Shown in pieces: positions 1 through 52,478 of a stretch of 52,478 bases of DNA. The DNA is taken from NCBI GenBank assembly GCA_020830965.2, contig JACCFC020000024.1:690-53167 (forward strand), given 5' to 3'. Each line of letters begins with the position of its first letter. The first letter of the stretch is position 1. The notes below the pieces were generated by a model that was not told the DNA's origin, did no database searches, and saw only the letters and a list, made by a program, of their open reading frames with translations. Made by a program: the position numbers and the translations under genes. The DNA is from Neisseriaceae bacterium TC5R-5 (GTDB taxonomy: Bacteria; Pseudomonadota; Gammaproteobacteria; Burkholderiales; Chromobacteriaceae).

Positions 1-206
1 GGTACGTCGTAGCTGTCCGGCGTCGCCAGTTCCAAGGTGTATTCATAGAGCTCGCCCAGGCTTTCATCACCGCTCAGGCTGACAAAGCGCAGCGCATCCT
101 GGCCTAGCCATTGCGGCATTGCCGGGCTGCTGATAGAAACGGTACGGCTATGCAGAAAAGAAAAGGGATTGGGTGGCGGCGCCGGGAGGGTGGGTTCGGT
201 AGACAT
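1..206 (-). CDS. vgrG: VgrG-type T6SS spike protein, N-terminal fragment
   Basis: The first about 68 residues of a protein that runs off the left edge. After a Pro-rich start (MSTEPTLPAPPPNPFSFLHS) comes RTVSISS, then ALRFVSLSGDESLGELYEYT, the typical opening of the VgrG/gp27-like beta domain. VgrG trimers tip the type VI secretion tube. The ATG at 204-206 is preceded by AGAGGAAA, a good ribosome binding site. Nothing downstream is visible, so an evolved C-terminal effector extension cannot be judged. The call rests only on this short N-terminal match. Confidence 0.75.
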   Translation of the reverse strand, partial: MSTEPTLPAPPPNPFSFLHSRTVSISSPAMPQWLGQDALRFVSLSGDESLGELYEYTLELATPDSYDV

Positions 207-499
207 TAGCTTTCCTCTTTTGTAGACAATAAAAAGTTTGCTTGTCCCGTTTGGTACCGATTCCCATCGATTAGTTATGGGAATGAAAGGAGGTGCGGGA
301 ACATAGTCAGCAAGGAGTAAAGCTTAACCTATATTCTCGATTTCTTATGAATAAGCCAGGGGGGGTGTTTTGACTATGGATTTTTGAATTTTCGTGATAT
401 TCTGATCGGTTATTATTTAATTTTTTCCATGAAAAATGATTAACTTTCTGTTTTTAAAGTAATTTTTATAGTTCATAACACGTACTATTTGCGTATTTT

Positions 500-531
500 T
501 TATGCAAAAACCGCTGCCAGTCAGTTGGCAG
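500..531 (-). terminator. Possible intrinsic terminator, minus strand
   Basis: CTGCCA (514-519) and TGGCAG (526-531) form a 6-bp stem with a 6-nt loop. On the minus strand it is followed by CGG and TTTTTGC, a short U tract. It lies about 240 bp beyond the slt stop codon, so it could end read-through from slt before vgrG. Confidence 0.45.
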
Positions 532-721
532 TTGTGAGGCGAAAAATAAAAAATTAGCTGGTACGAAGGCGATGCTGACTTTCACAAGTCGCCTGATGGT
601 GTTTCAGTCATGAGCTATCTGGTCATTTTCACGCCTTTGGTGCGTTGCAATCACCTTGTTTCTGTTGCAGTGAGTGTGGTTTTTTGATCGCTTGTTGTTT
701 GTGATAGCCCGTTTATTTCTT

Positions 722-757
722 CCCCGTTCATGTTTGTTTGGCCAGACATGAACGGGG
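722..757. terminator. Perfect 12-bp hairpin just downstream of slt
   Basis: CCCCGTTCATGT (722-733) and ACATGAACGGGG (746-757) are perfect complements with a 12-nt loop, starting 13 bp beyond the slt stop codon. There is no U tract on the slt strand, so it may stabilise or process the 3' end rather than act as a classical intrinsic terminator. Confidence 0.5.
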
Positions 758-770
758 AGTGTTCTTCGAT

Positions 771-2660
771 CTAACGGGCTGGTACGGTGCCCATGCGGTT
801 GCGTAAGGAAATGTTGGTGTGACCAAAGGTGCTGGCGTAGTAGGCTGCGTTGGCCATTACTTTTTGGACATAGTCACGGGTTTCATTGAAAGGAATGGTT
901 TCCGCGTAGATGGTGCCGTCCAGCGTGCGGTCGGTTTGCCAGGCGCGGGCGCGGCCAGGGCCGGCGTTGTAGGCAGCTGTGGCCAGGATTTCATTGCCGT
1001 AGAGCTGATCCAGTACGTGACGCAGGTACCAGGTGCCGATCTGGATATTGTGGTCGATGTCATTGACCGAGAAAGTGCTCAAGCCCATTTTTTTGGCGGC
1101 CCATTTGGCGGTGGCCGGCATGAGCTGCATCAGGCCGGAGGCGCCGACACCGGAGCGGGCCATGGTGATGAAGCGGCTTTCCTGACGAATCAGGCCATAG
1201 ACCCAGGCGTCGTCGATGTCCATTTTTGCTGCATAACGTTGGGTGATGTCACGGAAGGGGGTGAGGTAGCGCAGGCTGAAATCATGTTCGGTGACGGTGC
1301 GTTCTGCGCTGTAGATCGCCATATCGTAGAAGTTGACCCGACGAGCAACTTCGGCCGCAGCCAGCAGTTCGAGATCGCTGCGTTTGCGCATCGCCCAGCG
1401 CCATTCGCGTTGTGCATCGGTGCGGAACTCGGGCTTTTTATGACGCTCAGCCAGGCTTAATAGCGCCAGCGAGCGGCGAATGGCCGGTTCTGCCTGCATC
1501 TTTTGAATGTCGGCTTTGTTGGGGTCGAGTTTGCTGGGTGGGGTGGACAAGCTATTGCCCAGTTCTTCCAAGGACAGCAGCGCGTAGTAGTGGTGGCCGC
1601 TGCTGTTTTGGCTGAATAGCGTGGTGGCTTGTTTGGCTTGGCCTTGTTGTTGCAAGGCTTTAGCGCGCCAGTAGCGCCAGGCGGGTTTGCCAGCGGTGGC
1701 TGCTGGCATATTGCCGGTGATTTTTTCCAGTTGGCTCCATTGCCCTAGTCGTAGCGCGGAGCGTGCCCACCATTCCCATTGTTCGCCGGTGAGTTGTTTG
1801 TTGTCGGCTTTGTCAAACCAGCCGAGGGCTTGGGCTGCTTGTTGTTTCCGTGCCATCAGCAGTGCTAACTGCCCCCAGGCAAAGCCAGCGCGTTCGCGGC
1901 TGAGGGCGGATTCCACTTGGCGCAGTCGCGCCACTCCTTGATTGATGTCGGTTTTGCCCTGGCGTATCAGGTCGTAGACCACGGCTTCCTGGCCGCCGGG
2001 GGTGTTCGGGTTGGCGCTGGCCGGTTTGTTGAGTGCGGCATTGTCTAGCGGCAGCCCGGTATCGGCGGCCATTTGGCGGGCGAGGGAGGCAAAATTGCCT
2101 GCCAGTAGCAAGCGGGCACGTAGCCATAGCCAGTCGGTTTTGAGGATGCCTTGTTTGGCGGCCGCACTGATCAGTCGGTTACAGCCTTCCGGGGTGGTGC
2201 GGCTTTCCAGGAAACGATCAAGATCGGTAGGGGCTTTGCCTTGGTTGAGGTCAAGCAGTTGTCCGTAGCAAGTGGATTCTTCGTCACGCCCTTCGAGCGG
2301 AAGTTTTTTCCATTCTTCGCTGAAGCGGGGCCAGTTTTGGCGCTGTCCTAGCATTTTCAGCCATTCATTGCGCACACGCTCTGGCATCAGGCCTTCATTG
2401 ACACGATTTAAAAAGGCTTGGGCTGGGCCGTCGTCGTTATTGTCCAGTGCTTTGAGTGCCAGCCAGTAGGCAGGGTAATCGCGTAGCGGCTCATTGGCCG
2501 GCATTTGCTGGCTGAGGCGGGTGAGTTTGCTGACATTATTGCTGCGATAGGCATCGCGGGCGGCAATCAGGTCGGCGTCCATATCGGCATTAGCGGGTAA
2601 GGCGGTGGATAGGCCAAGCAGCAGGGTGGCAAGGTGCAGGGAGCGAGGAAGCAGTCTCAT
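771..2660 (-). CDS. slt: Soluble lytic murein transglycosylase (Slt70-like)
   Basis: A 629-residue periplasmic enzyme that cleaves the glycan strand of peptidoglycan to give 1,6-anhydromuramyl products. The N-terminus is a clear signal peptide (hydrophobic LATLLLGLSTALPANA, probable cleavage after ANA). Residues from about 30 to 450 form the alpha-helical superhelical (U and L) region. The C-terminal SLT domain carries the catalytic Glu in IRQESRF, then GASGLMQLMPATAKWAAKK and ATAAYNAGPGRARAW, the canonical family 1 motifs. Length is close to E. coli Slt70 (645 aa). It is transcribed alone, divergently from the peroxiredoxin gene. A 213-codon antisense ORF over its 3' half is a coding shadow. 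Confidence 0.95.
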   Translation of the reverse strand: MRLLPRSLHLATLLLGLSTALPANADMDADLIAARDAYRSNNVSKLTRLSQQMPANEPLRDYPAYWLALKALDNNDDGPAQAFLNRVNEGLMPERVRNEWLKMLGQRQNWPRFSEEWKKLPLEGRDEESTCYGQLLDLNQGKAPTDLDRFLESRTTPEGCNRLISAAAKQGILKTDWLWLRARLLLAGNFASLARQMAADTGLPLDNAALNKPASANPNTPGGQEAVVYDLIRQGKTDINQGVARLRQVESALSRERAGFAWGQLALLMARKQQAAQALGWFDKADNKQLTGEQWEWWARSALRLGQWSQLEKITGNMPAATAGKPAWRYWRAKALQQQGQAKQATTLFSQNSSGHHYYALLSLEELGNSLSTPPSKLDPNKADIQKMQAEPAIRRSLALLSLAERHKKPEFRTDAQREWRWAMRKRSDLELLAAAEVARRVNFYDMAIYSAERTVTEHDFSLRYLTPFRDITQRYAAKMDIDDAWVYGLIRQESRFITMARSGVGASGLMQLMPATAKWAAKKMGLSTFSVNDIDHNIQIGTWYLRHVLDQLYGNEILATAAYNAGPGRARAWQTDRTLDGTIYAETIPFNETRDYVQKVMANAAYYASTFGHTNISLRNRMGTVPAR

Positions 2661-2930
2661 GAGGTTTCCGGTTTGATGATAGGCGCGGCGTCGTCCGCAG
2701 TGGTGTTTGCTCGTGACAGAAACAGTGTGCTGATGCTTAGGGCGGCCTGATGTGTGTAGGTGTTGTGTCTTTGGGCAGTAGTAAGCAAGATTTTATCTGT
2801 GTGCAGGGAGTTTCATAAAAAAAACAAATCACAAGTTTAATAATAATCAATTAGACCAATCGATATTGCGTCGTCACAATGCTACGAATCATTATTTAAC
2901 TTGATCGCAACCTTAATGAAGGAGCTTGCT

Positions 2931-3662
2931 ATGTTACAAAATCGTGAAGGTCAACGGGTACCGAATGTTACTTTCCATACCCGAGTAAATAACGAGTGGA
3001 AGGATGTTACCACTGCCGATTTGTTTACGGGTAAGACAGTCGCTGTATTCTCGTTGCCCGGTGCGTTTACGCCTACTTGTTCGTCTACGCATTTGCCGCG
3101 TTTTAATGAGCTGGCCCCTGCTTTCTTTGCCAATGGTGTGGACAGCATTTTGTGCGTGTCGGTGAATGATACTTTTGTGATGAACGAATGGGCCAAGGAT
3201 CAGGATGCTGAAAACCTGGTGATGGTTCCGGATGGCAATGGTGATTTCACTGCCGGTATGGGCATGCTGGTGGATAAGCAGGATCTGGGTTTTGGTAAGC
3301 GTAGCTGGCGCTATTCGATGTTGGTGAAAGATGGTGTGGTCGACAAGATGTTTATCGAGCCACAGGAGCCGGGTGACCCATTCAAAGTGTCCGATGCCGA
3401 TACTATGCTGGACTACATCAATCCTGCTGCCAAGAAGCCGGATCAAGTAGTGGTGTTCTCGAAAGAGGGCTGCCCGCATTGCTTACGTGCCAAGGCTTTG
3501 TTGACTGAGCATGGCTACCACTATGCTGATGTTGCTTTGGATAACAAGGTTCGTGGCAAGGTATTGGGCGCTATTTCTAGCGAAATGACAGCACCGCAAG
3601 TATTTATCAATGGTCAGCTGATTGGTTCGGCTGAGGCGCTGGAGAAGTATTTGGCTAAGTAA
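2931..3662 (+). CDS. Hybrid peroxiredoxin-glutaredoxin (Prx5-Grx)
   Basis: A 243-residue fusion. The N-terminal peroxiredoxin-5 domain (about 1-165) has [14 protein letters not shown] with the peroxidatic Cys at residue 50. The C-terminal glutaredoxin domain has [12 protein letters not shown] with the CPHC redox site at 181-184. Such hybrids, as in Haemophilus influenzae and Neisseria, reduce peroxides with glutathione, the Grx domain recycling the Prx domain. The start is the ATG at 2931 because AAGGAG lies seven bases upstream; an upstream in-frame start at 2901 lacks such a site. The downstream neighbour is a flavoprotein disulfide reductase, the same arrangement as in Neisseria meningitidis, suggesting one redox-defence unit. 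Two hairpins separate the genes. I could not find a convincing OxyR site upstream. Confidence 0.93.
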
Positions 3663-3681
3663 GCCGCTGCCAGGCTCTCTC

Positions 3682-3739
3682 TCGGTGGTTTCTGCCCTGA
3701 TACCACCGAACTTCCGGCTGGTTTTACCAGCCGTTTTTT
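3682..3739 (+). terminator. Tandem hairpins with intrinsic terminator
   Basis: Hairpin one: TCGGTGGT (3682-3689) with ACCACCGA (3702-3709). Hairpin two: CGGCTGG (3715-3721) with CCAGCCG (3727-3733), then a run of six T. The second is a textbook intrinsic terminator for the peroxiredoxin gene. Confidence 0.85.
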
Positions 3740-3765
3740 GTCGGAATACGCAACGTCATGGTGCG

Positions 3766-3800
3766 CCGTGCCGTGCCGTGCCGTGCCGTGCCGTGCCGTA
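3766..3800 (+). repeat. Pentanucleotide tandem repeat (CCGTG), about 7 units
   Basis: Six perfect CCGTG units followed by CCGTA, in the 5' region of the flavoprotein gene and ending 30 bp before its ATG. It lies between the terminator and the start codon, so copy changes would alter promoter or leader spacing, not the reading frame. Confidence 0.9.
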
Positions 3801-3830
3801 TCCCGGCTTACTGTTATGAAGGATTGAATA

Positions 3831-5219
3831 ATGCAAACATTACATATTGATGTGGCTGTTATCGGCGCGGGTACGGCCGGTTTGGCGGCTTATGGTGCTG
3901 CCAAGGCACAGGGTGCCAGTGTGGTGATGATTGAGGGTGGGCCATATGGAACGACCTGCGCCCGTGTTGGTTGTATGCCTTCAAAATTATTGATTGCCGC
4001 TGCCGAGGCAGCGCATAGCGCTGAGCATGGTGCGCAGTTTGGTGTGCATGTGAATGGCGAAGTGTATGTTGATGGCCGCGAAGTGATGGCTAGGGTGAAG
4101 CGCGAACGGAACCGTTTTGTCGGCTTTGTCGTGGATAGCGTGGATAACTTGCCGGCGCAGGAAAAGTTACGCGGCTATGCCCGTTTTATCGATGCCACGA
4201 CTTTGCAGGTTGATGAGCACACGGTGGTGCACGCCAAGCGAGTAGTGATTGCTACCGGTTCCACCCCGGCTGTTCCGGCACCGTTCAAAGCGTTGGGCGA
4301 TAGTGTTGTCGTTAATGATGATGTGTTTGCTTGGGATGATTTGCCCGCTAGCGTAGCGGTGTTTGGGCCTGGTGTGATTGGCTTGGAACTGGGGCAGGCT
4401 TTGTCCCGTCTCGGTGTGAAAGTGAAAGTGTTCGGTGCTAGCGGCAGTGTCGGTCCTTTTTCTGACCCCGTGGTACGTGACTACGCACTGAGCACTTTGG
4501 GCTCGGAGTTTTATTTGGACCCCAAGGCGCGGGTATTAGCGATGGAGCAGGTGGATGGCAAAGCGCAGATTCGCTTTGTTAATCTGGATGGTGAGGAAGT
4601 CAGCGAAAGTTTTGACTATGCGCTGATCGCTACTGGCCGCCAGCCGAATGTGCGTCATCTGGGGCTGGAAAATACCGGTTTGCAGTTGGATGCGCGTGGG
4701 GTGCCGCTGTTTGACCCGCAAACATTGCAGTGTGGCGATAGCCCGGTGTTTATTGCTGGTGATGCCAACGAGTTGTTGCCTCTGTTGCACGAAGCTGCCG
4801 ATCAGGGCAAAACAGCCGGTGACAATGCGGGTCGCTACCCGCAAGTGCATGCCGGTTTCCGCCGCTCGTCCATTGCGGTGGTCTTTTCCGAGCCGCAAAT
4901 GATGATGGTGGGCAGCCGCTTTGCTGATTTGCCGGCGGATAGCTTTGTAATAGGCGCGATTAACTTTGAAGCTCAGGGCCGCAGTCGGGTGATGGCGGTG
5001 AATAAAGGTCTGCTGCATCTATATGCTGATAAACAGACCGGCCGTTTCTTGGGGGCGGAGATGATAGGCCCGCGTGCGGAAAATCTGGCGCATTTATTGG
5101 CTTGGAGCCATCAGCAGCAATTAACCATTGCGCAGATGCTGGACATGCCGTTTTATCATCCGGTAATCGAAGAGGGCTTGCGTACCGCTTTGCGTGATGC
5201 GGCAGCCAAACTGGTGTAG
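3831..5219 (+). CDS. Dihydrolipoamide dehydrogenase-like flavoprotein disulfide reductase
   Basis: A 462-residue class I pyridine nucleotide-disulfide oxidoreductase. FAD site: VIGAGTAGLAA near residue 10. Redox-active disulfide: TCARVGCMPSK with Cys43 and Cys48. NAD(P) fold: VFGPGVIGLELGQALSRLG. Second FAD motif: VFIAGDAN. The dimerisation domain ends with FYHPVIEEGL, which supplies the His and Glu of the active-site pair. The sequence is more like the stand-alone LpdA3-type proteins of Neisseria than the E3 of a 2-oxoacid complex, and no such complex is nearby. Its substrate is unknown; a role in recycling the thiol used by the adjacent Prx-Grx protein is plausible. AAGGA lies 8 bp before the ATG. 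A pentanucleotide repeat sits in the leader. Confidence 0.88.
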   Translation: MQTLHIDVAVIGAGTAGLAAYGAAKAQGASVVMIEGGPYGTTCARVGCMPSKLLIAAAEAAHSAEHGAQFGVHVNGEVYVDGREVMARVKRERNRFVGFVVDSVDNLPAQEKLRGYARFIDATTLQVDEHTVVHAKRVVIATGSTPAVPAPFKALGDSVVVNDDVFAWDDLPASVAVFGPGVIGLELGQALSRLGVKVKVFGASGSVGPFSDPVVRDYALSTLGSEFYLDPKARVLAMEQVDGKAQIRFVNLDGEEVSESFDYALIATGRQPNVRHLGLENTGLQLDARGVPLFDPQTLQCGDSPVFIAGDANELLPLLHEAADQGKTAGDNAGRYPQVHAGFRRSSIAVVFSEPQMMMVGSRFADLPADSFVIGAINFEAQGRSRVMAVNKGLLHLYADKQTGRFLGAEMIGPRAENLAHLLAWSHQQQLTIAQMLDMPFYHPVIEEGLRTALRDAAAKLV

Positions 5220-5226
5220 GTTTTTG

Positions 5227-5272
5227 CTGTTACGGAGCTGAATCAGGTTCCGTAACAGTGTCTTTGTTTATC
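5227..5272 (+). terminator. Intrinsic terminator after the flavoprotein gene
   Basis: CTGTTACGGA (5227-5236) and TCCGTAACAG (5249-5258) form a perfect 10-bp stem with a 12-nt loop, followed by TGTCTTTGTTTA. It also lies 3' of the convergent beta-lactamase gene and may serve both. Confidence 0.75.
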
Positions 5273-5295
5273 CTCATACAGCCTAAAATCGCCTG

Positions 5296-6153
5296 CTAGA
5301 ACAGGCCCAAGTATTGCAGCGCTTTGGTTGCCAGTTGTAAGCGCAGCTTTAGATCACTCTCTTGCCGGATGTCTATATTCAGTGCAAAGGTATAGCGCTG
5401 GTCTGTCGTTTCTACCCAACCTACTAGCCAGCCGGTACCGGCTTGGCGGCGATGGCTGGCCCAGCCAGTCCAGCCAGTCCAGCCAGTCCAGCCAGTTTTA
5501 AAGAACAATTTGCCCTTGCTACTTTGTTGGGACGGCATGATGTTATGCAAATGTTGCAGAGTTTGCGCCGAAAAAACGGGCTTCTTGGTACTCAATAAAG
5601 CATCCAGAAACTGTGTTTGTTCGATAGCTGAAATTTTCAGCGGGCCTTGCAGCCAGAACCGATCCACTTGTGTGCCGATATCACCGTTGCCGTAATGACT
5701 TTGCTGCACAAATTTCCGCATGCGTTGCAGGCCAATTCTGCGCGCGATCTCCTGGTAAACCGTGAGGTTAGAGACGGCAATAGCCTCGCCGATAGTCATG
5801 TCTTTTTCCCAGGATTTGAGATACTGCGGCTTGCCGTTGTAATGAAAAATTTGTTGTTCACTGCTGATCACGCCTGTTTCAAAGCCGATCAGGCTGTTTA
5901 GGATTTTGAACGTAGAGGCTGGGATAAAACGCTGTTTCGCCCGTTTGTGATTGTAGCCGTACAGCGTTTGCCGATCCGGGTGTGACAGTACAAAACTACC
6001 GCTGACACCGGCCTGGTCAAATAGCTTGCCCACTGCTGGTACCTCCTGCCATGGCTGAGCCTGCACCATGGTGTTTAGTAGGGTTAGCCCACAGGCAAGT
6101 AGCAGGTTATGGAGTTTGCTTAAACGAATCATGGGTGAGATGGGCAGCAACAC
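5296..6153 (-). CDS. Class D (OXA-type) beta-lactamase with repeated KTG-loop motif
   Basis: A 285-residue serine beta-lactamase acting in the periplasm. Class D motifs from the GTG start: signal peptide 1-32; PASTFK with catalytic Ser80 and Lys83; SNL at 128-130 where most OXA enzymes have SxV; YGN at 154-156; Trp167 in FWLQGPLKIS; and KTG at 219-221. The KTG is followed by TGW repeated in tandem (KTGWTGWTGWTGW) before ASHRRQAGTGWLVGWVE, the usual strand after the motif. The three extra TGW units come from a 9-bp tandem repeat and add nine residues next to the active site, so activity is uncertain. An ATG at 6130-6132 (residue 8) gives a tidier signal peptide; neither start has a strong ribosome binding site. 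No regulator or mobile element adjoins it, which suggests a resident gene. Confidence 0.9.
   Translation of the reverse strand: MLLPISPMIRLSKLHNLLLACGLTLLNTMVQAQPWQEVPAVGKLFDQAGVSGSFVLSHPDRQTLYGYNHKRAKQRFIPASTFKILNSLIGFETGVISSEQQIFHYNGKPQYLKSWEKDMTIGEAIAVSNLTVYQEIARRIGLQRMRKFVQQSHYGNGDIGTQVDRFWLQGPLKISAIEQTQFLDALLSTKKPVFSAQTLQHLHNIMPSQQSSKGKLFFKTGWTGWTGWTGWASHRRQAGTGWLVGWVETTDQRYTFALNIDIRQESDLKLRLQLATKALQYLGLF
5461..5496 (-). repeat. 9-bp in-frame tandem repeat, 4 copies
   Basis: CCAGCCAGT occurs four times without mismatch. On the coding strand each unit is ACTGGCTGG, encoding Thr-Gly-Trp. The first unit is part of the catalytic KTG motif of the OXA gene; the other three look like slippage duplications. 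Confidence 0.97.
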
Positions 6154-6293
6154 AGTAAAGGCTTAGCAATTATTTGAAACCACGGTCATCTTGGAAGAGC
6201 TTTACCGCAGAGACTACAGTGATATTCGTGACTGAGAAATTTGCTAGGGCTGGTAAAAAATTGGCCAGCGATTTAGGCCGTCTAGAATTTTGT

Positions 6294-6370
6294 TGGTGCA
6301 CCCGACAGGGATCGAACCTGTGACCTTCAGCTTCGGAAACTGACACTCTATCCAACTGAGCTACGGATGC
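6294..6370 (-). tRNA. tRNA-Arg (anticodon CCG)
   Basis: A complete 77-nt cloverleaf on the minus strand. The acceptor stem GCATCCG pairs with CGGGTGC (one G-U). The anticodon arm is TCAGT-TTCCGAA-GCTGA with anticodon CCG, reading CGG. The T loop is GTTCGATCC within stem CAGG/CCTG. The 3' CCA is encoded (6294-6296). No sign of integration at its 3' end. Confidence 0.96.
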
Positions 6371-6519
6371 GCTGATGCTTGTATTTGTGTTGAAGCAGGC
6401 GCGCATCATAGCTCAAAGTGTACGCGCTAGTCTAGTGTAGGGATTTTGCCTTGCTTCTCAGCTTGCCGTATAATCGCGCCATTTTAATTGTCATTATTTT
6501 CTTCAGGCGAGGCTCATAA

Positions 6520-7263
6520 ATGAGTGATGAGAACGGAATGGCTCCTGGCCAAGTGATTAAGGTGCTCGCTGGCGTCACTGTCTTTATCGTGGTGGCAATT
6601 TGGTTGTTGGCCAAGTTGGCGACCAGTGGTTTCAATGTAGATGCCGAGGTGATGACTAAAGAAGCTGTTGCCGCTCGTCTGAAGCCGGTAGGTCTATCTG
6701 TCGTGAGCGATGCGCCACCGGGGATGCGTAACGGCGAGCAGGTTTTTAAAGCGATTTGTATTTCCTGTCATGGTACCGGTCTTGCCGGTTCGCCCAAGTT
6801 TGGTGATGCGGCTGCTTGGGCGCCGCATTTGGCCAAGGGTTGGGATACGCTGGTTGATCATGCTTTGAAAGGTTTTAATGCGATGCCGGCTAAAGGTGGC
6901 TCGCCGGATTTGACCGACGATGAAGTCAAACGTGCAGTAGCTTATATGGGTAACGCTGCCGGTGCCAAATTCACCGAGCCGCCATTAGGTGGTGCGGGTG
7001 GCGCGGCAGCCGTGGCTGATCCGGCCGTCGTGGGTAAAAAAATCTACGAGAGTCTGTGCATCACTTGCCACGCTGCTGGTGTGGCCGGTGCTCCTAAGTT
7101 TGGCGATAAAGCTGCGTGGGCCATTCGCTTGAAGCCGGGTTTGGATGAGGTGATTAAGATTGCGACCAAGGGTTTGAATGCGATGCCACCTAAAGGTGGT
7201 TATACCGGTAGCGATGCTGAATTCCGTGCCGCAGTAGAGTATATGGTGAATAATTCCAAGTAA
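6520..7263 (+). CDS. cycB: Membrane-anchored di-haem cytochrome c5
   Basis: A 247-residue c-type cytochrome. One N-terminal transmembrane anchor (about residues 12-33, VIKVLAGVTVFIVVAIWLLA) is followed by two class I c5 domains arising from an internal duplication. Haem sites are CISCH (80-84) and CITCH (180-184); axial Met ligands lie in NAMPAKGG and NAMPPKGG. The domains are joined by a Gly/Ala/Pro-rich linker (about 155-170). In Neisseria the equivalent protein CycB passes electrons from the bc1 complex to terminal reductases; a similar periplasmic shuttle role is expected here. The ATG at 6520 follows AGGCGAGG. It stands alone and ends at a strong terminator. Confidence 0.92.
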   Translation: MSDENGMAPGQVIKVLAGVTVFIVVAIWLLAKLATSGFNVDAEVMTKEAVAARLKPVGLSVVSDAPPGMRNGEQVFKAICISCHGTGLAGSPKFGDAAAWAPHLAKGWDTLVDHALKGFNAMPAKGGSPDLTDDEVKRAVAYMGNAAGAKFTEPPLGGAGGAAAVADPAVVGKKIYESLCITCHAAGVAGAPKFGDKAAWAIRLKPGLDEVIKIATKGLNAMPPKGGYTGSDAEFRAAVEYMVNNSK

Positions 7264-7286
7264 GTGCATGACAAATGGTGGTTTGT

Positions 7287-7320
7287 AAAATACCCGGTGT
7301 TTTCACCGGGTATTTTCTTT
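7287..7320 (+). terminator. Strong intrinsic terminator of the cytochrome c5 gene
   Basis: AAAATACCCGGTG (7287-7299) and CACCGGGTATTTT (7304-7316) form a perfect 13-bp stem with a TTTT loop, followed by CTTTT. Confidence 0.95.
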
Positions 7321-7369
7321 TGTGGTTTTTATGAATTGTAAATGTCAAAACGGACAGGTGTGATGAAAG

Positions 7370-7530
7370 CAGATTTGCGAGAAGATGCGCCATCTGTTGA
7401 GCGACAAGGCTTAGTGGCAAGGTGCTAGTTGGGCTCTACACCTTGTGACTGCTGGGGTGGGTGAACCTTGTCGTGACGGAGATGTTCCTCATTACATTTA
7501 ATATGGCGCCTGCTTGGCGCCATTTTTTTT
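7370..7530 (+). ncRNA. Candidate structured leader or small RNA ending in a terminator
   Basis: This gene-free stretch lies between two same-strand terminators. Visible pairings: AGATG (7383-7387) with CATCT (7391-7395); CGACAAGG (7402-7409) with CCTTGTCG (7466-7473), enclosing CAAGGTG (7418-7424) with CACCTTG (7439-7445). The 3' end is an intrinsic terminator at 7503-7530. GCGCCAT (7387-7393) can also pair with ATGGCGC (7503-7509), the left arm of that terminator, so an alternative antiterminated fold is possible. It could be an attenuator or riboswitch of the formate dehydrogenase operon starting at 7641, or an independent sRNA. I do not recognise a known family. Confidence 0.4.
7503..7530 (+). 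terminator. Strong intrinsic terminator upstream of fdsG
   Basis: ATGGCGCC (7503-7510) and GGCGCCAT (7516-7523) with a 5-nt loop and a run of eight T ending at 7530. It lies 110 bp before fdsG and 210 bp after the cytochrome terminator, so it ends some other transcript that starts between them. Confidence 0.9.
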
Positions 7531-7562
7531 GGCTGTATTGCTTTCATTCAGCATAGTTGAGT

Positions 7563-7580
7563 GCTTGGTATATGCCAAGC
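7563..7580. promoter_or_regulatory. Inverted repeat, possible operator of the fds operon
   Basis: GCTTGG-TATATG-CCAAGC is an 18-bp inverted repeat 60 bp upstream of the fdsG ATG and just past the terminator. Its size suits a LysR-type or other dimeric regulator; no regulator gene is adjacent. Confidence 0.4.
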
Positions 7581-7640
7581 CGGTTGCGCTTGTTAATCCA
7601 TCTGGCTGTTCTTGTGGCCAGTTTTTCCGGGTGATCTGGC

Positions 7641-8093
7641 ATGAACTCAGAACAGCGGTTTTGTATCGAGGCTCTATTACAACAGTATCAACATCTACCC
7701 GGTGCCTTATTGCCGCTGTTACAGGCTATTCAACAGCAGCTGGGCTATCTTCCGGATGCCTCCATTCCTCTTATCGCTAATACCCTGCAGTTATCGCAAG
7801 CCGAAGTGCATGGGGTGATCAGCTTTTATCATGATTTTCGTCGTCAGCCGCCAACCCGGCACGTGTTGCGCTTATGTTGTGCCGAAGCCTGCCAATGTAT
7901 GGGAGCGGCGGCGTTGGCTACGCTGGCCGCCAAGCTGGCGGATAAAGAGGTAGAGCTGCGGCCAGTGTCTTGCCTGGGAGCTTGTGCCTGCGCACCGGCG
8001 GTAGAGTTAGATGGTCAATTGCATCTCAGAGTGGATGCCAACAAGTTAGATCGTCTGCTGGTGAGTTGTTTGTTTGAGGACGCCACATGCTGA
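7641..8093 (+). CDS. fdsG: NAD-dependent formate dehydrogenase, gamma subunit
   Basis: A 150-residue NuoE-like subunit of the cytoplasmic molybdenum formate dehydrogenase. The thioredoxin-like C-terminal half binds a [2Fe-2S] cluster through CCAEACQC and SCLGACACAP. The N-terminal half is the helical part, including LGYLPDASIPLIANTL and VHGVISFYHDF. The cluster transfers electrons between the FdsA clusters and the flavin subunit FdsB. It is the first gene of fdsG-fdsB-fdsA-fdsD and overlaps fdsB by 7 bp, so translation is probably coupled. The ATG has only a weak GGGTGAT site upstream. Confidence 0.92.
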   Translation: MNSEQRFCIEALLQQYQHLPGALLPLLQAIQQQLGYLPDASIPLIANTLQLSQAEVHGVISFYHDFRRQPPTRHVLRLCCAEACQCMGAAALATLAAKLADKEVELRPVSCLGACACAPAVELDGQLHLRVDANKLDRLLVSCLFEDATC

Positions 8094-9634
8094 CATTGTA
8101 TCTACCGATGGATTCGATTGCCTGTGCCTTGGGGGCGGATCAACTGGCGCTGGCCTTACAGCAAGAGGCCGAACAGCGCGGGTTAGCGCTACAGATTAAA
8201 CGCACCAGCTCGCGCGGTTTATTCTGGCTGGAGCCTTTGCTGGAAATCGATAGCCCGCAGGGACGGCTTGGTTTTGGGCCGCTGAGCCTTGAAGCCGTGC
8301 CAGAGCTGATGTTTCTGTTGGCTAAAGGCGAGAGCGCTAGCCGACACCGGCTGGCGCTGGGCCTAGTTGAGGAAATACCTTATCTGGCCAAGCAGCACCG
8401 TTTATTGTTTGCGCGTGCTGGCATTACTCAGCCATTAGCTATTGATGATTATCTTACCCACGGCGGCTATCAGGGCTTGCAGCAGGCTTGTGAGCTAGCC
8501 GCAGATGACATTATCGCTACCGTGCAGGAGTCTGGCCTGCGTGGGCGCGGCGGCGCGGCTTTCCCAGCGGGGATTAAGTGGCGTACTGTGCGTAGCACGC
8601 CGGCGGCGCAAAAATATGTGGTGTGTAATGCCGACGAGGGCGACTCAGGTAGTTTTGCCGATCGTATGCTGCTGGAGGGTGATCCCTTTTTGCTGATTGA
8701 GGGCATGACGATAGCGGCGTTGGCTGTGGGCGCCAGCTATGGCTATATCTATATCCGCTCTGAATACCGGCAAGCGGTGGCGACCTTGCGTGAGGCGATA
8801 CAGATTGCGCGCGCGCATGGTTATCTGGGGGCGAATGTGTTGGGCAGTGGCCTGGATGTGGATCTGGAGGTCCGCGTTGGTGCTGGTGCGTATATCTGTG
8901 GTGAAGAGACGGCGCTGCTGGCCTCGTTGGAAGGGCGTCGTGGAGAGGTGCGCGCCAAGCCGCCGCTGCCGGCGGTGCAGGGCCTGTTTGGCCAGCCGAC
9001 CTTAGTCCACAATGTGCTGACCCTGGCCGCTGTGCCGCTGATTCTGGCGCATGGCGCGGCTCATTATCGCGGCTTTGGCTGTGGGCGCTCGCTGGGCACC
9101 ATGGCGTTTCAGCTGGCGGGCAATATCCGCTACGGTGGCCTGGTGGAGTGTGAGTTTGGGCTGAGTCTGCGTGAGTTGATTGAGGATTACGGTGGTGCTT
9201 GTCTCAGTGGCAGACCGGTAAAAGCCGCGCAAGTAGGTGGTCCGCTAGGGGCTTGGTTGTCGCCAGCGCAGTTTGATACGGCATTGGATTATGAAGCGTT
9301 TACTGCTATTGGTGCGATGTTGGGGCATGGCGGGGTCACGGTTTGTGACGACAGTATCAGCCTGGCGCAGATGGCGCGTCTGGCTATGCAATTCTGTGCC
9401 GCAGAATCCTGTGGCAAATGTACCCCCTGTCGCTTGGGCTCCACGCGTGGAGTAGAAGTGATTGATCAATTACTGGCGGCGCCAGATCAACAGGGCAAAC
9501 AGCAGCAGCTTACCTTGTTGACCGATCTATGTGAAACCCTGCAATACGGCTCTTTATGCGCGTTAGGAGGCATGGTGCCTTTTCCGGTGCGCAGTGCATT
9601 ACAACAGTTTCCGGCAGACTTTGGTCTGGTATAG
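8087..9634 (+). CDS. fdsB: NAD-dependent formate dehydrogenase, beta (flavin) subunit
   Basis: A 515-residue NuoF-like subunit carrying FMN, the NAD site and one [4Fe-4S] cluster. An N-terminal thioredoxin-like extension (about 1-110) precedes the NuoF core, as in other FdsB proteins. Motifs: GRGGAAFPAGIKW, then VVCNADEGDSGSFADR, the FMN/NAD site GAGAYICGEETALLASLEG, and cluster ligands AESCGKCTPCRLG. It reduces NAD+ with electrons from formate arriving through FdsA and FdsG. It overlaps fdsG and is 82 bp from fdsA. Confidence 0.93.
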   Translation: MLTLYLPMDSIACALGADQLALALQQEAEQRGLALQIKRTSSRGLFWLEPLLEIDSPQGRLGFGPLSLEAVPELMFLLAKGESASRHRLALGLVEEIPYLAKQHRLLFARAGITQPLAIDDYLTHGGYQGLQQACELAADDIIATVQESGLRGRGGAAFPAGIKWRTVRSTPAAQKYVVCNADEGDSGSFADRMLLEGDPFLLIEGMTIAALAVGASYGYIYIRSEYRQAVATLREAIQIARAHGYLGANVLGSGLDVDLEVRVGAGAYICGEETALLASLEGRRGEVRAKPPLPAVQGLFGQPTLVHNVLTLAAVPLILAHGAAHYRGFGCGRSLGTMAFQLAGNIRYGGLVECEFGLSLRELIEDYGGACLSGRPVKAAQVGGPLGAWLSPAQFDTALDYEAFTAIGAMLGHGGVTVCDDSISLAQMARLAMQFCAAESCGKCTPCRLGSTRGVEVIDQLLAAPDQQGKQQQLTLLTDLCETLQYGSLCALGGMVPFPVRSALQQFPADFGLV

Positions 9635-9716
9635 CAGATGCTATTGCTAGCCAGCAAAGCGTAAAACACAGTCGTTTACAAAACGAACAAGCTTTAACCC
9701 TGCAAGGAGAAGCACG

Positions 9717-12563
9717 GTGAAAGATTTGGACTTGGGCACCCCGGCGCGGCTAGGACAGCGTATCAATTTGAGCATAGATGGGCGCTGCATCAGCGTACCC
9801 GCCGGTACCTCGGTGATGCGGGCGGCAGCTTTGCTGGATACGGCTATTCCCAAACTCTGTGCCACCGATAGTCTGGAGCCATTTGGCTCCTGCCGTATGT
9901 GTCTGGTGGAAATTGAGGGTCAGCGCGGTTATCCGGCTTCTTGCACCACCCCGGTGGCTGAGGGCATGGTTGTTCGTACGCAAAGCGCTCAATTGAGCAA
10001 ACTCAGGCGTGGGGTGATGGAGTTGTATATTTCTGATCACCCGCTGGATTGCCTGACTTGCGCGGCTAATGGCGATTGCGAACTGCAAAGCGTCGCCGGC
10101 CAAGTGGGCTTGCGTGAAGTGCGTTATCCGGCACAGGGTGCCAACCATCTGCAACAGCCCATCGACGATTCCAATCCGTATTTCTCCTTCGATAGCAGCA
10201 AGTGCATTGTCTGTAACCGTTGTGTGCGTGCCTGTGAGGAAACGCAGGGAACGTTTGCATTGAGTATTACCGAGCGTGGCTTCGCTGCTAGAGTCAACGC
10301 GGCCGGTGGCGACGATTTTTTCGGTTCCGAATGCGTATCCTGCGGTGCTTGCGTGCAAGCTTGTCCTACTGCCTCGCTGCTGGAAAAAAGCGTCATCGAA
10401 CAAGGACAGCCGCAGCGCAGCGTGGTGACCACCTGTGCTTATTGTGGCGTTGGCTGCTCTTTCCGGGCGGAGTTGCAAGGCGAAACGGTGGTGCGCATGG
10501 TGCCGGATAAAAATGGCCAGGCCAATCATGGCCACTCCTGTGTGAAAGGCCGCTTTGCCTGGGCTTATGCCACCCATCCCGATCGCATTACCACACCGAT
10601 GATCCGTGCCAGCATCGACCAGCCCTGGCAGGAGGTGAGCTGGGAACAGGCGCTGACTTATGCTGCTGCTGAGTTTCGCCGCATCCAGCAACAGTATGGG
10701 CGCGATGCTATCGGTGGGATTACCTCCAGTCGCTGCACCAATGAAGAAACCTATCTGGTTCAAAAGCTGGTACGTGCCGCTTTTGGTAATAACAATGTCG
10801 ATACCTGTGCTCGGGTATGCCATTCCCCCACTGGCTATGGTTTGAAACAGACATTGGGTGAATCGGCTGGTACCCAGAATTTCGATTCGGTCATGCAGGC
10901 GGATGTGGTACTGGTGATTGGTGCTAACCCGACTGACGCGCATCCGGTGTTCGCTTCACAACTGAAGCGACGATTGCGGCAGGGGGCCAAGCTGATTGTG
11001 ATGGACCCGCGTCGCATTGATCTGCTGGATGCGCCGCATGTACACGCCGGTCTGCATCTGGCGCTCCGGCCTGGCACCAATGTCGCGATGCTGAATGCGC
11101 TGGCACATGTGATAGTCAGTGAAAGCCTGCTGGATGAAGCCTTTATTACTACCCGCTGCGAAATGGAAGCCTTCCAGCGCTGGCGTGACTTCGTGGCCCA
11201 GCCGGCACAATCGCCGGAGCAAGTGGCTGCGCTATGCGGGGTGGCCGCCGAGCAGATACGGGCTGCGGCGCGTGTGTATGCTTCGGCTGATAATGCGGCC
11301 ATTTATTATGGCCTAGGCGTCACCGAACATAGCCAGGGCAGCACGGCGGTGATGGCGATTGCCAATCTGGCCATGGCTACTGGTAATCTCGGACGGCCAG
11401 GCGTTGGCCTCAACCCGCTGCGTGGTCAGAATAATGTGCAAGGCTCTTGCGATATGGGTTCCTTCCCACATGAACTGCCCGGCTATCGCCATGTCGCTGA
11501 TCAGCAGGTGCGTGCGCAGTTTGAGGCCGCCTGGGGTGTCAGTCTGCAAGCCGAGCCTGGCCTACGTATTCCCAATATGTTTGAAGCGGCGCTGGATGGC
11601 AGTTTCAAAGGGCTGTATTGCCAGGGGGAAGATATTGCGCAGAGTGATCCCAATACCCAGCACGTTACCGCTGCGCTACTGGCGATGGAGTGCATCGTGG
11701 TGCAGGATATTTTCCTGAATGAAACGGCCAAGTTTGCGCATGTTTTCCTGCCCGGCAGTTCCTTTCTGGAAAAAGACGGTACCTTTACCAATGCCGAACG
11801 TCGTATTTCCCGCGTGCGTCAGGTGATGCAGCCGCTTTCCGGCAAAGCCGACTGGCAGGTGACTGTGGCGCTGGCCGAGGCTCTCGCCTATCCAATGCCT
11901 TATCAGCATCCAGCCGACATCATGGACGAAATTGCCAGCCTCACCCCCACCTTTGCCGGGGTCAGCTATGCTAGGCTGGAACAGGCAGGCAGTCTGCAAT
12001 GGCCGTGCAATGAACAGGCCCCCGATGGCACACCGGTCATGCACATTGACCGCTTTGTGCGTGGCGAGGGGCGTTTCATGCTCACCCCTTATGTGGCTAG
12101 CGAAGAAAAGGTTAACCGTCGTTTTCCGCTGCTGCTGACTACCGGGCGCATTCTCAGTCAGTACAATGTTGGTGCTCAAACCCGGCGCACACTGAACAGT
12201 CACTGGCACTCGCAGGATGTGCTCAGCATCCATCCCAGTGATGCCGAACAGCGCGGTATTGATCATGGTGACTGGGTGGGCATTGTCAGTCGTGCCGGTG
12301 AAACGGTATTGCGTGCTGAACTGACCGAACGGGTCGCCCCCGGTGTGGTGTACACCACCTTCCACTTTCCGGAATCCGGAGCCAATGTGATTACCACCGA
12401 TAATTCCGACTGGGCGACCAATTGCCCCGAATACAAAGTCACCGCCGTAGAGCTTAGCCGCGTGGCGGAACCCTCCGCCTGGCAGCAGCGTTACCGTGAC
12501 TTCCAGCAGCAGCAACAACAATTCTGGCAGCAACGCCAGCGCACGAAAGAGGTGCCGCAATGA
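9717..12563 (+). CDS. fdsA: NAD-dependent formate dehydrogenase, catalytic alpha subunit
   Basis: A 948-residue molybdenum (bis-MGD) enzyme oxidising formate to CO2. The N-terminal NuoG-like part has a [2Fe-2S] domain (GSCRMCLVEI), a His-Cys [4Fe-4S] segment (SDHPLDCLTCAANGDCELQ), and two ferredoxin clusters (CIVCNRCVRACEE, CVSCGACVQACPT). The FdhF-like part starts at about residue 235 with TTCAYCGVGCSF, a further [4Fe-4S] site. The Mo ligand is the Cys of ARVCHSPTGYGL; it is a cysteine codon, not UGA-selenocysteine. The GTG start at 9717 is well supported by AAGGAGA. Last codons overlap fdsD (ATGA). fdhD, usually present as fdsC, is not in this operon. mobB and moeA are elsewhere in the window. 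Confidence 0.95.
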   Translation: MKDLDLGTPARLGQRINLSIDGRCISVPAGTSVMRAAALLDTAIPKLCATDSLEPFGSCRMCLVEIEGQRGYPASCTTPVAEGMVVRTQSAQLSKLRRGVMELYISDHPLDCLTCAANGDCELQSVAGQVGLREVRYPAQGANHLQQPIDDSNPYFSFDSSKCIVCNRCVRACEETQGTFALSITERGFAARVNAAGGDDFFGSECVSCGACVQACPTASLLEKSVIEQGQPQRSVVTTCAYCGVGCSFRAELQGETVVRMVPDKNGQANHGHSCVKGRFAWAYATHPDRITTPMIRASIDQPWQEVSWEQALTYAAAEFRRIQQQYGRDAIGGITSSRCTNEETYLVQKLVRAAFGNNNVDTCARVCHSPTGYGLKQTLGESAGTQNFDSVMQADVVLVIGANPTDAHPVFASQLKRRLRQGAKLIVMDPRRIDLLDAPHVHAGLHLALRPGTNVAMLNALAHVIVSESLLDEAFITTRCEMEAFQRWRDFVAQPAQSPEQVAALCGVAAEQIRAAARVYASADNAAIYYGLGVTEHSQGSTAVMAIANLAMATGNLGRPGVGLNPLRGQNNVQGSCDMGSFPHELPGYRHVADQQVRAQFEAAWGVSLQAEPGLRIPNMFEAALDGSFKGLYCQGEDIAQSDPNTQHVTAALLAMECIVVQDIFLNETAKFAHVFLPGSSFLEKDGTFTNAERRISRVRQVMQPLSGKADWQVTVALAEALAYPMPYQHPADIMDEIASLTPTFAGVSYARLEQAGSLQWPCNEQAPDGTPVMHIDRFVRGEGRFMLTPYVASEEKVNRRFPLLLTTGRILSQYNVGAQTRRTLNSHWHSQDVLSIHPSDAEQRGIDHGDWVGIVSRAGETVLRAELTERVAPGVVYTTFHFPESGANVITTDNSDWATNCPEYKVTAVELSRVAEPSAWQQRYRDFQQQQQQFWQQRQRTKEVPQ

Positions 12564-12781
12564 ATGGTGACAATCTGATCAAAATGGCCAATCAGATTGC
12601 TGATTTTTTTGCCAATACTGCCGAGCCGGATCTTGCCGCCGTCAGTATTGAACAACATCTCAAGCTGTTCTGGGCACCACGCATGCGTGAACAATTGGCC
12701 TTGCTATCGCAACAGCCTAGCAGTGGCCTAGTGTTACACCCGCTGCTGCAGCAGGTATTGACCAGACAGCAGCACGAATAG
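12560..12781 (+). CDS. fdsD: Formate dehydrogenase delta subunit
   Basis: A 73-residue protein with the family signature LIKMANQIADFFA near the N-terminus and HLKLFWAPRMREQL in the middle. FdsD is a small accessory subunit found next to FdsA, believed to help assembly or stability of the complex. It overlaps fdsA by ATGA, so expression is coupled. A perfect 12-bp palindrome (GCGGCT/AGCCGC, 12781-12792) begins at its stop codon. Confidence 0.93.
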   Translation: MNGDNLIKMANQIADFFANTAEPDLAAVSIEQHLKLFWAPRMREQLALLSQQPSSGLVLHPLLQQVLTRQQHE

Positions 12782-12903
12782 CGGCTAGCCGCCGTGATAA
12801 AGCCGACATCGCCATGAATGCCGGCAAGGGGAAAATACCGCGTCCAACTGAGCGGATGCGACGAGCAGAGCCCGTCCGGGCCTATCATGCAATGGAGAGA
12901 GAA

Positions 12904-14151
12904 ATGGCTGAAACTCTGATCAAAGTCGACCTGCAGCAATCCCCATATGAAAACCCGCAAGTCCATAATCGTTGGCATCCAGACATTCCGATGGCCTGCT
13001 GGGTCAAGGCTGGCGACGATTTCATTCTGGAAAGTTACGACTGGACCGGTGGCTATGTGCAGAACAATAACAGTGCCGATGATATCCGTGATGTCGATCT
13101 GAGCACCGTGCATTTTTTATCCGGGCCGGTGGGGGTGCATGGTGCCGAAGCGGGTGATCTGCTGGTCGTGGATTTACTGGATATCGGGAGCTTTGCCGAT
13201 AGCCAGTGGGGCTTTAATGGTATTTTTGCACGCAGCAATGGCGGAGGTTTTTTAAGCGAGCATTTTCCGCATGCTCAAAAAACCGTGTGGGATTTCCATG
13301 GTATTTACACCTCCAGCCGCCACGTACCCAATGTGCGTTTCGCCGGTCAGATCCATCCGGGCCTGATTGGTTGCCTGCCTAGTCAGGCTTTATTGCAGGA
13401 ATGGAACCGACGCGAAGCGGAATTGCTGGAACGCGAGGACAAGGCGGTAGCGCATCTGCCGCTGGCGGCGACCGCCCATATGGGACAGTTGTGCGGGGAA
13501 GCGGCGCGCCGTGCTGCCTGTGAGGGGGCACGCACTGTCCCACCGCGTGAACACGGCGGTAATTGTGATATCAAAGATCTGACACGTGGCGCGCGTATTT
13601 ATTTTCCGGTCTATGTCGATGGTGCGGGCCTGTCGGTAGGTGATTTGCACTTCAGTCAGGGTGACGGTGAGATTACCTTTTGCGGGGCGATTGAAATGGC
13701 CGGCTGGGTGCATATGAAGGTAGAGCTGATCAAGGGCGGGATGGCAGCCTATGGCATCAAGAACCCGCTGTTCAAACCCAGTCCGCTGACGCCAAACTAC
13801 AATGACTACCTGATTTTTGAAGGTATTTCGGTGGACGAACACGGCAAACAGCATTATCTGGATGTGCAGGTTGCCTATCGTCAGGCCTGCCTGAATGCCA
13901 TCGAATACCTTAGTCGCTTCGGTTACTCACGCGCGCAGGCCTATAGCATTCTTGGTACTGCCCCGGTGCAGGGCCATATCAGTGGCGTGGTAGATGTGCC
14001 GAATGCCTGCGCGACCTTGTGGCTGCCAACGCAGATTTTCGACTTTGATATTCGTCCCCAAGCCAGTGGCCCGCAGCAGCTTGTGACGCCAGGTGTTGAG
14101 GTGCCGCTATCTTATGATCGTGAAGGAGGCAGCCATCGTGCCTACTTATGA
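12904..14151 (+). CDS. fmdA: Formamidase (formamide amidohydrolase)
   Basis: A 415-residue enzyme of the acetamidase/formamidase family that hydrolyses formamide to formate and ammonia. The start follows the family pattern MAETLIKVDLQQSPYENP and has GGAGAG just upstream; a longer frame from 12814 adds 30 unlike residues. Typical segments include VHNRWHPDIPMACWVKAGDD, YDWTGG, LSGPVGVHGAEAGDLL, HPGLIGCLPS and PREHGGNCDIKDL. It follows fdsD by about 120 bp on the same strand. Formate released here is the substrate of the preceding dehydrogenase, so the genes probably form one unit for using formamide as a nitrogen source and electron donor. Confidence 0.94.
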   Translation: MAETLIKVDLQQSPYENPQVHNRWHPDIPMACWVKAGDDFILESYDWTGGYVQNNNSADDIRDVDLSTVHFLSGPVGVHGAEAGDLLVVDLLDIGSFADSQWGFNGIFARSNGGGFLSEHFPHAQKTVWDFHGIYTSSRHVPNVRFAGQIHPGLIGCLPSQALLQEWNRREAELLEREDKAVAHLPLAATAHMGQLCGEAARRAACEGARTVPPREHGGNCDIKDLTRGARIYFPVYVDGAGLSVGDLHFSQGDGEITFCGAIEMAGWVHMKVELIKGGMAAYGIKNPLFKPSPLTPNYNDYLIFEGISVDEHGKQHYLDVQVAYRQACLNAIEYLSRFGYSRAQAYSILGTAPVQGHISGVVDVPNACATLWLPTQIFDFDIRPQASGPQQLVTPGVEVPLSYDREGGSHRAYL

Positions 14152-14440
14152 CTATATGTGTGGCCATTGTGGCCAGTTTGCCTTGCTGCGCGCTATCGCC
14201 GAGCGTGACCAGCCGCTGCCTTGCCCACAATGTGGTGCAGCTTCACAGCGACAATTACTGTCTGCTCCGCAACTGGTGTTGCCTGGTCATAGCAGCTACG
14301 CCCAGGCGCGTAATGAGCATGCTTGCCACCAGCCCGCCTGTCACCATGGCAGCCAGACTAAAGCAGCTAAGCCCAGCCAGTCGGTCACGACTAAAGTTAA
14401 AGCCTATCCCGCTGCCAGACCGTGGATGCTAAGCCACTAA
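14138..14440 (+). CDS. fmdB: FmdB-family zinc-ribbon protein
   Basis: A 100-residue protein opening with PTYDYMCGHCG and PCPQCG, so four cysteines (8, 11, 29, 32) form a zinc ribbon. The His/Cys- and Lys/Ser-rich tail is low complexity. FmdB accompanies formamidase genes and is regarded as a regulatory or accessory protein. The GTG start at 14138 has GAAGGAGG at ideal distance and overlaps fmdA by 14 bp. Its TAA stop (14438-14440) is also the left flank of repeat copy A. Confidence 0.9.
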   Translation: MPTYDYMCGHCGQFALLRAIAERDQPLPCPQCGAASQRQLLSAPQLVLPGHSSYAQARNEHACHQPACHHGSQTKAAKPSQSVTTKVKAYPAARPWMLSH

Positions 14441-14552
14441 GAGCCGCTAACCAAACCCCTGATCCAGCGTTGCGCCTCCTTGCTGTACCGCTGGTACTGT
14501 CTTTGTCGGTGCGCCTTGGTTCAGGGGCTCTTCGACGTTTTGTTAGCGGTTC
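14441..14552 (+). mobile_element. MITE-like palindromic repeat, copy A (112 bp)
   Basis: Starts GAGCCGCTAAC and ends GTTAGCGGTTC, with identical TAA triplets on both sides (14438-14440 and 14553-14555). The left TAA is the fmdB stop codon. The interior is an imperfect palindrome containing CCCCTGATCC, GCGTTGCGCC, GGTACTGTCT and TTCAGGGG. Related copies lie at 17852, 37083, 40938 and 44840. No coding capacity is expected; ORFs through it are chance. Confidence 0.85.
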
Positions 14553-14694
14553 TAATAAGCAGCAGCAGGTGCAGCTATTCCTCTGGTGCCTGTTGCAGGC
14601 TGATTCAGATGAAGGTAGAGACTTTCCGTCGCTGGCGACTTGCTGTTACTCTCTTGTGCTGAGAAAAAACCACGAATAGAACGAAAGGTTGGTT

Positions 14695-16221
14695 ATGCAC
14701 AAGCAGCAAGATTATCTGGAGCGTATTTTAACCTCGCGCGTTTACGAGGTGGCGATTGAAACTCCGCTGGAGTTGGCGACCAATCTGTCACAGCGTTATG
14801 GCAATCGTATTCTGCTTAAGCGCGAAGACTTGCAGCCGGTGTTCTCCTTTAAGTTGCGTGGCGCTTATAACAAAATGGCCAGGCTCAGTCAGGAACAACT
14901 GGCCCGTGGCGTTGTGACTGCCAGTGCCGGTAACCATGCGCAGGGAGTGGCATTGTCGGCTAATCGTCTGGGTTGTGAGGCCATCATCGTGATGCCGCAG
15001 ACGACACCACAGATCAAGATTGATGCCGTAAAACGTTATGGCGGACAAGTCGTGCTGTCCGGCGACTCCTTCAGCGATGCTTTTCAGCATGCGATGAAAC
15101 TGGTTGAAGAGACGGGTAAAACCTATATCCCGCCATTTGATGATCCGGATGTGATTGCCGGTCAGGGCACGATAGGCATGGAAATTCTACGTCAGAATCC
15201 GGGTGAGTTGGCGGCGGTTTTTGTGGCAATTGGTGGTGGCGGTTTAGCGGCCGGAGTGGCCAGCTTTATCAAGCGTTTGCGGCCCGAAGTGAAGGTGATT
15301 GGCGTGCAGGCGACCGATTCTGACGCGATGCGTCAGTCTATTGCCAAAGGCGAACGCGTTGAATTGCAAGATGTCGGCCTGTTTGCCGATGGGGTGGCGG
15401 TGAAGCTGGTGGGGGTGGAAACCTTCCGTATCTGTCGTGAGTTGCTGGATGAAATTATTCTGGTGGATTCGGATGCGATGTGTGCGGCGATCAAGGATAT
15501 TTTTGAAGATACCCGCTCTATCGTCGAGCCTGCCGGTGCATTGGCGGTAGCTGGTGCCAAAGCCTATATCGAGCGTGAAGGCTGCCAAGGGCAAAATCTG
15601 GTAGCGATTGCCTGCGGCGCCAATATGAATTTTGATCGTTTGCGCCATGTGTCGGAGCGTTCCGAACTGGGTGAGCGACGTGAGGCGATTCTGGCGGTGA
15701 GTATCCCGGAAAAACCCGGTAGCTTTAAACAGTTTTGTGCGGTGATCGGCAATCGTAATATCACAGAATTCAATTACCGCTTTGCTGGTTCCGAGACGGC
15801 CCAGGTCTTTGTCGGCATGCAAACGCACGGTCGTGACGATATCGCGCAGATTGTAGCCAAGCTGAAGAGCCACGATTTGCAGTGTCTGGATCTTACCGAT
15901 AATGAACTGGCCAAGCTGCATGTGCGTCATCTGGTCGGAGGTCATGCCCCGCAGCTCAAAGATGAGCGGGTATTCAGCTTTGAGTTTCCCGATCGGCCGG
16001 GGGCATTAATACGTTTCCTGGAGGCGATGAGTACTGATTGGAATATCAGTCTGTTCCACTATCGCAATCATGGGGCTGACTACGGACGGGTGATGGTTGG
16101 CATTCAGGTACCTACTCAGGATTACCCGCAATTTCAGCAGTTTCTGAGCACAGTTGCTTATCCCTATGTCGATGAAACCGATAATCCGGCTTATAAGCTG
16201 TTTTTAGGTAAGACGCTATAA
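14695..16221 (+). CDS. ilvA: Threonine ammonia-lyase, biosynthetic (threonine dehydratase)
   Basis: A 508-residue PLP enzyme converting threonine to 2-oxobutyrate, first step of isoleucine synthesis. The catalytic domain (about 1-325) has the PLP lysine in FSFKLRGAYNKM, GNHAQGVA, and the glycine loop AIGGGGLAAG that binds phosphate. Two ACT-like regulatory domains follow (about 335-410 and 425-505, FSFEFPDRPGALIRFL), which mediate feedback inhibition by isoleucine; this separates it from the short catabolic TdcB type. Length matches E. coli IlvA (514). The ATG at 14695 follows AAAGG; an upstream TTG at 14689 is less likely. Confidence 0.95.
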   Translation: MHKQQDYLERILTSRVYEVAIETPLELATNLSQRYGNRILLKREDLQPVFSFKLRGAYNKMARLSQEQLARGVVTASAGNHAQGVALSANRLGCEAIIVMPQTTPQIKIDAVKRYGGQVVLSGDSFSDAFQHAMKLVEETGKTYIPPFDDPDVIAGQGTIGMEILRQNPGELAAVFVAIGGGGLAAGVASFIKRLRPEVKVIGVQATDSDAMRQSIAKGERVELQDVGLFADGVAVKLVGVETFRICRELLDEIILVDSDAMCAAIKDIFEDTRSIVEPAGALAVAGAKAYIEREGCQGQNLVAIACGANMNFDRLRHVSERSELGERREAILAVSIPEKPGSFKQFCAVIGNRNITEFNYRFAGSETAQVFVGMQTHGRDDIAQIVAKLKSHDLQCLDLTDNELAKLHVRHLVGGHAPQLKDERVFSFEFPDRPGALIRFLEAMSTDWNISLFHYRNHGADYGRVMVGIQVPTQDYPQFQQFLSTVAYPYVDETDNPAYKLFLGKTL

Positions 16222-16251
16222 CTCTGTAACCCACTCTAATGAGATGAAATT

Positions 16252-16899
16252 ATGATCAAGGCCGTTTTGTTTGACCTGGATGGCACCCTTGCCGACACCG
16301 CCCGTGATTTAGGGGCGGCATTAAATCGCCTATTGGCCGAAGAGGGCTTACCGCCGCAACCCTATGCGGCGATTAGACCGCTAGCCAGCCATGGAGCTCG
16401 CGGCCTGATCAAACTCGGTTTGGGGCTTGAGCCGGAACACCCGCGCTTTGAGGAGTACCGATTACGTTTTCTTGACCACTACGAAGCCAGTTTTACCGAT
16501 CAAACCTGTTTGTTTGATGGAGTTAATGAGTTATTAGATGGCTTGCTTAGCCGTGATCTGCGCTGGGGGATCGTGACGAATAAGCCTATGCGCTTTACTG
16601 ATCGCCTGATTCCGCTGTTACCGTTTAGCAGTACGCCGGCAGTGACGGTGAGTGGTGATACGGTAGGAGTAGCCAAACCAGACCCGCGTCCAATGTTTTA
16701 TGCGGCGGAGCAAATAGGTATGGCAGCGGAACACTGCCTCTACGTGGGTGATGCCGAGCGCGATATTGTAGCTGGCCGTAATGCTGGTATGCGGACAGTT
16801 TTAGCTAATTGGGGCTATATCGCGGCAGATGATCAGCCACAGACATGGGGGGCAGATGTGACGATTGAGCATCCTTTAGATTTGCTCAAGTACGTATGA
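16252..16899 (+). CDS. gph: HAD-family phosphatase, phosphoglycolate phosphatase-like
   Basis: A 215-residue HAD hydrolase with nucleophile motif FDLDGTLADT (Asp8, Asp10), motif II VTNKP, Lys in VAKPDPRPMF and motif IV VGDAERDI. The helical cap between residues 15 and 85 is the phosphoglycolate phosphatase type. Substrates could be 2-phosphoglycolate or, as for the MupP relatives, MurNAc-6-phosphate; the sequence does not decide. It follows ilvA by 30 bp. Confidence 0.8.
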   Translation: MIKAVLFDLDGTLADTARDLGAALNRLLAEEGLPPQPYAAIRPLASHGARGLIKLGLGLEPEHPRFEEYRLRFLDHYEASFTDQTCLFDGVNELLDGLLSRDLRWGIVTNKPMRFTDRLIPLLPFSSTPAVTVSGDTVGVAKPDPRPMFYAAEQIGMAAEHCLYVGDAERDIVAGRNAGMRTVLANWGYIAADDQPQTWGADVTIEHPLDLLKYV

Positions 16900-16936
16900 T
16901 GAAATGCCTACTTTACTGTTCAAGGAATAAAACACC

Positions 16937-17851
16937 ATGAAAAATATCAGGCTGGGGGATAGCCAGTTATACGCTTCTGAGATTGCCTTAGGTTGTATGC
17001 GTATGGCTGAACTGAGTGTGTCTGATGCCCATGCCAATATTGCGTGTGCGCTAGAGCAGGGGATCAATTTGTTTGATCATGCCGATATCTATGGTGCGGG
17101 TAAATCGGAAGAAATTTTTGCGGCCGCACTGCAGCATGGTCGCATTCGGCGTGATGATATTATTCTGCAGACTAAGTGCGGCATTCGTGAGGGCTTTTTT
17201 GACTTTTCAAAAGAACACATTATCCAGTCGGTAGAAAGTAGTTTGTCTCGTCTTAATACTGATTATATTGATGTGTTGCTGCTGCACCGCCCGGATACCC
17301 TGTTTGATGAGGAAGTGGCAGCGGCATTTGATGCTTTGCAAGACAGCGGTAAGGTTCGTTACTTCGGGGTGAGCAATCAAAAACCGTTACAGATGGCCTT
17401 GTTGCAGAAATATGTCTCGCAAAAGCTGATTATCAACCAGCTGCAGTTCAGCCTAGCGCATGCGGGCATGATCGATAGTGGCTTATATGCCAATATGAAA
17501 GTGGCCGCGGCGACGGATCATGATGGTAGCGTATTGGAATACTGCCGTTTGAACGACATCACGATTCAAGCGTGGTCGCCGTTTCAATATGGTTCTTTTG
17601 CCGGTACCTTTTTGAATAACCCTGACTTTGCCAAGCTCAATCAAGTGATTAATGAGTTGGCGCACAGTCACTCAGTCTCTAATTCCGCTATAGCCATTGC
17701 CTGGATTTTGCGCCACCCGGCCAAGCTGCAAGCCATTATTGGTTCAATGAATTTGAAGCGTATTGAAGACATTTGCCAAGCCGCTAAGGTTCAGTTGAGT
17801 CGGCAGGAGTGGTACCGACTGTATTGTGCCGCAGGAAACCCCTTGCCTTAA
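16937..17851 (+). CDS. Aldo/keto reductase (YdhF-like)
   Basis: A 304-residue NADPH-dependent oxidoreductase with a TIM-barrel fold. The catalytic tetrad is visible: Asp in NLFDHADIYGAGKSEE with the following Tyr, Lys in LQTKCGI, and His in VLLLHRPD. The C-terminal NADP site includes IIGSMNLKRIED. It resembles E. coli YdhF; the physiological substrate is unknown. It starts 37 bp after the phosphatase gene. Its TAA stop (17849-17851) is the left flank of repeat copy B. Confidence 0.9.
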   Translation: MKNIRLGDSQLYASEIALGCMRMAELSVSDAHANIACALEQGINLFDHADIYGAGKSEEIFAAALQHGRIRRDDIILQTKCGIREGFFDFSKEHIIQSVESSLSRLNTDYIDVLLLHRPDTLFDEEVAAAFDALQDSGKVRYFGVSNQKPLQMALLQKYVSQKLIINQLQFSLAHAGMIDSGLYANMKVAAATDHDGSVLEYCRLNDITIQAWSPFQYGSFAGTFLNNPDFAKLNQVINELAHSHSVSNSAIAIAWILRHPAKLQAIIGSMNLKRIEDICQAAKVQLSRQEWYRLYCAAGNPLP

Positions 17852-17914
17852 GAGCCGCTAACAACCCCCTGATCCCGCGTTGCGCCTTCTTGCCGTACTA
17901 TTTGTTCGCGGCTC
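17852..17914 (+). mobile_element. MITE-like palindromic repeat, copy B (internally deleted, 63 bp)
   Basis: Begins GAGCCGCTAACA and keeps the left half (CCCTGATCCCGCG, TTGCGCCTTCTTGCCGTAC), then jumps to the right terminus TTTGTTCGCGGCTC. About 50 bp of the interior is missing compared with copies A, D and E. The flanks are TAA (the aldo/keto reductase stop codon) and TCA, so the target duplication is imperfect. Confidence 0.8.
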
Positions 17915-18492
17915 TCAATACCTACCTCGTCAGCAGATTGATTGTATGACGAGGTACGGTTATCACGATTTACAATATTCATAGCAGCCATCCATCTAGT
18001 CGCAATCGTTTTCTTTTAACTTCATGTATTTGGTATTTTTTGCGTGCTTTTATTATTTAATAAAAATTTCTTATTGGGTGCGCCCAATAAACAGGCAAGT
18101 CGTCATCTATTTGATAAGAAAAGCAGTTTTTGAGTTTATCCACAGAGTTGCTCACCTATTCTGGGGGAAGTCTGCCGCTGCCTTGTGAGCGGGCGGTTGC
18201 AGCGGAGGCTGGGTAGATGAAACTTGTTACGGAGTAATCATACTGGCGGCGAAAGTGCTTATCGGCAAGCTATCTTACCCCTGGGTAAATGGGTTTGCTG
18301 CCTGTCAACGCTAGTTTGCCGCAGCTGCTATGCTGAATTTCAGCGGTGCTGCTTGGTACTTATTATGTCACGATCGTTGATTTTTTCATGCAAAAATCAT
18401 ATAAAAATTATTCAATATTCACTATTGATGAATATTTAGTGGTAAAAGCTTTGGGATATTGATCTATAAACGTGACAGATATAGGAATGTTG
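17915..18492. other. Gene-free region upstream of lemA
   Basis: Contains TACCTCGTCA/TGACGAGGTA (17923-17932 and 17947-17956), a 10-bp hairpin without U tract that may end the preceding operon, and TTATTGGG/CCCAATAA (18071-18090) in AT-rich DNA. A 71-codon frame at 18224-18439 has no ribosome binding site and no recognisable content. The lemA promoter presumably lies at the AT-rich right end. Confidence 0.5.
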
Positions 18493-19083
18493 ATGAAACT
18501 TGCTATTTTTCTTGGCCTCATTGTGTTGCTGCTCTCGTATTTGGTGGTGCTCTACAATGCCTTGGTCAATCTCAAGCATTCGGTCAGTAAGAATTGGGCC
18601 AATATTGATGTGCTGCTCAAGCAACGCCATGACGAACTGCCTAAGCTGGTCGAGGTCTGCAAACAGTATGCGCAGTTTGAGCAGGGCACCTTGGTACGGG
18701 TGATGGAGGCGCGGCGCAGTATTGCCGATGCCGCCCATAGTCAGGACCTAGAAAGGCTGGGTCATGCTGAAACCCAGTTACGCGGCTTGGTTGCTCAGCT
18801 AAATGCGGTGGTGGAGGCTTATCCACAATTAAAGGCTGACGAGCAGTTTGGTCAGTTGCTGGTACGTATCTCGCAGTTGGAGGATGCCTTGGCCGACCGA
18901 CGGGAGCTGTATAACGAGGCGGTAACGATTAACAATGTTCGCATCGAACAGTTTCCGGATGTGCTGGTGGCGCGTTTGTTTGGTTTTGAGTTGGCACGTC
19001 CCTTACGTTTTAGTGCCGCGCAGATCAAAGACGTTAACCTCACCGAGCTGTTTCAGAATGGTCAGTTGGCCAAATCGGAGTAA
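18493..19083 (+). CDS. lemA: LemA family membrane protein
   Basis: A 196-residue protein with one N-terminal membrane segment (KLAIFLGLIVLLLSYLVVLYN) followed by LVNLKHSVSKNWANIDVLLKQRHDELPKL, the conserved LemA opening, and long amphipathic helices. The function of LemA proteins is unclear; the body is predicted outside the cytoplasmic membrane. The ATG at 18493 is chosen because AGGA lies six bases before it; a GTG at 18472 is in frame. It precedes the GIDE-like gene by 43 bp, a pairing seen in many bacteria. Confidence 0.88.
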   Translation: MKLAIFLGLIVLLLSYLVVLYNALVNLKHSVSKNWANIDVLLKQRHDELPKLVEVCKQYAQFEQGTLVRVMEARRSIADAAHSQDLERLGHAETQLRGLVAQLNAVVEAYPQLKADEQFGQLLVRISQLEDALADRRELYNEAVTINNVRIEQFPDVLVARLFGFELARPLRFSAAQIKDVNLTELFQNGQLAKSE

Positions 19084-19126
19084 GCGTTGTCATGCCAGTC
19101 GTTGAGATAGTCGGGAGATAAGGCTT

Positions 19127-20035
19127 TTGTTAAGCCGCTTGCTGTGTCGGCATGGCCGGCTGATTTTTTTGGCTTACCTGCTGTGTTTCCTGCTGTTAGT
19201 CAGCCAGCAGCGCTCAATCTATGCGCTACCGGCTTTGTGCGCGGTGGCTGTGCTGGGTTGGTACCTAAATCAGCGACGCTATCGTCTGATCACGGATACG
19301 CCACGTTCGCGTCTTTCGTCTGCTGCACTGGGACGGGTAGAACTGCATGGCCGTGCTTATTGCCATCCTCATGCGGTGAATTACAGCCCGCTGTCCGCAC
19401 GGCGTTGTGTGTGGTATCGCTGCTGGCGCTTAGAGGACGAAAACCGGCAAAGCTTACCGTTTTTACGTGCATGGCTGGGGCAGCCAGACTATGGCATGCA
19501 TAGCGAAACCAGCAGTGACAGCTTTCTGCTACAAGACGGCGAGCAACAGGCGATTGTGCTGCCAGAAGGGGCGGAGGTGCTGCCTTCGCATCAGCATAGC
19601 TGGCAAGAGGAAGGAGCCCAACTGACTGAGGAGTGGATAGAGGAGGGCGAGCTGCTGTATATCAGTGCTCGTCTTGAGCCCTTGGCGCAACGCAGCGGAA
19701 CGCTGGATGTGCGCTTGGATATCGGTCAGAAACTAGCGGAATGGAAGCAGGATCGTCACCGCTTATTACAGCGTTTTGATCAAAACCGTGATGGCCAATT
19801 AGACCAACAGGAGTGGCAGGCAGCGCGGGCGGCAGCCCAGGTTGAGGTGGAACAGCAACTGCAAGAGCAGGCGCAGTCGGGTCCTAATTTATTGTTGCAA
19901 CAGAGCAATGATGGCTTGCCGTTCTTGATTACTACGCTGACCCCGCAGGCGAGTGCGAACTTATTTCGGCGGCTGGCCTGGCTACATGCAGGCGCGGCGC
20001 TGATCAGCTTAGTTTTGTGGCTATACAGTTTGTAA
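19127..20035 (+). CDS. GIDE-domain-like membrane protein with an EF-hand
   Basis: A 302-residue protein with membrane segments near each end (about 12-45 and 280-300). Between them, LSSAALGRVELHGRAYCHP and CVWYRCW resemble the GIDE/MULAN-type domain of proteins encoded beside lemA. Residues about 219-231 (DQNRDGQLDQQEW) match the calcium-binding EF-hand loop, with Asp at positions 1, 3 and 5 replaced only by Asn at 3 and Glu at 12, followed by an Ala/Gln-rich coiled region. Start: TTG at 19127 behind AAGG; no earlier ATG is in frame. Function unknown; partnership with LemA in the envelope is inferred from position. Confidence 0.65.
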   Translation: MLSRLLCRHGRLIFLAYLLCFLLLVSQQRSIYALPALCAVAVLGWYLNQRRYRLITDTPRSRLSSAALGRVELHGRAYCHPHAVNYSPLSARRCVWYRCWRLEDENRQSLPFLRAWLGQPDYGMHSETSSDSFLLQDGEQQAIVLPEGAEVLPSHQHSWQEEGAQLTEEWIEEGELLYISARLEPLAQRSGTLDVRLDIGQKLAEWKQDRHRLLQRFDQNRDGQLDQQEWQAARAAAQVEVEQQLQEQAQSGPNLLLQQSNDGLPFLITTLTPQASANLFRRLAWLHAGAALISLVLWLYSL

Positions 20036-20137
20036 CAAAACAACTGGGTTGAGTATGGAGCGATAGCTAAAATAATAATTAATAAGCACTTAGAATAAAT
20101 AGCAAGAGTTTTTCTGCACCGCCAGTGGGAGAGCACC

Positions 20138-20590
20138 ATGATTCGCCTGATCTATAGCAGTGCTGCCATTGCCCCGGTAGAGCCGGAGCAGATCGCGACC
20201 AGCCTGATGCCATATCAGCAATACAATGAGCAGCATGGTATTCGCAGCCTGTTGCTGATGCTGAATAATGATTTCCTGCAGATTCTGGAAGGCTCAGCCG
20301 ATGAAGTGGATATGCTCTATCAGCATATTGCTCACGATCACCATCATCACCAGCTAACGTTACTGTCGCGTGAAACCATTGCCGAGCCTATGCTGGCCGA
20401 TCACCCCTTGCAATATTTTGCTCCAGGCCCACCTGGCGAAGGCGAAACCCTGTCCTATCACATGTTTAATGCTGCTACCGGCCAGGCCCTGCAAGGCAAG
20501 CCACAGCAAGTGGTGAGTAGCTTTCTGGAGGGCAAGTGGCATCACCATCTGCCTAATGGTATGAATCCGCAGGTATTGCGGCGTGGATAG
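20138..20590 (+). CDS. BLUF-domain blue-light sensor, single domain
   Basis: A 150-residue protein that is almost only a BLUF (FAD-binding blue-light) domain. The conserved Tyr is in IRLIYSS, an Asn in QQYNEQHGI, and Gln in NNDFLQILEGSADEVDMLY, followed by the IAHDHHHHQ segment. The usual GITG turn reads GIRS. About 50 residues follow the core and may signal to a partner. Short BLUF proteins usually act by protein-protein contact. The ATG follows GTGGGAGAG at good distance. Transcribed after the GIDE gene with about 100 bp between. Confidence 0.85.
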   Translation: MIRLIYSSAAIAPVEPEQIATSLMPYQQYNEQHGIRSLLLMLNNDFLQILEGSADEVDMLYQHIAHDHHHHQLTLLSRETIAEPMLADHPLQYFAPGPPGEGETLSYHMFNAATGQALQGKPQQVVSSFLEGKWHHHLPNGMNPQVLRRG

Positions 20591-20711
20591 CCGCAAAATT
20601 GGTATATCTAGGCGTTTTTACGGGGTTTTTTATCTTCCTGCTATGCGTAAAAGGCGCTGACGATGCCAGTAGAATGGGGGTAGAATCCTCTGTTCTATCG
20701 AATAAACAACC

Positions 20712-22499
20712 ATGGCGTTGGCGATGTCTTCCTTGAGTCAGTCTTTCCCCCCTACTACCAGTCTCTTGCATCTGTTAAGCGATTTTGTCCGTCGCCATTG
20801 GCGCCCTTACGTGTTATCGGCACTGATGTTAAGTGTTGTCGCCGTGCTGACGGTGTGGATTCCGCGTCGAGTGGGCCATATTGTTGATTTGCTGATCCAG
20901 CAGCAGCTATCCGCCCATACTTTGTTAGTCGAATTAGGCGGCTTGCTGCTGATGGGGGTGGCAATTTATTTTTTGCGGGTGGGTTGGCGTTTACAGTTGT
21001 TTGCCGCCGCGTATCTGCTGGGCGTTGAGTTGCGTACGCAGCTCTATCAGCAATTGAGCCAGCAGGGGCCGGGCTTTTATCAGCACCAGCGTACTGGCGA
21101 TCTGATGGCGCATGCGACCAATGATATTGATGCGATCGAGATGGCTGCTGGCGAGGCGATGCTGGCCGGTTTCGATGGTAGCCTGACGCTGATTCTGGTG
21201 CTGGCGATGATGACGCTAGGGATTGATTGGCGGTTGGCGCTGGCGGCGTTACTGCCTTTTCCGTTGATGGGGCTGGCGTTCTGGTATATCACTCGCCATG
21301 TCCATCAGGCTTGGACGGATGCGCTAAAGCGTTTTGGCCAGTTGAATGACCATGTGCAGGAAACCTTGAGCGGGGTGCGTACCCTCAGAGCGTTAGGGCT
21401 GGAGGAGCGTAACAGCCAGCAACTGGCTGGCCTGGCCAGTCGTGCTGCCGACAGCAGCCTAGACGCCCAGCGCTGGGAGGCAGCGTTCGAACCGGCTGTT
21501 GGCCTGGCCTTGGTGACGGCAATGGTGATTACCCTGGGTTTCGGCGGCTATCTGGTATGGCATCAGCAGTTGACGCTAGGAGCGCTGACCAGCTTCAGTA
21601 TGTACCTGGGACAGTTGATCTGGCCGATGTTTGCTGCTGGTTGGGTGTTGTCCCTGCTGGAGCGTGGCCGTGCCGGCTGGGGGCGGTTGGCGCCGATTCT
21701 ACAGGCGGCACCATCGGTGGATGATGCCGGCGTTGTGGCGGAGTTGACTCCGGGAATGCTGCGCTGGCAGCAACTGAGCTTTACCTACCCCGGTCAGAGC
21801 GAGCCGGCCTTACACGATATTCAGTTACAACTGGCTAGCGGGCAAACCTTGGGCCTGGTTGGCCCCACCGGTAGTGGTAAGTCGACCTTGTTGCGTTTAT
21901 TGCTGCGTCAGTATGCGCTGCCGCCGCAGAGTGTGTTCTGGAATGAGGTAGCGCTGGAGGCGTATCAAATGACGGTGCTGCATGCGGCAATCAGTTGGGT
22001 GCCGCAGGAGCCGTTTCTGTTTTCGGCTTCGGTTGCCGACAATATTGCGCTGGTGCAAGCGGAGGCCAGCCAGGCGGATATTGAGCGCGTGGCACGTTTG
22101 GCGGCGGTGCATGAGGACATCCTGCGCTTGCCGCAAGGCTATGCCACGCCGGTAGGCGAAAAGGGCGTGGCTTTGTCGGGTGGTCAGCGCCAACGTCTGG
22201 CGATTGCGCGTGCTTTGCTGGTAGAGACGCCATTATTGTTATTGGATGATGCGCTGTCTGCTGTTGACACCCATACCGAGACGCAGATTCTGCAACATCT
22301 GCGTGAGGCCCGGCGTGGCCGTAGTGTGATAATTGTCAGCCATCGTTTATCGGCAGTGGTGGATGCGGATCATATTGTGGTGCTCCAGCAAGGGCGCATC
22401 AGTGCCAGCGGCAGTCATGCTCAGTTATTGCAGCAGGATGGCTGGTATGCCAGCCAATGGCGTTATCAGCAGCTGGAGGCGAGTTTGGATGAGGTTTGA
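20712..22499 (+). CDS. mdlA: ABC exporter half-transporter, MdlA-like
   Basis: A 595-residue fused membrane and ATPase half of a heterodimeric multidrug-type exporter. Six membrane helices occupy about 40-310. The nucleotide-binding domain has Walker A GPTGSGKST, Q-loop SWVPQEPFLFS, signature LSGGQRQRLAIARAL, Walker B LLLLDDALSAVD and H-loop VSHRLS. The residue after Walker B is Asp instead of the catalytic Glu, as in E. coli MdlA, marking the degenerate site of an asymmetric pair. Its last 45 bp are repeated just before mdlB. The ATG at 20712 has no strong ribosome binding site; ATG 20724 is possible. Confidence 0.9.
   Translation: MALAMSSLSQSFPPTTSLLHLLSDFVRRHWRPYVLSALMLSVVAVLTVWIPRRVGHIVDLLIQQQLSAHTLLVELGGLLLMGVAIYFLRVGWRLQLFAAAYLLGVELRTQLYQQLSQQGPGFYQHQRTGDLMAHATNDIDAIEMAAGEAMLAGFDGSLTLILVLAMMTLGIDWRLALAALLPFPLMGLAFWYITRHVHQAWTDALKRFGQLNDHVQETLSGVRTLRALGLEERNSQQLAGLASRAADSSLDAQRWEAAFEPAVGLALVTAMVITLGFGGYLVWHQQLTLGALTSFSMYLGQLIWPMFAAGWVLSLLERGRAGWGRLAPILQAAPSVDDAGVVAELTPGMLRWQQLSFTYPGQSEPALHDIQLQLASGQTLGLVGPTGSGKSTLLRLLLRQYALPPQSVFWNEVALEAYQMTVLHAAISWVPQEPFLFSASVADNIALVQAEASQADIERVARLAAVHEDILRLPQGYATPVGEKGVALSGGQRQRLAIARALLVETPLLLLDDALSAVDTHTETQILQHLREARRGRSVIIVSHRLSAVVDADHIVVLQQGRISASGSHAQLLQQDGWYASQWRYQQLEASLDEV
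22451..22499 (+). repeat. Direct repeat flanking the Tai4-like insert, left copy
   Basis: The 3' end of mdlA (ATGGCGTTATCAGCAG, CTGGAGG, GAGTTTGGATGAGG) recurs at 22940-22988 with about seven substitutions, mostly transitions. This copy contains the mdlA stop and a relic ATGAGG start equivalent to that of mdlB. Confidence 0.85.
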
Positions 22500-22500
22500 C

Positions 22501-22889
22501 TATATCAGACTTGGGGAAATTAAAGGAGCTTGGGTCTGGCTGTTGCTGAGTTTGTTGCTGGCGACGCTGGCGAAGCCGCTGAGCAGAGTATGACCGCTGG
22601 TTATAGTCAGAAAACGCTGTTAAAAAACTGGGCGCTTAGTGTTTGTCTGGCCTTGATTGCTTAAGACGTAGCGAGCAAGGACGATGCCAATGCTACCGCC
22701 AGTGGCTATCGGGAATATGGCCGACAAGATGTGGAGGCCTATGAGGCCGTTCGCAAGTTGGTGGAGCAATATGCAGCACGCCGCTATGCGGGTTCAATCA
22801 ATAGTGAATTCAACACGATGAAGTGTATCGATCTATTCCACAGCAAAGCGCTGGACAAGTTGACAACTCGGTTATCAAAAACCAGGTAG
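22501..22889 (+). pseudogene. Broken Tai4-family T6SS immunity gene
   Basis: Read in one frame (22501 onward) the DNA gives a signal-peptide-like KGAWVWLLLSLLLATLA; shifted by one base it continues AEQSMTAGYSQKTLLKNW, ALSVCLALIA, an in-frame TAA at 22662-22664, then DVASKDDANATASGYREYG, ARRYAGSINSEF and NTMKCIDLFHSKALDKL, ending at TAG 22887-22889. The second half matches the Tai4 family of immunity proteins, which neutralise Tae4 peptidoglycan amidases delivered by type VI secretion. A frameshift near 22565-22575 and one nonsense codon make it a pseudogene. It lies between duplicated mdlA/mdlB junction sequences. Confidence 0.75.
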
Positions 22890-22939
22890 TGATCTTGGCA
22901 TTTTCTGTTAATTCACATCAGCTTATTTATCAGATACGT

Positions 22940-22988
22940 CAGTCAATGGCGTTATCAGCAGTTGGAGGTAAGTTTAAATGAGGTCTGA
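22940..22988 (+). repeat. Direct repeat flanking the Tai4-like insert, right copy
   Basis: Divergent duplicate of 22451-22499. It supplies the GTTGGAGG ribosome binding region and the ATGAGG start of mdlB, just as the left copy carries the mdlA end, implying that mdlA and mdlB originally overlapped here. Confidence 0.85.
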
Positions 22989-24726
22989 TCAGGCAGTATT
23001 AAATCGACAGCAGGCGGTGAGTCTATTGCGTAAAACTGCCGCGCCGGAGCGGCGGCATGTGTTGTGGGGTACGCTGTGGCTGTTGTTGGCTGCCTTGCTG
23101 GAAGCGGCGTCGCCCTTATTGGGTAAGGTGTTTATCGATCAGTATCTGCTGCCGCGTCAGCTGGATTGGCTGGCGATGGGGGCGATCTTGCTTAGCTGCT
23201 TGTTTGCCGGCTATCTGGCGTCGATTGTGCGCTATCAGCAGCTAGTGCGTTTGGCCGGGGTGGCGATGCGTTCGGTGTACCGGCTGCGCGAGCAGGTGTA
23301 TCGCCATGTGATTCGCTTGCCGATGGCGTTTTTTGATCAGGCAATTACCGGTCAATTAGTCAGCCGAGTGACCAATGATACGGAGTCGGTTAAAGCGCTG
23401 TACGTGCAAGTGTTGTTTGTGATGCTGGATAGCAGCATTGTGCTGTTGGGTGTGGTATTGGCGATGGCGTGGCTGGATTGGCGGCTGATGTTGCTGGCGT
23501 CGTCATTGTTTCCAGCCATGCTATTGATTGTGTGGTTTTATCAGCGTTGGAGTGCGCCGTCGGTGAGCCGCGCCCGTGCTTTACGCAGTGATATCAACGC
23601 ACAGATGGCCGAGTCGATTGCTGGCATGAGCGTGTTGCAGGCCAGTAATGCCGAAGCGCGTTTTAGGCTGCGTTTTGCCAACGCCAATCACAGCTATTAC
23701 CAGGCACGCTTGTCTGAGTTACGCGCCAATGCCTGGCTGCTGCGTCCGGTGCTGGATTTGCTGAAAGTGCTGGTGCTAGTGTTGGTGATTGTGAGTTTTA
23801 GTTTGCGGCCAACGCAGGCTTTGGAAATTGGTGTGTTGTATGCGTTTATCAGCTATATCGGTCGGATGGTCGACCCGCTGATTCAAATTACCATGCAATT
23901 TAGTCAGCTACAGCAGGCGGTGGTGGCGGCCTCGCGGGTAGATGCTTTATTGCAGGAAACCGGTGGGGTGCAGCATCAGGAGGGTGGGCAGATTACGCAG
24001 GGGGCGGTGAGTTTTCGCCAGCTGGAATTTGCCTATCAGCCGGGTCATCCGATTTTGCAGCAGCTATCGCTGGAGATTCCGGCTGGCAGCTTCTATGGCA
24101 TTGTCGGGCATACCGGCAGCGGTAAATCGACCTTGTTGTCCTTGTTATTACGTTTTTATCAGCCACAGCAAGGGGAGATCTGTATTGATGGGCAGCCATT
24201 GCAGCAGATTGGTGATGCCGCGTTTCGTGCTGGGGTGGGTCTGGTACCGCAGGAGCCCTTTCTGCTGGCGGCCAGTGCCCGCGAGAATATCGCGATGGGA
24301 CGTAGCCTGAGTCAGCAGGAGATAGAAGAGGCGGCGCGCGCTGCTGGAGTGCACGAGCTGATTTTATCTTTGGAGCAGGGCTATGACACCGATATGGGTG
24401 AGAGCGGCAATCGTTTGTCCAGCGGTCAGAGGCAGCTAATTGCGATTGCGCGTGCGCTGGCCGGTAAGCCGCGTATTTTATTGCTGGACGAGGCGACCTC
24501 GCATATCGATAGCGAAACCGAACAACTGGTGCAGCGTGCATTAACAGCTTTGCACGGTAAGATCACGCTGATTTCCATTGCCCACCGTTTGTCTACGATT
24601 CGTGATGCTGATCGCATCATCGTGCTCAATCATGGCCGTATTGCTGAGGCGGGCTCGCATGAAGAGCTGATGCAGCAGGCGGGTATTTATCAGCGTCTCT
24701 ATCTGCTGCAGCAACTGCAACAATGA
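22978..24726 (+). CDS. mdlB: ABC exporter half-transporter, MdlB-like
   Basis: A 582-residue partner of MdlA, with six membrane helices (about 25-300) and an ATPase domain. Motifs: Walker A GHTGSGKST, Q-loop GLVPQEPFLLA, signature LSSGQRQLIAIARAL, Walker B ILLLDEATSHID with the catalytic Glu present, and H-loop IAHRLST. It thus provides the competent Walker B residue of the heterodimer. The start lies in the duplicated junction, after TTGGAGG. It ends with an ATGA overlap with the TatD gene. Confidence 0.92.
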   Translation: MRSDQAVLNRQQAVSLLRKTAAPERRHVLWGTLWLLLAALLEAASPLLGKVFIDQYLLPRQLDWLAMGAILLSCLFAGYLASIVRYQQLVRLAGVAMRSVYRLREQVYRHVIRLPMAFFDQAITGQLVSRVTNDTESVKALYVQVLFVMLDSSIVLLGVVLAMAWLDWRLMLLASSLFPAMLLIVWFYQRWSAPSVSRARALRSDINAQMAESIAGMSVLQASNAEARFRLRFANANHSYYQARLSELRANAWLLRPVLDLLKVLVLVLVIVSFSLRPTQALEIGVLYAFISYIGRMVDPLIQITMQFSQLQQAVVAASRVDALLQETGGVQHQEGGQITQGAVSFRQLEFAYQPGHPILQQLSLEIPAGSFYGIVGHTGSGKSTLLSLLLRFYQPQQGEICIDGQPLQQIGDAAFRAGVGLVPQEPFLLAASARENIAMGRSLSQQEIEEAARAAGVHELILSLEQGYDTDMGESGNRLSSGQRQLIAIARALAGKPRILLLDEATSHIDSETEQLVQRALTALHGKITLISIAHRLSTIRDADRIIVLNHGRIAEAGSHEELMQQAGIYQRLYLLQQLQQ

Positions 24727-25532
24727 GCACCGATCTTGCCCCCACACGTTTTGCTCAATCAGCCACGCCAACCTGTTTGATTGACACCCACTGCCATCTG
24801 GACGCCCCGGAGCTGGCAGCAGACCTGGCCAGGGTAGTGGCACGGGCACAGGCTGCCGGGGTAGGGCAATTACTGGTGCCGGCAGTGAGTGTGGCTAACT
24901 TTGCTGCCGTGCTGGCCATGCGGCGTGAGTATGGCTGCTGGATAGGTTTTGGCCTGCATCCGATTTATATTGAGCAACACTTGGATGAACACCTGGCTCA
25001 GTTGGAACTGGCATTGGCTAGCGGACAAGCTCAGGTGGTCGGTGAAATTGGCCTGGATTTTTATCTGCCGCAGTTGGATGTTAAACGTCAGGAAGTGTTG
25101 TTTGTCGAGCAGTTAAAACTGGCGCGCAAGTTTGGCTTGCCGGTAGTGCTGCACGTGCGCCGTTCGGTGGATAGGGTGTTGAAGTATCTGCGTGAGCAGC
25201 GTATCGAGCAAGGTATTGCCCATGCCTTTAATGGTAGCCAGCAGCAAGCGGAGGCCTTGATTAAACAAGGCTTCAAGCTCGGTTTTGGTGGGGCGATGAC
25301 CTATAGTGGTTCACGCCGTATCCGCGCGCTGGCGGCCAGCCTGCCCTTAAGTAGTCTGGTATTGGAAACCGATGCGCCAGATATTCGGCCTGAGTTTGCA
25401 CAGCAAGTGCCTAATGAGCCGGCTAATTTGCTACATTTTATTCAGCTATTAGCAGGCTTGCGTGGGCAAGCGGTGACGGAACTGCAAGCCGCCTTGTATC
25501 GCAATAGCTTGGTCGCTCTTGGGTTTGACTAG
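24723..25532 (+). CDS. TatD-family metal-dependent hydrolase (YjjV-like)
   Basis: A 269-residue TIM-barrel nuclease of the TatD family. Metal ligands are visible: DTHCHLDAPEL near residue 20, Glu in VGEIGLDFY, His in VLHVRRS, His in IAHAFNGS and Asp in LETDAPDIRP. Members act as Mg2+-dependent DNases in DNA repair or turnover; the YjjV subgroup is not well characterised. Translation is coupled to mdlB through ATGA. Confidence 0.88.
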   Translation: MSTDLAPTRFAQSATPTCLIDTHCHLDAPELAADLARVVARAQAAGVGQLLVPAVSVANFAAVLAMRREYGCWIGFGLHPIYIEQHLDEHLAQLELALASGQAQVVGEIGLDFYLPQLDVKRQEVLFVEQLKLARKFGLPVVLHVRRSVDRVLKYLREQRIEQGIAHAFNGSQQQAEALIKQGFKLGFGGAMTYSGSRRIRALAASLPLSSLVLETDAPDIRPEFAQQVPNEPANLLHFIQLLAGLRGQAVTELQAALYRNSLVALGFD

Positions 25533-25635
25533 CGGCAATGGCCTGGCGGAATGTTGAAGTCCAACTGACCTCACCCCCTGCCGTTACAGCCGTGAGATTC
25601 TGTTTACAGGCGGGGAATGCGTCTAGGGGTGGGAG

Positions 25636-25818
25636 TTAACGTGCTGCGCTAATCCAGGCATCGCCATGGTAGCTGGCAGAGGCTTCTCCCAGGATGGAGC
25701 GGAAGGTGACCAGAAACTGTCTGCCAATCTGACGAATGGCGATAACTTCAAATGCGATGGTCTTGCTATTGTGTTGTTCGGTGACACAGTCACCTGGTTG
25801 TAATTGATTTACTTTCAT
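25636..25818 (-). CDS. Small unknown protein downstream of infA
   Basis: A 60-residue frame, MKVNQLQPGDCVTEQHNSK onward, ending AWISAAR. The pattern of alternating hydrophobic residues (FEVIAIRQIGRQFLVTFRSI) suggests a small beta-rich protein. It begins 41 bp after the infA stop and is probably cotranscribed with it. I do not recognise a family. The longer frame to 25863 adds 15 unlikely residues. Confidence 0.5.
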   Translation of the reverse strand: MKVNQLQPGDCVTEQHNSKTIAFEVIAIRQIGRQFLVTFRSILGEASASYHGDAWISAAR

Positions 25819-25859
25819 TTGATATCCAAGGCATGACTGCAAGCAGTCACGCCAATTAA

Positions 25860-26135
25860 TCAACGGCGTCGGTTTTGTGGCGGGCGTGAGCCTGCATTTC
25901 CTCCTCCGACTGGTGCCGTTGGGTGACGGAAGTTGATGCGACCTTTAGTGAGATCATAAGGAGACATCTCTACGGTGACGCGATCACCTACCAGTACACG
26001 AATACGGTGCATTTTCATTTTGCCTGAGCCATAGGCAAGAATTTCTACATTATTATCCAGGCGTACACGGAAACGGGATTCCGGCAGCATTTCTATAACT
26101 ACACCTTCAAGTTCGATCATGTCTTCTTTAGACAT
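25860..26135 (-). CDS. infA: Translation initiation factor IF-1, isoform with basic tail
   Basis: A 91-residue OB-fold protein. Residues 1-71 match IF-1: [68 protein letters not shown] 20-residue Gly/Pro/Arg-rich extension ([17 protein letters not shown]) follows. The core, ending in INFRH, is the type of the second, stand-alone infA of betaproteobacteria rather than the copy in the ribosomal protein cluster. IF-1 binds the 30S A site during initiation. The start is set by AAAGGAA before the ATG at 26133-26135. Confidence 0.92.
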
Positions 26136-26476
26136 TACGATTCCTTTCTCAAATACGAGTAGGCCAATACGTGCCGCCCTTGTTATGGGTGACAAGTGCA
26201 GGCAATGGCAATGATGCGTCCAATTGGTAACCAAGCTAGACAAGTGCCGCGAAAATATGGCACTCAGGCAAGGAAAATAGCCCGGCAATGATAAACCGCC
26301 GGGCAATCAGGAAATTTCAGCAGAAACTATTGTAATACTAAGTTATTGATTTGTCAGTAAAAACCAATAGACAGTCTGAATTCTTGCTCACTATTTAGCT
26401 GATTGTTATGCCTATTCTAGCTGGATTTTGCAGAAAAATCAGCAAAGACCTGTGTCAGTACTGCTAGCTGGAGGGC
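26136..26476. other. Gene-free region between infA and the GGDEF-EAL gene
   Basis: About 340 bp holding the infA promoter region and one GC hairpin (26280-26304). No credible ORF on either strand. Confidence 0.5.
26280..26304 (-). terminator. GC hairpin, likely terminator of the GGDEF-EAL gene
   Basis: GCCCGGC and GCCGGGC (26280-26286, 26298-26304) with an 11-nt loop; on the minus strand followed by TATTTTCC. It lies 170 bp past the stop of the minus-strand GGDEF-EAL gene. Confidence 0.5.
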
Positions 26477-29377
26477 TTAGCCGGTGCGGCCTGGGGCTGA
26501 TTGGGTGCTTTTGTTGGCTTGTAACAGACGAACAAACTCATCGACCAACATTGGTTTGGCATAAAAATAGCCTTGGCCATACTGGCAGCCGGCATCAATT
26601 AAGAATTGTCGTTGCTCATCACTTTCTATGCCTTCGGCAATCAGCTCCAATTTGAGGTTTTTGGCCAGCGAAATAATCGCTAGGCTGATGGCGGCACCAT
26701 TTTCGCTATTGGGCAGGCTGCGTATTAGTGACTGATCTATTTTCAGGGTTTGGATCGGCAGCTGTTTTAAATAAGACAGTGAGGAAGAACCGGTGCCGAA
26801 GTTATCGATTGATAGGCGGATACCGAGTGCATGCAGTTCGTTCAGAATTTTCAGGTGCGTTTCTGGATTGTGCATGATGAAGTTCTCGGTCACTTCCAGA
26901 TGAATCATGTCGGCAGGTATTTGATATTGTTGTAATGCTTGGCGCAGGATCAGATTGATTGGGGTGCGGTGTAGTTGTACCCCGGCGATATTCAGACTGA
27001 TGTGGCCGGGCATTAGCTCCTGATCCAGCCAACTGCGGATGAGTTGGCAGGCTTTCTGGATGACCCAATTACCAATGGGGATAATTTGCCCGGTTTCTTC
27101 TGCCAGCGGAATGAAGGTGACGGGACTAATCAGCCCTAAAGTGGGGTGTTGCCAGCGTAATAGGATTTCCGCGCCGACCAGTTCGCCGCTGTCTAATTGA
27201 TATTTGGGGTGCAACACCAGGTAAAGTTGCTGGTTCTCTAGTGCCAAGCGCAGTTCTTTTTCCATTTGCATACGCAAAATAGCGCGCTGGGTCAATTCTT
27301 TGGTGTAGAAGTGAAAGCAGTTTTTACCATTGGCTTTGGCCTGGTACATTGCGGTGTCGGCATTGCGTACCAGCATCTCGGCATCCTGGCCATCGCGTGG
27401 ATACATGCTGATACCGACGCTGCAGCTGATATTCATCTGTTGCTGATTAAACTGGAAAGGCTGGCTGCATGCCTGTACGACTTTTTGGGCGATGTCGATG
27501 ACGGCATGATCGACTTTCTGATTTTCCAGCAGAATGGTGAATTCATCACCGCCAAGACGACAGACGGTGTCATTGGTGCGCAAGCAGGATTTTAATCGGC
27601 TAGCCAGCTCTATCAGTAGGTCATCGCCAATATTGTGGCCGTGGGTGTCGTTGATTTGTTTGAAATTGTCCAGATCGATAAACAGCACAGCCAGGCGTTG
27701 ATGTTCGCGTTTGGCTGTTTGGATGGCATGTTCCAGTCGTGAGAAGAATAGCAGGCGATTGGGCAGACCACTGAGCGAGTCATAGTGCGCCAGTTGCGCC
27801 ATTTCGGTTTCGGATTTTTTAATCTGACTGATATCGGAAAATAGGCCGATGTAGTGGCTGACTTCACCAGCATCATCATACAGGGCGGTCAGTGTTAGCC
27901 ATTCTGGGAACACGCTGCCATCTTTACGGTGGTTCCAGACTTCTCCCTGCCAGTGTCCGGTGGTGAGTAGAGAGTGCCAGATGGTTTGATAGAAATTAGG
28001 CTCGTGCTGTTCGGCGTGTAAAATCGGTGCCGTCTGGCCGACAATTTCTTCGAGCACATAGCCGGTGATTTTAGTAAAGGCGCGATTGATATCAATGATA
28101 TGCATGGCCTTGTCGGTAATCATCACCCCCTGCATGGTGTTCTCATAGATGGCCGCTGCCTGACGCAGGCGCATTTCTTCGAGCTTGCTATCGGTGATGT
28201 CCTGAATGGTACCGGCTATGCGTTGAATGTGACCTTGCTGATCCTGTTGAATAATGCCGCACTGGCGAACGGTACGCTCACTGCCATCAGCTCTTAAAAT
28301 ACGGTGTTCAACATCAAAAGCTTGTTGAGTGAACAAAGCTTCGTGGATGGCTTGTCGCAGCATTTTCAGATCTTGTGCGTGAATAATACGTGCCAAGTTG
28401 TGGCGATTGGGTTGAAAGTTTGCCGGGTCCAGTTGAAATAGTGCATACACCTGATCCGACCAATATAGGGTTTTGTCACTTGCCAGCCATTCCCAGTTGC
28501 CGATATGGGTGAGTTGTTGCGCTTCCATCAGGCGACGGCTGCTATTGATCAGCGCCTGGTTCTGTTCTGCCAGCTCAAAGAGTGCCGCCAGGTTTTGCTG
28601 CTCGTCGGAGATTTCGGTGCAGTAGTGGCTAAACGCCTGGAGATGGCCTAGTGAACTTAGTCGGGCTGTTCTAATCTCTCGTAGCCAATGATAGTTTCCC
28701 TGTAGGTCTTTAAGACGATATTCGACTTGAAATGGCTGGTTTTGTTTGCTTTGTCGCTGGTTTTCCTGCCACTTAGCCTGGTCGTCCGGATGGATATCTT
28801 TGATCCAGCTGTGGCGTTGTATTAATCCTGGCTTGCCTTGATGCAGCTGTTGCCAGTGACGGGTGTAAATCGTGTCATTCGGTGCGGCGAAGCTGAACCA
28901 GAGTAAATTGGGTAGATTGTTGATCAGCAGATTCAGTTGTTCTTCTGATTGTTTTAATGCCAATCGTATCGCCTGATAGGCGCTATGGGGCGTGGCGGTG
29001 GTCACGGCCAGTTGGGTTTGCCTGGCGAGATGAGTACCCAGGCAATTGGCCAGTTCGTCCAAGATAGGGCTAGCACTATCCCAATTTTGTTCTCTATGGT
29101 GATTGAGCTTATTCAGATGCTGTCTAAATGTTTGGTATTCGCTGCGATTTCTTTGCTGAGATAGCAAACTTTGCTGGCTTGTGGTGCGTTGCTCTGAGCG
29201 GTAGTGTTGCCGCGCGCATTGTTGTAGCTCACCCAGCAGATGGGTCAGGCTGTGTTGAGGGGCTCCATGCAGATAGGCTTTGGCTAACTGGTTGAGTAAG
29301 TCCGCCAGATGCCGATGTTGATTATCTACTTTGGAGTGTCCAGTTTCGTAAGCGTTATTCCATTCAAAAATGGACAT
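26477..29377 (-). CDS. Hemerythrin-PAS-GGDEF-EAL cyclic-di-GMP protein
   Basis: A 966-residue cytoplasmic signalling protein. An N-terminal hemerythrin-like domain (about 1-135) starts IFEWNNAYETGHSKVDNQHR. Three PAS domains follow (about 150-270, 285-395, 405-525; for example GVMITDKAMHIIDINRAF). The GGDEF domain has the intact RLGGDEFTILLEN site and should make cyclic-di-GMP. The EAL domain is altered: GAEILLRW in place of EALLRW, and IDNFGTGSSSL in place of the metal-binding DDFGTG, while LEVTENF and AEGIE are kept, so phosphodiesterase activity is doubtful. In the hemerythrin part DNQH and HYRSE are present but the usual HxxxH and final HxxxxD are not evident, so iron binding may be lost. 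AGGGGA precedes the ATG. Confidence 0.9.
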   Translation of the reverse strand: MSIFEWNNAYETGHSKVDNQHRHLADLLNQLAKAYLHGAPQHSLTHLLGELQQCARQHYRSEQRTTSQQSLLSQQRNRSEYQTFRQHLNKLNHHREQNWDSASPILDELANCLGTHLARQTQLAVTTATPHSAYQAIRLALKQSEEQLNLLINNLPNLLWFSFAAPNDTIYTRHWQQLHQGKPGLIQRHSWIKDIHPDDQAKWQENQRQSKQNQPFQVEYRLKDLQGNYHWLREIRTARLSSLGHLQAFSHYCTEISDEQQNLAALFELAEQNQALINSSRRLMEAQQLTHIGNWEWLASDKTLYWSDQVYALFQLDPANFQPNRHNLARIIHAQDLKMLRQAIHEALFTQQAFDVEHRILRADGSERTVRQCGIIQQDQQGHIQRIAGTIQDITDSKLEEMRLRQAAAIYENTMQGVMITDKAMHIIDINRAFTKITGYVLEEIVGQTAPILHAEQHEPNFYQTIWHSLLTTGHWQGEVWNHRKDGSVFPEWLTLTALYDDAGEVSHYIGLFSDISQIKKSETEMAQLAHYDSLSGLPNRLLFFSRLEHAIQTAKREHQRLAVLFIDLDNFKQINDTHGHNIGDDLLIELASRLKSCLRTNDTVCRLGGDEFTILLENQKVDHAVIDIAQKVVQACSQPFQFNQQQMNISCSVGISMYPRDGQDAEMLVRNADTAMYQAKANGKNCFHFYTKELTQRAILRMQMEKELRLALENQQLYLVLHPKYQLDSGELVGAEILLRWQHPTLGLISPVTFIPLAEETGQIIPIGNWVIQKACQLIRSWLDQELMPGHISLNIAGVQLHRTPINLILRQALQQYQIPADMIHLEVTENFIMHNPETHLKILNELHALGIRLSIDNFGTGSSSLSYLKQLPIQTLKIDQSLIRSLPNSENGAAISLAIISLAKNLKLELIAEGIESDEQRQFLIDAGCQYGQGYFYAKPMLVDEFVRLLQANKSTQSAPGRTG

Positions 29378-29633
29378 GCGCTAGCTTCCCCTAGGTTTGC
29401 CAGCCAGGCTGGTGATAGATTCATTGGTATTCATGCCGGTAAGGCTACTGGTGCGCGTAGCTGCCGAGCAGGCTCTTGTTGCTACGGATTCCTTCTCGCT
29501 GATCCCATTAGCAATATAGACGAAGTCCAGCAAACCATACTGAGCGATGTTGTGCTGGCCTATGCTGCGTCTTATCCTCATTAATTGTTAGGCGGCTATT
29601 GCCAAAAGACCAAACCATTTGTTTGAGTTCGCG

Positions 29634-31088
29634 TTATTTAGCTTGCTGGGAATGGCTCAGTAAAGTGCTGGCCAGTTGGCCGACGCGCATTAATGCATAT
29701 TGATAGTGTTCATTCAGTGGATAACAGCAGGATAGGCGTAAGGCATTGCTGTAGCGGCCATCTGGTGAGCATAAAGAGCCAGGCATGATGCTGATTTTTT
29801 CAGCCAGCGCAGCGTGGAACAGCTCTATGGCTTTAAGCGGTTCTGGTAGTTCCACCCAGATCAAAAAACCACCAACAGGTACGGTGGCGCAGGTCCCTGC
29901 CGGGAAGTGGCGTGCGATCAGGCCGCGCACTTGGTCGACCTGGCTGGCATAGTGGCGGTTGAGGGTGCGCAGATGATGATCGTAGCCGCCGGTTTCTAGA
30001 AACGCCCCGACAGTTTCTGCTAATACCATGGGTTCGGCGCCGGAAGAACTGAATTTGAGCTTGCGTACCGTGTTGGCGAAGCGGCCTGCTTGCAGCCAGC
30101 CAAGCCGAAAATCGGGTGCCAGTGTTTTACTGTAGCTCGAGCAAATCATTACCCAACCATCTTCATCAAAGGCCTTAACGGCGGGAGCCAGGCTATCGCC
30201 ATATTGCAGCTCGGCATAGATTGCGTCCTCAATCAGCGGAACTTGATACTGCGTCATTAATCTGGCCAGCCGTTGTTTGGCTGCCAGTGGTATGGTGCAG
30301 CCAAGCGGATTGTGTATGGTGGGCATCGCAATCAGCGCCTGAATATGTTTTTCGGCCAGTAATACTTCGACGGCGTCCAGTGATAAGCCGGTGTTGGGGT
30401 CGGTGGGAATGGCAACGGTGTTCAGGCCCAGGCTGGCCAGCATGGGGAGTAGATTGAAGTAAGTAGGGGATTCTATCCCCGCGCTATCTCCGGGTCGTGT
30501 CACTGCCCGCAGAGCCAGTTGTATCGCTTCCATGCACCCATGAGTCAAGATGATGTCCTGCGCCTGCAGGTTCATGCCCAGATCCAGGCCGCGCCGGGCG
30601 ATCTGAGTGCGCAGCTTTAACGAGCCTGGCGGTAGCGCATAAGTGCTGATCATATCGGGTTGACGCCGCAAAATCTGTCCCATTAAGCGCGCCAGTTTAT
30701 GGCTGGGATAGAAATCGGTACCACGCGGGCAGGCCAGGGCCAAATCGATAAAGTCTTGCTGCTGCTGTGTGGCTAAAACGGTGCTGATCAAATCCAGCAC
30801 TACCGGCTGGGTGGGCGTGGCCTGCTGGTCGTGGTCGACGACCTGGGCTACCGGTGCTGGCAAACGCGAGCGCACATAATAGCCGGATTGCGGACGAGCC
30901 TGGATTAGGCCTTGGTCTTCCAGGAGACGATAGGCGGCCAGCACGGTGTTCAGGCTGAGCTGATAGTTTTGTGCGCTACGTCTGACGGATGGCAGCTTGG
31001 CACCAGAAGGCAATGTACCGCGTTTTATCGCTGCTGCCAGTTCATCGGCCAGTTGCTGATAAAGGGTGCCGCTAAGAGTAGGGTTCAT
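29634..31088 (-). CDS. MocR-type regulator (GntR wing-helix fused to aminotransferase)
   Basis: A 484-residue fusion. The GntR DNA-binding domain (about 1-75) includes LYQQLADELAAAIKRGTLPS and SVRRSAQNYQLSLNTVLAAY. The rest is a fold-type I aminotransferase domain with TIHNPLGCTIPLA, EDAIYAELQYG and the PLP lysine in SSYSKTLAPDFRLGW. MocR proteins sense PLP or an amino acid and regulate neighbouring genes. It diverges from a LysE-type exporter with a repeat-rich operator between them, so it probably controls that exporter and itself. Confidence 0.93.
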   Translation of the reverse strand: MNPTLSGTLYQQLADELAAAIKRGTLPSGAKLPSVRRSAQNYQLSLNTVLAAYRLLEDQGLIQARPQSGYYVRSRLPAPVAQVVDHDQQATPTQPVVLDLISTVLATQQQQDFIDLALACPRGTDFYPSHKLARLMGQILRRQPDMISTYALPPGSLKLRTQIARRGLDLGMNLQAQDIILTHGCMEAIQLALRAVTRPGDSAGIESPTYFNLLPMLASLGLNTVAIPTDPNTGLSLDAVEVLLAEKHIQALIAMPTIHNPLGCTIPLAAKQRLARLMTQYQVPLIEDAIYAELQYGDSLAPAVKAFDEDGWVMICSSYSKTLAPDFRLGWLQAGRFANTVRKLKFSSSGAEPMVLAETVGAFLETGGYDHHLRTLNRHYASQVDQVRGLIARHFPAGTCATVPVGGFLIWVELPEPLKAIELFHAALAEKISIMPGSLCSPDGRYSNALRLSCCYPLNEHYQYALMRVGQLASTLLSHSQQAK

Positions 31089-31120
31089 TGCTGAAGATTG
31101 CCTTGATAAAGGGGATGGGC

Positions 31121-31210
31121 ACAGTCACAGTATTTAAGATAAAGATAGGTGACAGTTGCTAATCATGATGAACTGTAACTGTAAAAACAATAAATTTCTG
31201 TCACTGTTAC
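31121..31210. promoter_or_regulatory. Repeated ACTGT operator between mocR-type gene and lysE-type gene
   Basis: Four clusters of ACTGT boxes occur in the divergent intergenic region: ACAGTCACAGT (31121-31131), GTGACAGTT (31149-31157), AACTGTAACTGT (31171-31182) and CTGTCACTGTTAC (31198-31210). Paired boxes are 6 bp apart, on both strands. Such repeats are the usual layout of MocR binding regions; the assignment to this regulator is inferred. Confidence 0.6.
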
Positions 31211-31291
31211 CTTAGGCGAACAAGCTCTAGCATAGCTATTTATCGGAGGTGCTTAGCACTTGTTTTGATTTTGCTATCGGGAGTATCTGCG

Positions 31292-31915
31292 TTGCCTGAA
31301 TTTGCATTGTTATCTTATGTGGTGGTAATGACGATCACCCCTGGCCCAAATAATCTGATGTTGACCGCATCTGGTGTCAATTTTGGTTTTCGTCGTACGA
31401 TTCCGCACTTATTGGGGATTAGTCTGGGTGTGGCTGTGCTGGTGTTTTGTGTCGCCAACCTGCTGACTTTGATACTGGGTGGCTTGCACAGTATCCGCTT
31501 GCCGTTGGCGCTATTAGGTTGTGGTTATCTGCTGTATTTATCGTGGAAAACCATCCGTGCTGGTCGGCCTGGTCAGCGTGAGGTCAATCAGCCACTCAGC
31601 CTGATAGGCGCTGCCTTGTTTCAATGGGTAAACCCTAAAGCATGGGTGATGGCGCTGAATGCCGGTATTTTATTTATGCCGGCCAATACAGGTCAGTCGT
31701 GGCTGGCGGCGGTAGTCATTGCGCTGACATTTCTTGTGCTTGGCTTGCCTTGTATCTGCGTGTGGGCGTGGACGGGGGAACGGTTACGGCGATGGTTGGG
31801 CAGTGAGCGCGCCTTATTGTGCTTCAATCTGCTGATGGGGGGGCTGATGGCGTTAACCGCGCTCTGGTTGTTATGGGATGAGCTGGCAATCTATTTTATT
31901 GCAAAGCATGTCTAG
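31292..31915 (+). CDS. LysE/RhtB-family amino acid exporter
   Basis: A 207-residue inner-membrane protein with about six hydrophobic segments. The N-terminal VVVMTITPGPNNLMLTASGV is the family signature, and FQWVNPKAWVMALNAG is the second conserved block. LysE/RhtB proteins expel amino acids or analogues by proton exchange. The TTG at 31292 is preferred because GGGAG precedes it and the protein then starts like its relatives; a TTG at 31265 would add nine residues. Control by the divergent MocR protein is likely. Confidence 0.85.
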   Translation: MPEFALLSYVVVMTITPGPNNLMLTASGVNFGFRRTIPHLLGISLGVAVLVFCVANLLTLILGGLHSIRLPLALLGCGYLLYLSWKTIRAGRPGQREVNQPLSLIGAALFQWVNPKAWVMALNAGILFMPANTGQSWLAAVVIALTFLVLGLPCICVWAWTGERLRRWLGSERALLCFNLLMGGLMALTALWLLWDELAIYFIAKHV

Positions 31916-31921
31916 ATCAAA

Positions 31922-31950
31922 CAACAGCAGCCCCTTAGCGGCTGCTGTTG
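31922..31950. terminator. Bidirectional intrinsic terminator
   Basis: CAACAGCAGCC (31922-31932) and GGCTGCTGTTG (31940-31950), perfect 11-bp stem with 7-nt loop, between the convergent exporter and bfr genes. On the minus strand it is followed by TTTGATC. Confidence 0.8.
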
Positions 31951-31969
31951 TGATAACTACTAAAATGTT

Positions 31970-32437
31970 TTACATCTGGCTTTGTATATAGTTACTCAGG
32001 CCGGTCAGTTCGATCAGGCGCAGTTGCTGTTCCAGCCAGTGGGCATGGTCATTCTCGGTTTCTTCTAGTAATACCATCAGTTCATCGCGAGTCACGTAGT
32101 CCTGCACACTTTCGCAGTAGGCAATGACCTCTTTGAGTACGCGCGCAACGCGATACTCGACGTCCAGGTCGCTGGTCAGCATGCTTTTTACATCGTGACC
32201 TACGATAATCGGTACTCGGCTGGCAACATCGGGCTTGCCGCCCAGAAACAAGATACGGGCAATTAATACCCGCGCATGCGACAACTCGTCTTCACGCTCG
32301 TGGTCAATACGGGTAAATAGTTTGGATAGACCCCAATCCTTATACATCTCGGCATGGATAAAGTACTGATCGGCGGCAGAGAGTTCTTCCGCTACTAATT
32401 GATTCAGTAATTCAATAACTTTAGGGTGACCTTGCAT
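31970..32437 (-). CDS. bfr: Bacterioferritin-like subunit lacking the haem methionine
   Basis: A 155-residue four-helix ferritin. Ferroxidase-centre residues are present: Glu in LVAEELSAADQYF, Glu and His in EREDELSHARVL, Glu in LDVEYRVA and Glu/His in LEETENDHAHW. The haem-binding Met52, normally in DEMKHA, reads Leu (DELSHA). The subunit therefore probably oxidises iron but does not bind haem between subunits by itself, like one of the two Bfr types of Neisseria, which co-assemble. No second bfr gene is in the window. It stores iron in the cytoplasm and stands beside feoB-feoA, which import ferrous iron. Confidence 0.9.
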   Translation of the reverse strand: MQGHPKVIELLNQLVAEELSAADQYFIHAEMYKDWGLSKLFTRIDHEREDELSHARVLIARILFLGGKPDVASRVPIIVGHDVKSMLTSDLDVEYRVARVLKEVIAYCESVQDYVTRDELMVLLEETENDHAHWLEQQLRLIELTGLSNYIQSQM

Positions 32438-32488
32438 AAGTATTCCGTTCTGATTGGGAAAGAGGGTTGCAACAACGCAGCTGCTATT

Positions 32489-34267
32489 CTAAGCGCTTAT
32501 TCCCCAGAGGTGCATTCCTTGATAGAAGGCAAAAGACAATAACCAGGCCAGCGCCACCGACCAAGCCACCGATAAGGAGGTAAAAGCCCAGCTTTTAGAT
32601 TCGCGGTGCATGACCGCTACTGTAGACAGGCAGGGCACATATACCAAGGTGAAAATCAGAAAACTCATGGCCGATATCCAGTCCAGATGGTGTACTAGCA
32701 TATCGGCCAGACCCGCCTCAGACACACCATAAATCACCGCTAGGCTACCAAGCAGAATTTCTTTGGCAATAAAGCCGAATAATAAGGCGACTGCCAATTC
32801 CTGGTGAATGCCGATCGGGTCCAGTACTGGTGCCATCCATTGACCGATGGCGACTGCCAATGTCCTATCGGCACCTGCCGGGATGTGGGTGAGCAGCCAC
32901 ACCAACACCACGCCCAGCAGAATAAATGTAGATGCCAGCCGCAAGAAGGCGCGTACTTCGGAAACCGCTCGGGTTAGCATATGGGCGCCGCCCGGCAGGC
33001 GATAAGGCGGCACCTCTAGTAGAAACGCCTCATTAGCGTGGTAGCGATGTTTAAACACCCAGGCGGTGAAGATGGCGACGGCAAAGGTCATCAGATACAG
33101 GGCGGTTAACACCCACGGTGCTTGTTGTGCGGTAAATAGAATGCCGGAAAAAAAAACGGCGACTTGTAAACGAGCCGAACACAGTGAAAACGGAATCACC
33201 AGCATGGTTAACAAACGCTGGCTGCGTTCTCGCATGACGCGGGTTCCCATAATGGCGGGGACATTGCAGCCAAAGCCCATCAGCTGCATGACAAAGCCGC
33301 GACCATCCAGCCCTAGGCGTGACATCATGGCATCGGTCAGATAGGCCACACGAGCCAGATAGCCACTATCTTCTACCATCGCCATCAGGATAAAAAACAC
33401 AAACAAAATAGGGGCAAAGGTAAGCACGGTGCTGACACCTTGCCACACGCCGTCCAGCAACAGGCTTTGTATTATTGTCGGCAAGGGGCTAAACAGTGGC
33501 TCCAGTGCATGCAGTTTGATCCAGTCCATGCCAGCACTCATTCCATCCTGTAATGGTGTGCCAATCTGGTAGGTGATATTAAATAATAAAGTCATACAGA
33601 TAAAAAATAAGGGCAGGCCTAACCAGGGGTGCATCAGCCAATGGTCAAGTTTTTCGGTCATGCCCGATGGCAGCATTGCAGGCAAAGACCAATTACCGCT
33701 CAATTTCTGTGTGGCTTCCGTCAGCGCGCGGGTGGTGTCTGGTATGGTATTCAGATCCGCCTGAACAGCAATATGCTTGCTGGCGGCCAGACGATTTAAA
33801 CCAGCCATCAGTTGTGACCAGCCCTCCATGTGTTTGGCAGAGACTAGGCTGACCGGTGTGCCTAGTTGCGCGGCTAAACCGGCAGGATCAAGTTTAATGC
33901 CTAGCAAGCGGGCCTCATCGGCCATGTTCAACACGATATGACAAGGCAGGCCGCTGGCCAGAATCTGAATAGCAAGCGGTAGCTGTCTGTCTAACTGACC
34001 GGCGTTCATCACCAATAAGGCACCATCAAAGGCCGTGGTTTGTAATACGTCGCGCACAACGGCTTCATCATCAGAGTAAGCGGTCAAATCATTGATGCCG
34101 GGTAAATCCACCAACTCCACCATATGGCCGCCCAATAATAGCTTGGCACTGCATAAGTCGATGGTTAATCCGGGCCAGTTGCCCACTCTTTGTGACATGC
34201 CGGTCAGGCGATTGAAGAGGGTGGATTTGCCGGTATTGGGCAAGCCGATTAGCGCAAAACGTTTCAT
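32489..34267 (-). CDS. feoB: Ferrous iron transporter FeoB (short form)
   Basis: A 592-residue inner-membrane protein importing Fe2+. The N-terminal G domain has G1 GLPNTGKSTLFNRLTG, G2 GNWPGLTID, G3 DLPGIND, G4 NMADEA and G5 VSAKH. A helical spacer leads to the membrane part, with Gate-type segments such as VFFILMAMVEDSGYLARVAY and GFGCNVPAIMGTRVM. It is shorter than E. coli FeoB (773), with a short C-terminal end and no FeoC neighbour, a form known in other bacteria. The start ATG overlaps the feoA stop by ATGA. Confidence 0.95.
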   Translation of the reverse strand: MKRFALIGLPNTGKSTLFNRLTGMSQRVGNWPGLTIDLCSAKLLLGGHMVELVDLPGINDLTAYSDDEAVVRDVLQTTAFDGALLVMNAGQLDRQLPLAIQILASGLPCHIVLNMADEARLLGIKLDPAGLAAQLGTPVSLVSAKHMEGWSQLMAGLNRLAASKHIAVQADLNTIPDTTRALTEATQKLSGNWSLPAMLPSGMTEKLDHWLMHPWLGLPLFFICMTLLFNITYQIGTPLQDGMSAGMDWIKLHALEPLFSPLPTIIQSLLLDGVWQGVSTVLTFAPILFVFFILMAMVEDSGYLARVAYLTDAMMSRLGLDGRGFVMQLMGFGCNVPAIMGTRVMRERSQRLLTMLVIPFSLCSARLQVAVFFSGILFTAQQAPWVLTALYLMTFAVAIFTAWVFKHRYHANEAFLLEVPPYRLPGGAHMLTRAVSEVRAFLRLASTFILLGVVLVWLLTHIPAGADRTLAVAIGQWMAPVLDPIGIHQELAVALLFGFIAKEILLGSLAVIYGVSEAGLADMLVHHLDWISAMSFLIFTLVYVPCLSTVAVMHRESKSWAFTSLSVAWSVALAWLLSFAFYQGMHLWGISA

Positions 34268-34494
34268 GCTAGCGTCCTCACCAACACACGGCTAGCCAGG
34301 CTGCGGCGTATTAGAAAACGGGTGGCCCCGATTTCCAATAATAAAGGCCCGCCGAACGGCGCGCCTTGACGCAGATAGAAGTGACGGCCAGGTACCAGAC
34401 CAAATGCGGCGAATCGCCGGTAAGCCTCATCGCTCATTTCCAGTTGTTCCACTATGCCGTGGCAACCGATAGGGAAGACATCTAAACCACGCAT
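34264..34494 (-). CDS. feoA: Ferrous iron transport accessory protein FeoA
   Basis: A 76-residue SH3-like protein: FPIGCHGIVEQL, FAAFGLVPGRHFYLRQGAPF, LLLEIGATRFLIRRSLA. FeoA is a cytoplasmic partner of FeoB. The ATG at 34492-34494 follows TTGGAT; a TTG at 34506 in frame would add four residues. A Fur-like site lies just upstream. Confidence 0.9.
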   Translation of the reverse strand: MRGLDVFPIGCHGIVEQLEMSDEAYRRFAAFGLVPGRHFYLRQGAPFGGPLLLEIGATRFLIRRSLASRVLVRTLA

Positions 34495-34509
34495 CACATT
34501 ATCCAAAGA

Positions 34510-34524
34510 TGAGAACGATTTGCA
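34510..34524 (-). promoter_or_regulatory. Possible Fur box upstream of feoA
   Basis: TGAGAACGATTTGCA agrees with the 7-1-7 Fur consensus (TGATAAT-n-ATTATCA) at 10 of 14 positions and is 16 bp before the feoA start. Iron repression of feoAB by Fur is typical; the match here is moderate. Confidence 0.5.
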
Positions 34525-34735
34525 TTATGTGAAAGGCGAGTACATTTGTCACCAAAAATTCGAATGAGTCTGTCTTGATAATATTCGGAAAATATCGCTA
34601 TCAGGCTGCTAGATCAGGGCGTCAGCATTTTGGTGAAAAACTATTAAGAGCCGCTGAGTGGCAGAGTGAACAGGTCTGTGTAGAAGGTGTGTGCAGAGGC
34701 TCGTCGCTGTTATTGTTGGCGACATGACCATCCGT

Positions 34736-35392
34736 TCACGCAATAGGGATGGGGTTTCCCAAAAATCTGGGTTGCTTGTTGGTTAATATATCTAGCCATA
34801 CTTTTAGCCGGGCAAAGTTTTCTCGTACCATCCGACGTATTAATGAAAGCTGAACTTGCACGTCTTCTGCGTTATAGCCGTAAGCTTGCAAGCCATAATG
34901 TTGCGCCAGGAAGATGGCGCGTTCATTGTGAAAATTTTGCGAAACAATAATGAACGATTGCTGCCCGAATATTTTATGCATCCGCACCACTGAATCCAGC
35001 GTTCTGAAGCCAGCGTAATCCATATAAATAGCGCTCTCGGGAATACCTGACGCGATCAGCGCCTGGCGCATATCCTCGGGCTCGTTATAGCTGTCGCGCC
35101 CATTGTCCCCGCTCACCACCAAGGCCCGTACTTTGCCGGACTCATACAGTTTTTTTGCGGCAGCAATACGGTAGTTAAAATAAGGGTTGGGATAGTCGCC
35201 GATATTTTTGACGGTTCCCAGTATCAAGGCTGCTTTCTGTGCGGGAATGTCGGCAGTGCTGTTATAGATAAAACCCTTGGTCTGCTGTGAGATGTGCCAG
35301 TTAGCATAGAAGCTAGCTAACAGCAGCATCAGGCTCAGCAGCAGGCTTATTTGCAGCAGCCGTTTCAGTCTTTTGCGTATGGTTATATTCAT
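34736..35392 (-). CDS. sanA: SanA-like envelope protein (DUF218)
   Basis: A 218-residue protein with one N-terminal membrane anchor (LLQISLLLSLMLLLASFY) and a DUF218 domain: AALILGT, YRIAAAKKLYESGKVRALVVSG, IYMDYAGFRTLDSVVRM, FIIVSQNFHNERAIFLA, ending KQPRFLGNPIPI. SanA proteins are linked to envelope barrier function and vancomycin exclusion; the mechanism is not known. Confidence 0.88.
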   Translation of the reverse strand: MNITIRKRLKRLLQISLLLSLMLLLASFYANWHISQQTKGFIYNSTADIPAQKAALILGTVKNIGDYPNPYFNYRIAAAKKLYESGKVRALVVSGDNGRDSYNEPEDMRQALIASGIPESAIYMDYAGFRTLDSVVRMHKIFGQQSFIIVSQNFHNERAIFLAQHYGLQAYGYNAEDVQVQLSLIRRMVRENFARLKVWLDILTNKQPRFLGNPIPIA

Positions 35393-35434
35393 TAAACTCT
35401 AACTCTATTCGCCGACATGGGGCTTGATGAGCCG

Positions 35435-36061
35435 TTATGCCAGGTCTGACCGGATCAGGTCGGTCAGTCGTGCGCAAATCATATCCACTGCCGGGTCATT
35501 CGCCCCATGCGGCAAAATCACATCGGCAAAGCGCTTGGTCGGCTCCACAAATTGATTATGCATAGGCCGTACTGTATTCAAATATTGCTCAATAACACTG
35601 TCAGCACTACGACCACGTTCACGGACATCGCGTTGCAAACGACGGATAAAGCGTACATCGGCATCGGTATCGACAAAAATTTTCAGAGACATCAGCTCAC
35701 GCAAAGCGGCGTTGTATAGCGGAAACAAACCCTCAATCACAATAACTGGCGCAGCCGCGATGGTGGTGGTTTCCGTCGCACGTGTGTGGCGGGTAAAGTC
35801 GTACATCGGCATTAAAATATCCTGGCCTTGCCGCAATAGCTCAATATGTTCAATCAGTAGTGGCCAGTCAAAGGCCTCCGGATGGTCGTAATTGGTTTTC
35901 AGCCGCTGTTCAAAAGAAAGCTGACTCTGATCGCAATAATAATAATCCTGCACGATAATGGCGGCTTGATCGGCACCGATGCTTTGTAATACCTGACGAG
36001 TAACCGTACTTTTGCCGCTGCCGCTACCACCAGCAACGCCAATAATAAAAGGGTAAGACAT
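35435..36061 (-). CDS. udk: Uridine kinase
   Basis: A 208-residue P-loop kinase phosphorylating uridine and cytidine for pyrimidine salvage. Walker A is VAGGSGSGKSTVTRQ; substrate region QDYYYCDQSQLSFEQR and NYDHPEAFDW; VIVIEGLFPLYN; lid RRLQRDVRERGRS. Length is typical (E. coli 213). It lies 42 bp upstream of sanA on the same strand and may be cotranscribed. Confidence 0.95.
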   Translation of the reverse strand: MSYPFIIGVAGGSGSGKSTVTRQVLQSIGADQAAIIVQDYYYCDQSQLSFEQRLKTNYDHPEAFDWPLLIEHIELLRQGQDILMPMYDFTRHTRATETTTIAAAPVIVIEGLFPLYNAALRELMSLKIFVDTDADVRFIRRLQRDVRERGRSADSVIEQYLNTVRPMHNQFVEPTKRFADVILPHGANDPAVDMICARLTDLIRSDLA

Positions 36062-36115
36062 GGGGGGCTTCTTTAAAAAACGCGCATTCTAATGATTTAT
36101 AGTGCTCGCCGCCAG

Positions 36116-37003
36116 CTATTTACCATGACTTGCCGCTACTAAAAAATCAATGAAAGCACGCACCACGGTATTGGGTTGACGATGCTGCGGATACACCACC
36201 TGAATGACACTGCTATCTCGCTCAAAGTCACTTAACACCATTTGCAGACGGCCTGCGGCCAGCGCGGGTGCGGCAATAAAATCAGGTATCTGAGTAATCC
36301 CCAGGCCATCTATTGCGGCCGCGAGTAGTAGTTCTCCATTATTGCTGCGATAACGTCCTGATAAACCCACTGTATAACGCTGGCCATCGCTTAATCGGAA
36401 CTGCCACTCGCTTGCTTGGCCGTGTCCGTACAATAAACAGGTGTGCTGCTTCAGTTGTTCTGGATGCTGAAGTGGCTTGTGTTTGACCAGATAAGTCGGG
36501 CTGGCTACGGTCAGATAACGCACAGTAGCAATCTTACGTGCTAATAAAGAAGAATCAGGCAAACGACCAATGCGAATGGCCATGTCATAACCCTCACTTA
36601 GCAAATCGACTATGCGATCACTCAAATCTACCTCAATCTGTACCTCGGGGCATTGCTGTAAGAAGCCGTTCACCAACGACGGTAAATGCTCTTGTCCATA
36701 AGACATGGGTGCAGAAAGCCGTAGCTTGCCCTTAGGTAAAACACTGTGGCTGCTGATGGCCTGATCGGCTTCATCTGCTGCTGCCAGCACACGACTGGCA
36801 CGCTCCAGATAATCCATTCCCAAGCTTGTTGGACTAAGCTGACGCGTCGTGCGGTGGAGTAAGCGTACGCCCAAGCGCTCTTCCAGTGCCGCCACACGGC
36901 GACTGACATATTGTTTGGATAGCCCTAGCTGTGTCGCTGCTTGCGAAAAGCTGCCTCGCGTCAATACTTCTACATAGATTTGCATATCTTCCAAACGGCT
37001 CAT
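36116..37003 (-). CDS. LysR-family regulator divergent from pirin
   Basis: A 295-residue LysR protein. The N-terminal helix-turn-helix reads FSQAATQLGLSKQYVSRRVA, ALEERLGVRLLHRTTRQLS; the substrate domain (about 90-290) has LRLSAPMSYGQEHL and YDMAIRIGRLPDSSLLARK. It belongs to the subgroup resembling DhcR and PgrR regulators. It diverges from the pirin gene and is a candidate regulator of it. A repeat element now occupies half of the shared promoter region. Confidence 0.9.
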   Translation of the reverse strand: MSRLEDMQIYVEVLTRGSFSQAATQLGLSKQYVSRRVAALEERLGVRLLHRTTRQLSPTSLGMDYLERASRVLAAADEADQAISSHSVLPKGKLRLSAPMSYGQEHLPSLVNGFLQQCPEVQIEVDLSDRIVDLLSEGYDMAIRIGRLPDSSLLARKIATVRYLTVASPTYLVKHKPLQHPEQLKQHTCLLYGHGQASEWQFRLSDGQRYTVGLSGRYRSNNGELLLAAAIDGLGITQIPDFIAAPALAAGRLQMVLSDFERDSSVIQVVYPQHRQPNTVVRAFIDFLVAASHGK

Positions 37004-37082
37004 TGTCCACCTGTGTGAGATAATTATTGATATTTCGCTGTATTGTAATCTTCAATGGGACAAGCAACAATAAAAGTACTTA

Positions 37083-37183
37083 GAGCCGTTAACAAAAGCT
37101 CGAAGAAGCCCTGGGCCAAGGCGCGCCGACGCAGACAGTACCAAGGAGGCGCAAGGCTGGAGCAGGGGTTTTGTTAGCGGTTG
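37083..37183 (-). mobile_element. MITE-like palindromic repeat, copy C (101 bp, reverse orientation)
   Basis: Starts GAGCCGTTAACAAAAGCTCG and ends GTTTTGTTAGCGGTTG, with identical TTA flanks (37080-37082, 37184-37186). The interior is the reverse complement of copies A, D and E, about 11 bp shorter. It sits in the promoter region between the LysR gene and the pirin gene, ending 38 bp before the pirin ATG. Confidence 0.82.
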
Positions 37184-37221
37184 TTATCACTGCCAAGCAA
37201 GGTTTAGCAAAGGAAAGCACA

Positions 37222-37941
37222 ATGTTAGATATTAGAAAGGCCGCGGCACGAGGACAGGCTGATTTTGGCTGGTTGTATGCACAGCATAGCTTTTCCTTCG
37301 GCTCTTATTTTGACCCGCAGCAACAGGGTTTCTCCGACCTCTTGGTTATCAACGAAGATAAAATTCAAGCCGCGAAGGGCTTTGCTACCCATCCACACCG
37401 CGATATGGAAATCTTCACCTATGTGCTGGCTGGTGCGCTGGCGCACCAGGATTCCATGGGTAATGGTTCGACCATTCGTCCTGGTGATGTGCAAATGATG
37501 AGTGCCGGTAGTGGTATTCGTCACAGCGAATTCAATGCCTCTGACACCGAGCTGGCTCATTTATTGCAAATCTGGATCATGCCCGACCGGCATGGGGTTA
37601 CCCCGCGTTATCAGCAAATTCATTTTGATGAGCAGCAGAAGCGGGGTCGTCTACAGCTCATCATTTCCCCAGAAGGTAGCGACGGCTCATTATTGGTCTA
37701 TCAGGACATGCGTCTGTATGCCGGCTTATTTGAGGGCAGCGAGAGCGCTAGTTTTGTTGTGCCGCCACAGCGCTACGTTTATCTACACTTGGCCCGCGGC
37801 AGCCTCAAGGTCAATGGTATTCGTCTCAATGCCGGTGACGGCGCACGTATCCGTCAGTCTGGTGAATTGCACTTTAGTGATGGCGACAATGCCGAGGTGT
37901 TACTGTTTGATTTACGACCACAGGAACTGCCAACGCGCTAG
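37222..37941 (+). CDS. Pirin family bicupin protein (YhhW-like)
   Basis: A 239-residue bicupin. Metal site residues are in FATHPHRDMEIFTYVLAG (two His) and GSGIRHSEFN with a later Glu/His region, matching quercetinase-type pirins such as E. coli YhhW. Family members open flavonols by dioxygenation in vitro; the natural role is unclear. The ATG at 37222 follows AAAGGAA; a longer frame to 37171 runs into the repeat's flank and is rejected. Likely regulated by the divergent LysR protein. Confidence 0.9.
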   Translation: MLDIRKAAARGQADFGWLYAQHSFSFGSYFDPQQQGFSDLLVINEDKIQAAKGFATHPHRDMEIFTYVLAGALAHQDSMGNGSTIRPGDVQMMSAGSGIRHSEFNASDTELAHLLQIWIMPDRHGVTPRYQQIHFDEQQKRGRLQLIISPEGSDGSLLVYQDMRLYAGLFEGSESASFVVPPQRYVYLHLARGSLKVNGIRLNAGDGARIRQSGELHFSDGDNAEVLLFDLRPQELPTR

Positions 37942-38001
37942 TTTACCTGTACAGTTCTGCCGAGGCCGGGGTGGCGGATGACAAGTTAGCCAATCAGTAA
38001 A

Positions 38002-38046
38002 GCCACCGGATGTGGCCTGATTTGAACAGTGCTTTTATCCGGTGGC
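38002..38046. terminator. Long hairpin between convergent pirin and aqpZ genes
   Basis: GCCACCGGAT (38002-38011) and ATCCGGTGGC (38037-38046), 10-bp stem with a 25-nt loop; on the minus strand followed by TTTACTG. Probably a shared terminator. Confidence 0.6.
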
Positions 38047-38068
38047 TAGCAAGGGCGGTGAGCTGCGT

Positions 38069-38785
38069 TTATTCGAAGATCTCAACTGCTTGAACGCTGG
38101 TTTTTTCCTCAGCCAGCAAACGGTAAGTCAGAGCACCGAGTATTGCGCCAGCAACGGGAGCCAGCCAGAACAACCAGAGCTGTGCGACGGCCCAATCACC
38201 AACAAATAAAGCGACGCCAGTGCTACGCGCCGGATTGACCGAAGTATTGGTCACCGGGATGCTGATCAGATGAATCAGGGTGAGTGCCAAGCCGATGGCC
38301 AGTGGTGCAAAACCGGCGGGTGCGCGCTTATCGGTAGCGCCCATGATGATCAGCAGGAAAAACATCGTCATGACTACTTCGCATACCAGTGCTGCCAGTA
38401 GCGAATAGCCGCCTGGCGAATGCGCGCCATAACCATTAGAGGCAAAGCCTTTGGCCAATTCAAAGCCGGCGGTGCCGCTGGCGATTACATAGAGCACGGC
38501 AGCGGCGCTAATCGCTCCCAATACCTGAGCGACGATATAGGGCAATAGCTGCTGCCCCGGAAAGCGCCCGCCTACCCATAAGCCTATCGATACCGCCGGG
38601 TTCAAATGACAACCCGAAATGTGTCCGATGGTATAGGCCATGGTTAATACAGTCAGACCAAAAGCCAGTGCCACTCCCAGCAAGCCGATACCAACGTTGG
38701 GAAAAGCCGCGGCCAGCACGGCACTGCCGCAACCCCCTAATACCAGCCAAAAAGTCCCTAAAAATTCTGCACCGTATTGTTTCAT
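38069..38785 (-). CDS. aqpZ: Aquaporin Z
   Basis: A 238-residue channel of the MIP family with six membrane helices. The two NPA loops are [11 protein letters not shown] and [13 protein letters not shown]. The N-terminus [20 protein letters not shown] is typical of AqpZ, and length matches E. coli AqpZ (231). It lets water cross the inner membrane. Transcribed alone with an AT-rich promoter region upstream. Confidence 0.95.
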
Positions 38786-39258
38786 GATTTTCCTTCAGTG
38801 ATTCGCAGCCGCAGATTTGCACCACGCATAGCGTGGACGCAATTAAGTTGCTTTGAATAAAGTATTTATTGTTAATGAATTAATTTGATCTAATTTAAAA
38901 TTAAATAGCATTAATTTTAACGGTTTTTGGGCTGGCTAGCTATGGGTAGCGCTATAGGTCGCATAGGGTGATCAAGGCTTTAGCTTGGAAAATGGCTGCG
39001 AGGGATCAGTCTGTATGGACTTTTATGGTATGACTAGCATTGACTTGGCTGGAATTGGGGCAAGTAAGCTGTTGTGATGACGTTTGGGGAAAATAGATGA
39101 TATGAAGAGGGGTAGTTTAATCAAGCGTAAATGACCACTGGGGTGGGGTGATCATTTCGTTAGCGTAAGGGTCTTGCCAGAGCTCCTTAATAGCAGGCTG
39201 GCGGAACGGTGCTAAAAGCCGAATATTCGTTCCGCGTTGCCCTTCACTGTTCTCGTCT
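38786..39258. other. Gene-free region between aqpZ and azoR
   Basis: About 470 bp. The left part (38850-38930) is strongly AT-rich and should contain the aqpZ promoter. Two inverted repeats are visible: AAATGA/TCATTT around 39129-39156, and GCGGAACG/CGTTCCGC (39201-39208, 39228-39235), the latter 24 bp past the azoR stop and perhaps its terminator. No credible ORF. Confidence 0.5.
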
Positions 39259-39858
39259 TTATGCCGAAAGCGTGTTTATCTGACTGTGGGCATTTGCCAG
39301 CCCTTGTGCTTTGCCATGAGGTCTGATGTCCATTCCTTCGGCATAGATAAAGTTCACATCACTGATACCGATCAGCCCCAGTACTGCTTTCAGATAAGGG
39401 GTCACTGCATCGGTTTCCATACCGACATGGATGCCGCCGCGTGAGCTGACCACGACAGCGCTTACCCCCTCGACCAAGCCTAGCGGATAGGTCTCGGTAT
39501 ATCTGAAAGTGAGACCGGCGCGCGCCACGAGGTCGAACCAGTTTTTAAGATGGGTAGGGATATTCAGGTTATACATCGGAGCACCAATCACTAATAGATC
39601 GCTTGCCTTGAGCTCCGCTATCAGTTGATCAGATAGCGCCACTACATTTTTGGCACGCTGGCTCAAGTTCTCGCCGCCGCGCATGGCGCTGAATAATTCG
39701 CCATCGAGTACTGGTAGGTCAAGGGTAGTGAGATCGCGTACGGTTACTTCGTCGTGGTAGCCTTTGGCTTGGCGTTCGGCTAAAAAAGTATCGATCAGCG
39801 AATTGGTTTGAGAGTTGGTGCCCATGATGCTGGATTTGAGGACAAGAATTTTTTTCAT
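39259..39858 (-). CDS. azoR: FMN-dependent NADH-azoreductase
   Basis: A 199-residue flavodoxin-fold quinone/azo reductase. FMN-binding parts: KSSIMGTNSQTNSLID, the APMYNLNIPTHLKNWFD loop and VVSSRGGIHVG. AzoR reduces quinones and azo compounds in two-electron steps with NADH and helps against thiol stress. It diverges from a LysR gene, the usual arrangement for regulated azoreductases. Confidence 0.92.
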   Translation of the reverse strand: MKKILVLKSSIMGTNSQTNSLIDTFLAERQAKGYHDEVTVRDLTTLDLPVLDGELFSAMRGGENLSQRAKNVVALSDQLIAELKASDLLVIGAPMYNLNIPTHLKNWFDLVARAGLTFRYTETYPLGLVEGVSAVVVSSRGGIHVGMETDAVTPYLKAVLGLIGISDVNFIYAEGMDIRPHGKAQGLANAHSQINTLSA

Positions 39859-40013
39859 GATGGTTTCCCGATTAAAATATTGACGGTAATAGCCGCTCTG
39901 TCAGTCACGGCATTTGATTGACTAAAATAATATAGTACGAATTCTAACATTGCTTTTTGTTCTTTATTAGTGATAGTAATTCTAGGTATTGATTCCTTCA
40001 GGGATACAATGAA

Positions 40014-40937
40014 ATGAGTGTGGACTTGAACGGTATTGCTGTTTTTGTAACGGCGGCAGAGATGGGTAGCTTTACCCGTGCAGCGGAAAAGCTGCATTTG
40101 ACACGCTCGGCAGTAGGTAAAACGATTGCGCGGCTGGAGGAGCGGCTGAGTGTGCTGCTGTTTCAGCGAACTACCCGTAAGCAGAGCCTGACGGTTGAGG
40201 GGGTGATGTTCTACGAACATTGTCAACGCGCACTGGCTGAAATCCGCTTGGCTGAGGAACTGCTCAATAATGGCAAATTGGAGGTGAGTGGCCGGTTAAG
40301 GATTTCTATGCCGGTGCTGTTTGGGCACCGGTGTGTTGCTCCAGTGTTAACCGAGTTCTCTGCGGAACATCCCCTGCTGCAGCTGGAAATGTCGTTTAGT
40401 GATCGTGCAGTGGATTTTATTGAAGATAGATTTGACCTGGCTATCCGCATCGGCTCTTTACCCGATAACAGTACGCTGGTTGCCCGCCAGTTGGGTGAGC
40501 ATCGCATGGTGTTCTGCGCTGCACCGAGCTATCTTGCTCGTTGCGGAGAACCGCAGTCGCTGGCGGCTTTGCGTGAACATGATGCTGCTGCCTATATCCG
40601 CGCCGGAATTGCACAGAAATGGCAGTTGATTGATAGTGAAGGCCAACTGCAGCAGATCAGGCCAAAAGCAAAACTGCTGATGGATGATATGCAGGCCATT
40701 GCTGATGCCGCCGTTTACGGCATAGGGATTGTCTGGCTTCCTTACTGGCTGGTACGAGAGCAGTTAGCCAAAGGGGCTCTGCGAGAAGTGATGGCAGCAT
40801 TCTTGAGTGTGTCTTTTCCTATCCAGGCGGTATGGCCTTATACCTCACGCCTTCCGCTAAAAGTCAGGTTGGCGGTGGATAAACTGCTGTTGCAACTACC
40901 TGCCAGATTGAGCTTGATTGAATCTGTCGTGACTTAA
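40014..40937 (+). CDS. LysR-family regulator divergent from azoR
   Basis: A 307-residue LysR protein with helix-turn-helix GSFTRAAEKLHLTRSAVGKT, IARLEERLSVLLFQRTTRK and a ligand domain (LRISMPVLFGHRCVAPVL, FDLAIRIGSLPDNSTLVAR). It probably controls azoR across the 155-bp shared promoter region in response to quinone or electrophile stress, by analogy. Its TAA stop (40935-40937) is the left flank of repeat copy D. Confidence 0.9.
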   Translation: MSVDLNGIAVFVTAAEMGSFTRAAEKLHLTRSAVGKTIARLEERLSVLLFQRTTRKQSLTVEGVMFYEHCQRALAEIRLAEELLNNGKLEVSGRLRISMPVLFGHRCVAPVLTEFSAEHPLLQLEMSFSDRAVDFIEDRFDLAIRIGSLPDNSTLVARQLGEHRMVFCAAPSYLARCGEPQSLAALREHDAAAYIRAGIAQKWQLIDSEGQLQQIRPKAKLLMDDMQAIADAAVYGIGIVWLPYWLVREQLAKGALREVMAAFLSVSFPIQAVWPYTSRLPLKVRLAVDKLLLQLPARLSLIESVVT

Positions 40938-41048
40938 AGGCCGCTAACAAACCCCTGATCCCGCGTTGCGCCTTCTTGCCGTACTAGGGGTACTGTCTGC
41001 GTCGGCGCGTCTCGGCTCAGGCACGCTTCGAGCTTGTGTTAGCGGCGC
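40938..41048 (+). mobile_element. MITE-like palindromic repeat, copy D (111 bp)
   Basis: Begins AGGCCGCTAACAAACCCC and ends GTGTTAGCGGCGC. Identical TAA flanks at 40935-40937 (LysR stop codon) and 41049-41051. The interior palindrome includes CCCTGATCCCGCG, GCCGTACTAG, GGTACTGTCTGCGTCGG and CGGCTCAGG. Confidence 0.85.
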
Positions 41049-41254
41049 TAAGAACGCCACGACTTTTCTTGTCATGGTGTGATGTTAAATTTTGTGCCTT
41101 ATCTGCACATTGGCGATGCTGAACTCCACTGAACAAAGTCAGCAAGAAGTCGCACTAAAGAGTGCTCTACTATTAGCTAATACGTAAGCCACAGCAGGCA
41201 CGGGGCTTTTAGCATACAATGCGGCACAAGCTATTTTTGACGAGGATACCCATC

Positions 41255-41926
41255 ATGACCGATATGGTTTTTAACGACGCAGATCTGTTACGGCTGGAAG
41301 CGCTACTGACGCCGCTATCTGCTAATGGCAGCACGATGCGGCCAGACGAAGTGCAAGGTTTTTTTGCGGCCTTGGCCAGCGGCCCGGATGAGATGAATAA
41401 GGCTTTTTGGCTGCCGGAGATATTAGGCGATGCCCCCGCTTTTGCGCAAGCCAGTGATGAGAGCGAACTGGAAGCACTGCTACAGAAGCTGTATGACACG
41501 ATTGCCCGCACGCTGCTTGTGGGTGAAGAACTGAATCTGATTCTGTATGCCGCCGAGGACGATGAAGAAGAAGCTCCGGATTACTGGCCGTGGGCAAATG
41601 CCTATTTATATGCGCTTGATGTGGTGGATACCGATTGGTTTGAAGTGGCCGATGACGAAGGCTTTGAAACGCTGATGATGCCGATGTTGGTACTGGGTGG
41701 CGCGTTTGAAGAGGAAGACGGCGAAGATCTGATGACTTTTGAGGATGAAGAGTTGGAAGACTATAAAGCTGACCTGCCTGCCGCACTGGTTGCGGTGCAT
41801 CGTTACTGGCGCGCTAAGCAACAGGCACCGGTTACCTTTCGCCACAACGGTAGCAAGCCAGGGCGTAATGACCCTTGCACCTGTGGCAGTGGCAAAAAGT
41901 ATAAAGACTGTTGCGGCAACAATTAA
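41255..41926 (+). CDS. UPF0149/YecA-like protein with SEC-C zinc motif
   Basis: A 223-residue acidic protein. The N-terminal two thirds resemble the YecA/YgfB (UPF0149) helical fold (LEALLTPLSANGSTMRPDEV, QGFFAALASGP). A Glu/Asp-rich stretch (about 155-178) leads to the C-terminal SEC-C motif, PGRNDPCTCGSGKKYKDCCG, which binds zinc. E. coli YecA, which has the same layout, associates with ribosomes and SecA. The ATG at 41255 is preceded by GAGGAT; the first 12 codons of the longer frame are rejected. Confidence 0.85.
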   Translation: MTDMVFNDADLLRLEALLTPLSANGSTMRPDEVQGFFAALASGPDEMNKAFWLPEILGDAPAFAQASDESELEALLQKLYDTIARTLLVGEELNLILYAAEDDEEEAPDYWPWANAYLYALDVVDTDWFEVADDEGFETLMMPMLVLGGAFEEEDGEDLMTFEDEELEDYKADLPAALVAVHRYWRAKQQAPVTFRHNGSKPGRNDPCTCGSGKKYKDCCGNN

Positions 41927-41938
41927 GTAGGATAAGTG

Positions 41939-42418
41939 ATGGAAGCTGTTGGATACATGCTGGCTGTGGTGTTGCTGGTAGCCGGCCTGGCCGGCACGGT
42001 ACTGCCGATTATTCCTGGTTTGCCGCTGATGTTTGGCGGCTTTTTATTGGGTGCCTGGCTGGATGGTTTTCATCATCTGGGGGCACTCAGCTTGTGGATT
42101 ATGGGCTTGATCGCTGCCGTGGGGGTGGCGATTGACTTCTTGGCCGGCCTGCTTGGCGCTAAAGCTAGCGGCGCGAGTAAACAGGCTTTGTGGGGGGCAT
42201 TTATTGGTAGTATTGTCGGCATGTTTTTGGGTGTGGCCGGCGTGCTGCTCGGCCCTTTACTTGGCGCGATGATCGGTGAGTTCATCGCACGCAAGGATGC
42301 GTTCCAATCTGGCAAAGTGGGCATTGGGACGTTTATCGGTTTTATCGTGGGAGCAGTAGCCAAGGTAGCCTGTGCGTTTGCGATGCTGGCGACGTTTGCG
42401 CTGGCTTTGATCTTGTAG
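41939..42418 (+). CDS. DUF456 family membrane protein
   Basis: A 159-residue Gly/Ala-rich protein with four or five membrane segments (for example VGYMLAVVLLVAGLAGTVLP and IPGLPLMFGGFLLGAWLDG). The LPIIPGLPLM motif is typical of DUF456, whose function is unknown. It starts 12 bp after the SEC-C gene with AGGA upstream, so the two are probably cotranscribed. A small hairpin AGCAAG/CTTGCT overlaps its stop. Confidence 0.85.
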   Translation: MEAVGYMLAVVLLVAGLAGTVLPIIPGLPLMFGGFLLGAWLDGFHHLGALSLWIMGLIAAVGVAIDFLAGLLGAKASGASKQALWGAFIGSIVGMFLGVAGVLLGPLLGAMIGEFIARKDAFQSGKVGIGTFIGFIVGAVAKVACAFAMLATFALALIL

Positions 42419-42505
42419 CAAGGCGGCTGCTTGCTTAGCAAACTGAGCATAGCGTCTGATAGGTTAATATTGTAAAAGTAATGTCTAGGTAGTGAGAGGG
42501 TGGCT

Positions 42506-42718
42506 ATGGGACGATACTGTATTTGGTTTGTGACACCGGACGATAGCGTGATGCGTCGTGCCGAGGTCGTGATTAATGGCGTTATTCATTGTCATCAGGT
42601 GCTGGAGGAAATCGAAGCACAATTAGCGGTGGATTGTGGCCTGACCCAGGTGATGGTTGTGGACTGGAAACGCTTTGAAACCCCTGAGGTGGCAATCACC
42701 CCCGCACCGGCAGCCTGA
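42506..42718 (+). CDS. Small unknown protein upstream of mobB
   Basis: A 70-residue frame, MGRYCIWFVTPDDSVMRRAE onward, ending in Ala/Pro-rich AITPAPAA. It begins with strands and a helix (VLEEIEAQLAVDCG), compatible with a small alpha/beta protein. GAGAGGG precedes the ATG at 42506. No family recognised; it is on the same strand as mobB, 71 bp ahead. Confidence 0.55.
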   Translation: MGRYCIWFVTPDDSVMRRAEVVINGVIHCHQVLEEIEAQLAVDCGLTQVMVVDWKRFETPEVAITPAPAA

Positions 42719-42789
42719 GAGCATCAGCCTCTTTAGCTGTCAGGTGCCCATGGTATGATGGCCGTCTGATTTTCTATGATTCCGTTCCC

Positions 42790-43296
42790 ATGTATGTTCT
42801 CGGCTTGGCCGGTTATTCCGGCAGCGGCAAAACCACTCTACTAGAAAAACTAATTCCTTTGCTGCGTGCGCAAGGTTTGCGCGTGGCGGTGATCAAACAC
42901 ACCCATCACGATGTGGATTGGGATCAGCCGGGTAAAGATAGTTGGCGTCATCGTCAGGCCGGGGCCAGTCAGGTCATTCTGGCCGCTGGCAAGCGGCGCA
43001 TGCTGGTAGAAGAGCAGGAGGCCAGCAATGAATTGCCGTTGGCAGCACAACTGGCTTGGTTGGGGCCTTGTGATCTGGTATTGGTCGAGGGCTATAAGCA
43101 TGAGGCGATTCCGAAGCTGGAGGTAGTGAATAGCCAGCTAAACGCCCCGGCACTTTATCCCGAGGATGCCCGGGTGCTGGCCTTGGTGGCCGATGTGCTG
43201 CTACCGTGTCCTTTGCCTTGTTTTCAACGCGATGCGCCTGATCGTATCGTTCACTTCATTCTGTCTCAATTGGACTCTTCCTATGCTGAGCTTTGA
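42790..43296 (+). CDS. mobB: Molybdopterin-guanine dinucleotide biosynthesis adaptor MobB
   Basis: A 168-residue P-loop GTPase: VLGLAGYSGSGKTTLLEKL, VIKHTHHDVDWDQPGKDSWR, and LVLVEGYKHEAIPKLEV. MobB assists MobA in attaching GMP to molybdopterin. The bis-MGD form is what the FdsA formate dehydrogenase in this window needs. It overlaps moeA by 14 bp. Confidence 0.93.
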   Translation: MYVLGLAGYSGSGKTTLLEKLIPLLRAQGLRVAVIKHTHHDVDWDQPGKDSWRHRQAGASQVILAAGKRRMLVEEQEASNELPLAAQLAWLGPCDLVLVEGYKHEAIPKLEVVNSQLNAPALYPEDARVLALVADVLLPCPLPCFQRDAPDRIVHFILSQLDSSYAEL

Positions 43297-44476
43297 TCAA
43301 GCCCACGCCTGGCTATTGGCCCGTGCGAATGTATTAGCGGATAGCGAAACCCTACCCTTGCTGGCTGCGGCTGGCCGGGTATTGGCATCGCCGGTTATTG
43401 CCGGCCTGGATGTCCCGCCGCATGATAATAGCGCCATGGATGGCTATGCCTTATGTACAGCACAGCAGACCGCTGCCATGCCGGTATCGCAGCGAGTCCC
43501 TGCTGGCACCGTGCCGCAGCCGCTGGTCAGCGGCAGTGTGGCACGTATTTTTACCGGTGCGCCGATTCCACCAGGTGCTGACGCGGTGCTGATGCAGGAA
43601 GTGGCTAGTGTGCAAGAGAATGGCTTAGTCGGTTTCAGCCAAAGTGCGCAAGCAGGGCAGAATATCCGCCGTCGTGGTGAAGAGATTCATAGCGGACAGC
43701 AGATTCTGGCCGCAGGCAAAGTACTGACGGCGGCTGATATAGGCTTAGCTGCTTCCGTCGGTTTGCAACAACTGACGGTGTGGCGGCGCTTGCGGGTGGC
43801 GGTGTTTTTTACCGGTGATGAACTGGTGGAGCCGGGGCAGTCCTTGGCTGCTGGGCAAATCTATAACTCCAACCGTTATTGGTTGTTGCCTGCTCTCGCT
43901 AGCCTAGGTTGTGAGGTGCAGGACCTGGGCATTATTGCCGATTCCTTGGCGGCTACGCGCGAGGCCTTGCGGGCCGCTGCCAGCCAGGCCGATGTGATTA
44001 TGACTTGTGGTGGTGTGTCTGTGGGCGAGGAGGATCATGTCAAGGCGGCGGTAGAAGCGGAGGGCACGCTGGACTTATGGAAGGTGGCAATGAAACCGGG
44101 TAAACCGCTGGCTTATGGCAAAATCGGCCAAGCGGATTTTATCGGTCTGCCGGGCAACCCGGTCTCGGGTTTTATCACCTTTCAGGTACTGGCCAGAGCT
44201 TTTTTACAGCAGCGCGCGCATGTGCCAGTAAGCAGTCTGCTGCCACAGGGTCATTATCCGGCTGATTTTGACTGGACGCGACCAGATGCCAAACGCAGCG
44301 AGTTTCTGCGTGTACGTCGAGTGGAGCAGGGCGGTGTCTGGTCTTTGCAGCTATATCCGCAGCAGGGCTCTGGCGTGTTGATGTCTTGTGCCTGGGCCGA
44401 CGGGCTGGTGTGCCTGGCTCCAGGTCAGACGGTAGCCAAGGGTGAGCTGCTGGCTTATCTGCCGTTGGTGGTGTAG
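43283..44476 (+). CDS. moeA: Molybdopterin molybdenumtransferase MoeA
   Basis: A 397-residue enzyme that inserts molybdate into adenylated molybdopterin. Recognisable parts: VPPHDNSAMDGYAL, the ARIFTGAPIPPGADAVLMQE core, FFTGDELVEPGQ, IYNSNRYWLLPAL, MTCGGVSVGEEDHVK and FIGLPGNPVSGF. The start is the ATG at 43283, overlapping mobB; no ribosome binding site is visible, so translation is likely coupled. A longer frame to 43166 is rejected. Confidence 0.95.
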   Translation: MLSFDQAHAWLLARANVLADSETLPLLAAAGRVLASPVIAGLDVPPHDNSAMDGYALCTAQQTAAMPVSQRVPAGTVPQPLVSGSVARIFTGAPIPPGADAVLMQEVASVQENGLVGFSQSAQAGQNIRRRGEEIHSGQQILAAGKVLTAADIGLAASVGLQQLTVWRRLRVAVFFTGDELVEPGQSLAAGQIYNSNRYWLLPALASLGCEVQDLGIIADSLAATREALRAAASQADVIMTCGGVSVGEEDHVKAAVEAEGTLDLWKVAMKPGKPLAYGKIGQADFIGLPGNPVSGFITFQVLARAFLQQRAHVPVSSLLPQGHYPADFDWTRPDAKRSEFLRVRRVEQGGVWSLQLYPQQGSGVLMSCAWADGLVCLAPGQTVAKGELLAYLPLVV

Positions 44477-44481
44477 CCGCT

Positions 44482-44820
44482 ATGCCGACGATACGTTTCG
44501 TTGATCAGCAACAACAGTTGTTATGCGAGCAGCAGGCGGCTACTGGCGATAATCTGCTGGATGTGGCCAGGCTAGCGGATGTGCCCTTGCATTGGCGCTG
44601 CGGACAAGGCACCTGCGGTACTTGCAAAGTGCGTGTTAGCGGCGCGCAAACACTAATACAGCAGGTTGGGCGTAAGGAACGTAATGTCTTGCTGCGTGCC
44701 GGGGTGATTTCAGCTGAGCTGGCCGCCAACGAGCTATGGCAGCTAGACCAGCCGTGGCGTCTGGCTTGTCATCTCAAAATAGGCGAGGAAGACTGGTTGG
44801 TGGAGTGCCCATCGTTTTGA
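44482..44820 (+). CDS. [2Fe-2S] ferredoxin
   Basis: A 112-residue plant-type ferredoxin domain. Cluster cysteines are in LHWRCGQGTCGTCKVRV and the final WRLACHL. It starts 5 bp after moeA, so it belongs to the mobB-moeA transcript. Its redox partner is unknown; adjacency to cofactor genes is suggestive only. Confidence 0.85.
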   Translation: MPTIRFVDQQQQLLCEQQAATGDNLLDVARLADVPLHWRCGQGTCGTCKVRVSGAQTLIQQVGRKERNVLLRAGVISAELAANELWQLDQPWRLACHLKIGEEDWLVECPSF

Positions 44821-44839
44821 CGATCTCCACCATCGTTTA

Positions 44840-44951
44840 GAGTCTTTAACAAAGCCCCTGATCCAGCGCTGTGCTTCCTTGCCGTAACACTTTTACCATC
44901 TGTATCGGCGCGCCTTGGCTCAGGAGCTCTTCAAGCTTTTGTTAGCGGCTC
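44840..44951 (+). mobile_element. MITE-like palindromic repeat, copy E (112 bp)
   Basis: Begins GAGTCTTTAACAAAGCCCC and ends CTTTTGTTAGCGGCTC, with identical TTA flanks (44837-44839, 44952-44954). The right TTA is, on the minus strand, the TAA stop codon of pgeF. It separates the convergent ferredoxin and pgeF genes. The left terminus is the most diverged of the family. Confidence 0.85.
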
Positions 44952-45689
44952 TTAGTCGTCAAACCATATCAAACTGGCCATACGGCCGGTGTCGCGATCG
45001 CGACGATAGGAAAAGAAATGGTCGCGCTCTATGACAGTGCAAAAGTTGCCGCCATAGATTTGGGTAACGCCCAGCGCATTCAGGCGCTGGCGGGCCAATT
45101 GATAGATATCGGCGAGATATTTGCCCTCTGTTATCGCGGTGAAAGCACTTTCGGCAATAGGGTCGTGAGCAATAAAGGCGGCGCGCACCTCTTCCCCAAC
45201 TTCAAACGCATCCGGGCCAATGGCCGGGCCTAGCCAGGCGAGTAACTCGCTATTGTCTACGGCGCAGGCAGATACGCTGTTCTCAATCACGCCATCGCAT
45301 AGCCCGCGCCAACCAGCATGGATTGCCGAGACGACACTGCCGGCGCGGTTGCACAGCAGCAGCGGCAGGCAGTCGGCGGTGAGCACAACACAGACTTTCC
45401 CGGCGCGATGACTGACGCTGGCATCTGCTTCGGCGGGGTGTTCGCTGGCTTCGTCGGCGTTTAACACACAAGTGCCATGGAGCTGATGCAGCCAGATGGG
45501 CTCATCGGGCAGCAACTGGCGTAGCGTCTCGCGGTTGGTGGAAACATGTTCGGGGTTATCACCAACATGCATGCCCAGGTTGAAGCTGTTCCAGGGGGCT
45601 TGGCTGACGCCGCCGTTACGGGTAGTGATCAAGGTGTGTACGTTGGCTGGGGCCGGCCAGTCAGCGCTGAACCAGTCATTAGCGGACAT
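44952..45689 (-). CDS. pgeF: Peptidoglycan editing factor PgeF (YfiH, laccase-domain)
   Basis: A 245-residue multicopper-laccase-like protein. Metal ligands: His in WLHQLHGTCV, Cys in VVLTADCLPLLL and His in SAIHAGWRGLCDG. YfiH proteins have purine nucleoside phosphorylase/deaminase activity and, as PgeF, prevent UDP-MurNAc-Ser errors in peptidoglycan. Start ATG at 45687-45689; its ribosome binding site GGAGGTGAT lies inside the last codons of rluD, which it overlaps by 11 bp. Conserved order rluD-pgeF. Confidence 0.93.
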   Translation of the reverse strand: MSANDWFSADWPAPANVHTLITTRNGGVSQAPWNSFNLGMHVGDNPEHVSTNRETLRQLLPDEPIWLHQLHGTCVLNADEASEHPAEADASVSHRAGKVCVVLTADCLPLLLCNRAGSVVSAIHAGWRGLCDGVIENSVSACAVDNSELLAWLGPAIGPDAFEVGEEVRAAFIAHDPIAESAFTAITEGKYLADIYQLARQRLNALGVTQIYGGNFCTVIERDHFFSYRRDRDTGRMASLIWFDD

Positions 45690-46785
45690 AGATCACCTCC
45701 ACGCCATCATCGTCGTCGTCTTCTGCATCGTCGTCGTCATCATCATCTTGTCCGGTCGCAAACGCCATTTCTGCCGACGGTAGGCCGTCTTGCAGACTGT
45801 AGCCGCGCAGCGTGTCCAGTAATTGTTGCAGATCGGCGGGCAGGGGGGCTTTCCAGTTACGTTCTTCACCGCTGGCTGGGTGAACCAGGGTCAGTGAGTA
45901 AGCATGCAGCGCCTGACGCCCTAGCGTTTTCACCGCCACGGCGGCTTCCTCGGTCATTTTGTGGCGCACATTGCCATAGCTCGGATCGCCGGCCAATGGG
46001 TGCTTGGCCTCGCGCATGTGGACGCGAATCTGGTGGGTGCGACCGGTTTCCAGCTTGCATTCGATATAGCAGTGGTTGGCAAAGCGTTCCAAGACGCGGA
46101 CATGGGTAATGGCTTGTTTGCCGCCAAACTTGAGTACCGCCATTTTCTGCCGATTGTGTGGGTCGCGTCCCATTTGGGTGTCTATCGTGCCATCAAACGG
46201 TACAATGCCATCGGCAATAGCGCGATAAATGCGTTTAACTGTGCGGGCGTGCAACTGACGTACCAGTTCGGTTTGTGCTGGCAGAGTTTTGGCAACTACC
46301 ATTAAACCGCTGGTGTCTTTGTCCAAACGGTGTACGATACCGGCGCGCGGTACTTGTGCCAGTGCCGGCCAGTGGTGCAGCAGGCCATTGAGCAGGGTGC
46401 CGCTCCAGTGACCTGCTGCCGGATGGACCACTAAACCGGCTGGCTTGTTCAGGATGATAAGATGCTCATCCTCGAACACGATGTTCAGAGGGATATTCTC
46501 CGGCTGAAAGGCCATTTCCTCTTGTGAATATAAAATGGTGACATCTAGTCTCTCGCCACCCAGCATTTTGGTCTTGGGGGCGATAGACTTGCCATCCACT
46601 AATACGTGGCCGTCTTTGATCCATTGGGTGAGGCGGCTGCGGGAATAATCGGGCAGTAATTTTGCCAGGGCAGCATCTAGCCGTTCGCCTCCCAAGCTTA
46701 ACGGCACATCAAGTTGTTGCCTGGCGGATATCTCGTTTTCCGAGATGTCGCTATAATCGTCTGGGTCAAAGTAAGGATTAGTCAT
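45679..46785 (-). CDS. rluD: 23S rRNA pseudouridine synthase RluD
   Basis: A 368-residue enzyme making pseudouridines 1911, 1915 and 1917 in helix 69 of 23S rRNA. An acidic N-terminal stretch is followed by the S4 domain (RLDAALAKLLPDYSRSRLTQ) and the catalytic domain with Asp in IVHRLDKDTSGLMVVAK, then GRTHQIRVHM. The C-terminus ends in a poly-Asp tail (DDDDDDDAEDDDDDGVEV) encoded by a trinucleotide repeat. The ATG at 46783-46785 shares CATG with the bamD start on the other strand; the longer frame to 46842 runs into the bamD signal-peptide region and has no family support. No clear ribosome binding site is seen. Confidence 0.93.
   Translation of the reverse strand: MTNPYFDPDDYSDISENEISARQQLDVPLSLGGERLDAALAKLLPDYSRSRLTQWIKDGHVLVDGKSIAPKTKMLGGERLDVTILYSQEEMAFQPENIPLNIVFEDEHLIILNKPAGLVVHPAAGHWSGTLLNGLLHHWPALAQVPRAGIVHRLDKDTSGLMVVAKTLPAQTELVRQLHARTVKRIYRAIADGIVPFDGTIDTQMGRDPHNRQKMAVLKFGGKQAITHVRVLERFANHCYIECKLETGRTHQIRVHMREAKHPLAGDPSYGNVRHKMTEEAAVAVKTLGRQALHAYSLTLVHPASGEERNWKAPLPADLQQLLDTLRGYSLQDGLPSAEMAFATGQDDDDDDDAEDDDDDGVEVIYVR
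45705..45748 (-). repeat. GAC/GAT trinucleotide repeat coding poly-Asp
   Basis: Two runs of Asp codons (GAC and GAT), split by a short GCAGAA insert, encode the acidic C-terminal tail of RluD. Such runs can change length by slippage without frameshift. Confidence 0.85.
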
Positions 46786-47575
46786 GAAAAGATACGTTGT
46801 TGCAGCAATGTTGGTGATGGGGCTTGCCGGATGTGCAACCACGGAAACCTATGATGAAACACGCGGTTGGACCGTGGAAAAACTCTATGCGCAAGCACGA
46901 GACGAGTTGAATAGCGGCAATTATACGCGTGCTGTCAAACTCTATGAAACTTTAGAGTCACGCTATCCTTATGGGCGCTATGCTCAGCAAGCGCAAATGG
47001 ATTTAGCATACACTCATTACAAAGATAATGAACCCGAGCAGGCCTTGGCAGCGATAGATCGTTTTATCAAGCTGCATCCTACTCACCCTAGCATTGATTA
47101 CATGTATTATCTGCGAGGTTTGGTGTTTTACAATGAAGATTCTGGTCTATTGTCCACTTGGGCCGGCCAGGATATGAGTGAGCGGGACCCCCGCGCAGCA
47201 CGCGAAGCTTTTTTAGCGTTTAACGAATTAGTGACCCGTTTCCCTAACAGTACTTATACCGCCGATGCCACCAAGAAGATGGAAGCTCTACTGGATGCCT
47301 TAGGCGGTAATGAAATGCACGTGGCGCGTTACTATATGAAGCGTGGTGCTTATCTGGCAGCGGCAAACCGCTCGGTGGGTATTGTAGAGAACTATGCCAA
47401 TACGCAGTACCGTGAAGAGGCATTAGCGGTGATGATGGCCGCTTACCAGCGGCTTAATTTGCCACAACTGAGTGGGGACGCCAGACGGGTGCTGGAACTC
47501 AATTATCCCAATAGCCAGTACCTGCGAGCGGGCTGGCAGATTGAAGAAATGCCATGGTGGAAGCTGTGGAAATAG
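46784..47575 (+). CDS. bamD: Outer membrane assembly lipoprotein BamD
   Basis: A 263-residue lipoprotein with signal peptide MKRYVVAAMLVMGLAGC and lipobox LAGC (Cys17). The mature part is built of TPR repeats (ARDELNSGNYTRAVKLYETL, AYTHYKDNEPEQALAAIDR, YAQQAQMDLAYTHY). It is part of the BAM complex that folds outer-membrane beta-barrel proteins; called ComL in Neisseria. TAAGGA precedes the ATG at 46784, which overlaps the divergent rluD start. Ends at a terminator shared with glnB. Confidence 0.95.
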   Translation: MKRYVVAAMLVMGLAGCATTETYDETRGWTVEKLYAQARDELNSGNYTRAVKLYETLESRYPYGRYAQQAQMDLAYTHYKDNEPEQALAAIDRFIKLHPTHPSIDYMYYLRGLVFYNEDSGLLSTWAGQDMSERDPRAAREAFLAFNELVTRFPNSTYTADATKKMEALLDALGGNEMHVARYYMKRGAYLAAANRSVGIVENYANTQYREEALAVMMAAYQRLNLPQLSGDARRVLELNYPNSQYLRAGWQIEEMPWWKLWK

Positions 47576-47592
47576 GGCAGAACCATTGAACC

Positions 47593-47619
47593 AGGGCGGG
47601 TTATCAACCCGCCCTAGTT

Positions 47620-47622
<3 letters not shown>
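47593..47622. terminator. Bidirectional intrinsic terminator between bamD and glnB
   Basis: AGGGCGGGTT (47593-47602) and AACCCGCCCT (47606-47615), perfect 10-bp stem with 3-nt loop, then AGTTTTATATT on the plus strand. Confidence 0.88.
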
Positions 47623-48015
<393 letters not shown>

Positions 48016-48141
48016 TTATGACGGTATTGCATGAGTTTATCGTCGCGGCCCTTATTCGCTGGGGTACGAGGGTTTGGCTTAAATAGCGTCAAGAATTGCT
48101 GTATTATGACGCCCTTTATTGATACTTGTCGCAGGTGTCTG

Positions 48142-51100
48142 ATGCTTTATCTTACCAAGCTGCGTGGCGGTGCTGCACTGTCGCCGTTTCGTCTGGAAAA
48201 ACTGGTGGCCGCTGCTACTCAGGCTGGTCTGTCTGGTGTGAGTATTGTTGCCGAGTTCTGGCATTTTGCCGAAAGTAGCATGCAATTAGATGCGCAACAG
48301 CAGAGTGTATTGAACCAGTTATTGTTGTATGGTGAGCCGCCGCTACCATCTGAGCCTGAGGGTGAGCTGTTTCTGGTGACACCAAGGCTGGGGACGCTGT
48401 CTCCGTGGGCATCCAAAGCCACCGATATCGCCCGACATTGTGGCTTGGAGTCGGTGCAGCGTATTGAGCGCGGCACCGCGTTCTGGGTCAAGTCCCAGCA
48501 TAAATCTTTATCTGAAGAGGCTCGCTCCGTTTTAGCGAGCCTCTTGCACGATAGGATGACGGAAACCGTACTCTCTTCCTGGGATGAAGTCAGCCGGCTG
48601 TTTGTCCATCTTGAGCCGCAACCTTTGACCAGTGTTGATATTCTGCAAGGCGGGCGTGAGGCCTTGGTGATGGCTAACAGCAGCCTGGGCCTGGCGCTGT
48701 CGGAAGATGAAGTTGATTATCTGCTGGAAAACTTCCGTCGCATGCAGCGTAATCCAAGTGATGTTGAGTTGATGATGTTTGCGCAGGCCAACTCGGAACA
48801 CTGTCGCCATAAAATTTTTAATGCTCAGTTCATCATCGACGGTGTAGAACAGCCCAAGTCGCTGTTCCGCATGATTCGTGACACCCACGAAGCCCATCCG
48901 CAAGGCACGCTGGTTGCATACAAAGATAATGCCTCGGTGATTGAGGGCGCACAGATTGAACGTTTCTACCCGCAGCCAGGCAGCCATCGCTATCGCTATT
49001 GTGAAGAGCAAACCGCGATTCTGATGAAAGTAGAAACACACAACCACCCAACTGCTATTTCGCCATTTGCCGGTGCTGCTACCGGCAATGGTGGAGAAAT
49101 TCGTGATGAAGGGGCGACTGGGCGTGGCTCCCGCCCCAAGGCTGGTCTAACTGGCTTCTCAGTGTCCAATTTGAATATCCCCGGTTTCGAACAACCGTGG
49201 GAGCGCTACAGTGCCAGCCAGTCACAGTATGGCAAGCCCAAGCGTATTGCTTCGGCTTTACAGATCATGCTGGAAGGCCCGATTGGCGGTGCGGCTTTTA
49301 ATAATGAATTTGGTCGTCCTAATCTCACCGGCTATTTCCGCAGCTTTGAGCAGGTGATGGATGGTGAGGTACGTGGCTATCACAAACCCATCATGATTGC
49401 CGGTGGCTTGGGCAGTATTCAGCAGCAGCAGATTCATAAAAATAATATCCCTGAAGGTGCCTTGTTGATTCAACTGGGTGGCCCTAGCCTGCTCATCGGC
49501 TTGGGCGGCGGTGCGGCTTCATCGATGGATACCGGTGCCAATAGCGCCGAACTCGACTTCGATTCGGTACAGCGTGGCAACCCGGAAATTGAGCGCCGTT
49601 GTCAGGAAGTGATTGATCGCTGCTGGCAAATGGGCAGCGATAACCCGATTGTTTCCCTTCACGATGTGGGGGCCGGTGGTTTATCCAATGCCTTTCCTGA
49701 GTTGGTGAATGATGCCGGACGCGGTGCCATCTTCGAACTGCGTAAAGTACAGCTCGAAGAAAAAGGCATGACGCCGATGCAGATCTGGTCGAATGAGTCG
49801 CAGGAACGTTATGTGCTGGCGATCTTGCCGCAGGACCTGTCGCATTTCAGTGCTTTGTGTGAGCGCGAGCGTTGCCCGTTTGCGGTTTTGGGCGTCGCTA
49901 CCGATGATGGCCATCTGCAAGTGCGTGATGATCACTTCAATAACAAGCCAGTCGATATGCCGCTGGATGTATTGCTGGGTAAGCCACCGCGCATGACACG
50001 TGATGTCAGCACCCGCGAGAGTGAATTTCGCGTGTTTGACGCCGCCCGTTTCGAATTGAAAGAAACCGCATATCGTGTGCTGCGCCACCCGACTGTGGCG
50101 GATAAGTCCTTCCTGATCACCATTGGTGATCGTACCGTCGGCGGCATGACTGCACGCGACCAAATGGTGGGGCGCTGGCAGGTGCCGGTAGCAGATGTAG
50201 CGGTCACCAGCATGGGCTTTAACACCTTGCAGGGTGAGGCCATGGCGATCGGAGAACGCGCTCCCTTAGCCTTGTTTGATGCTCCAGCTTCCGGGCGGAT
50301 GGCGATTGCCGAGGCACTGACCAATGTCAGCGCTGCTTTTGTCGGGGATATCACCCAGCTCAAGTTGTCTGCTAACTGGATGGCGGCGGCGGGGCATCCG
50401 GGCGAAGAGGCCCGCTTGTATCGCACCGTGGCAGCCGTTTCACAGCTGAGCCAGGATTTAGGGATTAGCATCCCCGTGGGTAAAGACTCCTTGTCGATGA
50501 AGACTGTGTGGCAGGAGCAGGGCGAGAGCAAAGCGGTAACTGCACCGTTATCGGTCATCATCTCGGCTTTTGCTGCGGTAGCGGATGTCCGTAAAACCGT
50601 GACGCCGGCTCTGCAGGATGTCCGCGATAGTGATTTGCTGCTGATAGACCTAGGTTATGGTCGCTGCCGTTTGGGCGGCTCCATTTATGGCCAGGTATGG
50701 CAGCAGATGCAAGGGCGTGCCCCCGATGTAGAAAGTCCGGCGCAATTGCTGGCTTTCTTTAACACCATGCAGAGCTTATTGCGTGATGACATGGTTCTGG
50801 CCTACCACGATCGCTCCGATGGTGGTTTATTGGTGACACTGGCAGAAATGATGTTTGCTGGCCATGTCGGTGTCAGTGTTGATTTGCAGGAGCTGCTGAT
50901 CGAGCGCCAAAACAGCCAGCGCTTCAATGATGATTTCGTGCAAGCGACTGAAGAAGCGGCGCAACACGGTCGTTTGATGCGCGTGTTGTTCAATGAAGAG
51001 CTGGGTGCTGTACTGCAAGTGAAAAAATCGCATACCGGCGAGGTGATTTCCCGTTTCATGCAGGCTGGTCTGAGTCGTGAGCTGTTTGTGATCGGCAAGC

Positions 51101-52101
51101 TTAATCAGCAGGATAAATTACTTATTGCTCAGCATGGGCAAACTGTTTTTGATGAAAGTCGGCGCGATCTGCAACTGGCCTGGTCAGAAACCAGTACCCA
51201 GATGCAGCGACTGCGTGATAACCCGGCCTGTGCTGAAAGTGAGCATGCCTTGCGGCTCAACCCCACAATAAGCGGTTTGTTTGCTGAACTGAGCTTTGAT
51301 GTGCATGGCAACCCGGCAGCACCATTTATTGCCAGCGGTGTACGGCCACGCCTGGCCGTGCTGCGTGAGCAGGGGGTGAATGGGCAGATCGAAATGGCTG
51401 CAGCGTTTGATCGCGCGGGTTTTGAGACGGTTGACGTGCATATGAGCGATATCATTAGCGGCAGAGTCACCTTGTCCGAATTTAAAGGCCTGGCTGCCTG
51501 CGGTGGTTTTAGCTATGGCGATGTGCTGGGGGCGGGGGAAGGCTGGGCCAAGAGTATTCTGCTTAATGCGCGTGCGCATGACGAATTTGCGGCCTTCTTC
51601 CAGCGCGGCGATACCTTTGCGCTGGGTGTGTGTAATGGTTGTCAAATGATGTCTAATCTTGGGGCAATTATCCCCGGAGCAGAAAACTGGCCAAAGTTCC
51701 GGCGTAATGCGTCCGAACAGTTTGAGGCACGTTTCAGCATGGTAGAAGTGATGGACTCGCCGTCTATCTTCCTCAGTGAGATGAAGGGTAGCTTGTTACC
51801 AGTGGTCGTCAGCCATGGTGAAGGCCGGGCAGTATTTGCCGCCAAGCAGCAACAACAGGCACTGGTGGCCCTGCGTTATATTGATGCCGAGGGAAAACCT
51901 ACCGAAGTCTATCCGCTGAATCCCAATGGTTCGCCAGCCGGAATTACGGGTGTGACGACGGCGGATGGTCGCTTTACCATCATGATGCCGCATCCAGAGA
52001 GAGTCTTCCGCACGGTGCAGAACAGTTGGCACCCTGCGGATTGGGGTGAAAATGGTGCCTGGTTCCGTATGTTTGCTTCCGCGCGGCGCTGGGTCGCTTA
52101 A
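48142..52101 (+). CDS. purL: Phosphoribosylformylglycinamidine synthase (FGAM synthetase)
   Basis: A 1319-residue large-form PurL catalysing the fourth step of purine synthesis with glutamine as amine donor. The N-terminal domain starts [20 protein letters not shown]; the linker and first AIRS-like half include [20 protein letters not shown] and [14 protein letters not shown]; the second half has [13 protein letters not shown]. The C-terminal glutaminase domain (about 1040-1319) has nucleophile Cys in [14 protein letters not shown] and the His/Glu pair in MPHPERVFR. The ATG at 48142 has CAGGTG upstream and matches the family start; an earlier in-frame start at 48031 is rejected. Terminates at a strong hairpin. 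Confidence 0.97.
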
Positions 52102-52115
52102 TCAGGAGAGTGGTG

Positions 52116-52146
52116 AACAAGGGGCCTGTTGGCCCCTTGTTATTTT
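52116..52146 (+). terminator. Strong intrinsic terminator of purL
   Basis: AACAAGGGGCC (52116-52126) and GGCCCCTTGTT (52131-52141), perfect 11-bp stem, TGTT loop, then ATTTTG. Confidence 0.95.
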
Positions 52147-52332
52147 GATCTCCTTGCAGAAAACAGCACCGGTGACATCCCCAGATTGGTAGAAAAATAT
52201 CTGGCACGCAATTACCCGTCACAGCAAGGTCCGCAAGTAAAGCTGAGTCTGTTGAAATGTCTGGGCCTGTACCATAGCGAAGAGCTGGCCAATCTGAGCA
52301 AGCGCTTTGTTAATGAGCCGGAACACAATTAG
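52147..52332 (+). pseudogene. Possible C-terminal gene remnant between purL and the IS
   Basis: An open frame ending at TAG 52330-52332 with protein-like composition (IPRLVEKYLARNYPSQQG, LLKCLGLYHSEELANLSKRF). There is no ATG and no ribosome binding site; the frame opens inside the purL terminator. It may be the tail of a gene whose front was lost, or start at TTG 52187. I do not recognise the family. Confidence 0.35.
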
Positions 52333-52357
52333 CAGCAAAATGAGAGCCAAGACCTAA

Positions 52358-52478
52358 GAGCCTGTTCACGATTCCTAAATGCTGGAAAATAAGGAGATGC
52401 GAACAACAAAATATCCAAGCGACATCAGTCTAGAACAATTTGAACAAATTCGTCCTCTGCTGGAGAGTGTGCGCAAGA
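52358..52478 (+). mobile_element. Left end of an IS5-family insertion sequence
   Basis: GAGCCTGTTCACGATTCC after a TAA flank (52355-52357) looks like the left terminal repeat of an IS5-family element, directly before a transposase start. The right end lies outside the window, so neither the inverted repeat nor the target duplication can be confirmed. Confidence 0.7.
52379..52478 (+). CDS. IS5-family transposase, N-terminal fragment
   Basis: Reads MLENKEMRTTKYPSDISLEQ then FEQIRPLLESVRK, cut by the window end. The YPSDISxEQFxxIxPLLE pattern is the characteristic start of IS5-group transposases (DDE type). An alternative ATG at 52397 follows AAGGAG too closely; the ATG at 52379 is used here but either is possible. 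Confidence 0.8.
   Translation, partial: MLENKEMRTTKYPSDISLEQFEQIRPLLESVRK

Follow-up and report, generated by a model that had tools for sequence, protein, structure and literature searches.

The palindromic repeat that occurs five times in the window—that is, in the whole 52,478-nt stretch of DNA analyzed here—is most probably a transposon-derived element with the ends of an IS5-family insertion sequence (IS), moved in trans and carrying a hairpin homologous to that of the Neisseria Correia element (CREE), and standing on stop codons through its target sequence and the loss of insertions from coding DNA. The repeat forms a family with a defined target, its ends are shared with an IS, its core resembles that of CREE, and the helix of this core is paired and covarying. 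CREE has been described as confined to Neisseria; the same core is now found in dozens of genera, where it behaves as a covarying hairpin, and in one lineage there is a candidate mobilizing IS. This suggests that the regulatory effects studied in two pathogens (meningococci and gonococci, which carry Correia elements) may be widespread. Furthermore, with a wide distribution of the core, a candidate IS, and a covarying hairpin at hand, both the movement of Correia-type elements and the purpose of their core become testable in hosts that are harmless.

The repeat family in the window and in the genome

All five copies listed in the initial annotation were confirmed in the sequence, with the same coordinates and flanks. 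Copy A (112 bp, 14441..14552, minus strand) lies 3′ of an fmdB-like gene and is flanked by TAA/TAA; copy B (63 bp, internally deleted, 17852..17914, minus strand) lies 3′ of an aldo/keto reductase gene, with flanks TAA/TCA; copy C (101 bp, 37083..37183, plus strand), classed as lying between divergent genes, is flanked by TTA/TTA; copy D (111 bp, 40938..41048, minus strand) lies 3′ of a LysR-family gene, with flanks TAA/TAA; and copy E (112 bp, 44840..44951, minus strand) lies between convergent genes, at the stop codon of pgeF, with flanks TTA/TTA. Minus here denotes a copy having the core strand GCAGACAGTAC on the minus strand. The 3-bp duplication is perfect in A, C, D, and E, as had been claimed. 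The termini, described earlier as shared, are alike in all copies, but inspection of the sequence showed that their letters vary, with D starting AGGCCGCTAACA and E starting GAGTCTTTAACA, and with A ending GCGGTTC and C ending GCGGTTG.

At copies A, B, D, and E, the flanking TAA is indeed the in-frame stop codon of the adjacent gene, as indicated by the ORF ends (14440, 17851, 40937, and 44952). The Pfam assignments of these genes are Zn_ribbon_8 (FmdB-like), Aldo_ket_red, LysR, and Cu-oxidase_4 (pgeF), respectively. The stop codons occupy 14438..14440 (plus strand, with a second TAA at 14553-14555), 17849..17851 (plus strand, the far flank of copy B being TCA), 40935..40937 (plus strand, with a second TAA at 41049-41051), and 44952..44954 (minus strand, reading TTA on the plus strand, with a second copy at 44837-44839). 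A duplicated TAA leaves the stop codon intact, as had been pointed out.

In a 1.21-Mb sample of the source genome (1,212,244 bases), 71 merged copies were found, a repetition far above chance. The element has the properties of a MITE, being short and non-coding, with terminal inverted repeats and a target duplication. The proposed 3-bp duplication holds for the family, with identical flanks in 43 of the 64 two-ended copies (TAA in 27, TTA in 16) and unlike flanks in 21; the proposed TNA target, on the other hand, narrows to TWA, since all 43 identical flanks are TAA or TTA. The consensus of the target is YTWAR: 35 of these 43 copies have Y at −1, and 39 have R at +3. The lengths of the two-ended copies include a class of 111-112 bp and a deletion form of 71-74 bp.

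A candidate mobilizing insertion sequence

An IS5-family IS of 863-864 bp, with nearly the same ends as the element, is present in relatives. Its transposase is encoded by two ORFs (DUF4096 and DDE_Tnp_1), and the ORFs of the copy in the source genome match PF13340 and PF01609. Element and IS share their ends, which are about 17 bp long, and their TNA flanks, whereas the element lacks a transposase. Relatives of the transposase occur in 15 of 61 genomes, with 14 copies in one genome, and 12 of 30 IS loci hold 863-864 bp between element-like ends, 11 of the 12 being in relatives. The flanks of these 12 full-length IS copies are less regular than those of the element—four with identical triplets (three TAA, one TGA) and eight without (four TTA/TAA, three TAA/TTA, and one TCA/TTA)—which suggests a duplication of possibly variable length. 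In the source genome, a partner IS was not seen in intact form: one match has interrupted reading frames, the copies at a second are remnants, and the locus of the third transposase match showed no ends. One remnant joins IS and core.

The shared ends and flanks suggest that the element, with its form of about 112 bp and its deletion form, is a non-autonomous transposon. Most likely, the two-ORF IS5-family transposase acts on it in trans and inserts it at YTWAR targets, as a rule with duplication of TWA. For core-bearing elements with other types of ends, a search for a partner IS gave PF13340 in three of ten core-bearing genomes and matching ends in none of nine loci.

Relationship to the Correia element and to other repeats

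The initial annotation did not recognize the family, which can now be placed as related to the Correia element of Neisseria. Between the core of the source genome and one 106-bp CREE, 45 of 53 columns are identical (score 64, vs. at most 27 among 2000 letter-shuffled sequences), and an HMM of the interiors of the genome's own copies finds this CREE at 3.9e-5, with nothing found in reversed controls. The same HMM matches 1 of 16 fetched CREE loci, most of the others being longer, truncated, or N-masked forms. The part between the ends would thus be an imperfect hairpin that is conserved and shares ancestry with the CREE/NEMIS core.

The flanks of the element are TWA, unlike those of CREE, for which the target is TA. 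The ends of the two also differ (GAGCCGCTAACAAAACC in the element, TATAGTGGATTAACAAAAA in CREE), and the 153-157 bp class of CREE is absent among the 64 two-ended copies. They are alike in containing TTAACAAAAA (element) and CTAACAAAAC (CREE) in their ends, in their abundance (71 copies in 1.21 Mb vs. 92-249 per genome for CREE), and, going by excerpts of the CREE literature, in their length classes (111-112 and 71-74 bp vs. 104-108 and 69-73 bp). In such excerpts, the termini of CREE are said to carry TA and its mobilizing mechanism is described as undetermined; one paper, in the part available, calls CREE IS630-derived, in contrast to the IS5-family candidate mobilizer of the element.

Other repeats were compared by description or by name only. 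REP/REPIN sequences are not known to have DDE-type IS ends at their borders. Like the element, they are short repeated extragenic palindromes, associated with RAYT transposases according to the partial descriptions used for this comparison. RUP of Streptococcus pneumoniae, compared on the same footing, resembles the element in being a 107-bp MITE with an end-sharing IS, but is of the IS630 type. MITEs of the betaproteobacterial Polaromonas and Ralstonia are named in an excerpted review and were compared by name; these might already include part of the present family under another name.

Within the order, 113 of 399 genomes, from 61 of 158 genera, matched the core model; so did 30 of 398 genomes in the phylum and, at a looser limit of 1e-3, 65 of 119 genomes in a second gammaproteobacterial family. 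In other bacteria, the core is carried under unlike ends by other small elements, on which the same hairpin appears to ride. The core-bearing elements are probably all of common descent. In core alignment A1, in which the core hairpin of copy D (40958..41020, minus strand) is the row 'own', most rows were picked through an exact match to a 22-mer from the left core half, and the conservation of this half therefore reflects the selection of loci; the unselected right half shows 76-100% per column, with 63% in its first column (104 of 106 loci). The 26-bp Correia repeat that forms the terminal repeat of CREE (TATAGTGGATTAA..., in one of four published variants, ≤2 mismatches) was found 0 times in the source genome; within the order, 3 of 399 genomes contain it. 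Papers on CREE describe it, in the portions available, as unique to Neisseria, and primers in Neisseria papers, likewise in portions, carry the searched sequence motif. Excerpts of the open-licence literature contained no report of the Correia core outside Neisseria; a Thiomargarita MITE is likened to Correia in structure in the available part of PMC4853749.

A covarying hairpin at fixed positions

The core is an imperfect hairpin with a 7-bp helix that has been rewritten between taxa with its pairing kept, in 224 of 287 cells vs. 97.5±8.8 in a shuffled control. The matches were retrieved by a model pairing five of the seven helix columns, and the other two covary as well: among 43 divergent rows, the two pairs left unpaired in the search model are Watson-Crick in 35 and 33, respectively. 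Of the 79 matches, the count took the first 76, leaving out 3, and 5 more were dropped for want of anchors; in a sliding control one side was moved by 1-3 in a single direction. Both helices change, but the internal loop between taxa is conserved.

In the second gammaproteobacterial family, the hairpin lies just 3′ of pstB in 12 genomes and of moaA in 8, where it would have survived at fixed places. Its strand sense is the same at 12 of 12 pstB loci and at 6 of 8 moaA loci; the anchor left the remaining two moaA loci unoriented. The hairpin has presumably been retained because its folded form, as DNA or RNA, does something. A broader reading, offered tentatively and with somewhat less than even confidence, is that the Correia core represents a structured cassette of great age, independent of any one transposon, that has traveled on various IS ends across Pseudomonadota and on more than one occasion been fixed after operon genes (pstB, moaA), with a constant loop and rewritten helices, its folded form being recognized by an unnamed host factor.

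Insertion sites

Insertions avoid genes: of 69 sites, 4-6 fall within coding sequence, vs. 72-75% of target-weighted sites. The commonest stop codon is TAA (544 of 1072 called genes). An AT-rich target, the predominance of TAA among stop codons, and the loss of coding insertions would explain why the copies pile up outside genes, often at stops. At pgeF, no element end was found within 60 bases downstream of the gene in 29 relatives (of 39 with a match), and in all 29 the position of the last residue of the gene product is nearly the same; with pgeF in relatives at most 71% identical, an empty site with a single TWA was not recognizable. In the source genome itself, no empty site of the same locus was found, the five BLAST rows obtained being read as self-matches.

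Possible roles of the hairpin

The core could be retained for an RNA hairpin that RNase III processes or binds, as reported for CREE, and that controls the stability of the upstream message, a reading that is possible but not favored. Cleavage of CREE transcripts by RNase III is reported in excerpted reviews, both strands of the source-genome consensus have a folding energy near −56 kcal/mol, and the single strand sense after pstB and moaA is as such a role would have it. G·U pairs, however, are no commoner than A·C on the sense strand: the helix of 18 orthologues has 122 Watson-Crick, 1 GU, and 3 AC pairs, and the whole arms, with fixed internal-loop mismatches counted in, have 14 GU vs. 32 AC at pstB and 11 vs. 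10 at moaA. In 14 tRNAs taken as a yardstick, 20 of 295 bracketed pairs are GU, the brackets apparently covering canonical pairs, so that the GU share alone was used. Read on the core strand, 38 full-length copies gave 88 GT vs. 64 AC. The copies in the source genome show no clear orientation bias (24 vs. 18 in tandem contexts), and in an Rfam scan of six loci none reached the gathering score, the sole hit being to RF01136 (E 0.71, 19.1 bits vs. 39 needed).

It is likewise conceivable, short of being probable, that selection retains the core in the form of folded or cruciform DNA, with a protein reading the mismatched loop or with template switching keeping the arms alike. Consistent with this are the nearly complete Watson-Crick pairing of the helix, both wobble readings being rare, the occurrence of one core in elements with unlike ends, and the constancy of the internal loop while both helices change. 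Such a role would not require a fixed orientation after pstB and moaA, however, and we know of no protein that binds the core, which also counts against it.

That insertions are directed to stop codons, or retained there, because the hairpin makes a useful 3′ end is unlikely. The idea, like the excess at stop codons claimed at the outset, had been suggested by the window's own copies, four of five of which adjoin a stop, and the tests were made with and without them. They drew on the 69 of 71 copies with a usable site, with motif-weighted TWA sites outside coding DNA as the null and five gene-calling thresholds; the gene caller is simple and missed fmdB at one threshold. Outside the window, 7 of 58-60 copies lie on a TAA stop, against 4.7-5.6 expected (one-sided p 0.19-0.33), with similar values under an unweighted null (7 of 59 vs. 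4.8, p 0.21) and under weights from non-stop copies alone (7 of 59 vs. 5.3, p 0.28); the claimed excess was not borne out there. When the window copies are included, 10-11 of 63-65 lie on a stop vs. 5.1-6.1 expected (one-sided p 0.03-0.06; unweighted null, p 0.035), but counting both target/stop overlaps for all copies gives 12-13 vs. 7.8-9.4 (p 0.08-0.18). The stop-codon habit is thus about what the target sequence predicts, and a mild excess, seen with the window copies, may exist. The depletion of copies between divergent genes (8 of 64 vs. 23%) and the related hairpin directly 3′ of pstB and moaA would suit a 3′-end function. The terminator-like role that the initial annotation envisaged is hypothetical. 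Counting against a 3′-end function are the near-even orientation to genes and a pattern scan for intrinsic terminators, in which the typical tail was absent: a single weak 5-bp site was found inside copy A (14485-14497) and none at the other four copies, and the totals were no higher than in shuffles.

It is improbable that the core is a functionless, ancient MITE interior copied with whatever ends were at hand and conserved through recent bursts: the copies in the source genome do lie close to one consensus, but a helix replaced with its pairing kept, across many families and in two gene contexts that are themselves conserved, would be unexpected of dead sequence, and this covariation disfavors it.

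Repeat family and target site

The five copies in the window (copy A, 14441-14552; B, 17852-17914; C, 37083-37183; D, 40938-41048; E, 44840-44951) and their flanking triplets were found on sequence inspection as described in the initial annotation, and ORF calls showed a flanking TAA to be the end of the reading frame at copies A, B, D, and E (fmdB-like, aldo/keto reductase, LysR-family, and pgeF genes, respectively, named from Pfam). The ORF at 37171-37941, called from a TTG, shares its first 13 bases with copy C, and translation therefore probably begins beyond the called start.

To avoid a window bias, the window and 60 further stretches of the same genome (1,212,244 bases, 50–53% GC) were searched with a profile from 31 well-formed copies, giving 79 matches that were merged into 71 elements, whose lengths cluster at 112 bp (n = 28) and 111 bp (n = 6), a further 10 measuring 71–74 bp. 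Two ends were recognizable in 64 of the 71 elements. The proposed duplication of a 3-bp TNA target was borne out by identical flanking triplets in 43 of these 64, with the motif proving narrower than TNA—that is, 27 TAA and 16 TTA, and no other. In the TAA orientation, the empty target is preceded by a pyrimidine in 35/43 cases and followed by a purine in 39/43, and the target is thus YTWAR.

Insertion relative to genes and stop codons

The idea of a preference for stop codons originated from the window, where four of five copies lie at stops, and it failed when tested against TWA sites. For the null, the empty sample was rebuilt by removing the elements with the duplicated flank and calling genes anew; insertions outside coding DNA were then set against every noncoding TWA site, with weights from the target motif, at five gene-calling thresholds. 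Outside the window, 7 of 58–60 copies hit a TAA stop versus 4.7–5.6 expected (one-sided p = 0.19–0.33), and the result was similar with an unweighted null (7/59 versus 4.8, p = 0.21) and with weights from copies off stops (7/59 versus 5.3, p = 0.28). With the window included, the values were 10–11 of 63–65 versus 5.1–6.1 (p = 0.03–0.06), or 12–13 versus 7.8–9.4 when both target/stop overlaps were counted. A mild excess is still compatible with these counts. Since TAA is the commonest stop (544/1072 in the genome sample), an element seeking TWA often lands on stops. Avoidance of genes, on the other hand, is clear, with 4–6 of 69 insertion sites inside genes versus 72–75% expected, and copies are depleted between divergent gene pairs (8/64 versus 23%).

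The claim that insertion leaves the stop codon intact held for copy E. In each of the 29 relatives examined, the end of pgeF falls at roughly the same position in the protein and no element follows it, indicating that copy E inserted at the native stop, which was retained. Because the pgeF of this genome is only 62–69% identical to that of the genus in which it is placed, and the sampled GC is 50–53%, the name Chromobacterium for that genus is used tentatively.

A covarying core hairpin

Seventy-one matches to a covariance model of the core (described below) were aligned gap-free using the invariant internal loop (CGCAGACA / GGCAAG) as anchor. With the seven bases to the left and right of the loop in register, 74.6% of cells are paired, versus 17.5–36.4% when slid by 1–3. 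Among 41 distinct divergent helices, Watson-Crick pairs fill 224/287 cells versus 97.5 ± 8.8 after shuffling (maximum 131 in 2000 shuffles). The search model leaves the two loop-proximal pairs unpaired, yet they are Watson-Crick in 35/43 and 33/43 divergent rows, and the apical helix GTAC/GTAC is exchanged in some rows for GTGC/GCAC, GTGGC/GCCAC, GTAGC/GCTAC, and others. The rows are related by descent, and none of these counts therefore represents independent events. Judged by its evolution, the core is a hairpin: the helices are rewritten with pairing kept while the loop stays constant, a pattern shared by structured RNAs and by DNA sites that are recognized when folded.

The pairing argues against a plain RNA role: G.U is no commoner than A.C in the helices of 18 orthologues (1 versus 3), nor appreciably so in whole arms (14 versus 32 at pstB, and 11 versus 10 at moaA), whereas a tRNA yardstick has G.U in 20/295 bracketed pairs. 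Orientation in the window's genome is also near even (24 versus 18). On these grounds, RNA and folded DNA are regarded as equally probable roles for the core.

The core in other genomes

At least 108 stretches from named genomes contain a 22-base piece of the interior, the matches listed including Chromobacterium, Aquitalea, Vogesella, Ralstonia, Herbaspirillum, Duganella, Candidatus Glomeribacter, Aromatoleum, Uliginosibacterium, Methylobacillus, and others. Conservation in the half of the core to the right of the query is 76–100% per column, with one column at 63%, in 104 of 106 loci among the matches listed. The ends, in contrast, differ between core-bearing elements (GAGCCGCTAACAAAACC, GAAGCTGTAACAAAATG, GGGATGTTCAGCATTG, GAGTGGTTCACAATCC, and CGTTTCGCACAGCC). 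The 22-base piece is also present in one viral contig of IMG/VR, in a core with paired arms (L263, 5694-5756).

A covariance model of the core, built from 22 sequences, matched 113/399 genomes and 61/158 genera of the order (E 1e-4 per genome), a count partly expected because most model rows come from that order. Across the phylum, 30/398 genomes matched. Besides the source genome, 12 of these belong to the same order, 11 to different orders of its class, and 6 to different classes, the last being among the weaker matches (best E 2.2e-7 to 8.5e-5). In f55, a gammaproteobacterial family that we guess to be Xanthomonadaceae-like, 65/119 genomes and 14/19 genera matched (E 1e-3). Copies are many in some genomes (34 in G776) and single in many. 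One G776 locus (L326) has the core variant GTCATAGC..GCTATG with long and quite different arms, and two loci from another class of the phylum (L330 and L336) have a core variant whose arms terminate approximately in GTGTCCTATCCCGTAGAAG, yet another unrelated kind of end. Copy A was matched at 72.5% identity in two large plasmid records of Eleftheria terrae (NZ_CP106952.1 and NZ_CP106953.1).

Fixed positions after genes

Thirty-nine loci, the best matches from f55 and others, were examined, with genes named from Pfam for examples and from shared protein ends for the remainder. The hairpin lies 19–30 nt after pstB in 12 of the 39, each from a different f55 genome (L316, L320, L322, L323, L334, L349–L351, L353, L354, L356, and L359), with arms rewritten but still paired, and 21 nt after moaA in 8, again from f55 genomes (L310, L340, L341, L342, L345, L352, L355, and L358). 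Pfam places ABC_tran beside PhoU at L322 and Mob_synth_C with Radical_SAM at L310; phoU is downstream of the hairpin at L322 and L334. The strand that reads CTTGCC-GTAC-loop-GTAC-TGTCTGCG is the sense strand at 12/12 pstB loci and at 6/8 moaA loci; the anchor gave no orientation for the other two. Loop-flanking arms have median orthologue identities of 73% and 77% with pairing kept; such divergence under retained pairing speaks for a kept function. At L311 (1501-1563), from a bacterium of a different family, the hairpin separates iscS from iscU (Aminotran_5 beside NifU_N in Pfam), and at L325 (1501-1564) it lies 25 nt downstream of a CobO/BtuR-type gene.

Relation to the Correia element

Correia elements (CREE) are stated to be unique to Neisseria in one report (PMC5039591), are described in another as occurring only in Neisseria with an undetermined mobilizing mechanism (PMC2649163), and are called IS630-derived in a third (PMC2817692). 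One of the four repeat variants published in the first report, used as a query of 399 genomes of the order, found Correia elements in three, all of one genus, which we infer to be Neisseria. A 106-bp Correia form (L265) is identical to the element consensus in 45 of 53 core columns, with an alignment score of 64 versus a maximum of 27 in 2000 letter shuffles. An HMM of the genome's own element interior matched L265 at 3.9e-5, with no match in reversed controls; it found this 1 of 16 Correia loci, the rest being mostly longer, truncated, or masked, and from a separate set it picked out a further Correia copy (L313, 2e-4). MITEs of Polaromonas and Ralstonia are named in a review (PMC10969869) and may include part of this family under another name.

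Candidate mobilizer

The element is probably moved by an IS5-family insertion sequence. An 864-bp IS in the window's genome (L060) has the same ends as the element and interrupted transposase frames, with two ORFs matching DUF4096 and DDE_Tnp_1. Its ORFB has matches in 15/61 genomes, with 14 copies in G006, and 12 of 30 IS loci measure 863–864 bp between ends like those of the element. The flanks of these 12 are all TNA (four identical triplets, comprising three TAA and one TGA; four TTA/TAA; three TAA/TTA; and one TCA/TTA), less regular than the element's own. At L062 (G000:C94, about 1221-1874), the left part of an IS5-family IS is fused, as a chimera, with the MITE's core and right end, which suggests a route for recombining ends and core and a possible intermediate in end swapping.
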